Shown here piece by piece: positions 1 to 64,000 of a DNA stretch of 64,000 bases (within the stretch, counting starts at the first letter, position 1; each line of letters starts with the position of its first letter). The DNA comes from Diphasiastrum complanatum (Eukaryota > Streptophyta > Lycopodiopsida > Lycopodiales > Lycopodiaceae). Below the pieces are notes generated by a model. It did not search any database. It was not told the DNA's origin and worked only from the letters and a program-made list of their open reading frames with translations. Location of the stretch: the NCBI GenBank assembly GCA_029204225.1, contig CM055097.1:50874195-50938194 (forward strand), in the 5' to 3' direction. The translations under genes were made by a program, and so were the position numbers.

Positions 1-1748
1 TTAGTGCTGGAAAGTTATTTGATGATGGTTTTGAAGTGGATTTCAATGTCAATAGCTGTTTTATAAAGAAAGAAGATAAGATCCTTGCATGTGGATCTAG
101 ATATGGAGGCATTTTCAAGTTAGATGTGCATGAAAATGCAAGTGCATGTGATGTTGCATTGATGACTTATGTTTCCAAGGAGGAGCTATGGCATAGGAGG
201 TTGCATGTTTCCAATTTCAGATATATGTCTATTATAGTCAAGGAGATCAAGCCAAGAGTGGCTTATTCTATGGCAAAATCACATATGGATCCATATTTGA
301 AGTCTTCTACCAAGACAAAACATCCTATGGAGTTGGAATATTCGGATGTTCATCTTTCTTTATCAGTAAGCAAGGGAGGTGTTTCTTGCTTTGCATGTAC
401 TATTGATGGTTCCACAAGTTACATTTGGCTTTGTCTTGTCTCTTCAAGTTTTATGGTGCATGTGTATGTTCCATCATGCAAACTTTATGGAGTTACAGAG
501 CTAATGGAAGGAGTGCACTATATGGAGTCTTGTTCAGTTATAAGCCTAAGGTTGTGTACCTTAGTGTTCTTGAAGATTATTGCTTTGCATGTGGTTTCTT
601 GGAAGGAAAGCAGGATGGAGATCCTAGTCTATGGATCATGGTTGGATGCTTATCCACCAAGGAAGGCTACATAGCCTATGCACTCTCTATCTCAAAGGTG
701 TTTGAGCATGGAGATGTTATTGTTTTTCATGAAGATCTATTTTATATCTTGGAAGCACAGTATCTCATGATGCATCACAAGTCATTGCTATGGTGAGTAA
801 TCAAGTTGTGATGGGGTCGAGGTTTGAGGAGGAGTCCTCAACATGCATGTCCAAGAAGATCTTCTTCATTGTACAAGGCTGAGTCCTTATGGATCTTATT
901 TCGCAAAAAAGAAAGGACAAGTGAAGGTGGTATTCATTGTATTCTACTCACCTATGGTTCTCTTTCTTTGATTGATGATGTACCTTGCTTAGTTGAGATT
1001 TGCTTATCTCAAAGATCAAGTAAGATTGTTCTAGTTTTGGATGAAGTCTTTAGTTTGGAATTAATTCTTGTCATTGGTGACTTGATTGCATTTCAAAAAC
1101 ATCTAGAAAGTAAGATATTGTATCATCATTTGTATGCTCTTAAATTGAGTAAGAGAAAGTATGAGTTTAGTACTCATAGTTTGAAAAAAAGAGTTTTTTC
1201 ATGTTTTGAGGCATATTGTGAATTTCTTTTGAGAGTAAGTGAAACATCCAATGAGGACACTTACATTCTTAAGAAAGTATTTAGCCTCAATTTGATCAAG
1301 TTTGAGTATGGTTTCAAGATTAGATCCTTTGAGGATAGAGTTCATAGTGATTGGACTAATGAAGCTAGTGTGCTTAATCTTGAATATGGGTCAAGAAATA
1401 ATCTTGATCTATTTGATCTTTGTGGTCATTATGAGGCTTGGAGGCCTCAGATTTTTCAGATTTTGATACAGCCAACTTCATGCATGTGGACTTTGCAGCC
1501 CAAGATCGACATCAGACATGCAGGAGGCACATTGGCATAGTAGCAATTTGGTGGAATATTTTTCAAAGGCATTTAGAAAAGATTTCTGTCAAAGAGATCT
1601 TATCATGGTTATGGATTCTTGATCATCTTCAATTCAAATTCAAAGCAAAGAATCCACACACAAAAAGTTTCTTCATCAACAATGCGACCAACCTTGGAGG
1701 ATTTCAAGTTCAAGTGATCAAGCCAAGTTGATAACTTTTTAGGAGGAG
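1..1748 (+). pseudogene. Copia-type polyprotein remnant (pre-integrase, integrase pieces, pol tail)
   Basis: Broken 3' part of a Ty1/copia polyprotein. Residues from about 36 on carry the GAG-pre-integrase signature EELWHRRLHVSNFRYMS followed by a decayed integrase N-terminus (SDVHLSLS). A frame change near 430 leads to the integrase C-terminal region (KLYGVTELMEG; SYKPKVVYLSVLEDYCF). The central integrase and RT cores are missing. From 824 to 1540 a long open stretch without RT motifs contains FLLRVSETSNEDTYI and CGHYEAWRPQI, a module shared with other elements in this window. The end (HTKSFFINNATNLGGF) corresponds to the C-terminal RNase H tail of copia pol. A purine tract (AGGAGGAG) precedes the 3' LTR at 1749. 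The element enters the window truncated at its 5' side. It is clearly non-functional. Confidence 0.75.
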
Positions 1749-2445
1749 TGTGAAGAATAAAAAGCTATCCAACTTGTCTATAGGGGTTGATGAGAAAAAT
1801 CATCTTGCTTGTGCATTTACAAGTTGTAAATATCATTCTCTAGCATGTACAAACTTGAGCTACATGAATGCACGGTGTCTAGATGGTCATATTCACTTTG
1901 TTCCATTGTATATATCAAAGGTATGTGAATTGAGCACATGACCTTGTAGATCTAGGCGAGTTTGAGTTAGGTAGATCTAGATTTGATGACATGCATAAAA
2001 CTAAGTGACATGCAAAATCAGTTAGTGTGCATGCATGCAACATGCAATCACTGCATGCAACATGCAAGTCAGTATACATGTTCTACACATGTCCAAGTCA
2101 TCTAGGGAAGTCACATGCAAGACATGCAAACACTATTTGACACATGCATGTAGTTTTGTAGGTCCATAGTTGAGAAATTGACATTTGGACAAAGTAGGTA
2201 GGAGCTAGGTGCAATTTCAGCATGCAAGCTGTTAGGTGTCATTATGATAAGAGTTTACACTTGATTAGGTGTAGGGAATGCATTGAATGCAAGGAGTACC
2301 ACGAATTTTGGCTCTCCTATATATGTACATATCTAACGATGAATCAAGCTTTGCTAATGTCATAATGTCAAAATTGGATCTCATGCTATTTTGCTTGTTT
2401 TGATATTCTCTCTCTAACTCGAGTAGAAGGCATTTTTCATACATT
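1749..2445 (+). repeat. 3' LTR (truncated) of the copia element at 1-1748
   Basis: Begins TGTGAAGAATAAAAAGC directly after the polypurine tract. Its first 36 bases align with the start of the minus-strand LTR ending at 6701 (TG..GAA.AA.AAAAAnC.ATC.AACTTG), so both belong to one family. A TATA-like box (TATATATG) lies at 2318-2325. CTCTCTCTAACTCGAGTAGA near 2408-2427 matches the U5 side of the other LTR, after which similarity fades. The right end is therefore approximate and the U5 end appears lost. Confidence 0.6.
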
Positions 2446-2459
2446 ATTTTGGTTGATGC

Positions 2460-3105
<646 letters not shown>

Positions 3106-3569
3106 CAAACCATAACCCTAACAATATTAATGATGACACAAATCCATGGAGGATGCAAACGGGGCTAACTGGATCCTCGATCAAGTTGTATGTGTCAATT
3201 GGGTGTCTCGCCTAAAAATGACGACACCAAAGAGGCATATGCTATGTAGGCCGTTGACATTCTTGAACCTCATGATTCACCACATCAAAATGAGAAAAGT
3301 GTGTCTGCTACTTCAAACTCAATACTCGGACAGAGCAACTCAAGAGCACCTCTCACCTTAGATCGAGGAGGTCTATGAGAAGACGAGACTAATGAAGACT
3401 GAGAGCCGAGAAATACTAGCTAGGAAAGACATGCAAGAACTATGTAAGCCTCATGGTGAATCCCGGAAGATGGAATGACCATAGGAACTAGTATTTCTAG
3501 GCAAATGTAATAAATGCAAGTAGACCCCTCTTAAAGAAAGTAGAGTGAACACTCCTAAAAATTAATCTA

Positions 3570-5741
3570 TGTTGACTTGAACATGGATCTTGGAATTATT
3601 CCAAGATTGGCTCTATGCTTGATGAATGAATTTTTGTTCAAATGTTTGGTGAGCAAATCTGCAATACATTTGAGACATCTAGTTGAAAAACTTGCCATTT
3701 GAAAAAACAAGCAATGGAAATGATGATTCTGATTGATACCATTTTTGCAACTGGAGCAAAAGTCTCGACATAATCAAGTCCATAAACTTGAGCACAAAGT
3801 CTTGTCTTGTACTTGTTGATTGTGCCATCATGATTATATTTGACTCGAAAAACCCATTTTCAACCAATAGTGTGCTTGTTGGATGGAAGATCCACAAGCT
3901 CCCATGTCTTGTTGGCAATCAATGTATCATATTTCTCCTTCATGGCTAGAAACCATTCTTTTGAGTTGAGTGCATCATACACATCCTTTGGGTCTTTATG
4001 TGAAACAAAATATGCGTAATTAGTGGAGTTGAGTTTCACTTGCTTGCCTTTATCTCCATATGTAAGCCTCTTAGGCCCGGATTTTTCTCTTTGTGATCTC
4101 CTTGGTGAAAAAATTCGAGGTGACTCCTCAATTCTTGGCCCCATCTCTCCATGATAATCTTCAAGGGTGATGATAGGAGAATCCTTTTGAGAATCTTTGA
4201 TCTCAGCCTCATCAAAAATGTATAATTGATTCTCATGGAAAATAACATCTCTACTCTCAATTGTAATTGAGGTAGAGGGAACATAAATTCTGTATGACTT
4301 CTTGTAGGATGAGTATCCAACCATGATCCCTTTGACTGAATTTGGATCATCTCTTTTCCTTGTTTCCAAGGGTACATGAACAAAGCAAGCCATCCAAAAA
4401 CTGTAAGGTGATCAACCTTAGGTTTCTTCTTAAACAAGACTTCATATAGTGATTTTCCTACAAGTGCATTGTGAGGTAATCTATTGCACAAATAATTTGC
4501 ACAATTAATTGCTTCACTCCAATATTCAATAGGCAAAGAAGCTTCAACTCGAATTGCTTTAGCACATTCACATAGAGATCAATTTTTTCTTTTAGCAACT
4601 CCATTTTGAGATGGAGAATAAGCACAAGAAAACTCTCTCTTAATCCCTTCAACCTCACAATAATCATAGAACTTGTTGGAGATGTATTCACCTCCTCCAT
4701 CACATCTCAAAGCTTTAACTTTGAAAGAAAACTGTTTCTCAACATAAGCTTTGAAAACAAGGAAGTGTTCAAACACCATAGCTTTTGAAGAAAGAAGGTA
4801 CGACCAAGTATATCTTGTAAAATCATCAATGAACGTAACAAAACAAGTTGCACAACCAATACTTTTTGAGGAAGAAAAATGAACATCCGAGTGAATTAGT
4901 TCCAAAAGATGAGAAATCTTAATGGAAGACTTTTGATATGGCTTTCTATGTAATTTTGCAATAGCACAAGCCTCACATGGCCTGATATCTTTGGAAAGTG
5001 ATCTTGGTAGGCCAATAGCCTTATCATTCTTGATCATAGAAAGCATAGATTTATAGTTAGAATGCCCCAACCTTCTATGCCATAACTCCTCCTTAGACAT
5101 AAGAGCAATTTCACAAAAGTTTGCATTCTCATAGGAATTTATCTTGAAGATGCCACCATATCTAAATCCATTAGCTAGGATCTCATCATCTTTCTTAATA
5201 AAGCAAGTATTGGAATTGAATTTTACATCACAACCACAATCAAGCAACTTTCCAACACTTATCAAGTTTTTTGTAAGCTTAGAAACAAAAAGAACATTGG
5301 AAAGTGATAGAACTTTAGAAGAAGCAAGTTTTAATGGAATATTGCCAATTCCCTCAATAGAGCATTCATGATCATTTGTTGTATAAATAGATTTTTTAAG
5401 TCCTTTATAAGGTACAATAGAGTCAAAAGACTCCTTTGACAAGACATATGTGATGAGGCACCACTATCAATGTACCATGCTCCATTCTTCTTGAAGGGTG
5501 TTGAAAAAAAACTTGACACCATGAGGGATCCTTCTCCATCACTTGCAATAAAGTCTTCTTCCTTCTCATTAGAGAGATTTGCTTGTTTGAGTTGATTTTT
5601 CTTTTTGAAGCAATTAGAGGCATAGTGCCCCTTCTTGCCACAAAAAAAACACTTGACTTTCTGAAAATCAGCAAAAAAGCTGATTAAGAGGTCTGAAAAT
5701 CGCTGATTTTCACACGTGCGAAGTTCCAAAATTCCATACAA
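3570..5741 (-). pseudogene. Copia gag-pol remnant: zinc knuckle, protease, integrase, partial RT
   Basis: In minus-strand order: CCHC zinc knuckle CFFCGKKGHYASNC (about 5645), retropepsin motif IDSGASSHM (about 5470), GAG-pre-integrase KEELWHRRLGHSNYKSM, and an integrase core with HSDVHFS and RCDGGGEY. The third acidic position reads GVAKRKN, where plant copia integrases normally have GVAERKN, so the catalytic Glu is Lys. A frameshift near 4579 leads to the integrase C-terminal domain (YWSEAINCANYLCNRLP), then ALNSKEWFLAMKEKYD and NKTWELVDLPSNK of the RT N-terminus. RT breaks off near 3680; the YVDD region is absent. The next recognisable part is the pol tail (LLTKHLNKNSFIKHRANLG) at about 3640-3580. 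Several frameshifts and stops; dead copy. Confidence 0.85.
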
Positions 5742-5893
5742 TGTCCATTCTGATATGAAAATCTAGTTTCTATGCTCTTTGATCCAAACACTTTTCAAGA
5801 AAAGGTAAAGAAAAGTGATAAATAGCTTTTTTGCTTGAATTGGGCTCACAAATTCTTGCACAAACAGAGATAATAGCATGCAAAGCTTAATTT

Positions 5894-5906
5894 GGCTCTG
5901 ATACCA
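5894..5906 (-). promoter_or_regulatory. Primer-binding site, initiator tRNA-Met type
   Basis: The minus strand reads TGGTATCAGAGCC immediately after the LTR end (ATCA). This is the standard plant copia primer-binding sequence and fixes the LTR boundary at 5907. Confidence 0.9.
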
Positions 5907-6701
5907 TGATAAAATTCCAACAAGCTCACACGTGTGGGGAATGATTCTCAAGTGTGAATGATCTTGTTAAGCTCTGTGTTTAGCACATAAATTGATTCTA
6001 GATTGAATGCCAAGATCTAGTACAAGATTTTATGGCTAAATCACAATCTAGATGCTAAGAGTCAAAGAATGATTTCTTTGGAAAACAAGAGAGAAGAAGT
6101 ACAAGAATTTAATGCATTAGCATAAGCCTCTACTTGAGTTAGAGAGAGAAAGAGAAAGCAACATTCAAACAAATAATGGTGTAGATCCAAATTGACATGG
6201 AATAGCTTCAAAGCTTGGTTCTTCATCAAAAGTTATGAGAGAGTCTACACATATTTATGTAGTTTGGAGTAGCTCGAGGTAGAACCATCTTCATCCAACT
6301 TTCATCCACATCTAAAAGTGAAAACTAGAGAATTAGTGACATTTGTCACTTTACATGCATGCATTTCTACCTATTTTTCCAAGTGTCAAATTTTTAAATA
6401 GAATTGTACAAATCATCATGCATGTGTCCAATTCACTTTGTGCATGCCTTGCATGTCACTATGGATCACTTACAACCATTGCATGTGATATGCCACGAGT
6501 TTCTACAAGCCTATTATTGACATTTCTATGTCTACATTCTATATGCAAGTTGTATATTACCAACTAGACTTGAAGAACCCATGTAGCTCGAGTTTCTTCT
6601 AGGCCAAATTTGGCATTTACAATATGAAACAACATATACACATAGAAATTTCTTTTGTCAAAAGCCTAAAGTCAAGTTAGATGATTTTTCGTTTTTCAAC
6701 A
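5907..6701 (-). repeat. 5' LTR (about 795 bp) of the minus-strand copia element
   Basis: On the minus strand it runs from TGTTGAAAAACG to TTTTATCA, next to the primer-binding site. It carries the palindrome CACACGTGTG (5927-5936), which is shared with other LTRs here, and several short ATGCATG repeats. No matching full 3' LTR is present. The outer boundary rests on alignment with the start of the LTR at 1749. Confidence 0.7.
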
Positions 6702-6984
6702 AGTGTCACGAGGTCAAGCTTCATGCTATCTTCGATGGATGATGACAACATGGCTACTGATCGATGCCATTGCTATAGATTGTGTTCTTCAACTGTCCTT
6801 TCTGGTTTCTTGTTCTAAATGCTTGTCTCATGGATCTGATAGCTCTTTTGCTATATCAGGTCTCAGATATGAGCTTGTTCGGGCTCTGATACCACTGTTG
6901 GGAAATCTCCTAGCCGATAAGGGGTGGTTTGATAACTTATATAAATGTTTTGCTACTACAAAATTGAGATAAAAAAATGTTGAG

Positions 6985-7225
6985 TGCATATTTTTTCATT
7001 CTATGCAAATGCAATGTATAGTCTATTTATGAATCAAATGCAAATGCAATGAATCTATTTCTAAATCAAATGCAATGTATAGTCTATTTATGAATTGAAT
7101 GCAATGTAAATTGATTTTCAAGCACATAAGTTTAGTATGATGGAATGCAATGCATAGTGTATGAAGATTAGAAATGATGCAATGTATAATCTACGTAAAA
7201 TAGAAATACAATCTATGATATAATG
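6985..7225 (+). repeat. Irregular repeats of AATGCAATGTATAGTCTATT
   Basis: The word AATGCAATGTATAGTCTATT followed by TATGAATC recurs with small changes about five times (for example near 7008, 7066, 7100 and 7170). This is a degenerate tandem array of roughly 40-60 bp units inside the truncated LTR. Confidence 0.55.
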
Positions 7226-7332
7226 CAATTTAGAATAGTAATGATAGATTTTTGCCTCTCAAAAACCAAAAACTACGTGAGGAACCATCAGGTTCGTGCG
7301 TCAAATATTTCTTTTTTTGTCAAAAAAAAATT

Positions 7333-7675
7333 TGCGTGGATAATTTACGCATGGATAGCATGTGGAAAACTTTCCATGGACTATCCACAGGCCTAACTCT
7401 CTAGACTTTCCCATGGATAGCGCGTAGACAATCCATGCATGGATAATTATCCACGCACTATCCACTGATTATCCACGCAAAAGCCAATCTCTTTTATATT
7501 GTGGAATTACTATGATGTGGATAATCCATGCAAAGCCACCATCCCTGAGCCGGTTTCCAAGATCTGACCATGGGAAAAACTTTGCGTGGAACATCCACGC
7601 AGCTTAAATTTTTTGATTTTCCACCTCCGATGTACAATTGTTGCCAGAAATGATGTTTGCATGGATAATCCATGC
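7333..7675. repeat. Cluster of palindromes around GCRTGGATAATCCAYGC
   Basis: At least four near-perfect inverted repeats: 7437-7456 (GCATGGATAATTATCCACGC, one mismatch), 7584-7600 (GCGTGGA-3nt-TCCACGC), 7659-7675 (GCATGGATAATCCATGC, perfect with a 1-nt centre), and related half-sites near 7336, 7365, 7376, 7413, 7465 and 7515. All share the half-site TGGATA/TATCCA. The spacing and conservation suggest repeated protein-binding sites within an LTR rather than random AT-rich sequence. Confidence 0.6.
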
Positions 7676-7823
7676 ATGATTGTTCCACACACACGTATCC
7701 TCGCCTATATCTACATTGATCCACGACTATATCGACGCGATAATTTTTTATCCCCGCGCGTTTCTTGAATGCTACGTGGATATTTTGATGTTGTGTTCTT
7801 GTGTGAACCGCTCAACTTGAGTA

Positions 7824-8789
7824 TCATTGTTCAAGTTGAGAGAGTCTTTCTTTTCTATGATCTCTACATCCAATTCTCCAGATGGAAGTAACTTTGGTGG
7901 ATAACACTATGTGATTGCAATTGGATATGAATTTTCGATAACAAGTTTTATTGTCTCCTACCAGAAATGCATTATCTCCATTGGGGAGACCTTCGGACAA
8001 GGAGGCTACAAAAAATAAAAACACAAACACATGTTATTAATCAAGAATAAGTGATTGAGAATTATGAATATCTGATTGTGATTGTGAATAAATAGATTAC
8101 CTCAAGCAGATTCGAAAGCTTATCGTGTAGTGCAAGCCAATTAAAAAAATATTTGGCATTGTATACCGTATACCAGCCACAACTAACAGAGTCAACTTGT
8201 TGGGAGGACTGTAGTGTTCAAATATATACAAATGTTAGAAAAAAAAATTGTGTGAAAAAAAGTAGATGGTATATTGGATCAAATTGCACATGATTAAATG
8301 AAAATCTACAAAAGAAACAAACGTGCGCCAAATCGATATCAAATAAACAATACCTTTGCATCAAACATTTTAAACTTTGTATATAGGTTGTTGCCCTGGC
8401 ACTGGAAAGAGTTACACACACCTTCATCATTGACATATAAAGACAAAGCATATAAGCTCCAGTGGCCACTGTAGTTAAAAATCAATGTGTTTTTTAGATT
8501 GCAAGTAAAATCAAAATTCATATGGAAAAATCAACTTATTAAAATGTGAAAGGCATACACTTACTTGTGTATATATGGGAGCACAAGCAATGGAGTCCCC
8601 TGTCTGATGTTTTGTATTATCTCAGAGTGCAAGGTGGCAAAGTCGGGGAAATGGAAAGCACTCATGAATTGTATAGGAAATAATGAGACATCTATAAAAA
8701 TTGAAATTCGAAAAAACTCCATCCAATATTTAATGGCCCTCTCTCCTACATTGTCGCCTAACATGTTATTTTTATTTTCGATTTCACCT
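7824..8789 (-). pseudogene. Ulp1/C48-like cysteine peptidase, spliced relic (copy 1)
   Basis: The exons were inferred from the sequence. Exon 8789-8565 (GERAIKYWMEFFR ... LLVLPYIHN) ends at GTAAGTG. Exon 8468-8354 (GHWSLYALSLYVNDEG ... FKMFDAK) begins after CTACAG and holds the HW motif with the candidate catalytic His, and a possible Asp in MFDAK. Exon 8208-8101 (SSQQVDSVSCGWYTVYNA ... KLSNLLE) contains Gln and the candidate nucleophile Cys in VSCGW. A further open stretch, 8030-7824 (SEGLPNGDNAFLVGD), may be the last exon but its phase does not match cleanly. His-Asp-Gln-Cys order with HW and SCG is the Ulp1 (MEROPS C48) pattern, which cleaves SUMO-like modifiers and is often carried by plant DNA transposons. 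The same exon phases recur in the copy at 25.2-26.7 kb. No transposon ends were found, so this is a detached fragment. Confidence 0.6.
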
Positions 8790-8799
8790 CTAATTTACT

Positions 8800-9791
8800 A
8801 AGGGGAAGACCTATTTTGGCCTTCGGCATCTGAAAAATATAAAGTGGACCTAGAGATTTGAGATGTGTATTTAGTAATTAGGATGCATGTCAGTTCTTTC
8901 AATGATTTATAATTCTAGGCTATGTTTTGGTCAAAATTGCTTGTTTTTTCATGCTTTTTGACACAAAATAGATAGTAAGAACTAAAATCCAGCAAGATCA
9001 GATCAATTAGATGGCTATAATTCTGTAAATTGGTTTGCATGTGTTAGAGAAAGAGTTCCATGTCATGAATTTTCACTATATAGTGAAGAAAAAATCGGAA
9101 AATAGCTTGTTTTTTTTTCTTCATAAAATTGGATAGTAGTTAGCTGTAAAACACCATGTATAGCTTTTAAAGAGGTAAACCAAAGTCTTTGAAGCTGTCC
9201 CTGAAGTTAGAGCCAAGAATTCCAGCAATTGAGCTTGTAGGAAGTCAAAAAAAAGTGCAAAAATTGACCATTTTTGGTGATTTTTGGGGGATGGATCTCT
9301 CTATATCCATAAGGAGATCATTCTGGATTTTTTTTCACACAAAATTTAAAATTTCTTTTTACCTTCTCAACAAGCTATAAGACCTATAAATTGATGGCCG
9401 ATGGCATATGCACCATCTCCATCAAGTTTGAAGCTATTTTGACTTTATTCTGCATCTTAGGATCAGTATGAATGCTTCATGAAAGTCTAATAGACCATTG
9501 AAGACTGTTGGTAACATCATGTTTGGGCTAGGATGGGTGTTTGCACATTTTTGCATGATTTTGCCTTGTAGAAATGTGCCCTACTATGCAAACTCAATAA
9601 GAACTTGATGAAACATCAAATATATGATAAAATGAAGTTTATGTCCATACAATAACAATACCCTACTGTACTTCCCATGTGTGGATCCAAAAATAGCAAA
9701 ATATGAGCATTCTACACACAAGATTGCAAGATATCATCAAGATAGTGCACCAATGGATAGATGAACCCAAGAGAACTCATGTATAAGCATG

Positions 9792-9796
<5 letters not shown>
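8800..9796. other. No recognisable feature
   Basis: AT-rich sequence with only short open frames and homopolymer runs. Neither coding similarity nor repeat structure was seen. Confidence 0.5.

Positions 9797-9878
<82 letters not shown>
9797..9878 (+). repeat. (GA)n microsatellite, about 82 bp
   Basis: GA run that ends one base before the 5' LTR of the element starting at 9880. Any target-site duplication on this side is masked by the repeat. Confidence 0.97.
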
Positions 9879-9879
<1 letters not shown>

Positions 9880-9880
<1 letters not shown>

Positions 9881-10533
9881 GTGAGAGATTTCAACTAGTT
9901 TAGTCTAGTTTATTCATATTTTGGTTAATTGTCAATAAGAGACCAAAACTCATTTTAGACTTAGAGATAAACTTTTTGAAGTTATATTAGTTTAAAACAC
10001 ATTCAATAAACACTTTTGGAAAGTGTGGGAAAGTTGGTAGTCGAGTTTGAGAGAGATTCATATTTGAACTTTGGGTACATTGAATCTAGACCCAAAAATA
10101 GTAGGGTTTACATTTTGAAGGGAAAGCCAACTGGCCAAATAGGGTTTGGAAACTCTATAAAAGGATGTAACTCGTGGAGAGACACATCTTCTCTCTTCTA
10201 TCTCTCATTTCATCATTATGCATGGTTCTCTTTGGGTTCTACTACTCATTGGTGCACTATCTTGGTGTTATCTTGCAATTCTATGTGTAGAATGATCATT
10301 TATTGCTATTTTCGGTTCCACATGTGTGAAATACAGTAGGGTAATGTAATTTTACTAACAGCAAACATATTTTATGTTTTGGTTCATGTTTGATCAATAT
10401 CTCTTAGAGTTTGCATCTCATTTTGTATGTAGATGCTGATTTTTCTACATTGGCAGGATTGTTGGTTTGCTCCTTATTGTAACCAAAGATTTGGGACATG
10501 GATTGGATCTTGAATGATCTGAAATCCTTCACA
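9880..10533 (+). repeat. 5' LTR, family A
   Basis: Starts TGTGAGAGATTTC and ends CCTTCACA, giving terminal TGTGA/TCACA inverted repeats. TATA-like CTATAAAAGG is near 10154-10163 and CACATGTGTG near 10319. It is nearly identical to the copy at 14679-15329. Confidence 0.9.
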
Positions 10534-10545
10534 TGGTATCAGAGC
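10534..10545 (+). promoter_or_regulatory. Primer-binding site, initiator tRNA-Met type
   Basis: TGGTATCAGAGC directly follows the LTR end. Confidence 0.9.
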
Positions 10546-11121
10546 TCTTGTGTTTCAGTTTATTAAAGGATCAGCCATCTTTAGCAAGGATTTGGAGGAG
10601 TTACCAATGCTAGAGCATGCTAGATTGATCTCTACTCAAAAATCAGCATTTTTGCATGTGTAGAATTGATCTTTTGTAGGTCAAAACTCAATATAGGGTT
10701 ATATACTTGATCAATTCCAATTTCACACTTGGATTACTAGAATTAGATAATTTTTGGTGCATTAGGAAGTCTCATTGGAGTCTACAAGAAGATATACCAA
10801 GTTTCTCGAAATTGCATGTAGAATTTGAGATATTCAATTTTTTGTGATTTTGTCAAGACCCTAATTTTGATTGGATATCTAGTTTGTGAGGTTACTAAAC
10901 TTCATTTGAGTGTGTTTCAATCTTAGTAAGTGGCAAGAATCATTATATTGAGGATAGATCATAAAATTTCACTATTCTATGTGTTGATTTTCTAGTTAGA
11001 AGTGCTAGAAGAGATTTGAGAGATTCCATATCTTTGTGATTTCTTGAGTTCATTTGTTGACATTCAAGAGAGTGCTTTGTGCATTGGAACAGGTTGAAAG
11101 AGAAGATCATGTCACTTCAAC
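10546..11121 (+). other. Untranslated leader of the family A element
   Basis: About 575 bp between the PBS and the gag ATG, without long open frames. The same leader is recognisable at 51192-51662, which supports it as a conserved part of the element. Confidence 0.7.
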
Positions 11122-12390
11122 ATGGCTACAAGTGGAGGCTTTATGTTGGAGAGCAATGATAGGCTTACCTCAATCAACTATTTTACTTGGAAGGTGAGGA
11201 TGGAGTCCTTATTGGAGATGAATGAGTTGATGGAGATTGTTGTAGGTTTGCAGAAGAGACCAGCAACTCAACAAGATCAAGTGAGGTATGACAAGAGAGC
11301 AAAGAAAGCTCTACACATGATTAAGATGAATGTTACCAATGAACTTCTCAAGGAAGTTGGTAAGTGCACATCATCTTTGGAGGCTTGAGAAGCTTTGAAG
11401 AAGCTTTATGAATCCAAGTCTACATCAAGAGTGCTTACTCTTAGGAGGCAAATCTTTCAAAGTTTGCAAAAGAAGGAAGAGAGTACTCATGCTTTTGTTT
11501 TGAAGGTTAAAGCATTCAATGATGAGTTAGCATGTATTGATGAAAGCATTAAGGAGGTAGAGCTTGTTCAAGTTATACTTAATGGCTTGTTGGATGATCA
11601 TGCTAATCTTGGTCAAAGTTTTGCTATTCAAAATACTTTGCCAAGTATTGTGGATTTTCAAGAGATCTTGGTGAATGAGGAGTATAGGCTTCAATCAAGA
11701 GGAGGTGGATCTACATCGACATATCATTATGAAGAGGATGCTATGTTCATCAAAGGCAAGTTCAAGGGCAAAGGCAAAGGCAAGTGGTCTAAAGGGCAAG
11801 ATCAAGGTGAGACTTCTTCTTTTGGCAAAAAGAAAGATAAGTCTAAGTTGAAATGCTTTTATTGTGGAATCAAAGGGAATTTTGCAAATGAATGTTTGAA
11901 GAAGCAAAGAGATGAAGGTAGCAAACAAATCAGCTTTACTACTAATGATGAGGGTCTAGGTGGTGGTGATTCTCTTTTGATGTGTTCATCAAGTCCAATA
12001 TCAAGCAAAGATGACAAAGATTCATGGTGGATTGATAGTGGAGCTAGCTCACACATGACTAGTCACAAGGAGTTCTTTACTTCTTTGGTCACTTATGATG
12101 GAGCCAAGAAAGCAATTCACATGGACAATGGTGGTGAGTGTGTGATTGAAGGTATTGGTTCAATTCCTATTTGTCTCTCTAATATTAGGAAAGCAAGACT
12201 TGATGGTGTTATTTTCAAAAAATTTGTTAAGTGTTGGTCAAATGATAGAGAAAGGATACATGGTAAAGTTTGGGGGTGATGCTTGTTTCATTACAAAGGA
12301 AGAAATCTTGGTTGCTAGGGGCAATAGACAAGGTAGACTTTTCAAGCTTGATGCTTTTGTTATGGCTAACAAAAAGGATGGAATGGAAAA
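11122..12390 (+). pseudogene. Family A gag and protease with pre-integrase remnant
   Basis: Starts MATSGGFMLESNDRLTSINY, then FTWKVRMESLLEM, the copia gag N-terminus; the ATG follows the leader. A stop at 11386-11388 (TGA where the family has Trp in EAWEAL) interrupts gag; the frame then continues from 11395 through LRRQIFQSLQ and VNEEYRL. The zinc knuckle at about 11850 reads CFYCGIKGNFANEC, with Asn in place of the metal-binding His. The protease motif WWIDSGASSHMTS is intact near 12030. A frameshift near 12190-12230 leads into VGQMIEKGYMVKFG and NRQGRLFKLDAF, the segment just before the GAG-pre-integrase domain, where recognisable copia homology stops. A single-base G to A change would explain the stop; decayed or non-autonomous. 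Confidence 0.8.
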
Positions 12391-13258
12391 TGAGATTGGT
12401 CTCAACTTTTCAAAGTTACCTTTTAGCATCAATAAGATTGGTGGATCTTATGCAAAGTCTAACAGGCTTCCTTTTGCTAGATCTAGGTCAAGATCTAATA
12501 CGCTTCTTGGAGATGTTCATCTTTGTGCTAACTTGGCTAGTCTTGAGGATAATGATGGTGTTTCAAAGGTTCTTCATGGCAAGTGCAAGCATGCAAAAGG
12601 TAAATAAAGAGCTAACTTCATCAATGGAGGTGAAGGTTCTTCCTTGGAAAAGATTGTTGTTAATGATTTCTTTGATCACATGGAAAAAGATGCTGCTAGG
12701 TGCATTCATGAAGGAGATGGTTCTTCTACATTCTTTTGTTATGATTCCAAGAAAGTCATTTTTCCAGCAAGTGGAGTCACATGTCTTCATAAAGAGAGTA
12801 GATCAAATGGTTCTATCAAAAGACTTGGTGAGGGAGATAGTCACAAGTCAAGAAGAAGAGAAGTATGTGAAGAGTTCAAAGTAGGATGTACTTTGAATGA
12901 TGTCATTGTGAATGATAGTGAGGAGGAATCATTATCATATGATTCATTACCTAAAACATTGAATAGAAGTTCTTGTTTGAAGAAAGAGAGTACTTCAATC
13001 ATCCTTATGTTGAAGGTACTAATCATTTTTTTCATGGCTTCTAATGTCTTTGAGATTTCTACTTCTTATGATGCAATCATTAAGAGGGAGTCTTATGAAG
13101 GAAAGAGCAATGAAAGATTGGTTCTTGGGAAGATCCAAGGCATGGATCTCACATCTCTTCATCAACTCAAAGGATTATATGATTGTGAATTGATCACTCA
13201 TGATCAAGATGGCAAAAGGTTGGTTGGAGATAACTACATGGAGCAGATCGAGAGGTAA
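12391..13258 (+). pseudogene. Family A internal region replacing integrase/RT, first part
   Basis: Open frames at 12270-12607 and 12644-13258 (204 codons) encode hydrophilic protein without HHCC, DDE or YVDD motifs. Short phrases such as GMDLTSLHQLKGLYD appear near the end. I do not recognise a domain. It lies where integrase and most of RT would be in a normal copia element, and may be strongly diverged pol sequence or filler. The function is unknown. Confidence 0.45.
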
Positions 13259-14683
13259 TTTCTTCAAGGCAAGGGAGATCTCATTGGTGAGCTTATTGAG
13301 GTTTTTTATGGACTCAAGAGGTCTGGATTTCTTAGGTTTGATACTCATCCTCACCTACTCTACTTCATGTTGGATGGAAGGTTTGGAATCCATCTTTTGA
13401 TTTATGATGGTGACATTGGCGACAATGTTTTCACTAACCTTTGTGGAAGATCAAGATCAAGCATTGATGAGATCTTGTTGGATCTAGATCATATGTTTGA
13501 GAGGGAGTATTTCCAGAGGTTTAGGTCTGAAGATATTCATATATTTGATATCTTTGATGATCAAGAGAAAGGTAAGCAAGTGGAAGCGACTCACTTTGTT
13601 TTACTCACATGTTTTGGAAAATTTTCTTGTGTAGATGATGCTATGCAAGTGGATATTGGTTCTCATGGTTTTCATACTGGAAAAGCAAGTAATGGATCTG
13701 TAAAACAAAGTCTGTTCAATGACTTTGATGATCAAGAGGAAGATCAAGAGGTTGGTCTTAAAGGGCTTCAACAAGACAAAAGGAAAGGTGGCAATTTGGA
13801 GCTAGTCAAGAGCATCAAAGGGGGGTTATTTGGCAAAGATGTTATGGATCTATTTTTGCAGCTTATTGAAGACTCAAGTAAGGTCAAAGGAGCAGCAAGA
13901 AACTGTTGTTCAAGTTTACTTTACTTGTTCTATCTCATGTTTGAGCTATTTCATGTGGATGTGTGCAAATTGTCAAGATATGGACAAACTAGCTACATTG
14001 TCTTGCAATATCTTATTGTTGGAGTTGTACTAGAATTCTTGGTTGGTTTTGCTGATGAAAATGAGGCTAATGGAGGCTCATTATATCACTCATCCATGAT
14101 CAAGTTCTCAAGTGTTGAGCCACTTGGTGCCAATACTTGGAGATTGTCAATTTTTGGTGAATTCATGGTCATTTTCTTGTGTCAAGTAGATCTTGAAGAT
14201 GGACTAGTGCAACTTACTTGGTTTATGGAGTCATGTGGTGCTGGATTTGCATCATTAATGTACTCACCTACTCATGGATTTCTAAGGTTTGATGGTTTCT
14301 TGTGGCAAGATGGAGATGGAGGCTCATTCATGGAGTTTTATGGTGGAGACATATCAAGAAAGGACAAAGTTGGAGGAGACAAGCAAGCAAATGGTCATCA
14401 CTCACATTTATTGTTCGGTTGCCGTAATTTTCCAGAGAGTTCATGGAGAAATCATTTCATTCACATTCTATTTGGTTCTTCATGTTCTAGTTATATCTTG
14501 ATGTGTAAAATTGATGTAAGAAATAGTGAAGCATCCAATTTGGACACTATTCTCTATATCAATTATGAAAGATACTTTAGAAACTTAGAAAGAAGATCTA
14601 TAATTAGGATGGAGATCATTCTAAAGTTGGATCAAAGTTCTATTGTCAAAACTATGCCAAAACTAGTTGAAGAGGGAGTGTGA
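13259..14683 (+). CDS. Family A 3' open frame, up to 438 codons, diverged RT-like tail
   Basis: A long open frame from 13367 to 14683 with the first ATG at 13367. Just upstream, EVFYGLKRSGFLRFD and HPHLLYFMLDGRFGIHLLIY resemble the copia RT palm region (YGLKQS ... GRFGIHLLLYVDDM), but the YVDD box reads YDGDIGDN, so polymerase activity is not expected. It continues with SSIDEILLDLDHMFEREYF, also RT-like, and then departs from pol entirely. Near the end, RNSEASNLDTILYINY matches the module RVSE(T/A)S..DTYI found in three other elements here. The frame runs into the purine tract and the first bases of the 3' LTR. Whether it is translated is unknown; it is unusually long for decayed sequence. 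Confidence 0.5.
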   Translation, partial: FLQGKGDLIGELIEVFYGLKRSGFLRFDTHPHLLYFMLDGRFGIHLLIYDGDIGDNVFTNLCGRSRSSIDEILLDLDHMFEREYFQRFRSEDIHIFDIFDDQEKGKQVEATHFVLLTCFGKFSCVDDAMQVDIGSHGFHTGKASNGSVKQSLFNDFDDQEEDQEVGLKGLQQDKRKGGNLELVKSIKGGLFGKDVMDLFLQLIEDSSKVKGAARNCCSSLLYLFYLMFELFHVDVCKLSRYGQTSYIVLQYLIVGVVLEFLVGFADENEANGGSLYHSSMIKFSSVEPLGANTWRLSIFGEFMVIFLCQVDLEDGLVQLTWFMESCGAGFASLMYSPTHGFLRFDGFLWQDGDGGSFMEFYGGDISRKDKVGGDKQANGHHSHLLFGCRNFPESSWRNHFIHILFGSSCSSYILMCKIDVRNSEASNLDTILYINYERYFRNLERRSIIRMEIILKLDQSSIVKTMPKLVEEGV

Positions 14684-15329
14684 GAGATTTCAACTAGTTT
14701 AGTCTAGTTTATTCATATTTTGGTTAATTGTCAATAAGAGGCCAAAACTCATTTTAGACTTAGAGACAAACTTTTTGAAGTTATATTAGTTTAAAATACA
14801 TTCAATAAACACTTTTGGAAAGTGTGGGAAAGTTGGTAGTCGAGTCTGAGAGAGATTCAAATTTGAACTTTGGGTACATTGAATCTAGACCCAAAAATAG
14901 TAGGGTTTACATTTTGGAGGGAAAGCCAAGTGGCCAAATAGGGTTTGGAAACTCTATAAAAGAAAACTCGTGCAGAGACACATCTTCTCTCTTCTATCTC
15001 TCATTTCATCATTATGCATGGTTCTCTTTGGGTTCTACTACTCATTGGTGCACTATCTTGGTGTTATCTTGCAATTCTATGTGTAGAATGATCATTTATT
15101 GCTATTTTCGGTTCCACACGTGTGAAATACAGTAGGGTAATGTAATTGTACTAACAGCAAACATATTTTATGTTTTGGTTCATGTTTGATCAATATCTCT
15201 TAGAGTTTGCATCTCATTTTGTATGTAGATGCTGATTTTTCTACATTGGCAGGATTGTTGGTTTGCTCCTTATTGTAACCAAAGATTTGGGACATGGATT
15301 GGATCTTGAATGATCTGAAATATTTCACA
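14679..15329 (+). repeat. 3' LTR, family A
   Basis: TGTGAGAG ... TATTTCACA, preceded by the purine tract at 14667-14678. Contains CACACGTGTG (15115-15124), where the 5' LTR has CACATGTGTG. Confidence 0.9.
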
Positions 15330-15881
15330 TGTGTGCAACCTGTTATCAGACTTCATGGCAGTCGTCAGATGGTTTCTTGATTGATTTTACGATGCCAACC
15401 CAGGCAAAAGGAAACAAAGTTTCGTTGTAGTATGTTTCTTTTGTCCTGCCTGTCAGAGGACAACTCAGGAATGTCGCTCTTGAACGCACTTACATTCTAC
15501 ATGGATGCAAGCCAAGAACGCTCATTCACAGATCAGCATGCAAACCAATGAACGTTCTACAGATTCTACAGCTACCTACTCTTAAAACGAACTGAAATCA
15601 GAGCCTACACTACATTAACACTGAGCTACCTTGCATAACTTGACAGAAACAAGAAACAAAGCTAAACTATAGCATGTTAGAAGTCCAAGAATCAAGAAAC
15701 CAACCAGTCTATTGATTCTTGGACATCCCAAGAACATCAAGAACTGGATTGTACAGAGATATGCAAGAATCACACCACAGATCCAGCCTATTTAGTTTAC
15801 TTGAATGCTGGCTCCTACATTAATCCACAAGAAAACAAAAAATCTAATCCACAACTAGGAAAGCAAGAAAACTAATCCACT
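15330..15881. other. No recognisable feature
   Basis: Unique-looking sequence between the family A element and the truncated 3' side of the first family B element. Only short open frames. Confidence 0.5.
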
Positions 15882-17318
15882 CTAAATCCTCAACCACATA
15901 CAATATGAATGGAAGGGCATGATCATAGGGGCATCACTCAAGAAAACCATCATGATCAAGGAGCTTAGTGTAGCATCAAACTCATGGAAAATGTTCTTAT
16001 TAAGCATGGAGTAGATACAATGCAAAAAGCTCCTCTTCACAAAGAGGGAGTCATCTTTGATGAGCTTGAGAGCTTTGCACCATCCTAGCACCTCCAAAAT
16101 TGATTCCTTCCAATTTTCATGTAGATGCTTGACCTTGAGGCTTGCTCCTTCACATGAGATATGCTCCTCTTTCCCTTGAAATGTGAGCCACATGGGTTCA
16201 GCCATGTTTCTTGAGTTTCTTTTTGGAATCACAACTTGAGAAGGTCTCTCCTCCTCAATCCTTGGCACACTTGAACCTTGAGATGAGTCCTTAAGATCCT
16301 CTTCATGATGCTCCTTCTTGATGGAAATCCGAGACCTCCATGTCTCATAATGATCACAACAACTACAACCACACAATATGCACTTCCTATGATTATCAAG
16401 ATTACTTATGCTAGAAACATAAGTCCAAAAATCACCACAACTTAGCATGATTTTTCCAATATTGAAATCAAAAGGCATTTCCATCTCAATAAGGTTAACT
16501 ACTTGCTTATGGATATAAGTGTCCACTTTGGATGCTTCACTTATTCTCATAAGAAGTACACAACTTGCCTTTAAGATTGAAAACTTACAATTTTCATCTT
16601 TATGAATGAACACATCATTCATGATCTTATTGAAACCAAAAGATCCTACATTATGAAGATATTTCCATTTTCTTGACTTCATAACTAATGTAAGCTTACA
16701 AGGAAAACATATTTTGCTATCTTTTAAGGCATCACACTCAACTAGTATTGCCTTAATCCACCTTTGAGATACAAAAATATCTTCAAAGCAAAATGGTTCT
16801 TCATAAGTTGACATGAGAGCATAAATCAAACTATTTTCATTTTGTGATTGCTCCTTATTCTTGATTGAATTCTCTTGGATAATAACAATAAGTTTGAACT
16901 TGTCCAAAGTTCCAAGCAAAATACTTTCCAAGGACATAAAATAAATCCAAGTTACTTTCATGAAAGTGACATCTATCTTTGCATCTTGAACCAAACAATG
17001 CACTTCCAAAAGAAAAATTTCAAAAGATTTGACATGTGTTGTGATGGACTCTTGAAGACAAATCTTGCAAGTCCTTGTGAGACTACAAGCCTCATTCACC
17101 TTTCCACAAAGGAAACACCTTTCCTTGGACTTTTCCTTCTTGTATTTGAATTTTGAACTTGAAGCTCCATCCTTCACCTCGGCCCCCTTGCTTTGGTTCT
17201 CCTTGGATGGACTGGTCTTCTTTTTGTAGCATCTTGAGAAAAAATATCCCCCCTTGCCAGAAAGGTTGCACTCAGGATCCTTTCTTTCCTTCAATAGGAT
17301 GCCACCTATTGATGCCAT
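15882..17318 (-). CDS. Family B ORF, 478 aa, gag-like with zinc-knuckle relics
   Basis: Intact 478-codon frame starting MASIGGILLKERKDPECN; copy 2 starts at the equivalent Met. The N-terminus carries CNLSGKGGYFFSRCYKKK, a CCHC-knuckle-like motif in which the second Cys is Ser here (Cys in copy 2) and the His is Tyr. RCFLCGKVNEACSLTRTCKIC follows as two further Cys pairs. The middle region is rich in short hydrophobic and acidic stretches, and includes LLMRISEASKVDTYIHK and CDHYETWRSRI, the module shared with the elements at 1-1748 and 27.8-28.6 kb. A Pro/Arg-rich linker (VPRIEEERPSQVVIPKRNS) resembles the copia integrase-RT linker. No protease, integrase or RT motif. Function unknown; probably a structural or trans-mobilised element protein. 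Confidence 0.5.
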   Translation of the reverse strand: MASIGGILLKERKDPECNLSGKGGYFFSRCYKKKTSPSKENQSKGAEVKDGASSSKFKYKKEKSKERCFLCGKVNEACSLTRTCKICLQESITTHVKSFEIFLLEVHCLVQDAKIDVTFMKVTWIYFMSLESILLGTLDKFKLIVIIQENSIKNKEQSQNENSLIYALMSTYEEPFCFEDIFVSQRWIKAILVECDALKDSKICFPCKLTLVMKSRKWKYLHNVGSFGFNKIMNDVFIHKDENCKFSILKASCVLLMRISEASKVDTYIHKQVVNLIEMEMPFDFNIGKIMLSCGDFWTYVSSISNLDNHRKCILCGCSCCDHYETWRSRISIKKEHHEEDLKDSSQGSSVPRIEEERPSQVVIPKRNSRNMAEPMWLTFQGKEEHISCEGASLKVKHLHENWKESILEVLGWCKALKLIKDDSLFVKRSFLHCIYSMLNKNIFHEFDATLSSLIMMVFLSDAPMIMPFHSYCMWLRI

Positions 17319-18979
17319 GTGAATAAAAACCTATGATATGATTCTACAAATGTAATTTGTGACTCTCAAGAGACTAGATTTGAACATCTTCAACAATCTA
17401 GAAGGACCAACAAAAGATCTAGCTCACAAACCTAAGAATCAATCTTCACAGTAATGACTAGTCACTTGGAAACTTTGCTTTGATCACTAAGACAAAATCA
17501 CACAATCTTTGAATCAAATCACAAAAGAAATCAGATCCAATCTCCTATTGGACTCATCAAATACCAATGACTCTTTCTTTTGAAAGTTGAAATGGATATG
17601 AAAAAGATTTGACACCTAGATTTTCCTTTTCACTTGACTAGTTCTCTCAACACTTGAGATTCTTGAACAAAAGATGGATTTTGTTTCAAATACATGAAAA
17701 TCAAACTTAATCACTTCTTTTGGACTCACTCTTGACCCAAATAATCTCACTCTTGAGATTTAGAATGAATTTGATTTGATGATAACAAACTATACCACCA
17801 ATTTTTCACAAAGCTTAAAAATTAGACAACTATAGATGCACAAAGATCTCAACCATACATGAATACTCAAATATGGACTCCTCCTCATTCTAGACATCAA
17901 ATGGGATCACAAATTGACCCTCACACTCTCACAAAGAAAGTTGAATAGAACTAATTTAAGTTTCATACATACTATGTCAATTTTTGCTCAATAAATTGAA
18001 TTCAATCACTCCTATTGGATTCCACCAATTACTCTACCTTTCAAGACTTGGAATGAAATTCAAAATCAAACGTTGTGATTTTTCTCACTAAGATATTGTG
18101 CTTAAAAGAGCTAATGCCACTTAGAAAGATTTGATCACCTAGGAGAATATAAATTCTCCACCAATAACAACACAAAATGAGCTTCTAGATCTTGTCTTCT
18201 ACAAAGGAAGGAACTCTTAAAAAATTGGATCTCTCTCTACACATTTGCCATAGACACCTTAATGACTCTTTTCAAACCTCACAAACACTGAAACAAATTG
18301 AGTAGGATTGAATAATGTGACTTGGATCTCAATCTCTTTTCTAGAACTTTCAATTGAAGCCAATCTATGTCAAATTCTACAAAAGATTTGCATAGATGCT
18401 CTATATGCACTAGACACTCTCAAAAGTTTCACTTGGAGGACAGATCCAAGGATGTTTTCTAGCAAATTTATGCTTCTAAACTTGACCCTATCACACTTGA
18501 ACAAATCTAGAGTGATGGTACAATGGATTTCAACCTCTCATCTTGCATATCACTCCTTAATCTATGATTTTTAGCAAAATCTCTCTCAACTTCAACATGC
18601 ACTCAAAAAATCAGAGATAATCAATTAATGCACCTAATTCAAGCTTCAAATTTAATTTCTTGGCTGATCTAATCCATGAACTAATCAAGGGATTAGATTC
18701 TCTATAGAAAATGCTTGATTTTGCACCAAAAATCTCTCAAATTGGGCGTGTGAGTCAAATTGTACAAATTTTTGAATTTTCTTAGCCAAAACCGGAGCTG
18801 TACGGACTCACACGTGTGAAAAGGGTTCCTACAGCCCACAACAAGATTTGGACCAAAAATTTTGACGATAGCTATCAAATCCAACTCGCTACACAAAATT
18901 TGACTAGTTTCCAAAAAACTGCTAATTTTGGCTTTGATTTGGATTAACCCTATCAATTTCAACAAAACCTCTTGTACTA
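17319..18979 (-). other. Long leader of family B copy 1
   Basis: No coding signal on either strand. Nearly collinear with 29399-30991 of copy 2. Holds the palindrome TCACACGTGTGA at 18808-18819. Confidence 0.6.
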
Positions 18980-18992
18980 GGCTCTTATACCA

Positions 18993-19824
18993 TGTGGAAA
19001 AAGTACAAAAGGACCAAGATTGGATCCTAATCTGATCCTCAAGAGGGATTGGATGTTAGATTCACTTGATCTATCAATCTACATAAGATTAAGATCAATC
19101 TAGATCAATTCTAGACATAAAATCCAAACAAGAACAATCATTTATTGAAGGTAAATGTACTTGCTGGTTTCACACGTGTGAAACCCTTTCAGGCTATGCA
19201 CTCCAACCTGAAAATCAGGTACACATTGATAGATCCTCAAAACAATCAAAACAAATGTAGACAAATGGAGAGAATCACTCAAAATTGCTTCCAAAACCAA
19301 GATTGGTGTCTCACACTGATTATGGCCAAATGTGGCTCTATATATACAATAAGTGGGAGCTCGTGGTACTGATCATCCCTTTGATCCCACATGTGTGAAG
19401 GTGCTTTGTCATATGATGATTCATCATGCAAAACTGACACTTGGACAAAACCTTCTATTTTGAGCACTTTTGGTCCATTTTCCTTCTATATGAAGATCTA
19501 CTTGAAAATCTTCTAGAAGTCAAAATTCGTCTACTTCAGCTTATTCCACACATGTGAGCTGTCCTCTACACATGGGATGTGACACCTAACCAAAGGATGT
19601 GGCTCATGCAAGCAATAGACTGATGCCATGTGTCATATGTCTAGAAAACTAGTTTTTGGCCTTTTTAGCCACTAGAACTTGAATTAAATCATATGTACAA
19701 CCTATATGATTATGGTACATGACAAGTACACTATTTTCACATGTGGGAACAGGCTCCACACATGTTTGTTTATCTATATACAAGATTTTTGGCCTCTACC
19801 AAGCTTATTTTTGCATTTTTCACA
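18993..19824 (-). repeat. 5' LTR, family B copy 1 (832 bp)
   Basis: On the minus strand it runs TGTGAAAAATGC ... GTACTTTTTCCACA. Includes a 20-bp perfect palindrome at 19166-19185 (GGTTTCACACGTGTGAAACC) and the variants CACATGTGTG and CACACATGTG further right. Confidence 0.9.
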
Positions 19825-20336
19825 AAAACATTCATGATACGATACCTAACTTACAACTAGATTGACACTAGAACATTTTCAATCAATATTGATTTCAGTT
19901 TGAAAGATGAGTGTTTAAAATGTCATGCCATTATAATCACTTTTATCCATCTAGTTTGTCTTCATATTCCATTTCATGTTTTTATCTCTAGTACCTCTTT
20001 GTGATGTTTACAAATCATCACAGTAAGAAATGGAATTTGACAATGATTATGATCCAAAAGAGGTAAGCAAACAATTTTCCTTTTGAATTTAGGTACCTAA
20101 TTGCCTTTTCTTGCATCAACTAAAATATTTGATTCCATGTTTTCTAAAATTGAAAGCTGAAGCGTCCTCTTCCAAGAGCTCTTCTAAAGCAACCTTATCC
20201 ATGGAGAGATCTATCCCACAATTGCGAACGGAATGATAATTTTGAATTGATTTCCATTTTTTGAAATCAATCCGAAATTATTGTTGCAGAATGATTAAAA
20301 AACGTTGTTTTTTTTTAGTCATCTTACGGCTGCAGA
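19825..20336. other. No recognisable feature
   Basis: AT-rich, no coding signal. Confidence 0.4.
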
Positions 20337-21105
20337 TGTTAGATGCAGTGGCAGTGGCAGATCGCAGATGCAACCTCACGCAAATTATGCAAATGTCAAC
20401 AGTTTGTAGCTTTCCAGAAGATTTGATGGCGTGACATCAGCAGATACATTCTAGGTCGTGGCTAATCTGCCACTCTTATAATTCTCTGATTAGTTGTAGA
20501 TGCTTAATCACTCTAATCTTAGATCTACATAGAGCGACTTACTTACTGGATGATACTTGACATATAGATAAACAGAGTACACATACAGTGTAATGTAGTA
20601 GTCTGATGCAAGTAAGCAATCAAGACAAAAATACAGAATACATGTCCGCCTTCGTGCGAAGACAATTCTGTCTAGAAATTGTAGATCCAAATGTCCGCTA
20701 GTAAAGTGAGATGATTGCTCGTGAGAGGACTGTATTTCTCCCACGCCAACGCACTGCGTGGTTTTGCATGCAGTGCTTGAAGAAATCATAGAAAGATCAA
20801 TATAGATGTTTTTTCTCGTTGTGTCTGATCTCAAATAAAAATGCGTCTGTTGTTAATTGTGTGTCTGAGTTTTTCTTAATCATTTGAATTCCGCACCTTG
20901 GTTGAAACTATGTTGAATGCTGCATTAATTTTATAAACGTAGATCAGCAGTGCCTGACTACATTCTGGAGGACTATAGGAGTGATTCAGCTGGCAGTGTC
21001 CAGCGATCGCATCTGAACTCCATCCGAGCGCAAGAGAGTTGTGGTTCATTCGCGAAAGCTTCGTGACCAATCTTGATTATTCTCCTCATCAGTGGTATCA
21101 GAGCC
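20337..21105 (+). repeat. Probable 5' LTR and primer-binding site of the split copia element
   Basis: The PBS TGGTATCAGAGCC at 21093-21105 is certain; the LTR end is ATCA at 21091. The start at TGTTAGATGCAG (20337) is a guess based on TG..CA ends and a usual length of about 750 bp. GC content is higher than in neighbouring elements. Confidence 0.55.
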
Positions 21106-21204
21106 GATCATCTTGTCATATTCTGACATAGCCAAGAAGCTAGCAGATCCAAGAGGCCATTTCAAAAAAACAACCATCAATAAGAGAATAGACTCCAAGA
21201 AGCA

Positions 21205-21858
21205 ATGGCTTCAATTAGCATCATGCAGAGCAAGATCTGCACAATACTTGATTCTTCAGGATCCAACTTTCTAGCCTGGAAAGTTAGGACATCACTGATA
21301 CTCAAGGGCAAAGGACTATTCCCCTGGGTAGATGGCACAGAAGAAATGCCTATGACAACATGCAAGGAGCTACGCGAATGGAGGGAGAAAAATGACAAGG
21401 CAGTAGTCTTGCTATCATCTTCCATCGAAGATAGTCTCACACTTGACCTGGCTACACTCTCCAAACCTAAAAAGATGTGGGATGCATTACTCACTAGATT
21501 TCAGACGAAGTTAAGAAGTCAAATCATGATGCTGGAAGATCAGCTGACCAATCTACAGTGGGATGGAAAAGACCTCACCTCTTTCGTGAGAAAAATGAAG
21601 GATCTTTTTCTATCACTACATAACTCTGGAACAGAGAATGCAGTGTCAACTGAGAAGCAGCTCACGTACCTGTTGAGAGCCTTACCCAGATCATTCCAGA
21701 CAACAAGAACCTTGCTCGCGAAAGAACCTGCCATGAACCTCGAAAAGGCGATTGTCGATATTCGAGAGGAAGTCGAGGCTAGAGAACATCTTGATCACAA
21801 AGATGGTTTTGACCAGGCCCTCTACGACAAAAAAGAAAAATCCAAGAAGCAAGCCTAA
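21205..21858 (+). pseudogene. Copia gag (split element, 5' half)
   Basis: 217-codon frame starting MASISIMQSKICTILDSSGS, with FLAWKVRTSLILKGKGLFPW and MWDALLTRFQ, LTSFVRKMKDLF and LTYLLRALPRSF: the retrotransposon gag (UBN2/DUF4219-type) fold of copia elements. The frame ends at a stop 21856-21858 before the zinc knuckles, which continue in another frame (overlap from about 21830), so at least one frameshift has occurred. The start codon fits the PBS-leader spacing. Confidence 0.85.
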
Positions 21859-22436
21859 GAGGGAGCCGAATCAGAGGCAAGATCGTGATCAGCAAGCAGG
21901 GAGAACCAACATACGCAACTGGAAGAGCAAAGGGAGGTCAAAACAACAAGGTGCAGACAAGAAAACTTGTGTGAGATGCAGAAGAGACGGGCATATAGTA
22001 GATACATGTTGGCTCAATCCCAAAATTGAGTGTATCCATTGCCATAAGAAGGGTCACGCAGCCATGGATTGCCGCCAGAATCCGAAAAACAAATCAGCAC
22101 AGAACAGACAGGAGAACATCAGTAGTTCATCCTATGTTGAGGAGTTCGAGAGCTTAAAAACGGGTGAAGAAAGAACGAACAGAAATTGTTCGACCGCCTA
22201 TATCTATGAAGACGTGTGTGCAGCATCAACATCAGATTCTGACACACATGAGATGATTCTAGACTCAGGAGCCACCTCACAATTAGTGACATCAAGACGA
22301 ATAATGTCTGATTTCAGAAGTGCAAATCCCTCAAGATTCATAATTCTTGGAGATAGATCTAGACGCCAAGTGAACGGTATTGGTTCACTATGGCTCAACA
22401 CCAACGACAAAGACAGATGACTTGAAGATGTTATAT
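21830..22436 (+). pseudogene. Copia zinc knuckles and protease (split element, 5' half)
   Basis: Two CCHC knuckles in tandem, CVRCRRDGHIVDTC and CIHCHKKGHAAMDC, both with intact ligands, then the aspartic protease motif MILDSGATSQLVTS near 22255. The frame stops at 22418-22420 (TGA in place of an Arg codon) directly before DVIFVPTLQQD, which continues in the next segment. Confidence 0.85.
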
Positions 22437-23259
22437 TTGTGCCTACTCTGCAACAAGACTTGTTCTTTGTAACAAAAATAGCAGATGCAAAGATGCGTGT
22501 GACGTTTTCTGACGAAGCATGCAATGTGATTGATGCCAGTACCAATACTTTGATCACTCAAGGCAGAAGGAAAGAAAATCTATATCATTTGAAGGTACGC
22601 TTACCTGCAGATCAGGTGCATCAGACTCATGATGACCAGCCAGACACTTTGTGGCACAGGAGACTCTACCACATGAACTCAATGGCACTTTACCAAACAA
22701 GCCATCATGGAGCAATAACAGGGGTCAGCATCTCGAATGCAACCAGTTCGACCACCTGTGATGCATATTTGTCACGCACACCATTCGTCAAAGACTCCTA
22801 CAAAATGACTAAGATTCTGGAGCTAGTGCATTCTGACATCTGTGGACCATTCAACATGATCTCAGTAGGAGGTTCAAAATATTATATAACCTTCATTGAT
22901 GATTATAGCAAATTTGTTAGAGTGTATTTTATTCAAAATAAATCTGAAGCACTTGATAAATTCACAGAATATGTGAATTGGACTGGGAGATGTACATGCA
23001 GCAAATTGAAGCAGATCAGAACAGATCAAGGTGACAAATACATCTCGAATCGCTTCACTGACTTCTGCAATGATCGTGGTATCATTCACAGAAGAACTAC
23101 AACCTACACACCGCAGCACAAAGGTGTTGCTAAACGAAAGAACAGGACCCTGATAGAAGTAGCCAGATGCATGATGGTCTACTCGAAAGCTCCAAGGGCA
23201 CTGTGGGCTAAAGCAGTAGCTATAGCCGCATACATCCAAAACAAAACAGGCAAGTTTGG
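22421..23259 (+). pseudogene. Copia integrase (split element, 5' half), cut by transposon T
   Basis: GAG-pre-integrase TLWHRRLYHMNSMALYQ with an incomplete Cys pair, then the integrase core: ELVHSDICGPF (first Asp), IRTDQGDKY (second Asp) and TPQHKGVAKRKNRTL, where the catalytic Glu is Lys. It continues through YSKAPRALWAKAVAIAAYIQN. The copia sequence stops at 23259, where the CATTAGAGAAA end of T begins. The continuation (HTTPHELWWGRKPNLSHVRIF) is found on the minus strand from 53154 downwards, with reading frame and family spacing preserved. Confidence 0.85.
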
Positions 23260-23299
23260 CATTAGAGAAACTTAGAACCCGACGAGGGCCTTTAAAAAA
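23260..23299 (+). repeat. Terminal inverted repeat of T, left end
   Basis: CATTAGAGAAA, 13 variable bases, then GAGGGCC and an A/T-rich run. The copia frame is interrupted exactly at its outer edge. No target-site duplication is recognisable. Confidence 0.6.
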
Positions 23300-23737
23300 A
23301 ATTTTTTTTTATTTTTTTTTATTTTCGTTGCCATGTGGACCAATTGAAATCTTCGTTTTGGGGTTCTACGTAACGTAGAGTTTTTCAAATATAAATAAAA
23401 TAAAATAAATTTAAATATATTGTTGTTTCGTCAAGCAGGATGTGAAAATGCTATTGGTTGATGAGGCCTGCCCTTCCAGCTCATCATTGTCCGAAGAGAC
23501 CCAAAAATATTGAAAATGAATATGACAGATGGTTGAGGAGAGAAAATCGATGTACCATTAATGTATATGCATTGTCAAACCATGGTTAACAGGGATAACC
23601 AGAGTTAATTTTTGACGTCAAATAGATCAGTGTTTCAAATTTTTGCCAACACTTTTTTTCAGATTCATGGCTTTTTGTTTACGCAAATTTTCAGATTCAT
23701 AGTTCATTGTTTCATATTTTTGCATGCATATTATGAA

Positions 23738-25042
23738 TGGCACCATCAAAGAAACCGTGCTCCTCAATCGACTCTGTGCTTCTATTCAACAAGACAGATG
23801 ATAATGGATTACGGGTGCCAAGAAAATATTCAAAAAACTCTTGGGTTTTGATGCATTCATCATCAAGAGGAGCATTTTGAAAAAAGAAAAAGGTCAAAAC
23901 TATCATTTTGATCTTATTGGAAGGTCAGAATTTTGGATTTCAGAACATCAGGAGGAAAATCTATCTCTAAAATTCTAGTCCAACATGTATATATGCATTC
24001 AGAGATAAATGTGCAAGGATTCAACCGTCAGGATCACAAAAAAAACAACTGTGAGTATTGATATTTTTGATACTTTGATTTTTTTCATAAATATCTAATA
24101 GTAAACTTGCCAATCTGATTATTTTTCTCTTGCAGATTTATATCCATCCAACATAAATGAATGGGAGCCGAGTGGACCATTAGCAGGTGTGTTAGATGCT
24201 ATTCACACTGATATTGGACAGCTGCAATATCAAGGTAGAACTGCAAAAGATCTAGTTGATAGTGGAATCTTTTTTTATGAATCAATGTACATTCTTGATA
24301 CAAAAATTTTTTTTGGACAAATAGTATCAATTCCATTATCTAGTTTTGAAAGTGATGAATGGATTGCACCAACTGCTACAGTTTCAGAATTATTTCATTG
24401 CAAGATATATAATGATGTAAAAAATTCACTAAAAATGAGCACGGGATCAAAAATAGTTAGATTGAGCTGGTTTATTTCCTTGAATATATTTGTGGATTTC
24501 TTTTCAAGTGTCAATGTTCACAAAACCCCGACGATGTTTGTATGCCAAAATTTATCAGATAGTTTATTATCTGAACTTATGGATGGAGAAATAGAATGTC
24601 TTTCATGTGCTTCCGTTATCAAATTGAAAAACAAATGTTAAGCTTATGCTTCCATTATCAAAGATGGAAAAAAATTAAAGGTAAATGGGTGCCACTCGAT
24701 CAAGACTTGGAAGCCAGTGGAGATTCAAAACAAAAAAATATTGAAATTATATACAATGATGCCGTTTTGACATGTGTTGAGGTGGAAGAAAATTGGAGTC
24801 TAAACTACATCCGGCGGGAACTATTGCTCCTACAAGATGATGTACTTTTGGACTTCAGATTCATTTTCAATGGTAAACTCGTAAGTAATTGTAAACACTC
24901 GATCTTTTATTAATAGTTTCAATCAAAACTTTCTAATACAATTTTTGTACTAGTTCTAACTAACTTTGTATTAGTTTTATGCGGGTACGTAAAAGATATG
25001 AGCTTGAGATCAAATGCAGAGATATTGACGAAACAATCTAAC
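23738..25042 (+). pseudogene. T gene A: protein with a ubiquitin-like C-terminal region
   Basis: Best reading starts at the ATG at 23738 (MAPSKKPCSSIDSVLLFNK), slips frame in an A6 run near 23832, then gives LLGFDAFIIKRSILKKEKGQ and GRSEFWISEHQEENLSL. After another slip and an intron (GTGAGT near 24050 to TTGCAG at 24135) comes the longest exon: DLYPSNINEWEPSGPLAGVL, FFYESMYILDTKIFFGQIV, VVRLSWF-like segments, up to a stop at 24639. A later stretch (24660-24881) gives WVPLDQDLEASGD and ENWSLNYIRREL ... FRFIFNGKL, then a GTAAGT donor and a possible exon MRVRKRYELEIKCRD. The pattern WSL..IRREL ... F.FIFNGKLV resembles a ubiquitin-like fold. No catalytic motif was seen. Stops and frameshifts show decay. 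The function is unknown. Confidence 0.5.
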
Positions 25043-25257
25043 TTATGGAAGAACATTGAGATTCACTATCAACAAATACATGCCAATCATCATGTCTTTT
25101 TATTATTATAGAAAAATTGCATTCCGTTATTAGACTATGGACACAAGCTGATTGTAATAATCTATTGTGATATCAATAAAAAAAACTCATAAACGGGTTG
25201 TTTAGAAGTAAAATGATTGTATCTTTTTTTTATGTCTCTCTATTTTCAAATCGACCT

Positions 25258-26700
25258 CTACTCAATCAATTTTTCTATATTTTCTATATCAGTATTAGGA
25301 ACTGATAAAGCAATAGCTCCTTCTATAATCTCCCTCTCCTCTGTTTCGGGAAGGGCCTCAATGCCTTTTAAGACAAGAGGAATATTTGCTACAAAATTGC
25401 CTTCCTCTGTATTAGGAAGGACTTTTATTCCTTTTTGATCATATAAAATAAGATCTGCATCCTGGACAACCTGAAAGGTTGTTAAGGTAGGAGCAGATTC
25501 TTTTTTAGGGCCCTCGATTGCAGGTGCAATGCTTACACCGTACTGGACAAAGGTTCTAATCAACTCTTGTCGAAATCTATATACATCATCAGGAGTATAC
25601 GACTCAAGAATGAATTGTCATCACAAAATACGAGAATCAGCAAATTTCAAACAATGATAGTAATAAAATATGAATCAGAATGAAATAAACTACAAATGAA
25701 TAGAATAATACCTTTTCAATATCTGCATCCGTTTGTAAATTATACCATTCAAAAAATAGCTTCGTATTGTACCGGACGAACCATGCACAACTAAAAGCGT
25801 CATTCTGTTGTACACACTACATATAGAGAACAAAAATTAGTAATATTATGATAGAAAATTTATTTATACTATGACGATACATTCGATTTAAGAAAAGGAA
25901 TACATGCATATCAGAGATAAATTGAATATACCTTCATAGATTTGATGGTTATATCTCCAATTGAAGTTGTCGTTGTTGATATTTCCCGAACGACATAATG
26001 AAGTAGAGAATCAAATTCTCTATGTATTTGTAGTTGAATTTAATTTTACACATAGAAAATTTGATACTCCCTCCTTATTTATCTTTACAAAGAACATGTT
26101 TAGGCTCCAATGCCGACTACAACAACCAAGATACAAATATCGATAACTTTATATTTATGAAAAAATTTCGTTCTTATTAACGCAATGAGGCATGCAACAA
26201 TCCAGAATAAAGCAACAAAAACAAAAGAGCAATCCTTACTTATTTTCATATGGAATCAAATAGAATTTTGACATAGGACTGCACTCGATAAAATAGATAG
26301 TCTTCTCAAAATTGGCCTCTTTCGCCTTTACCGCTCCCATGAAAAATGAACTTACTACAAAAACTGTACCATGGGAATCGAAACTAATACTATTCTGCAA
26401 AAATGAAATATCGGCCTCTACTATTGCATCTGAAATAACTGAGGTCTTATCTTTAAGCTCGGCACAAAATTTAGGACCTAATCTAAAGCTTCTACGTGTA
26501 TCTGGAAGAAAAAAATGAAAAAAGTTGTCGAGAAGATCAATTTTGTTAGCTAGGTAGGCCTCGTATTGATTATAATGGTCAGATTAAAAAAAAACCTGGG
26601 CTGGATCATATGGAATTCTCACAAAAAGATTATGTACAGGAGGGGCAGAAAGAGAAGTAGAAAAAATATTTACAGATTTCTCTGTTATTTTGTCTCTACT
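25258..26700 (-). pseudogene. T gene B: Ulp1/C48-like cysteine peptidase (copy 2)
   Basis: Exons inferred on the minus strand: 26700-about 26603 (SLSAPPVHNLFVRIPYDPAQ); about 26583-26240 (DHYNQYEAYLANKIDLLDNF ... FIECSPMSKFYLIPYEN) ending at GTAAGG; 26116-25932 (RHWSLNMFFVKINKEGVS ... REFDSLLHYVVREI) with the candidate His (HW) and Asp (FDSL); 25816-25712 (CVQQNDAFSCAWFVRYN) with Gln and the candidate Cys; 25602-25258, an acidic tail (YTPDDVYRFRQELIRTF ... NTDIENIEKLIE) ending in a stop. The intron before HW splits an Asn codon in the same phase as in the copy at 7.8-8.8 kb, and the Cys exon is phase 0 in both. A frameshift or stop lies between NSTTNT and REFDSL. The family removes SUMO-like modifiers; here it is probably transposon-encoded. 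Its N-terminal limit is uncertain. Confidence 0.65.
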
Positions 26701-26787
26701 CGGCGATACGGAGGTGGTGTGCATGGTGCCAGGGGGATCTGAGCTTCAATTTTTGGTAAGTGTAGGCTTGTTTTTTTGCAAGTGTTG

Positions 26788-26832
26788 ATCTTCATATAGA
26801 AGGAAGATGAACCAAAAGTGCTCAAAACAGCA
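26788..26832 (+). repeat. Family B LTR fragment in inverted orientation
   Basis: About 42 bases (CATATAGAAGGAAGATG, then ACCAAAAGTGCTCAAAA) match the reverse complement of the family B LTR around 31466-31510. It lies 0.5 kb from the truncated family B LTR at 27303, in opposite orientation, near the inferred inversion breakpoint. Confidence 0.5.
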
Positions 26833-27009
26833 TTGATTCTAGCAAGATCATAGCAAGTGCCAAAAAACACACGAGACATGACGAGGGATAGAATAATTCC
26901 AGTGCGAGCAAAAACGGACGACTGACGCTAGCATGGGAGTCCTTGCAGGCATCTAGGAGTCCAGTGCAGGCCTAAACCACGCTACTAGCGGATGCTTGCA
27001 CGATGCTCT

Positions 27010-27025
27010 AACCCTAAACCCTAAA
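27010..27025 (-). repeat. Telomere-like motif
   Basis: AACCCTAAACCCTAAA, two and a bit units of the plant telomere repeat on the minus strand. Surrounding sequence (26.84-27.30 kb) shows no gene. Confidence 0.6.
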
Positions 27026-27302
27026 AAACATGGAATTAGGACAAGAAAATTGAAATTTGTGCTACGGACGTAGACGGGCCGAACGGAAGTCACAGGAGTC
27101 TGTGCGGGCATGTGGAAATGCATTCTAGGGTCGGACATCACCTGAATCAGTTGCCCAGAAGCCATTTTCTGAAAATGGCAAAAAAAAAAAACAAGCATTT
27201 GGATTGTGGTGTTCAAAACTGACCCTGTAGGAATCACCGTGGGCATGAAGAAAGGTGGTCTAGAGCCAAACTACGCTTGATTTGGTTGCCTATAGCTCAA
27301 TG

Positions 27303-27587
27303 TACTTGGCAATCTTCTAGAAGTCAAAATTCGCCTACTTCAGCTTATTCCACACGTGTGAGCTGCCTCATGCAATCAATAGATTGATGCCATGTGTCAT
27401 GTGTCTAGAAAACTAGTTTTTGGCCATTTTAGCTACTAGAACTTGAATTAAATTATATGTACAACATATATGATTATGGTACATGGCAAGTACACTAGTT
27501 TCACACGTGGGAACATGCTCCACACATCTGTGTTTATCTATATACAAGATTTTTGGCCTCTACCAAGTTTATTTCGTATTTTTCACA
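27303..27587 (-). repeat. Partial 3' LTR, family B copy 2
   Basis: Aligns to the first part of the 832-bp LTR. Contains CACACGTGTG at 27351-27360. The abrupt left edge may be an inversion breakpoint. Confidence 0.85.
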
Positions 27588-27827
27588 CTCCTCCTCCAAA
27601 ATCTAGCTTGGTAAATCTAGCTTGATGGAAAACATGATGATCTTGAACTTGACTCCATGGGCTGAATTGGTCTTTGCTGGTTCAAAAGGTGTGAAGATCA
27701 GACAATGGGCTTGATGTTGATCTGAAATCACCATATCCATGATAGTGCTTCTTTGATGTTGACATCTTTGATGAGCTTGAGAGCTTTGCACCATCCTAGC
27801 ACCTCCAAAATTGATTCCTTCCAATTT

Positions 27828-29398
27828 TCATGTAGATGCTTGACCTTGAGGCTTGTTGTTACCACGATCTAGAGAATTAGACTCATCCAAATTGGCAAGA
27901 CTATGCATGCTATAATAACAAAGTGTTTGCATCATATCTTCATGCTTGTTTACCATGCTAATCTCTGATCCAATGAGGCTAAATACTTCATTATGGAGAT
28001 AAGTGTCTTTAGAAGATGATTCACTTACTCTCATAAAGAGTTTACAATTTGCCTCAATACAAATTTTCAAACTATGAGTGAACAAATCACTTTTGCTCTT
28101 ATATGACTTAAGAGCATACATTTGATGAAATAACCATTTGCTTTCTAATTTACAATCAATTTTAACCTTTTAAGAACATCATCTATGTTCTCAAGAGAGA
28201 CTTCATACTCAACTGGTATGGTTTTACTCCAATTTTGAGATGCAATGATCTCACTAAAGCAAACTGATTTATCAAATGACATAAGAGAAGTATGTATGTG
28301 ATGTATACCACATGAGATATGCTCCTTTTTCCCTTGATATGTGAGCCACATGGACTCAACCATATTTCTTGAGTTTCTTTTTGGAATCACAATATGAGAA
28401 GGTCTCTCCTCCTCAATCCTTGGCACACTTGAACCTTGAGAAGGATTCTCCTCCTCAATCCTTGGCACATTTGAACCTTGAGATGACTCCTTAAGATCCT
28501 CTCCATGGTGCTCCTTTTTTATGAAAATCCGAGACCTCCATGTCTCATAATGATCACAACAAGTATGACCATTCAATATGCACTTCCTATGATTATCAAG
28601 ATTACTTATGCTGAACACATAATTCATGATCTTATTGAAACCAAAAGATCCTACATTATGAAGATATTTCCATTTCCTTGACTTCATAACTAATGTAAGC
28701 TTACAAGGAAAACATATTTTGCTATCTTTTAAGGCATCACACTCAACTAGTATTGCCTTAATCCACCTCTGAGATACAAAAATCTCTTCAAAGCAAAATG
28801 GTTCCTCATAAATTGACATGATAGCATAAATGAAACCATTTTCATTTTATGATTGCTGCTCCTTATTCTTGATTAATTTCTCTTGGATCATAACAATAAG
28901 TTTGAGCTTATCTAAAGTTCCAAGCAAAATACTTTCCATGGACATAAAATAAATCCAAGTGACTTTCATGAAAGTGACATCTATCTTTGCATCTTGAACC
29001 AAACAATGCACTTCCAAATGAAAAATTTCAAAAGATTTGACATTTGTGATGGACTCTTGAAGACAAATCTTGCAAATGCTTGTGAGACTCCAAGCCTCAT
29101 TCACCTTTTCACAAAGGAAACACTTTTCCTTGGACTTGTCCTTCTTGTAGTTGCATTTTGAACTTGAAGCTCCATCCTTCTCCTCGGCCCCCTTGCTTTG
29201 GTTCTTCTTGGATGGATTGGTCTTCTTTTTATAGCATCTTGAGAAAATATATCCTCCCTTGCCACAAAGGTTGCACTTAGGATCATTTCTTTCCTTCAAT
29301 AGGATGCCACCTATTGATGTCATGTGAATAAAAACCTGTGATATGATTCTACAAATGTAATTTGTGACTTTCAAGAGACTAGATTTGAACATCTTCAA
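27828..29398 (-). pseudogene. Family B ORF, copy 2, broken
   Basis: Same protein as at 15882-17318 but in three open pieces (29398-28847, 28819-28145, 28121-27828). Starts MTSIGGILLKERNDPKCNL; the first Cys cluster reads CNLCGKGGYIFSRC, with both Cys of the first pair and Tyr at the His position. Has an internal duplication of the VPRIEEE linker. The C-terminal piece FMRVSESSSKDTYLHNEVF differs from the end of copy 1, so the two copies have different 3' parts. Interruptions indicate decay. Confidence 0.6.
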
Positions 29399-30991
29399 TA
29401 ATCTAGAATGATCTACAAAAGATGTAGCTCACAAACCTAAGAATCAATCTTCACAATAATGACTAGTCACTTGGAAACTTTTCTTTGATCACTAAGACAA
29501 AAGCACACAATCTTTGAATCAAATTGCTAAAGAAATCAGATCCAATCTCCTATTGGACTCATCAAATACCAATGACTCTTTCTTTTGAAAGTTGAAATCG
29601 ATATGAAAAAGATTTGACACCTCGATTTTCCTTTTCACTTGACTAATTCTCTCAACACTTGAGATTCTTGAACAAAAGATGGATTTTGTTTCAAATACAT
29701 GAAAATCAAACTTAATCACTTCTTTTGGACTCACTCTTGACCCAAATAATCTCACTCTTGAGATTTAGAATGAATTTGATTTGATTTGAAAACAAACTAT
29801 ACCACCAATTTTTCACAAAGCTTAAAAATTAGACAACTAGAGATTCACAAAGATCTCAACCATGCATGAATACTCAAATATGGACTCCTCCTCATTCTAG
29901 ACATCCAATGGGATCACAAATTGACCCTCACACTCTCACAAAGAAACTTGAATAGAACTAATTTGAGTTTCATACATTCTATGTCAATTTTTGCTCAACA
30001 AATTGAATTCAATCACTCCTATTGGATTCCACCAATGACTCTACCTCTTAAGAGTTGGAATGAAATTCAAAATCAAAAGTTGTGTTTTTTTCTCACTAAG
30101 ATATTGTGCTTCAAAGAGCTAATACCACTTAGAAAGATTTGATCACCTAGGAGAAGACAAATTCTTCAACTATAACAACACATAATGAGCTTCTAGATCT
30201 TGCCCTCTACAAAGGAAGGAACTCTTAGAAAACTGGATCTCTCTCTACACATTTGCCATAGACACCTTAATGACTCTTTTCAAACCTCACAAACACTCAA
30301 ACAAATTGAGTAGGATTGAATAATGTGAACTTGGATCTCAATCTCTTGTCTAGAACTTTCAATTGAAGCCAATCTATGTCAAATTCTACAGAAGATTTGC
30401 ATAGATGCTCTATATGCACTAGAACCTCTCAAAGGTTTCACTTGGAGGACAGATCCAAGGATGTTTTCTAGCAAATTGATGCTTCTAAACTTGACCCTAT
30501 CACTCTTGAACAAATCTAGAGTGATGGTACAATGGATTTCAACCTCTCACCTTGCATATCACTCCTTAATCTATGATTTTTAGCAAAATCTCTCTCAACT
30601 TACAACATACACTCACAAAATTAGAGAAGATCAATTAATGCACCTATTTCAAGCTTCAATTTTAATTTTTTTTTGCTGATCTAATCCAAGAACTAATCAA
30701 GGGATTAGATTTTCTATAGAAAATGCTTGATTTTGCACCAAAAATCACTCAAATTGGGTATGTGAGTCAAATTCTACAGATTTTTGAAATTTATAAGTCA
30801 AAACCAGAGCTGTAGGGCCTCACACGTGTGAAAAGGGTTCCTACAGCCCACAACAAGATCTGGACCAAAAATTTTGAGGATAAATATCAAATCCAACTCG
30901 CTACACAAAATTTGACTAGTTTCCAAAAAACTGCTAATTTTGGCTTTGATTTGGATTAACCCTATCAATTTCAACAAAACCTCTTGTACTA
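29399..30991 (-). other. Leader of family B copy 2
   Basis: Collinear with 17319-18979. No coding signal. TCACACGTGTGA at 30820-30831. Confidence 0.6.
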
Positions 30992-31004
30992 GGCTCGGAT
31001 ACCA

Positions 31005-31836
31005 TGTGGAAAAAGTACAAAAAGGACCAAGAGTGGATCCTAATCTGATCTTCAAGAGGGATTGGTTGTCAGATTACTTGATCTATCAATCTGCTTGAGA
31101 TTAAGATCAATCTAGATCAATTCTAGACACAAAATCCTAACAAGAACAATCATTAATTGAAGGTAGGTGTACTTTCTGGTTTTACACGTGTGAAACACTG
31201 TCTGAGTACGGACTCCAACCTGAAAATCAAGTACACATTGATAGAACCTCAAAACAATCAAAACAAATGTAGACAAATAGAGAGAATCACTCAAAATTGT
31301 TTCCAAAACCAAAATTGGTGTCTCACAATGATTATGGCCAAATGTGGTCCTATATATACAATAAGTGCGAGCTCGTGGTACTGATCATCCCTCTGATCCC
31401 ACATGTGTGAAGGTGCTTTTTCATATGATGATTCATCATGCAAAACTGACACTTGGACAAAACCTTCTATTTTGAGCACTTTTGGTCCATCTTCCTTCTA
31501 TATGGAGATCTACTTGGAAATCTTCTAGAAGTCAAAATTCGTCTACTTCAGCTTATTCCACACGTGTGAGCTGTCCTCTACACATGGGATATGACACCTA
31601 ACCAAAGGATGTGGCTCATGCAATCAATAGATTGATGCCATGTGTTATATGTCTTAAAAACTAGTTTTTGGCCATTTTAGCTACTAGAACTTGAATTAAA
31701 TCATATGTACAACATATATGATTATGATACATGACAAGTACACTAGTTTCACACGTGGGAACATGCTCCACACATGTGTGTTTATCTATATACAAGATTT
31801 TTGGCCTCTACCAAGCTTATTTTTGTATTTTTCACA
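31005..31836 (-). repeat. 5' LTR, family B copy 2 (832 bp)
   Basis: Same ends and the same length as the LTR at 18993-19824. Contains CACACGTGTG at 31559-31568 and a one-mismatch version of the long palindrome near 31179-31198. Directly abuts a compound microsatellite on the right. Confidence 0.9.
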
Positions 31837-31928
<92 letters not shown>

Positions 31929-31947
31929 ATGTATGTATGTATGTATA

Positions 31948-31995
<48 letters not shown>

Positions 31996-32064
31996 TAATA
32001 TATGTATGTATATGTGTGTGTGTGTGTATAAAACTATATATACATACATTTATATATATGTAGA

Positions 32065-32106
<42 letters not shown>

Positions 32107-32117
32107 TAATATATGTA

Positions 32118-32167
<50 letters not shown>

Positions 32168-32201
32168 AAACTATATATATATATATATATATATATATGC
32201 A

Positions 32202-32239
<38 letters not shown>

Positions 32240-32244
32240 TATTT

Positions 32245-32301
<57 letters not shown>
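31837..32301 (+). repeat. Compound (AT)n/(GT)n microsatellite
   Basis: Alternating runs of AT and GT with short interruptions (GT run 31849-31918; further GT runs near 32115-32164 and 32205-32235; AT runs between). It starts at the last base of the LTR. All open frames here are repeat artefacts. Confidence 0.97.
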
Positions 32302-32302
<1 letters not shown>

Positions 32303-32404
32303 TAGTAAAGAGTGTCCATCGTTGACGGGCAATGGAGGCCGATTTAGGTGGCGGCCGATGATTTTGATGATGGCCGATCTCGCACATCTCGCATCTTGAA
32401 TATC

Positions 32405-33285
32405 TAATATTTGAGTCTTTGAAAAAATTTGAGTCTTTGGAAAATTTAAGTCCTTGAAAAAATTTGAGCCTTCGAAAAAATTCAAGTTTTCGAAAAAATT
32501 CTAGTCTTCTTTGAAAAAAAAAATCGAGTCTTTCGAAAACATCGAGTCTTTGAAAAAATTTGAGTCTTTGAAAAAATTCAACTAGACTATACAAAGGGTC
32601 CTTCGATCATTCGAAAAAATTTGAGTCTTTGAAAAAATTCAAATTTTGAAAAAATTCGATCCAATTCGAGTCTTCGAAAAAATTTGAGTCTTTCCAAAAA
32701 TTTGATTCTTTAAAAAATTCAAGTCATTGAAAAAATTCGATCCATTGGAAAAATTCAATCCTTTGGAAAAATTCAATCCATTAGAAAAATTTGAGTCTTT
32801 GAAAAAATTCGAGTCATTGAAAAAATTCGATCCTTTGAAAAACTTTGAGTATTTTCAAAAATTCGAGTCTTTAGAAAAATTCGAGTCGTTCCCAAAATTT
32901 GAGTCGTTGGAAAAATTTGATCCATTGGAAAAATTCGAGTCTTTCGAAAAAAATTCGAGTCTTCTCAAAAATTCGAGTCTTGAAAAATTCGAATCTTTCG
33001 TAAAATTCGAGCCTTTCATAAAATTCGAGTCGTTTCAAAAATTTGAGTCGTTCCAAAAATTCAGTTCCTGAAAAATTTGAGTCTTTAAAGAAATTCAAGT
33101 CTTTCAAGAAATTTGATCTTTTGGAGAAATTCGATCCGTCAAAAAAAATTGAGTCATTCCAAAAATTTGACTCGTTCCAAAAATTCGAATCTTCCGAAAA
33201 ATTTAAGTCTTCAGAAAAATTCTCGTCATTGGAAAAATTCGAGTTATTCCAAAAATTCAAGTCTTCCAAAAAATTTGAGTATTAC
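32405..33285 (+). repeat. Minisatellite, about 18-bp unit (GAAAAATTCGAGTCTTT-like)
   Basis: About 880 bp of degenerate tandem units, period 18 (some 9, 15 or 16), consensus close to TTGAAAAAATTCGAGTC. Because 18 is a multiple of three, several frames stay open on both strands. On the plus strand at 32727-33071, 114 codons encode hexapeptides such as KFESLE and KFDPLE; on the minus strand, 132 codons encode NFSEDL-like repeats. No promoter, start context or conserved domain was seen, so I treat it as a satellite. Confidence 0.85.
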
Positions 33286-33299
33286 GAAGGTCGAATGCA

Positions 33300-36247
<2,948 letters not shown>

Positions 36248-36683
36248 AAACATTCGGAGATCGCAAACATGCTCTAGATAATGTATTCTACCTAGGGGAC
36301 TCATTTGAAAGTGCATAATGCCTTCTACCTAAGGCGCAGGGATATCTAGAAAATGTTTGGTCTCTTACATTTCTTTCACAGCTCTTTTCAGTCGGACCGA
36401 GATATCTGACTCACTGCACCTATCGACCTGCCTCAAGGGTATTCGATCTGAAGGTAATCCAAGACAAACATTCTGGAATCGCTAACATGCTCTAGATAAG
36501 CATTCTACCTGGGGGACTCATTTGAAAGTGCATAATGCCCTTCTACTTAAGGCTCAGGGACATTCAGAAAATGTTTGGTCTCTTACATTTCTTTCACAGC
36601 TCTTTTCAGTCGCAGACCAGGATATCTGACTCACTGCACCTATCTATCTGCCTCAAGGGTATTCGATCTGAAGGTAATCCAAA
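36248..36683 (+). repeat. Tandem duplication, two 218-bp units
   Basis: Units 36248-36465 and 36466-36683 align throughout (ACATGCTCTAGATAA, ACTCATTTGAAAGTGCATAA, TTGGTCTCTTACATTTCTTT, CAAGGGTATTCGATCTGAAG), with roughly 10% differences and a few indels. Non-coding. Confidence 0.9.
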
Positions 36684-37094
36684 GCAAAAACAAACTTCAT
36701 AATTAGCGACTATAGCTGGTCACTGACATTACACTGGCTTAGAAAATATGCATCTATCATGTCTTCTCAAAACCATTTACAATGTATCTAAACATCGATG
36801 GTTACATGACATGGTTTGATTAGATGCGATAGTAGTGAACTCTTCACACATTGTCATAGAATACCATATCCTCCATACAAATGTTGGTACATTCTACATT
36901 TATCAACCGCTATGCTAAGGTTTTTTGTGCAAGAGAAAGCAAAGCAAGAAAGCATTAACATTTTTCTCTCAGAACTATGACACTGAACCACTACAGAAAA
37001 TGCCCTTCTGCTCATGTAGTTCTTCAGCCAAGCCGATTTGGTAGTGTTTTACATAAACAGTTGTCTTCAAACTACGAACAACGACATACACATA

Positions 37095-37225
37095 TAGGTA
37101 ATCTAGATATTCAGACTCTGAGGCTCGTTAAGATATTCAGATAGGTAATCTAGATATTCAGACTCTGAGGTAATCTAGCCAATAGCGACATACACAGATC
37201 AATACATAGATAGGTAATCTAGATA
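37095..37225 (+). repeat. Short tandem repeat of GGTAATCTAGATATTCAGAC
   Basis: The phrase GGTAATCTAGATATTCAG(ACTCTGAGG) occurs at about 37098 and 37144, with partial copies near 37170 and 37212. Confidence 0.75.
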
Positions 37226-37438
37226 TAGACCTTGCCATGCCTTGCCTTTCTTGAATCTTAAAACTAACTAAATTTTGATATGGGTTTGGTGATGGCAGCC
37301 TGCTCCACCGTCTTGCTGCACTCCAAGATCGTTCAAGTCCTCAATTTCCAGATGGATGATTTCTGTTGTAGATGCCTCTGCTTTGCTTTAAGTAAGCTGC
37401 AATTTCTTTTATCAATTTGACCTGTTCTTCTGTTGCAG

Positions 37439-37622
37439 ATTACCAGACACCATACATGTCCTCGACTGCTCCACATTCCTCGATGGCATATTCTGAATCT
37501 ACTACGGCAGAGAGCATGAAGTACTATCCTCTATAAGACTATGTGAAGTCGTACCTGAGCTCACATTTGCATCACCCTTCTCAGGCGGAGTTCAATGTAC
37601 CCATAGAATGGTCATATTAGCT
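37439..37622 (+). pseudogene. Possible exon of a Tyr/Ser-rich protein (perhaps part of the KH gene)
   Basis: Preceded by a good acceptor (polypyrimidine tract, TTCTGTTGCAG at 37428-37438). Reads DYQTPYMSSTAPHSSMAYSE and ESMKYYPL, then one stop, then DYVKSYLSSHLHHPSQAEF and NVPIEWSY. Such Tyr/Ser/His-rich linkers occur before the last KH domain of plant multi-KH proteins, and a KH exon lies 1.5 kb downstream on the same strand. The link is inference; with an internal stop it is not functional as read. Confidence 0.35.
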
Positions 37623-37805
37623 CATCAAGATTCTTCTATCGCTAACCATGACTTCATAAAAGAAACTATGATACATACAGATGCGATGTAATATCAAAAA
37701 AAGGTTTTTTGATGTACAAAAGTCAAAATAGTTTCAGAAACTTGTTTGTACATTACTCATTACGCGTGAGATACCATCACAGAAGATGCCCATTGATGTT
37801 GGGCA

Positions 37806-37978
37806 TCTCATTAAACCCTTAACATTGTATTTGCACTGCAAAGCATCCTATCTAGAATCATAAGACATACAGGATTGTCATCAACCACCAAGATGCCTAA
37901 TCCTTCTGGTGAAAATCCCTCGCCCTTTACCATCAAGACGCCTAATCCTTCTGGTGAAAATCCCTCACCTTTCACCAT
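37806..37978 (-). pseudogene. Receiver-domain fragment of a type-B response regulator
   Basis: The minus strand gives GFSPEGLGILVVDDNPVCLM followed by ILDRML. This is the start of the receiver domain of type-B response regulators (FPxGLRVLVVDDDPTCLxILExML), which act in cytokinin two-component signalling in the nucleus. The DD pair of the acidic pocket is present. The segment encoding MVKGEGFSPEGLG is duplicated in tandem (45 bp), and the frame ends 10 codons after DRML, before the phospho-acceptor Asp. No further exons were found nearby. Gene fragment or pseudogene. Confidence 0.65.
37889..37978 (-). repeat. 45-bp in-frame tandem duplication
   Basis: Two copies, 37889-37933 and 37934-37978, of the segment containing GCCTAATCCTTCTGGTGAAA, with a few differences. 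It lies within the response-regulator fragment and keeps its frame. Confidence 0.9.
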
Positions 37979-38844
37979 CTTTCCTTTCTACTGTTCAGCA
38001 AGCCTAAGCCCCGAGCTGGAGTCCTGAAAGTTTTCCAGAGCCCATCATTTCCCTTAATTACTACGTGAACAAATAATATCCTAAACCTAACTATCCTTCA
38101 CCGTGAGCTGCAATTGCTCTCCATTGAGGATTCTGCATTATCGTACACAGATCTGATGTTTGTTTTGGATTGTATCTCATTCCGAATTCCTTTGCAAGAT
38201 GTGAGCTGCAGATTTGGTGAAGAATCATGAACTAAAGTTGTAGGAGGAGAAGCGATGTCTGGCCAAAGAAGCAATAACGAACCCGTGGAGAGAAAGAGAC
38301 CCACCTCCCGCCTGCTCGCAATTGAGAGAGAGACAGACATACACCGCAAAGAAAAAAAATCTGAAATGTGTGTGTGTGTGAGTGTGCCCAAAAGAAAAGT
38401 TAAAGAGGCTTGTATGTGTTATTTTTTTACCTTTTTTTTAAATGTATTTTAGTTTTTTCTTTGTAAAATGCGTGACATGTTTTGCGGGCAGAGCGTGACA
38501 TTTTTGGCGGCACAGAATTAATTTTTTGATGGTAACCCTTACACTCTCTCTCTAAAATATCTTTATATATATATATCTATATATATATTTAAACTTATGT
38601 ACAGTTTTGCGCATGAATATGAGTTCACCCATGCATCCTCCCCTCTCACCCATGCATGAGCTTTTTTTGAACTGAAAAACTTGGGAAAGAAGATGCACAT
38701 ATGAGAAAAGGATGCATGGCCCTCCTCCCCATGCATGCATATACACTGGCCACTGTCCAGCCTCCAAGTGGCGGTGCATATTCAACATAGCCACCTTTTT
38801 GAAAAAAAAAAAAACATAGCCACATTTTCAAGAAACTAATGTAA

Positions 38845-38848
<4 letters not shown>

Positions 38849-38886
<38 letters not shown>
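38849..38886 (+). repeat. (TC)n microsatellite
   Basis: About 38 bp of TC repeats. Confidence 0.95.
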
Positions 38887-38889
<3 letters not shown>

Positions 38890-39122
38890 ACTGCGGATCG
38901 CGTTTGCTAATCTTTGCTAACTGTATCTAATCCTTTCAATCGATCTCCCATTTCTGAATCCTTGAAGTTCCAGGAGACTCTGCCTTTTCCGCTGCTGCAG
39001 TGCAATCTCTTGTTTGGTTTCATGTAGGAATGATAACTCAGGACTGTTAGGTCTTGCATGGCACTTTGTAGAATGTATCTTATCTAAGTGCTCTCCTAAA
39101 GTGGTTCTTTCTCTTGTGACAG

Positions 39123-39260
39123 GTATCTGGTGCGAAGGTAAAGTTGCATGATGGAAAATCGGGTTCATTGGAATGCACTGAAATCTCTGGAACACCTGAA
39201 CAAACTCAGACAGCACAAAGCCTACTCGAGGCATTCATAAATTCAGAGTCTTCTTTTTGA
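39123..39260 (+). pseudogene. Terminal exon of a KH-domain RNA-binding protein
   Basis: After a polypyrimidine tract and TTGTGACAG, 45 codons read VSGAKVKLHDGKSGSLE and EISGTPEQTQTAQSLLEAFI, ending in TGA at 39258-39260. This is the C-terminal half of the last KH domain of plant multi-KH proteins (typically GAKVKLHD ... EISGTPEQTHAAQSLLQAFI, at the extreme C-terminus). Plant KH proteins of this type bind RNA in nuclear processing. A short deletion relative to the family is likely between LEC and TEISG. The preceding KH exon was not found within 1.5 kb, so this is probably a stranded exon or a remnant of a disrupted gene rather than a working gene. Confidence 0.65.
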
Positions 39261-41268
39261 CCCATCAGTTGTTTAGTGTGATCACCTATTTCTCCATTAG
39301 GTTTACTTTTCTCTTTTTGGAATTGCTTACCTCACAAATAATGCCAATCATGATCTGCCAACATTTTTTCTTGGTTTACTGTCAATTTCCAAGCGAAGAT
39401 ACTAATAGAGGAGTTGTTCGTAGATGGAGACTTAATTTCATCATTACAAGATACAGAGACTGTCTGAAGCTATGTTTTGTATGCAAAAGGCTTCTACTAG
39501 ATCTGACATTGGGGATTCCTTCTTTCCGCTATCTCCTAAAGCAGCTTACGACTCATGAGTCCGGAGGCAGACTCACCCATGCCGCAGCCGCAGCCTCAGC
39601 CTCAGCCTCGAACTTGAACAAAATGAAGTGCCGAGCTGCCGAAGCCAATCGTTTCCAACCTTTGTTAATCGCTAGGTTATGGAAGCTAATAGAATGCTTC
39701 CATCCAGCAGATTTCATAGGCCTTTGTTGTTGATGAATGTCTCGGCTGGGTGTCAATGGAACGACAGAGCTAAGTTAAAGTTGGATCTTGCTCATGAGGT
39801 AATGCTTCCTTTCTGTCATGGTTCATCGATGACGGGTATGAAACTCCACACAGATATTCTTGCCACGGAATATTCTGCCCCAGGGTGTTATGCAACAGCA
39901 GTAGTTTATGCAGCCACAGACGTAGGAGGAAATCAAAACTTTTTGGGTCGACAACCTACAGAATTGGATGGATGAAAGCTACTTGCATAACTGTTTTGCT
40001 CACATTGGCGAGGTATGTGTTTCTAGAAGCCTTTGTGTATCGATCTTTTCTCTAGCTCGGTAGCAGTGGTTTTTTTCTTCGTAATTGTTAATCCAAATAT
40101 AAGCCACATCTCTGAAGAACTTTAGTAAGGCTTTAGCAAGTTTTCCATGGCATTGCGATGGTGCTTGAAAGGGACAATATGTTTAAACAATCAACTTTGG
40201 AGCATTGTAGGCGAGGATTCTGTTCTTGATGTGAATTTGTATGCTAATGTTAAACTCCTTTCTTCCTTCTTTGTTATGTCGGGTATTAATTAAGACATAA
40301 CATCTACATAACCTTTATTTCTCCCCAAGAACATGACTTTGAGAGTTCACCACAACTATGTATTGACCCTTAAAAGGGAGAATTTATTTTACAACCGACA
40401 AATAACTAATATTGTAGCATTGTTGGAGATACATGATGTGCATTTTAACTTTGTATGTCGAGCCTTTGAAAAATTTCAGCCCTATTCTATTGCTAATTAG
40501 ATCTATCAAATCACCTTCAATTGTCAGATCCTATAGGCTGATAGAGCTTGTTGTTAGCTTTTCAAAGCTACTAAATTTTTGTGATTTGGATTAATATTAA
40601 GAAAGTTATGATCAAATTACGGGTCAAGACTAGCTAGAATTCTAAAAAATTTCTTTTGGAATATTCCAAGTGAGAGAGAAGCAATTCACTTATTCACACT
40701 TGAAGTTTTGTTTCTTTGTAAAAGAAAATTCAATTTTTTATTTTGAAGTTTCGCAGGCTCCTTTTTATATAATAAAAAAATAATAACTTAATCTTATCCT
40801 CACATAGCCCTAACCCTACCCTCGCAAATTAGGTTAGGAAAGAAAAAAGCGTAAAAACCCAAAAAGACACCCTGCCCAGATTTTTTAACCCTGATTTTTA
40901 GGGTAAGGAGAATAAAAGAAAGAAAGAAAAAGAGAAGAAGAAGGCCTAAACCTAAACCTAGCCGCCTTACACCCCACATCAAGCCTCCCCTACCCTACTC
41001 TACCCTAACCGCGGCACACCCCGCCCTTACGCCACTCTTTCCCTCTCTCCTATGACCTGACACCCCTCTCTCCCTGATCTGCTGCGGCGCCATTTTTTCT
41101 CTGCTCCCTGGCCGCACCCTTGGCCTATTCCCTAGCCCCTCTCTCATCCAATTCTCTCTCTCTCTCTCTCTCTCTGCCGTCGCGCAGCAGAGGCGCGAGA
41201 TGCACCCTCCCAGGCCCGCGAAATAAAAGAATGTTTTTTTTTATATGTGTGAAATATAATGTATGTAC

Positions 41269-41271
<3 letters not shown>
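39261..41271. other. No gene supported
   Basis: Open frames at 39257-39733 and 39679-39975 lack recognisable domains. A pyrimidine- and C-rich stretch lies at 40960-41180 (CCCTACCCTACTCTACCC-like). Nothing else seen. Confidence 0.4.

Positions 41272-41314
<43 letters not shown>
41272..41314 (+). repeat. (AT)n microsatellite
   Basis: About 43 bp of alternating AT. Confidence 0.95.
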
Positions 41315-41321
<7 letters not shown>

Positions 41322-41610
41322 CATCACTCCATAGAGAAATAGCCATAAAAAAAAAATTTATTGCCAAATTTTTTATTTTTTACGGTTCTCACAAGTTCTT
41401 CAACGGGCACTCCATCATTTCATGGATTTCAAAGTGTTATCCATTCCAATTTGTAATTTATTTTTATTAAACCCTTTTTTTCTAAGTTGTATATAATTCA
41501 TTTTTTTCATTATTCTTTAAACTTATGTAATTGATTTTTGGTGACTATTCTGCCCATTTTTGAACAAATTAAAAAGCAGAATAGTCACCTGTTTTTTTTT
41601 TTTAAAATTA

Positions 41611-41718
41611 GTGCAGATTCTGCCTGCGTCTGCCACATGGCAGCATCGGATTGGTCTCAAATTTTTTTAGTGCTGATTCTGCTTGCACCTGCCACGTGGC
41701 AGGTAAGGATTGGTTTAA
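41611..41718 (+). repeat. Direct duplication of a CTGCCACRTGGCAG-containing unit
   Basis: Two units of about 57 bp: AGATTCTGCCTGCGTCTGCC then ACATGGCAG, and TGATTCTGCTTGCACCTGCC then ACGTGGCAG. Each contains a perfect 14-bp palindrome CTGCCACRTGGCAG or close to it. Confidence 0.7.
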
Positions 41719-41736
41719 ACAGGGTTCAAAAATCCA

Positions 41737-41888
41737 TTACGCAATGGAAGGGGATGTGCAGAGGCCATTCTGCCCGGTTCGGATTTCCAAAATTTTTTAA
41801 GCTCGGCCCCTCCGAGCCTCGCCTAAAAAAAGTCTGGAAATCCTTACCGGGCAAAATGGCCTCTGCCCGGCTCCTTCCATAATACGTA
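41737..41888. mobile_element. Fold-back (MITE-like) inverted repeat
   Basis: Left arm 41737-41790 and right arm 41832-41888 are imperfect reverse complements over about 50 bp (GCAGAGGCCATTCTGCCCGG pairs with CCGGGCAAAATGGCCTCTGC; outer parts TTACGCAATGGAAGG and CCTTCCATAATACGTAA). A loop of about 40 bp. It would form a long hairpin; no target-site duplication was identified. Confidence 0.55.
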
Positions 41889-42252
41889 ACTTCCTTGTTA
41901 GAGCTCGGATTCTAGCGTAGTAAAAATGGAAAGTGATCAGAACGACAAGATGGACACTAAGAAGTTATTGAAAGTTTTTAATTACTACTTTTCATTTATT
42001 TAATTTTCTAAGACCCTTTTCTTGAGTCAGGTTTTACGTGTTCTCGTTAGTGCAACCACATCTTTCCAAATCCATTCATGCCGCTAGTTTTATGGAGTTA
42101 CACGATATGATGGATTGTGCACTTGCTTTGGAGCACTTATTTACAAACCATATCAATGAATGGTAGAAAGTCACTGCTTAACAGAATTCTTATTGTTACA
42201 ACCAACGATTGTCTAAATACGTTAGTCCTACCTTTAATGGAAGCTAGAAGTT

Positions 42253-43474
42253 TTGGAATATAACTTCTACTATATTGAAGGTATTGGTGACAGTGTTATG
42301 GTTTCCTTTGCTTTATCGGGTTTCCAAGGACGTGTTCAATCATGGTGCAACATCGCTCAAGACTTTCTCCTTGTGAATTGGTTAAATTTCAAAGCAGTTT
42401 GTAGACAGGTCTTCAATCGATCTGACTTATCCACTTTGAACCAGATAACTACAGTTGCTGATTACAATCAAGAATTTAAGTAGATGGTTCCATTATTTGA
42501 TTATGGAGAAGTATATCTTGTACAATGCTACATGTATGGTCTACGACCACAATATCGAAGCGTTGTAGAAAATTATTTGCAAACTACTTCTCTCCAGCCT
42601 GGGTTTCGATTAAGGGAAACTATGGAATATGCTTTAAAGTACGAGCAACAAGAACAAAGGCTTAAACTGGAAGCTAAAAGGAAAGAAGAACAATTCAGGT
42701 GGTTTGAGGAAATGAAGATGTGAATTCAGAAATTGAGTGTATATACTAAAACATCAGTGGATCGACAACCGCATGTGCATGAAAGGAAAAAAACTTCTGA
42801 AGATGAAGATGATTCCAGAAATGAGTCTGATGAACAAAGTCACAGCGATGAAGCGGATGAGCGAAGCGAGGACAATGATTCAGATGAGCAAAGCGATGAC
42901 GAAAGTCAAGTCCCAGATCCAGATACAGTTGCAGGCAACACAAGTTCAATTCAAGATTCAGATCAAGTTGCAACCATAGATGGTGAAAGTTAGAATTTAA
43001 GCAAAAGTCAAGATTCAGATCAAGATGTGAAGATAATTGAACATCCTTTCGAGTTTCACTTCAACCATCAAAGTCCGGAACTTGACCTACATCAATGCCT
43101 TAATCAATGAACAAGCAACTATGGATTGTCAAATTGCAAATATTGCTATGCTCAAAGATGACAAGAATTGTAATTTTCTTCATCAAATTGATTGGCAGTT
43201 ACGACAGAAGAGCCGGATGCAAGACAAGACTAAGAATTTAAGGGAATTGGATAAGCATCCGAGTTGGTATGATGATGTCAAGGAAGCAAACAAAAGAGGA
43301 TATTGCGCTGATACACTCTGTCCATTCTATACAAATTGGTTGCCAAAAAGCAATATGGTGCTTCATCAGCCTCTTCTTCGACCATCATTTTTCTTTCATG
43401 GGAATAAGGATTGTAGTCTAAAGCTAGCAAAATGGATTCAATTCGACAGCTTTGGATATGTAATGAGGCAATAA
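42253..43474 (+). pseudogene. Ty3/gypsy-type gag with acidic tail
   Basis: 42253-42483 reads YNFYYIEGIGDSVMVSFAL and GRVQSWCNIAQDF ... NQITTVADYNQEFK, the retrotransposon gag core (GxAxxWW..F...L.Q..V.EY...F). After a stop (TAG, 42481-42483) the frame continues directly with MVPLFDYGEVYLVQCYMYGL up to 42720. A second stop is followed by a tail rich in Asp, Glu and Ser (42733-42993, EDEDDSRNESDEQSHSDEAD). A third segment (43037-43474) encodes CPFYTNWLPKSN and shows no domain. No protease, RT or integrase precedes the LTR at 43570, so pol is absent. Confidence 0.65.
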
Positions 43475-43569
43475 TTGTTTTGGACGACACATCCTTAACT
43501 TAACCAAGGTGATCAAGTTGATCTAACAAGCGTCTTCATTTTTTAGGACAAATGTTTCAGTAGGGGAAG

Positions 43570-44748
43570 TGTCATGTACTTTTAGTACATCAGTGCTTAT
43601 CAATGCATTAGAATATTCATTGTAAGCTTTGTAGGCCCAAAAGGAGCTATTAGCCTTAAGAACAAGGCGGTTCCCTCTTTAGGCCCTTCAAAGTAATTAA
43701 TAAGGATATTAGGTCACTAAGGGCCCAATGTAGACTAAATTCTACTTAACGAGGGCTAACTATCCCTCAAGATAGTTATGTTTAGTTAAGTAAGAGCACT
43801 GTTTATAACTAGGCAAGAGACATCAATTTTGGGATCTTTTGGCTCATTTGCAAGTGAGAGCTTCTTGCTTCCTCCTTGTGAATGTGAGCTATGGAGATTT
43901 CCTTTGCTAGGTCTGTTGTAAAATGTGGGGATGATCGGCAGCAGAAGCTCGAAGCTTTGAGCGTAGGCATGTAGGAACGAAAACGCAACAGTTAGCAGCA
44001 GAAATATTCAAGAAGAATGACTCATACAAATTGCTCAAATGAACAATACAGTAGTGAGACAAAAATTGCACTTTGATTAATATCAACAGTGAGTACAAAG
44101 GCGAATGCTATTTATACCAGTCTTTGTATATGTACAAAGTGGGTGACCGCCCTTGGGATATTTAGCGGTCCAACTGTTTTTTAGGTTGATGATAAGTTTG
44201 TGACGTCGGTCTGCCACTGTTGGAAAAACCCGAAAAACTCGAAGGTGGCCTTAGACTGAAGGTATGTAAATCCCGAAGGTGCCTTTAGAGCGAAGGTGCC
44301 TCTAGAGCGAAGGCAGGAAAAATGCGAAAAAGACGAAGGTGGTCTTGAAGTGGATTCCAAGGCATTCTGGCCATTGTGTCGCATTTTTCGCAAAGGTGCA
44401 AAAAAGCGAAGGTGCCTTAAAAACGTTTAAGGCACAAAAATCTCAAAGGGAAAAATGTGAAGGTCCGAAAATATGTAGTCGGTCTTCGGTTTTCAAGATG
44501 CTCATTACTTGAATGAATTGTTTAAGGCTGAGCATAAGAAATCTAACAAGTCTCACGTGCCTATTTACATGAATTCATGCTCATATTTCCATTGATTGTA
44601 CTCTTTCTTTCATTGCTAATGTGATTCAATGGATATCTTTGTGTTTCTAGCATTCTATGGATATGTTATCTTGATTGTCTTGTACTCTTCTGGCTTTTAG
44701 CTTTACTATCATTGTTATTGCTATTAGTTTGGGATTTGGCACATGACA
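43570..44748 (+). repeat. 3' LTR of the gypsy-type element (about 1.18 kb)
   Basis: Follows the purine tract GTAGGGGAAG. Starts TGTCATG and ends CATGACA (44742-44748), perfect 7-bp inverted ends. No second copy is in the window, so the boundaries rest on these termini. Internally there is a 17-18 bp repeat around GCGAAGGTGCCTTTAGA at about 44215-44420. Confidence 0.65.
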
Positions 44749-45181
44749 AAGCCATTGTCTTTCATCGTTGGCAATCATCATTTAGAAGACGAGAATGAGT
44801 AGGTAAGACTCTCACAAATTTTAACCATTCATAATAGAGTTCAGAAGCAACTTCATTGATATTAGATTGTCGTAAAGTAATATAATTTAAACTTTTTTCC
44901 AGCTATTTGCGTACAATCAGTAGAGACAACATGTCAAACAAAAACCCTTAAACCGATTAAAATAGTTTTCTATCTCAAAGTTGCAAAAATCCTCAAAAGG
45001 GAAATACCAATCACTTTTAACATTTGGTAAGTATGATCAACCGAAAGTAACATCATCAAAGTACTCGTTTATAACACCAAAAAGGCTAAATAAAATGTGA
45101 GCATAAAACTACTTTACATGAATGGTTTCAAAAACTCTATTACGATAACATAAATGCAAAAAAGATCTCCATGTATCGCAA

Positions 45182-46757
45182 CTAGTAGTAAGTTAAAGTC
45201 GACCGATTACGCATGTAGTAATTTCCTTTCTTTCCATCTTGTCTTCGTCCTGCACATCGACCGATCCTTGTAAAAATGTAATCTCTTAACTGGTAACTCA
45301 TTCTTTGTGTTGCTGCTTTGCCCTTCCTTTCTCTTGAACCAGAAAATCTTCTTTTCTTTCTCGTTCCTGACCCAAAGACGACTGAGTTTGGATTGTTAAT
45401 ATTGAAATTGCCCGTTCTTTTGCTTGTATTTTGTAAGTGTTTGTCTTGGAGGATAGAAAAACTCGGTCTTTTTAATAAACGTTCAATCTCACGGATGTTA
45501 TTGGCATTCCCCAGATGTGCTAAGAATTTGGTAGAAGGATCTTTGGCAAGTTCAATAGAAGCATGAATCATGTATTGTCTGATAAAGAAGAAGGTCAGCT
45601 CCATAAAAGAACTTGCCTATATTGTTCCTCATATACCATCTAGCATGGTCAAACCAAATAGTAGAGGAGTTGTTATTATATTTCCCCACACCTACATTTG
45701 AAGAAAGCTCTCTTCCAGTTCCAAATTCTAGCTTGGTGAAGGTTCATCCTATTAAAGCCATGTTCAAAGTGTCCTCTGATTCTAGCCCAAGTCTGCTCAG
45801 AAGGGGGACGAGAAGGTTTATCAAAAGCAACAAGACTCTCAAGCAAAGGATTTTAATGTAAGGCAACAACCTTGCAAATTTGTATTTCCTTTTCAATAAG
45901 ATGTACTAACATGATCAAGAGATAATGGATATAGGAGCAAGAAAGTTGACAGATGGAAGACTCCATAATTTGAAGAAGTAAGAGCAAATTTAAACTCTAT
46001 GATTCTACTGGGGACAAAGGGAACTTGGCAACTTTTGGCTTGACAAAATTTGTAGGTAGATTGGTCACCAACATCATAGATATCTTGAGAAAAAATCTTC
46101 GATTGGGATGCATTGTCCTCATCTAGGACATCGACGAAAACAAACTCAAAGTATCTTTCTTTATAATAAAATCCAAGTAAATCTTAACCCAATATGTATT
46201 ATGATATCACATCCATACAGCGGTGTTCCCACAGGGTAGGAAGAACCATTCTTTAGACGTAGTAAGTTTAGAAAAGGATATGTCCTCTTTCTTATAGATT
46301 AGCTTGTCACAAATAGTATCCACAACATTCATGGCTTATGCGTAACCTGAATTCATTCATAAAGCATACCATGATGAGTGTTGACGTATTATCCAAGCCA
46401 TGCTATTCCCACATAATGTGTATTTTCTTTAAAAAAAAGTTATACATTATTGATTTTGACAAAAACTGTTGTAGAGACATGAAAAGAGAGTTGGCTGAAA
46501 TTTCCGATGTTTGTCGTCAAATAGCCTTAACTTCGAATCGTAATCATAAAGCATAAGAATCTTCATCCATCGTTACAAGAGTCTTGCATATTAATCTTTA
46601 ACTTATACATCAAAGCATATGGTCTAATAACATATCTGTATTGACTCTTTTCAATATATGGCTCGAAATCGCCATGAAAGAGATGGTAGGGTGCCGTCAC
46701 AAGAAGAGATTTGTAGTAATATCTCCATAGTTTGTTGTAGAAGATGTGGAAAATCAA
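45182..46757 (-). pseudogene. Unrecognised decayed protein-coding region
   Basis: Minus-strand reading gives a chain of protein-like segments in changing frames: PYHLFHGDFEPYIEKSQYRY and VIRPYALMYKLK (46757-46560); FYYKERYFEFVFVDVLDEDN and SKIFSQDIYDVGDQSTYKF (about 46170-46030); RPPSEQTWARIRGHFEHGFN (about 45820); SSTIWFDHARWYMRNNIGKF (about 45680); IHASIELAKDPSTKFLAHLG then NANNIREIERLL (45604-45480), ending in a basic tail and a stop at 45182. At least four frameshifts. I recognise no domain; it could be a transposon-encoded protein or an old host gene. The continuity of protein-like segments in one direction over 1.5 kb makes chance unlikely. Confidence 0.45.
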
Positions 46758-47245
46758 GGGGTCATAATGGGATATAGTAAAAGTAGGAATCTAGGCTAGA
46801 CTTTATAACTTAAAATTAGAACTTAGAACTTGGTATTAGAAATTAGAAACTTGTGTTGAATATCTTTGTAGAATTCGATATAGCAAGTCAATGATGATGA
46901 GCAATTTGGAATGGTGATGAACCAAGGAAGAACAAAATGTATGCTTTGCATCAAGAGATAGAAGGTGCTGTTGGACAAATTTTACTTCAATAAACAGATG
47001 GAGAAGAATCAAGTATGAAAATTCATGAAGTTTAAAATATTTTGCCTCCCTCTTAAGGGCACAGTGTCAAAATTACCTTGAACTGCCTTCCACACATGGG
47101 AAATACATCAGCATAATCATCTACGAAGACAAGCTAAATCTACGACAGTTGTTGCAATATCTTTGACATATTTTCATTTATTGAAGGTGCACCTTTTCTT
47201 CTATCATGTTATGATCCAAGAAGGAAGGCGTTAATCTCAAACAAG

Positions 47246-47468
47246 ATGCAGCTTGTGCTCATGCATCAGCATCAGGTAGCGCAGCCCCAGTCGGCGCCAC
47301 GGCTGTGGACTCCCTTTCTTCCAACTTCAAGCTTACATGGTTTTAAAGTGAGCTCTGCTACAGTGCTTCGGACGCCAGGATATGCCCAGCGGGGTGCTTT
47401 GCACGTGGCGGCTAGTTCCAGTGCTCAAACGGTTGCGCCATCCGTTTCTCAGGATACACCTTCCCCTA
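47246..47468 (+). pseudogene. First exon of a plastid-targeted protein (transit peptide)
   Basis: MQLVLMHQHQVAQPQSAPRL then WTPFLPTSSLHGFKVSSATV and RGALHVAASSSAQTVAPSVS: rich in Ser, Ala, Thr and Arg with almost no acidic residues until the end, and an ALHVAASSS segment like a plastid transit-peptide cleavage region. A donor site (CCTA|GTACAT) at 47468/47469 would end the exon. Local GC content is higher than the surroundings. No following exon was found, and a LINE relic begins at 47.59 kb. It looks like a captured or orphaned first exon; which protein it belonged to cannot be told. Confidence 0.5.
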
Positions 47469-47589
47469 GTACATTTTTTTTTCCATTTTTTCTAGCTTTT
47501 GAAGGGCTTCCCATATCTTGGTCTTCCTCACATTCACCTCACCCCAGGCACCCCTGTTAAAACTTGAGGAGCACATCAGTATGTCTTTA

Positions 47590-48400
47590 TAGACCCTCCT
47601 TGGAGGATGCGAATAGAGTGGCAGTGAGTGGACACCATTGCTTCACTTTTCCAACCAAACTTAGTGTGAGCCCTCGGAGAGGTGGAAAATGGATAGACCA
47701 AATATGCCTATGCAAACCAGGATGATTGATAGCCCTACTCAAAAAGCTTTATCAAAGAGGTACGTACTAGCCAAGAATATCTACCTATTCTAGTATCTAC
47801 TGCACCGAAGGAAATTACCTATTGAATATATATGATTTTTTTTAGATGACCTCTAGTTGAATGGGAGACACAACAAACTCGGCCAAGACGATCAGATGGG
47901 GGAATGAGGGTTTATTACGAATTATGCTTGATAGTAGTAGATACTTGGAGATGTAAAATTCTGGCCCAATCCAAAGTTGTTGTAAGTTCAGTACACTAGG
48001 AATCAACTGCATACATGGTAGTAGGTGTAATTAAGGTGTCAAAGAGGTGAAACCTACTATGTGGATCATGTATAAAACAAGCCCACTCCATTTCGACAAG
48101 AGAGGGCTGGCCCTTCCCAAGCTGATAAGTGGTAGTTGGTCTCATGTGGCAGATAGATGGGATCGAAGAATAAGATTCCTAGGTTCGCATAGGTCGATAC
48201 AATCTCCAACTCTGATCATCTAGGGTAAGAATTTGATGTTGCATGAATGAGTGAGATGTATTGAAGACCATGACTTGGATCTTGAGTACATTCACTTCCA
48301 AACTGCTGTCTTGGCAAAAGGCACGTAGGGCATTAATATGCCATTGCAATCCTTCTTGGGTCAAAGACTCGGAGAATCCAGGACTACATCCACTTATAGT
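47590..48400 (-). pseudogene. LINE (non-LTR retrotransposon) reverse transcriptase, C-terminal remnant
   Basis: Minus-strand reading: LQWHINALRAFCQDSSLEVN then IQVMVFNTSHSF, matching the RT segment L..HL.AL..FC...GL.VN..KT.VMVF. After a stop come RLGKGQPSL-like bases with VEMEWACFIHDPHSRFHLFD then TLITPTTMYAVDS, the conserved region downstream of RT in plant LINEs (M.W.C.I.DP..RF.LFDTLV.P..LYG.E.W). The catalytic YADD region and endonuclease are missing. Several frameshifts; 5'-truncated dead copy. Confidence 0.75.
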
Positions 48401-48599
48401 AAAGGAAAGGATCTATCACACTATTTCTCCACACTAGTACTATTCTCACTTCCACAACTCTTTTTTTTCTTTCAAATACTCCAAAACCATCTGCAAATCC
48501 AGAGCATCCACAACACTCCTTACTACATCATAACAAAACTTGAAATAGCAAAAATCAAATGGAATATCTCAAAGAGATCTTAGCTTGAGCCTTCTTCCT

Positions 48600-50560
48600 G
48601 CTTCCAAACCAAGGAGTTGCACACAATGATGGACCACATTGGAGCATTCTCTACTGTAAAAATGTGATTACTTGAATGCAAAATATAAAAGAATGGAGGC
48701 CTAAATAGTATGGCACCCATCCTTGGGGGTCACCACCTTGTTGGCCTTCATTTGTCTTTACTCAAAATAAGAATTGGTCATAAAAAACATTTATATTCTA
48801 TTGCGCATACTGAACACATGTAAGAAAGGTTGGAAGAGGATTTGAAGTACTTTGTGTGCTCAGTTATACCAAAATCTGTGAGAAATTTGGACAACAAGGA
48901 CTTTCGACTAGGATCAAACGAGGAAGCCATAGGCTAGTATCGGTTTTGTGTGAGAGGGGACTATCCGTGGAAAAAGGAGTACACTACACGTACACAGAAC
49001 CGATATGTATGGACTGAGGAGTCTAATATAGCCATGCTTAGTTTAATTCCTTATTTTAAGTTGAGACATTCTCTTCAAAATAACATTTCTTAAGAGCTTT
49101 AACCTTGAATGAGAATTGCTTCTCTACATAAGCTTTGAAAATAAGGAACTGATCCCAAATGTCCAGATCAGTTCAAAGCAAGCAACAACAGTCATTTTTA
49201 AATTAGTAGTAAGCATCCTCGTAATGTATTATAAATTGATTTTGTTTTCTAATCTGACACACACTTAGGTTCAGAAAGATAGTAAAGAAGACAAACTTGT
49301 TCGTTTGTTTGTTCTCTGAGATTTGCTTTGATGTCTTATTGCTAGTTCCTATAGAATCACTTGTCAAAACCCAGCTAACTTTGACCTTGCTTTCTCCAAA
49401 GTACGACTTGTAAGTGATAAAGTGAAGCTGAAGGGCAACTCACAATTTCAGCTCAAAGGTTCTCAAACCTTTGCTTGCTTGCACTCAATTCCAATATGGT
49501 TCAACAACTTTAGTCATCAACTTTGTACTTTCGCTCAAAAACATTCTATAAACATTGAGTAGCAATGGCCACTAGCAATTTAGTAGGATATGCCTAAGGG
49601 AGTTGTCCTTTTGGTGGATGTTTCCTGTTTGTATGCAACAACCTATTGTTACCTTCTTCGGTTGATGTGCGATTGGTAGTTGTTGGCAGGGATTATAAAT
49701 TAGTACTAGTTTATTTTGGATTCGTTGCTCGGTTTGAGAAACATTAATAAGGATTTCTGAAATTATTTTGCTAAAATGACAATCTAATGGGTTCTTCTAG
49801 GAGAGAATTTGTGGATCAAACACTGGTGTGTAAAATGTTATCGCGCGGAAAGGAAATTTGGATTGGTGTGCGGTTTAGTGTAGAACTAGGTTAGCTCAAA
49901 AGACTTTTAACTACTTGCTCAAATCTACGACACAACTGTAGCCAGCAGCTTCAATCCTCACTCAAAAACTCAGAATCCACTAGGCTAGATTATAGCAATC
50001 ATCCAAAGTGACTTCTTTTTTGTAGAACAGGTCATTGAATGATCTACGTACGATCCAGATCATTGAAAAGATCAACTGTTTTGCTCCAAATTGTTTGCTG
50101 ACGTGAGATGAGAGGAACTATTTGAAAGAGATACTCAACAATCTTCCAGGCGCATCCATTAGTAGTTGTTTCAAGCGAAAGTAAAAAACAAATGTCACAT
50201 TTTTTGTTTGGGTGCAGGATGGAACATAAACAGCCTATAGGGTTTTGAAAGTAATCCACAAACAACGTATGTTGGACTGTACACTGTGACAACCTAAAGA
50301 AGACCTCTCATTTGACATCAAAAGAGTAGTTGTAAAGCTTACGATACAAGTCCGATTGTCGGTCTTTCAAGGTTTTGGAAGTGTTGGCTTTGTTAGTTTT
50401 AGATGTTATGTTGTCATAGAGAAAAACAAAATTCTCTGTGAAAAAAAATAAATTTAAAAAAAAAAAGTACAATTGGTGACCAGCAGCTCCATCTCAAGGA
50501 TCGACAGTTGATCTCACAACTTCCGACATCTCTCGTCTTCGCCCTCTCAGTATCAAATGA
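48600..50560. other. Mostly featureless, with one copia integrase scrap
   Basis: No gene supported. At about 49075-49150 the minus strand encodes FLIFKAYVEKQFSFKVKAL, nearly identical to the integrase segment at 4708-4775 of the copia element, so a short fragment of that family is embedded here. No LTR attached. Confidence 0.6.
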
Positions 50561-51035
50561 CCACCATCTTATGTCACTCCTCCTCTAGACTCCCCTCCTC
50601 ATTCGCGTTAGGCTGTGCTTCTTGCTGATGGTTCCATGCTTGTCTCCTCCTCTGTTCCTCCTTCTGCCAACTCTTCCCTTGGCACTGCCCCCGTTTGGAT
50701 GTGAACCTCCTTTGACCCTTGTTGCATTGCCTTCTCAACCCCTCGAACAGATTCCTTGCCATGCTTGCGGTCACTTCTTCTCTCTTGGAAGAGTCTTGCT
50801 TGTCACCAACGTTCATTGCCTTGCACTGCTTCAATCGTCTCAAGATGGCCCTCCTCTCTTAGCACTTCATTCGCCCTCTGTTTCAACTACACGAGTCTTC
50901 ATCTCGATCGCTTACGCGGTTGACCCCTACGGCATTGCGGCTTGGAACTTGTTCCTTCTTTTTTCCCTGTGGTGTTTGGTCCTTCCTCCAAGGGGTGGGG
51001 ATGCTAGTCATTGAGAAACTCATGCATATCTTCGT
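50561..51035. other. Open but unrecognised stretch
   Basis: A 130-codon plus-strand frame (50622-51014) is Pro/Leu-rich and has no recognisable domain or start context. Left as unassigned. Confidence 0.3.
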
Positions 51036-51662
51036 CATGATCAAGTTCTATTAGAGTTTGCATCTCATTCATAGAGTAGATGCTGATTTTTCTACATTGG
51101 CAAAATTGGTAGAGTAGTTTTTTTTGTAACCAAAGATCCTTTATGGATTTGGATCATTTACGATCTGAATTCTTTCACATGGTATCAGAGCTTGTGTTTC
51201 AGGTTATGAAGGAGGAAATCAGATCTATCAATGATTTGGTGAAGATATCAAGGCTAGAGCGTGCTAGAGAGGATTTTACACCAAAATCGAGTTTCTTGCA
51301 TTTGTAGATTGGATCTTTTGTAGATCAAAACCCTATATAGGTTTATAAACTTGATCAATTCCGATTTTTAAATTCACATGCTGGATTTGACCGATTTTTG
51401 GATCATTGGATCAACCTAAGTGGTGGCTAATATATTGCATATCAAAATTTTAGCATTTTCATGTAGATTTGGAATAATCAATTTTTTTGTGATTTTGTCA
51501 AAACCCTAATTTTGATTGGATCTCTAGATAGCGAGGTTGTTGGACTTCATTTGAGTGTGTTTCGATCTTAGAAAGTGGCAAGAGTCATTAGATTGAGGAT
51601 AAATCATAGGTTGATCAAGATTTCATAATTCTATGTGTTGATTTGCTTGGTATAAGTGCTGT
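51036..51662 (+). mobile_element. Family A fragment: LTR 3' end, primer-binding site and leader
   Basis: 51036-51179 matches the last part of the family A LTR (AGAGTTTGCATCTCATTC, TGCTGATTTTTCTACATTGG) ending TTTCACA; PBS TGGTATCAGAGC at 51180-51191; the leader then aligns with 10546-11020. It ends abruptly at about 51662, where a copia RT coding region begins on the opposite strand. Confidence 0.8.
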
Positions 51663-53154
51663 AAGGTACATCAGTGATCCTATCAGCTTCCTATAAGGTG
51701 TGAGCTGCATTTGTTCTCTCTCTTCCTCAGTCTTTGGACAGTCGTCGCTTGTCAGCATCGTCCCTGCGAGCATTGGAGTGTTCGCTCCTTTTCAGTTCAT
51801 CCCAAAGTCCTCTAGGATATTCTAGGTGGACCGGTGAAAGTATAAATTACCTCCCTCGTAGTCCCCTTCAATTTGTAAGCCTAGGTAACACCTGGTTTCT
51901 CCCAGATCCACTATCTCAAAATGTTTCCAGATGTCTTCCTTTACTTCAGCAATTAGCTGCTCTCTCTTGCAAAGTATCAGAGTGTCGTCCACATACACAG
52001 CCACAATGATGATCTACCCATCTGTAATTCTGACATATACATTGGAATCAGCCAACAGAGGCTTGAATCCTAATGATTTCAGGGCTTGATCTTTCTTCTT
52101 GTACCATTGTCGGGCTGATTGTCTCAGACCGTAGATGCTTCTATGCATTCTACATGCATAGTCAAGAAGTGAATTCGAGACATTCCCTGGAGGTTGATCC
52201 ATGTAGACCTCTTCGTCTAGTTCGCCATGCAAGAAGGCTGTCTTCTTGTCTACAATGTGGATCCTGAGGTCATAAGCTGCTGCATATGCAAATAACAAAC
52301 GTAGGGACGAATGTTTGATGACAAGAGAGAAGGTTTCAGAGTAGTCAATACCATATCTCTGAGAGAAACCTTTCGCTACCAGTCTTGTCTTGTATTTCGT
52401 GATGTTCTCATTTGGTCCATATTTGAGCTTGAAAACCCATTTGCATTTGACAGTCTTGCGCTTATGTGGTAATGGCTCCAACGTCCATACCTGGTTCTTC
52501 CTCATGGACTCCATCTCTTCGTTCATGGCTTGGATCCATCTATCCTTCTCTGGACTGTCAATCGCTTTCTCGAAAGTCTGTGATTTGCCACTGAATCCGC
52601 AAAACTCTTCTGATGTGGAAACTGAACTGCCTGGCACATATCTTGATGGTGCTCTTTGTGGTCTTGTCGACCTTCTAGGAGATCCTCCTGGGATAGCTAT
52701 GTCTTTGCCTTTGTCTGCTCTACCGGAACCATCTTGAACTGCTGCGGCAGGTTGCCTCTCGAATCTTTCTTCTTCAGATTCGTCGTTCGAATGGGAGACG
52801 ACTCGAAAATCTTTGTTTTTGTGTTCGTCCTATGCTCCCTCTTTCATTGGCGGCAGGTCATAGTACTGTCTCTCCAGAACTTCGTAGCTGACAGGATCGT
52901 CATTGGCCATTGTCCTGCTCTCATCGAATATGACATCTCTCACTGTTTTCACAGTGTTTATGTTTGGCATGTAGACTCTGTAGTATGACGAATTGTTGTC
53001 ATAACCTACCAGAAATCCCTGTTCGGCTTTCTCATCAAGCTTCTTTCGAAGCTTACCAAGAATATGTGCATAAGTTGCACAGCCAAAGATTCTGACATGA
53101 GATAGATTGGGCTTTCTACCCCACCATAGCTCATGTGGTGTCGTGTGAGGTACA
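51663..53154 (-). pseudogene. Copia integrase C-terminus to RT (split element, 3' half), minus strand
   Basis: On the minus strand from 53154: HTTPHELWWGRKPNLSHVRI and GCATYAHILGKLRKKLDE (integrase C-terminus), a linker with SPRRSTRPQRAPSRYVPGSS, then the RT domain: DRWIQAMNEEMESMRKNQVW, CKWVFKLKYGPNENITKYKT, SIYGLRQSARQWYKKKD and the catalytic MAVYVDDTLILCK intact near 51995. One stop lies at 52828-52830 (TAG or TGA after MKEGA). The end QLTPYRKLIGSLMYL (about 51665) is the RT-RNase H connection; RNase H is lost. It starts at the precise residue where the 5' half (21.2-23.26 kb) stops. Confidence 0.85.
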
Positions 53155-53195
53155 CATTAGAGAAAATATGGGCCCAAAGAGGGCCCTATAAGAAA
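53155..53195 (+). repeat. Terminal inverted repeat of T, second end
   Basis: CATTAGAGAAAATATGGGCC followed by CAAAGAGGGCCC; the first 11 bases are identical to the left end. Flanked on the left by minus-strand copia sequence. Confidence 0.6.
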
Positions 53196-53523
53196 TACCA
53201 TGTAGGAGAGAGAAAAATAGCTATAAAGTAATAATAATATTATTTTCTAACTTCTTTACGCATCTGCCCGCACTACTTTCCATGTAAATGAATGCACCTT
53301 AGTTTAGTCACATCAAACTTCACTGGTGTTTAACCACAGTTAAAATGTAATTTTTCAAAATGCTGAAATATTCCCTCCCAATAGTTGGGAACACTCAAAA
53401 ATTTGAACTAGAAGTGACATTTCTGAAGAAAGCTTACGCCATCTCTATCTCCAGCAGAGTCGTTAGCGCCATCTCCAGCTTTGTTATTGTCATTGTGTTG
53501 TTTGTTCCTATACTACTATACTG

Positions 53524-56232
53524 ATGACAAAGCTTTATCATCTTCATATGGATCTGTCACCAGAATATGCTCCGCTCAAGACGAGAAATTCAAAGCAACC
53601 CAAATTGTCAACTTCTGATATGGTCCGATACAGGGAGGAAAAACTAAAACATGTAGATTTATGGTCATCAGGAACATTGTATCCTATTGATCCATGTTCA
53701 TTGCAACATCCAGATTTTCATTCGGTGAGTCAGTTAATAATCTATATGTGTCATGATAAAAATGGCCTTTTGGGTTACTGTGAGAATTTAATGCTCTATG
53801 GGAATGCACATTCAATGCAAAGAATACATTATTTGGAAGAGGAATCAAGGGAAATATCAAAGGAGTGCGAAGAAAAATCTACAAAGATAAAAACTTGTTT
53901 GGATGAAAATGAGATGCTCAAAGAGGAGATCCAAAGGTTGAAATCTTCTTTGCATCATTATACAACTAGTAATGATGAGATAAAAATTGCATTTCAATCC
54001 ATGCGTATCTCATATTTGTCTCTTGTTAAAAATATGGATGTGCTCAACAGAAAGGTCCGAAGCAACAAGAGGAAAAAACTGGTAAACAAGGATATATGTG
54101 ATCTATCATCTAGAGGAGGTCATAGAAAAAGACGAATCCGTGCATTCAAGTAAGTTATAGCTTATTTGGTACTAAAAATTGCTTGAACTTTTTGATTTAT
54201 TCATAATCACTAATTTTGTTATTTATTTATTTCAACTTTCTGTTGATTTGCTTATTATATACTATTGTGAATACTGTGAGTGTCCTAATTTCTACTGACA
54301 TTTTATTATGTTTGCAATGCAGATTAGCATTGGTTATTGAAGACCATTTGGCCGATGAGATTTCAATTGGAAACTCACTAGGCTCTATCTTGACTTCTAA
54401 ATCTATGAAATCAATGTTAAATAATAACAAAATAAAAAAGATTAAGGCTTTAGTTACTGATAGCATTATGGATGAAGTTGGAAAAATATTAGACACTACA
54501 TTGTTTCAGGGGGCATGTGACTTTTCTAGCATTAGTAGGGAAACATATGCAAGAATGTTTAAGATGAATATTAAAGGAGGCATTTGCACAGGTAAATATT
54601 AAAAAGTTTCCAATCCCACGACCATTTCATCCTTTAGGTATGCGGACAATAGTTGGTAATCCACCTCATATCAATGAAATGTATTGCTCGAAAGGAAAAA
54701 GTCTAGCATATAACAATTCCAACAATTTATTTATTGACATTAATCAGTTATTAACATTTATCATAGATTTTTACGGTATTACAAATGAGAATGTCAATAA
54801 TAAGTTGATAGTTGTTCTCAAGTTAGATGAGTTTGAAATTATAGAAGGACAAAAAATGGAAAGAGTTAGTCTCACAATCATGAATGGAGCACTTTCAAAT
54901 TTAGAGGACTTAGAAGGCCTCAATTTCAATGTTTAATCAGAAAATGATATCTGGTGGTTGGTAGCATTTCAGATATAGCAGTTCATTCGCATAATAAATA
55001 GAGATAATTATTTGAATATGGATTTCATATCTAAAATCTTCTCTATGTTAATATTATGAGGCTAATCACATTTTTGTATTCTCTTATAGGTGCTGAAAGA
55101 AGACCATAACATTGCCACCATAAAAAATCACATGGAGGGAGTTCCACTCAATATTCCTAAAATTGGCACTTTCAACATTGAATGGCATTTAGCAGGAGAT
55201 CTGAAGACATTAAATATTTGTTGAATGTATCTCATGGCACCAACTCTGAACACCCTTGTTTGTACTGCATGAAAACAACAAAAGACATGACAAGGAGTTT
55301 AGGAATATCAAGAGATCGAGAAGATCCTAATTGGAAACCTGTAATACCGATTCCTCTATGAAATGTTCATATCTGTACATTGCATGCGGAGGTGCGTATT
55401 ATAGAAAAAATAATATATCTTCACATCTTGTTTGCATGGAATTTCGAGCCAGAGGCCTTTACAAAGAAAGCTATTTCCATATTAGAGGATGTGTTGTCCA
55501 AGGCAGGCTTACATAAAGGCCACGTTAAAATAAAAAAAGATGACAAGTTATCAGGTAAAACGAGAAATATTTCATGCAAGCCGAGCATTGGAAGATCTAA
55601 AGCTCGAAGATTTTTATCAAATTATTCTAGCAAACAATCTAAGGTTCAATACACGGTTTGGAAAAAAATTATTGCAGCAACTCAAGATTTCGAAGAAGAA
55701 GGTTCTACTCGTATACAAAAAGTAGAAGTTTGGAAAAAGTTAGACAATAAGGTGAAATACTTGAAGAAAGATAAATTTTCAAATACTGATGTTCAAATGA
55801 TACAGAAAACAACCAATGAATTTGTGGATGCAGTTTAGAGTGCATGGGGTGTTGATCATATAACACATTATATGGTAAGATTTTGATTTTACACTACCAT
55901 AGACAAATATGTGCAATTAAATTAGATACTTTTGATACTGATTTAGATTATGTTTTTATGATATGCAGCACATATTACGACATTATTCGACATTCTTTGC
56001 AAGAAATAGTGGAAATCTTAGCATATGGTCATCGCAAGGAATGGAAAAATCTCATTGGCAAACAAGAGCGGCATTTCATAAAAGTACACAACATGGCGGG
56101 ACTAGCACAAAAAACAGCTATATACTGCAACTTTTCCAATGCTTTTACAGAAGAATCCAAATTCGTCATAATACAAAATTAATGAATTATAAAAAAATTT
56201 CAAAAAGCGTGCAAATTTATACAAGCCAGTAG
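53524..56232 (+). pseudogene. T gene D: transposase-like protein with D-D-E-like motifs
   Basis: Exon 1, 53524-54149: MTKLYHLHMDLSPEYAPLKT, a coiled-coil (EESREISKECEEKSTKIKT) and a basic patch (KRKKLVNK, GGHRKRRIRAFK), likely DNA-binding or nuclear-targeting. An intron (GTAAGT to GCAG) leads to exon 2 from 54323, with LALVIEDHLADEIS, a frameshift near 54580, FPIPRPFHPLGMRTIVGNPP and IVVLKLDEFEIIEG (candidate first Asp), then stops at 54934 and 54978. Exon 3, 55090-55874: FNIEWHLAGDLKTLKYLL (candidate second Asp) and EHPCLYCMKTTKD (Cys pair), then NVHICTLHAEVRIIEK. Exon 4, 55969-56232: HILRHYSTFFARNSGN and SIWSSQGMEKSHWQTR (candidate Glu), ending in TAG. The motif order resembles RNase H-fold transposases of the type with GD..L......HPC.WC; assignment is inference. 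Multiple stops. Confidence 0.6.
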
Positions 56233-56306
56233 GTTATTTTAATATACAATACACAATAAAATTTTGTATATTAAATAAAAATATTTACAAAGTACAATTC
56301 AGCAGT

Positions 56307-57801
56307 ATCTAATCTGCTTCCGATATTTTTTCCAATGAAAGTTGCAACTTTGAATCATGCAACAATTCTTTTCTTTCGTATGGATCCAATAGCTCATAGT
56401 TTTCATGTTTACTAAGATCAACGTAAGCAACATACACTGCAAAATGAGATGATCTGAGCATGGAATTCACTGGTTCATATCCTAAAACTTTAATCGCAAT
56501 AGTTTTTTTTACAAAAATTATTTTATGCACCTAATTAAAATTATGTCATCCAAGAAAATGAGACAGTGCCTTGATTGCCATAATCATAGTTTCACCATGT
56601 TGATGAAACTTTGAATGGGCAACACTTATCTCATTATTCTTGAAGGACTTTAGATAGTGCCCGAGTGCATGATCTCTTGAAAATTCTCCCGCTGGAAAGA
56701 TCTTTGTCCTCCTCGACGAATTGCGAAATCATCAAGGAAAATTGTTTTCTGAAATGATAAAAAACAAAGTAAGCTCCAGTATATAATCTGACATAAAAAA
56801 TCTACTAGTACTTGATAAGAGACAAAAACTTACGCATTCGGCTTTGTCTTCTCTGAAAATTGTCTCACCATCAATATTATGTCCACCTTTTGATGTCAAT
56901 ATTGTTGGTGAATAGACAGCTGGCTGTGGAAATCCAAGTTGACTTTGGATTCTAAGAAACTCCTCCTCAGAAGACAGATCATCTTCTTTGTTGCACATTT
57001 CCTCCACAGCCATTTTCAAGCAATCTTTCCCTGAATAAAATTTATCATTATGTACATCGTCAACACCAGGGAGAAGATCATCAGCATAAAATCAATAATA
57101 TCCGAAAATTCATCAAGCTCTTTGCTCAAAATGCAAAGAGTCTCAGCTTCAATGAAGTTAAAAAAATCCGATATATCCGATATTGTCTAAAAGGAATTAT
57201 TATCTATATTATAAGTAGGCAAAATGATCAAACATTTATCAGAAGGAGAAAGGGTGGTGGGTGTTCTAGGGCCTATAAAGGTAGACCTATTTCGAGCAGG
57301 ATCAAAATCAGAACAATCATCTAAATTAACATTCGTATCAATAGAAAAGGTTTCTATATCTACAATTTTTGACTTTTCAGACTTTGTACCACTAGAAGAA
57401 ACTGCTTCAGAAGTGGAGGGCACAGAGTCCGAATTGTCAGAAATATTTAACAAAAGAAAAAAAAACAAAAGCAGACTGAAAATCAACAAATCTACATTTT
57501 TTATTATGAATTGGGCACTCATCTACAAATTTGAAATCATTATTTAACTTGGTAAACATTCTGTCAAACTTAGCTTTATAGATATGCTTGTTGAGTGCCA
57601 CCAAGTCCTGATAATGAATCATGTCTTTATTCTAAGACTTGAATAACGGAGTACTGAGCAAGGACTTAAATCTGAGATATATCTGAGTTATAAAAGGTAG
57701 AATAAAAAGAAAAGGAGAAAAAAGAGATTTGAAATAGTCCAACCTATCAGTAATACCAAATTCATTAAAAAAAGAAACCAAACTGGATTCAAAATTAGAC
57801 A
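56307..57801 (-). pseudogene. T gene C: acidic protein of unknown function
   Basis: Starts MSNFESSLVSFFNEFGITDR at 57801. Later segments are KLNNDFKFVDECPIHNKKC (57.55 kb), a Ser/Thr/acidic stretch (SDNSDSVPSTSEAVSSSGTK) at 57.45 kb, then FNFIEAETLCILSKELDEF (57.15 kb), a frameshift, ADDLLPGVDDVHNDKFYSGK and KEDDLSSEEEFLRIQSQLGF. The donor GTAAGT at 56832 joins in frame after an 85-base intron to KTIFLDDFAIRRGGQ (56746), then GEFSRDHALGHYLKSFKNN and GETMIMAIKALSHFLG. The final segment is LRSSHFAVYVAYVDLSKHEN then ELLDPYERKELLHD, with a stop at 56309. At least three frame breaks. Not similar to anything I know. In the original orientation of T it is divergent from the Ulp1 gene. Confidence 0.5.
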
Positions 57802-57859
57802 TTTTAAACAAAAATAACAGAACTGGAGTTCCAAATATCGCTCTCAGGCGCAAACACCA

Positions 57860-57936
57860 TTTCTTTCAAAGTGGTTTATATTTGTCTCCCTGACATGTAA
57901 GTGGTTTATATTTGACTCCCTGACATTTCTTTCAAA
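57860..57936 (+). repeat. 30-bp tandem duplication with flanking direct repeat
   Basis: GTGGTTTATATTTG(T/A)CTCC then CTGACATGTAA at 57871-57900 and 57901-57930; TTTCTTTCAAAG occurs on both sides. Lies just beyond gene C, near the inferred right inversion breakpoint. Confidence 0.85.
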
Positions 57937-58227
57937 GTTATTAGTAAATGGAACATGCTAATATTTTTTTGAAGGTGGTGATCATGGGGAGGGTTAGATT
58001 CCATAGATGCGTTGAATCATTCCATTGCTCTTCACCTATGCAAATATTTTTCGATAATTTGTATTTTCATTGAATATCTCTTCAAGATTAGTTATGTAGG
58101 ATGATTTTAGATGACCAACATTCAATTTTCATTTTTCTCTATTTTCTATTCTATGAAATCTCTTGACATCCTTAACTTTTAATCTCTTTGTATATACCCC
58201 CCAAGCTATCCTCCCAATTGTAGTAGT

Positions 58228-58231
<4 letters not shown>

Positions 58232-58290
<59 letters not shown>
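58232..58290 (+). repeat. (CT)n microsatellite
   Basis: About 59 bp of CT repeats. Confidence 0.97.
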
Positions 58291-58294
<4 letters not shown>

Positions 58295-58769
58295 CCAATC
58301 TCATACCTCCCCCCTTATTCTCCCTTTAAGTTATGTTCGTATGATACAGCTAACACAGGGTGTCAAATTGTACTTCGGTGTTTTGGCTAACATTTGAATC
58401 AATTTTGAGTCTATTCCGACTTCATGTGGTAAAGTAATGGCCATTTCCGTGGAAAAGGTCAAAAATCAACAATTAAGGTTTTAATGTCCTCTCCATTGTA
58501 GGTGCTCAAATCCAAGAGCACAACCAACTTGTAACATCGCTTGGCTGTGAGGCCTGATACGAATTGTGAGACGGGAAATTTGCGGAAGGCCTAAGAATCT
58601 TGGATTTTAGCTCCTACAAGAGAGAGGAAACTAAAAACTCAAATTTTGATTTTTGTGACTTTTTCTACGTAAACGGTCATAACTTTCTCATATGATAAGT
58701 TTCACTTTGGTCTTCGACTAAGCACTATCGCATCCTAAATGGCATTAGGGTATTTTTGGATGTAACAGA

Positions 58770-59563
58770 TGTTGGGGGTATTCCCAACAAAGTGTAAATA
58801 AATAGAATCACCCAATAAAATGTATAAGCCCATGGCCCAGTGAGCATGCAAATAAAGTTGTAAATAAAATAAATATGACTTGGGCCTTGGAATCAAAATA
58901 AAACTAAAGGCCCAATGTCATTTTTAAACTTAGAGATTACTTTTTAGAGTTGGGTCCAAATTGGGACTCACATGAATCTTGTGATTTTTAATGTACTTTT
59001 TGTGGACCCTTGGATCAAGTTGGGTCCAAGATGAATGGATAGGATCATTGTGAACATTAGCCAGTAGGATTGAGGGGCAAGGGCCTTTCCCATTTTATAA
59101 AAGGGCACCATTTGTACACTATTTTCATGCTTAATGAGAAGGAGGAAACTCTACCAATTTTGGAAAAGAAGCATCCTCATTTGCAATCCAATGCTTGCTA
59201 TTGCTCTTGTTGTTTTCAATTACTTTCAAGTTCATGCTTTTTGGTTTCAATAGTTTATGTTTCTCCTTTAGCAAGTATAATGTGCATTTGAGCTAACCTC
59301 CACCCTCACTCTCTATCTCTCTCTCTTTCTCTCTTCTCTTCTCAATCTCTTCTTTTCTATCTCTTCCCTTCACCCAAATCATGATGAATGTTAATGTAGA
59401 GGAGTAGATTTAAAGGAGAATAGTGTTAGTGGTGAGTAGAGTTAAGGGAGAAAGTAGGAAACTAACTAAATGTAGCATCTATGCATAGTTAGGTACCTAT
59501 CCAGTGATCTAACCCTTGTTGACAAGCGGGAGGGCTATACTACGTAAGATCTTCGACCCTACA
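58770..59563 (+). repeat. LTR of a Ty3/gypsy-type element (about 794 bp)
   Basis: Starts TGTTGGGGGTATTCCCAACA (itself a near palindrome) and ends CCTACA one base before the primer-binding site. TATA-like TTTTATAAAAGG near 59093. CT-rich tract at 59308-59370. Confidence 0.65.
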
Positions 59564-59564
59564 G

Positions 59565-59582
59565 TGGCGCCGTTGCCAGGGA
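59565..59582 (+). promoter_or_regulatory. Primer-binding site, gypsy type
   Basis: TGGCGCCGTTGCCAGGGA, one base different from the TGGCGCCGTTGCCGGGGA site common in plant Tat/Ogre-like gypsy elements. Confidence 0.8.
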
Positions 59583-60760
59583 TAGGTTTCCACTAACTAG
59601 TTTAGTTGCATTTTAGGTATTTGCTTGTTTTTTAGAGTAGTTTAGGTAGATTTTTGGGAGTTTAGAGTTAATTTTCTGTATTTTTTTGTGTTTGGACTGT
59701 TCACAGCTAGCGGAGGAGGTGTGAGAGGATAGAGGAGGCCCTGAACAAACTCTAAGGGCTTGAAACTCAAACCAACCAGCCAAAAAACCCAAAAAAAACA
59801 CACCAATCTGTATTTTGGAGGGAAAAAGAGCTTAAAATCTCATCAGATTTTTATATCTCCAGAATCAGTGAGAATTAACCCTTGCATGACTGGCAGCAGC
59901 TCCAGGGTACTGTCCCAGGCCTGCATAGAAGCCTGCGAGAGTTAGTTCCAAGCAGATTGTAAAAATCATAGAAAAATCATAAAAAAATTCAAAAAACCCT
60001 TGAAAAAATCCAAAAAAATTCAAATCTTCATAAGAACTCTCGCAGAGCCCTCTGAAGTTCCATCTCAATGAGACCAGGACACAGAGAAGCTTGCGAGAGT
60101 TAGTTTGATATCTAAGTGCATGTGCGAGAGTTTCCCAGTGAAAAAAAGACGGAAAAGTACCAGTGAACCCTCGTAGACAACAAAATTTTCAGTTCCAATG
60201 GTCAAGAACTCTCGTAGAGGATTCTGAAGTTCCATCACAGAAGAGCTTGCAAGAGTTAGTCCGATTCCAATGAGCAGAAAATTGGATTTAAGTGCAAAAA
60301 AAATCACTAAAAAGTGAAGATCCAGCAAATCCTTCCAATAAGAACTCTCGCAGACCCTCTCAATTGATTCAGAATGTCAATTTACATCAGTGATGAAGCC
60401 TGCGAGAGTTAGTGTGAAGAGCTGGTAAAGATCAAGCCAAAAAAGTGGTTTTGAACTTGCATATTGTGATTGGATACTACTGCAATCAATCATTGTCCCA
60501 AGGAGAAAACGTGGGCAATTTTTCAGGTATTTTTTTAACCTTTTTGACCTATGATAAGCGCTGGACAGCAAGCCAACTTTTGATTATTATTATCACCGCC
60601 AGATTATACTATCGTGTTGCGATGCTGGGCGGACAATGGGAATCAAGATCTATGGCATGGACCACATCAAAATGGATTGTTGGGACGAATAAGTGCTTTT
60701 TACCGCACAAGAAAAACTTTGACACGACACATTTGGAATCCATGGAGAAGGTGTAGTACC
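59583..60760 (+). other. Gypsy leader containing alternating CTCTCGCA/TGCGAGAG repeats
   Basis: Non-coding. Between 59930 and 60405, AACTCTCGCAGA-type words (near 60034, 60167, 60207, 60340) alternate with TGCGAGAGTTAGT-type words (near 59934, 60092, 60121, 60248, 60398), with shared neighbours such as TTCTGAAGTTCCATC. Irregular period of about 150 bp, able to form several stem-loops. Confidence 0.6.
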
Positions 60761-60929
60761 ATCTTATCAAGGACGACGTGAGGCCAACCAAAGCCTCAAG
60801 TGAATAAATCTCACTAACTTGACATTTAGGCCTTCGACATTAAAAGTCCCACAAAAAGGCCTAAAGTCCTTTCCCACCAAAATTGGTTCAAGTTCAAATT
60901 CAAATTATTTCCCTCCAATTATCGAATGG

Positions 60930-61218
60930 GTCCCCACTCTTTTTAAGTTTGAATAGCTAGGGAGGTAGAAATGGGCCAATAGGATTTTGAGGACAAGGCC
61001 CTCCTCTCCACTATAAATAGGGGCAAACTCGAGTTGCTCCCCATGTTCAGATATTCATTTCAATACAAGCAGATTGGCTCTCTTATGGAATGGACTTGTG
61101 AATGTCCTTGCTCTCTAACTCTTTTCCTCCATCTCTCATGCTTTTGTTGTATTTTGCTTATTGTTGGATCTGAATGTTTTCTGAATTGTTATTTCTTATT
61201 TTTTTTGTGAGACAGAAA

Positions 61219-61220
<2 letters not shown>
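60930..61220 (+). promoter_or_regulatory. Second, related gypsy LTR promoter region
   Basis: GGGCCAATAGGATT, then GAGGACAAGGCCCTC and TATAAATA (61012-61019), parallel to the block around the TATA box of the LTR at 58770-59563 (GCCAGTAGGATTGAGGGGCA). The LTR ends were not located. Confidence 0.4.

Positions 61221-61299
<79 letters not shown>
61220..61299 (+). repeat. (GA)n microsatellite, about 80 bp
   Basis: Pure GA array. Confidence 0.97.
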
Positions 61300-61302
<3 letters not shown>

Positions 61303-61569
61303 CTATCTCATTGTGGATCGTAGTGTTAATGGATGTAGTGTTAATGTGTAGTGTTAATGCTTAGGGTTGATGGATATTAGAGTTATATGTGGATCTTCTA
61401 TACATGCTGAATTCTAAGATGTGCTATCACTCTCATGGGATTGAACCTATGCGTGACAACTAACTTCATCTCCTTGATGCTTGATTGCTTGGATCTTGGA
61501 TTGAGGATAGGCTAGGAAATAACCCACTACAACGAGACCATTTTAATGGTGCTGCATCTTCACAGGCCA

Positions 61570-62600
61570 GAACAAACCTCAATGGAGATTTTGCCACTCA
61601 TGGAGCTCATATTGAAAAGTGAACACCCAAGTTTGATGGTAGTTCAGACCCCTCAACGATTCTTGCAAATCTTTGAGAATGTGTGCGATGCGTATAGCGA
61701 AACATCTAACAACGCTATGGTCCAATTGCTTTCCATGACCATGTTCGATAAAGCACATGACTGATTTTTTAACCTCGATCATGATGATAAGTTAGACTAG
61801 TCTATATTAAAGGAATCCTTTATCACAAATTTTAAGACCTTTCATATGATAGAGAGTCCTTTTGTCAAATTGAGTAACATCAAGATGGCAAAAGACGAAC
61901 GTGTATGAGACTATAATAAGCATTTCAAGTGCTCAAAAGGTCAAGTACAAGAACAGCCCACCGAACAGATGCTCATCATCTGGTTCTTAGTTGGACTTCC
62001 ACGATGGATTAGATGCGAGCTTAGATCTAATGGCAAATATACGAGATTAAAGTTAGCTTGTTTGATGTCATCAACGAAGAAGACGAGGGATCTGACGTTG
62101 ATAAACCTAGGGAATTGACATCACATCATGCAATCCATGAGTCGAAGCCGATTGAGGATACCCGAGATGAGCTTTGGAAACAACAAAGGGAGTTGCTTAA
62201 TCAACAACACTAACTACAAATGGAGAAAATCACTAAGGAGAGTTTCATGGCACATTGACGTCTATCCAAAGCAATATGTCTGGTCAGCCAAATCCTGCAC
62301 AGGTACCTTATAGACAAAAATCCATCTGGTGCCCACTTTGCAGGGTTACGCATCTTGTTGATGCTTGCCCTTCATCTCAACCTATCCAAGCACATACCAT
62401 GCAATGATATGAAGAGCAACCGTCACAATCTAGACATTTTTTGCATTATAACAAATGCCCCCTAGAAAATCCAGAACCACTAGCCATACAAGATGGCTAT
62501 GCCATTACACAAGGGACAATAAACAACAAATGTTTCATTTGTGGTGAAACTGACCATTTCATTGTTGATTGTCTAGTCAAGACCAAGTACCATGCCGAGT
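61570..62600 (+). pseudogene. Ty3/gypsy gag remnant with two zinc knuckles
   Basis: Across two to three frames: PKFDGSSDPSTILANL, AYSETSNNAMVQLLSMTM and DKAHD, then LDWSILKESFITNFKTFHMI and KLSNIKMAKDERVWDYNKHF and IIWFLVGLPRWIRCEL: the retrotransposon gag core. The C-terminus has CPLCRVTHLVDAC (about 62337-62375, CX2CX3HX4C) and CFICGETDHFIVDC (about 62537-62578, a full CX2CX4HX4C). Many stops; no pol follows. Confidence 0.7.
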
Positions 62601-63999
62601 GTCTCGACTAGCACCACAGCAACAAACCGATAAACCTGCTGCTCAATCGAGAAGTTTTGTGCAAACTTCTATAATACACCAAGATTAACCAGATCGATCG
62701 TCCACCAGAGACACCAATTATGAAATGAGTTCTTGCCGAAAGCTAATGAAACAAATATTCCATCATATGCTACAATTTCCAACTAAGAGCACCTTCTCTA
62801 GGGAGTTCAGATTTTTTTAGCCTTTTTGCAACCTCAAATCTATATATCTAGCACTTTTTAAGACGATTTTTTACACAGATTTAATCATTTGATCGCCCAA
62901 CAAGCGCTATACTGACCAACTATGGGAATAGGCAATCTATATGGCAAACCATTTTCTATATGAATCTTCTTGATCAGAGGAGTACTACAGAAATAGTATC
63001 TTTTTTTTTCCATGCATTTCAAGCATTTCAAGCTATATCTTAGACACCTTTAGTGTCCGCAATCTTGTCTTTTTCTAACAAAGACATGCTAGAGTTCTTT
63101 TACTCTAAAAATCAATAGCAAATTCTAATCATCAAGGTAGAATCCCAATATTGATGAATGAAATTTTTGTTCGACATGGTGCTCTACAGTTACCCACTCT
63201 CTATAAGACAGTCTATTTCCTTGTTTATTTTTCTCAATTTTTTATGTGCATGATTTTTCTGTGTTGTTTTCTTGTAATTGCATGTATTTTTGGATTTTTT
63301 TTTCTTTCAGGAGGGTTAACCATTGAACAAGAGTCATACTTGTTGAGTATCTCAAGAAAAAAATGTGAAAAATACAGATCCTAAGTGGATCTAAACTCCA
63401 AGATCATTGGCTTGAATGCTTGCACTCCAAACTACATAAGCTAGGAATTGGCAACACATTCTATGCTACCTAGAATGCAAAGAACTTGATCAAAAAGCAT
63501 TTCTCACAAATGGAAACTTCCATAAACATCAAGTGCGGCCCAAAATAGCATTATACAGTCCATAATACATCAGCCTACCACTTTTGGAAAGCACCTAAGA
63601 TCATACACACAAAGCTTGAACTCAATCACTACACAATGCCAACAATGGAAGGAGAACCCAATAGAAAAATCTCTCATTAAGCAAATGAATACAATGGATC
63701 TGCTCCAACCTGTTTCTCCACGGCCTACCTGCTATATATAGCTGAGAGAGATGACTCTCTCTCCTCTCTCTAGACCCTCCTTACCTAAAATATGCCCTAT
63801 ATAGGTAAAATTGGCATATATGTCCAAAATACATGAAAATGGACTCATTTCGAAGGTCTTGAAGTTTGACACTTCTTCATACTGAAAAAATACACTTACT
63901 AAAAATATCTAGACCTGTTTCACACGTGTGAAAAGTCAGATCCTAAACTATGTGCCATTTTTAGCAATTTTGGCCTAAAACTAGACAAGGAAATGTTGA
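62601..63999. other. No gene supported; one G-box palindrome
   Basis: Short frames only. TATA-like GCTATATATAGC near 63731. A perfect 16-bp palindrome TTTCACACGTGTGAAA at 63918-63933 suggests that a further LTR of the family A/B kind extends past the window edge (inference). Confidence 0.4.
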
Positions 64000-64000
64000 C

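Follow-up and report, generated by a model that had tools for sequence, protein, structure and literature searches.

The window, a stretch of 64,000 nucleotides from the 1.74-Gb genome of Diphasiastrum complanatum (C6:50874195-50938194), holds two regions that begin with matching ends and share no gene content. The question is whether they belong to one mobile element, and to which kind. The original prediction described a single terminal inverted repeat (TIR) transposon with transposase-like, Ulp1-like, ubiquitin-like and orphan acidic genes, which might define an undescribed superfamily. We sought copies in the same genome. The two parts are halves of one insertion, here named T, in a copia gene.

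CATTAGAGAAA occurs exactly twice within the window, at 23260 and 53155, and GAGGGCC follows 24 bases inward at both places, as had been predicted. The first 31 bases of the two ends are identical at 24 positions, a match reached by 104 of 2,000,000 random pairs of window positions (48 when pairs within 200 bases are excluded). When the first 300 bases from each end are aligned locally, the score is 20.5 versus a shuffle mean of 20.4, thus the likeness of the halves is confined to the ends. Both ends are read on the + strand, so that here they form a direct rather than an inverted pair, owing to a rearrangement of the locus. On the + strand the copia coding sequence extends to 23259, and its continuation begins at 53154 on the - strand. 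After joining of these flanks one frame is open across the junction, with a stop about 100 codons later. In other copies from the same genome both halves of T are located between the same ends. The predicted extent of 23260..57853 holds at its start, while the left half ends at 26695 and the right half at 57858 (Table 1). At these two breakpoints the window copy lacks about 2 kb. An apparent start codon of the Ulp1-like gene near 26722 falls outside T, whose left half ends at 26695, and was discarded.

Table 1. Features of T and its insertion target in the window.
Feature	Position	Strand	Basis
copia 5' part, insertion target of T	21184..23259	+	ORFs; Pfam rve E 2e-11 and gag_pre-integrs E 5.2e-7 on 22421-23258
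T terminal inverted repeat, left end (CATTAGAGAAA...GAGGGCC)	23260..23290	+	own-genome matches begin here, 26/40 exactly (best 40 of 1858)
L gene, limits approximate, broken; includes the piece earlier called ubiquitin-like (C-terminal)	24105..24886	+	homologs P0011-P0013
H3-Ulp1 gene, C-terminal exon (limits of open stretch)	25258..25617	-	ORF reading
Ulp1-like exon, approximate; QQNDAFSCAW with putative active-site Gln and Cys	25712..25826	-	window and copies
Ulp1-like stretch, approximate; SRHWSL (His) and EFDSLL (Asp); frame broken in window	25932..26125	-	motifs intact in copies
Ulp1-like part, N-terminal region; preceding linker and histone H3 domain absent in window	26236..26695	-	comparison with copies
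Inner breakpoint, T left half	26695		copies stop matching nearby; L037 runs on into H3 region
copia 3' part, same element, inverted (the joined part)	52014..53154	-	joined frame; empty-site alignment
T terminal inverted repeat, right end	53155..53185	+	end matching; own-genome copies
Transposase gene, multi-exon, broken	53524..56232	+	10 homologs; alignment A1; predicted fold of homolog P0001
Transposase candidate Asp codons; Glu codon	54826-54828, 55198-55200; 56044-56046	+	read by eye
Transposase CxxC; HxxxH	55257-55268; 55969-55983	+	read by eye
Acidic gene, broken	56309..57522	-	P0014 homology; weak homolog G2b in L043, L042
Inner breakpoint, T right half	57858		several copies match up to base 4705 of right half

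Other repeats are present in the window. Two copies of a repeated element, 93.5% identical, are found at 16545-19825 and 28543-31837, with LTR-like repeats at 27300-27587 and 31508-31836, and an 18-bp unit is tandemly repeated about 48 times at 32409-33280. One further locus, L037 (C4260:24276-34275), is about 99.5% identical to the left T locus of the window (23156-27733). It lacks 211 bases (23926-24136) and carries about 5.6 kb extra at 26695, including the lost H3 region. This near-duplicate reflects a haplotype, a duplication or an assembly matter.

The ends of T are inverted repeats of about 31 bp, 5'-CATTAG...CTAATG-3'. For the empty site we used eight intact copia copies of the same genome, the best-scored ones found by a match to the left flank. 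Seven of them give a gapless alignment to the 240-base joined flanks. In that of the eighth, L046, there are 14 gap columns, and the gap that is visible begins 20 bases past the junction. The insertion site reads GG/TGT in all eight, thus T was inserted with neither duplication nor loss, and a duplication hidden at the window site is ruled out by the same copies. Among nine pairs of T ends none has a duplication of at least 2 bp, and a 1-bp match occurs at five (about two expected); two of the nine, C3 and C5, were paired by position with their inside not fetched, and the C5 flank was read by eye. L043, a locus of another family, also has no duplication. There is a stop in its left flank, and its flanks read as what we take to be copia integrase.

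Could the two parts be separate insertions of one family that lack overlapping content by chance? The shared orientation of the window ends would fit, but on the outside they are flanked by the two parts of a single copia gene. Since these parts join without a gap and agree with the empty sites, separate insertions are ruled out and can be regarded as virtually impossible. The missing duplication might also be only apparent, if recombination had joined ends of different copies. In favour of this, the window locus is rearranged, and it is at this locus alone that the empty site was examined. However, the joined flanks equal the empty sites base for base in seven of the eight copia copies, and the joins at L020 and C3, like that at L043, read through motifs which we take to be copia-like. 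Open frames in 5/7 further flank joins point the same way, weakly when taken alone because six frames were allowed. Such recombined ends are therefore extremely unlikely, and we hold to a single insertion without target-site duplication.

Copies of T are numerous in the genome. Of 1768 candidate places for the right end, the best 40 were scored; 27 matches start exactly at the first base, all 40 start within 5 bases, and the identity is 95-96%, the window itself apart. For the left end (best 40 of 1858) the start is exact in 26 and within 5 bases in all 40, with 90-92% identity except for the window and one near-identical contig. Among 20 copies fetched from the right end, six contain both ends in inverted orientation, 1.7 to 8.5 kb apart and with deletions. 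Two of the six, L016 and L021 (8.5 kb), have parts of all four genes between both ends. This agrees with the proposal of one TIR element holding all four, for which copies of 8-10 kb had been anticipated. The left ends of L010 and L015 are beyond the fetched 10 kb (extrapolated length about 10 kb), and the ends of C3 are 10.7 kb apart. Read from the right end, the gene order is transposase (+), acidic gene (-), H3-Ulp1 (+), L gene (-) and left end. The end reads CATTAG in 19 copies and CACTAG in one. L027 (201-1921) is a deletion derivative of 1.7 kb which keeps both ends. In L010 (about 4700-5551) the start region of the acidic gene is apparently tandem-duplicated, as an MSNFESS-like start recurs, possibly a promoter duplication.

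The putative transposase has ten homologs (E 9.8e-104 to 2.5e-51). In the 11-row alignment both predicted catalytic Asp residues are invariant, and the predicted Glu is present in all three rows that reach its position, with a RAG1-like spacing. Homolog P0001 has zinc motifs at C528/C531 and H761/H766. The first Cys of the C(2)C motif is found in 9/11 rows and the second in 10/11. L043 has Ser at the place of the second Cys. Three residues separate the two His in the window and four do so in P0006, L042 and L043. In a structure comparison with P0001, a predicted model of modest confidence, the RAG1-core fold occupies ranks 1-35; the fold cannot separate CACTA from RAG1/Transib because there is no CACTA structure among the compared rows. 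The family HMM matched no RAG1/Transib chain in the PDB set. With 11 family members no transposase model is among 25 listed of 28 Pfam families (E <= 10), TNP2-type included, a search in which distant members can be missed. The predicted fold and the zinc motifs are those of the RAG1/Transib/CACTA group, and by these features the transposase would be a distant relative of the V(D)J recombinase. The claim of an undescribed superfamily thus survives in part: we found no Pfam match or published report, but the fold and zinc motifs are of a known group. T has inverted ends and a predicted DDE-type transposase fold and so is not a Helitron. Related transposases are very common in the genome, where two distant queries yield 20242 and 16765 candidates at a first pass; the best-scored of these are 32-59% identical piece by piece. 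A more distant, P0006-like clade gives 136 best-scored matches in the same genome. T was also considered as part of a virus or bacterium and this was rejected, as tblastn confirmed no transposase relative in viral and genome contigs scanned for chosen peptide patterns, which reach only loci carrying these patterns.

In other copies, the approximately 2 kb absent from the window code for a histone H3-like domain whose frame continues into the Ulp1-like peptidase. Its absence from the window explains why it had been missed. A frame in L010, interrupted by one stop, begins at MARTKSTAR and covers the H3 fold and a linker before it enters the Ulp1-like part. In L015 a stop immediately precedes the H3 fold, and from the fold onward the frame stays open until the Ulp1-like part begins. 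The unedited L015 stretch matches Pfam Histone with E 2.6e-21, and the solved chains that fit it best are H3, in a gapless alignment of 86 residues; the identity to solved H3 is 41/86 for L015 and 45/85 for L021. H3 is found in 10/21 T loci, and L037 retains it with a lesion; many H3 copies are broken. Compared with ARTKQTARK, the tail reads MARTKSTAR in several T copies, MARTKQTARR in L042 and a degenerate MAWMKQTAR in L043. Judged from these reading frames, the family of T has a predicted histone H3-Ulp1 fusion with the Ulp1-like peptidase as its C-terminal half.

The putative Ulp1/C48 active-site residues His, Asp, Gln and Cys follow in order in SRHWSL, EFDSLL and QQNDAFSCAW. These motifs are all intact in L015, L020 and L037, can also be read in the window, and are partial in L009, L010, L021 and L022. 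Pfam PF02902 gives 17.2 bits on this part, below the cut-off of 20.7, and PDB and NCBIfam searches gave no useful match. When the Ulp1-like and acidic pieces were searched together against proteins, only the acidic-gene homolog was returned, a search whose length limits may hide Ulp1 exons. Of the four predicted coding relics, the transposase, the left orphan (L) and the acidic gene thus have homologs and the Ulp1-like part has none found. The homologs of the L protein are 52-78% identical (E 7e-113 to 9e-74), and that of the acidic gene, P0014, is a hypothetical protein of Diphasiastrum complanatum (E 3.5e-106). A separate ubiquitin-like gene does not exist, as the piece is the C-terminal part of the L protein. 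It has no Pfam match above cut-off, and the model of P0012 (pLDDT 38.5) shows only a strand-strand-helix-strand-strand order and is too poor for a beta-grasp call. With this model and an Ulp1 match below the Pfam cut-off, the idea that the element carries its own modifier and demodifier is not upheld.

The H3 gene extends beyond the family of T. At two further loci, L042 and L043, whose transposases are 74% identical to each other over 351 codons, the transposase exons are 29-41% identical to those of T. The C-terminal 53 residues of their H3 fold match Pfam with E 1.3e-11 and 8.1e-14, respectively. In both the H3 is split between two frames, and in L042 about 300 low-complexity residues precede the fold. 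Both loci have diverged L-gene homologs (about 32% to P0012) and a weak acidic-gene homolog, G2b, which matches 9/21 T loci (best E 7e-9). Near the H3 of L042 or L043 we recognised neither an Ulp1 match nor its motifs. The inverted ends of L043, 31 bp each and 8725 bp apart, start with CATTAG; L044, of the same family, shows neither H3 nor L and is apparently cut off after the acidic gene. Relative to the transposase, the acidic and H3 genes are oriented oppositely in T and L043, therefore the middle block would have been inverted in one lineage.

We searched the same genome with P0001 (best-scored 51 transposase loci, not sorted by family) and with an L043-type H3 query (best 150 scored of 4649 candidates); both lists hold only best-scored matches, and some places may be haplotype copies. 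A scored H3 match lies within 10 kb of 26/51 transposase loci, with 0.09 expected at random. In 25 of the 26 it lies past the transposase match by 2.3-3.1 kb, on the opposite strand, and in the remaining one it is 5.1 kb away in the other direction. The 25 loci without a scored H3 say nothing, because the query is of the L043 type. Between the H3 of L042 and L043 second codon positions differ at 0.16 and third positions at 0.61 (49 codons), which argues for constraint.

Two alternatives concern the nature of this cargo and of the element. H3 might be a passenger, picked up by chance as a piece of a host gene in the manner of Pack-type elements. Plant DNA transposons do capture host genes including Ulp1 domains, according to the available text of PMC13317346, and the broken state of many H3 copies would agree. 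Against this stand the fixed distance and strand of H3, its presence in the family of T and in both L042 and L043 despite the divergence of their transposases, and the constraint on its codons. In addition, 138 of the best 150 H3 matches have no stop in 53 residues, which supports intactness weakly because the list favours intact ones. We therefore consider a passenger distinctly improbable and take H3 as a regular gene of the element. T might otherwise be a divergent CACTA/EnSpm element: CATTAG is one base from CACTAG, which one copy in 20 has, EnSpm shows the same C(2)C and H(3-4)H motifs, and the fold comparison does not separate the two. However, the other 19 copies have no CACTA end, the 3-bp duplication is absent, and the Pfam search with the 11 family members listed no transposase model, so this assignment is rather unlikely.

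T is thus likely a decayed and rearranged copy of a cut-and-paste DNA transposon from a large, apparently undescribed group, with ends of about 31 bp, precise insertion at the window site, a transposase of predicted RAG1/Transib fold and H3, L and acidic cargo, a judgement that includes the following mechanism. The transposase would excise the element and join it to the target without stagger. The element H3 would pair with host H4 and be deposited on element DNA or target chromatin; because its fold aligns without gaps, it most likely enters complexes with host H4. There it may protect the element from silencing or steer insertion. In the family of T the H3 would also bring the SUMO-type peptidase to that chromatin, where the fused enzyme could act on chromatin-bound SUMO conjugates. 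Such conjugates are often linked to silencing. Anti-silencing and targeting, taken together, have about an even chance of being the role of H3, and a structural role in the transposition complex is rather unlikely. The occurrence of H3 at a fixed place in several families suggests that the element needs it. We think it probable that this is a plant transposon superfamily with a RAG1-like transposase, no duplication and its own H3 as a standard gene, and that this H3, joined in one family to a SUMO-type peptidase, serves to control chromatin on the element itself or at its target. Transposons are known to take up enzymes directed at chromatin or DNA methylation. A transposon-borne core histone is not mentioned in the literature searched, most subscription papers being outside its reach. 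The element H3 would make it possible to ask directly if selfish DNA is able to build or mark chromatin of its own, and a RAG1-like transposase that apparently integrates without duplication bears on how such enzymes space their cuts.

Among known systems, the CMCT clade comprises EnSpm/CACTA, Mirage, Chapaev, Transib, Plavaka, ESTA and Lanisha, and the available text describes C(2)C and H(3-4)H motifs, 5'-CA..TG-3' ends and duplications of 2-5 bp (PMC12730594). T shares the C(2)C and H(3-4)H motifs between the second D and the E as well as the 5'-CA..TG-3' ends, but has no duplication. We class it as a DDE transposon of CMCT type by predicted fold, motifs and ends, without the duplication of the clade and with a histone H3 gene. 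Transib-like proteins in plants were already reported, and the RAG-like element AanRAGL has asymmetric ends beginning with CAC and 5-bp duplications, as far as the available text of PMC9435367 goes. With Transib, ProtoRAG and RAG1, T shares the predicted RAG1-core transposase fold, whereas it differs in its CATTAG ends and the missing target-site duplication, and no RAG2-like protein was recognised in it. Kaonashi MULEs (PMC13317346) and Ginger elements carry a transposon-borne Ulp1 domain as T does, but have another transposase, and the available text on them mentions no histone. For fungal transposons with TET/JBP genes the available text of PMC12730594 describes an epigenetic protein as regular cargo, as in T; their cargo enzyme acts on DNA bases, while the cargo of T is a core histone.
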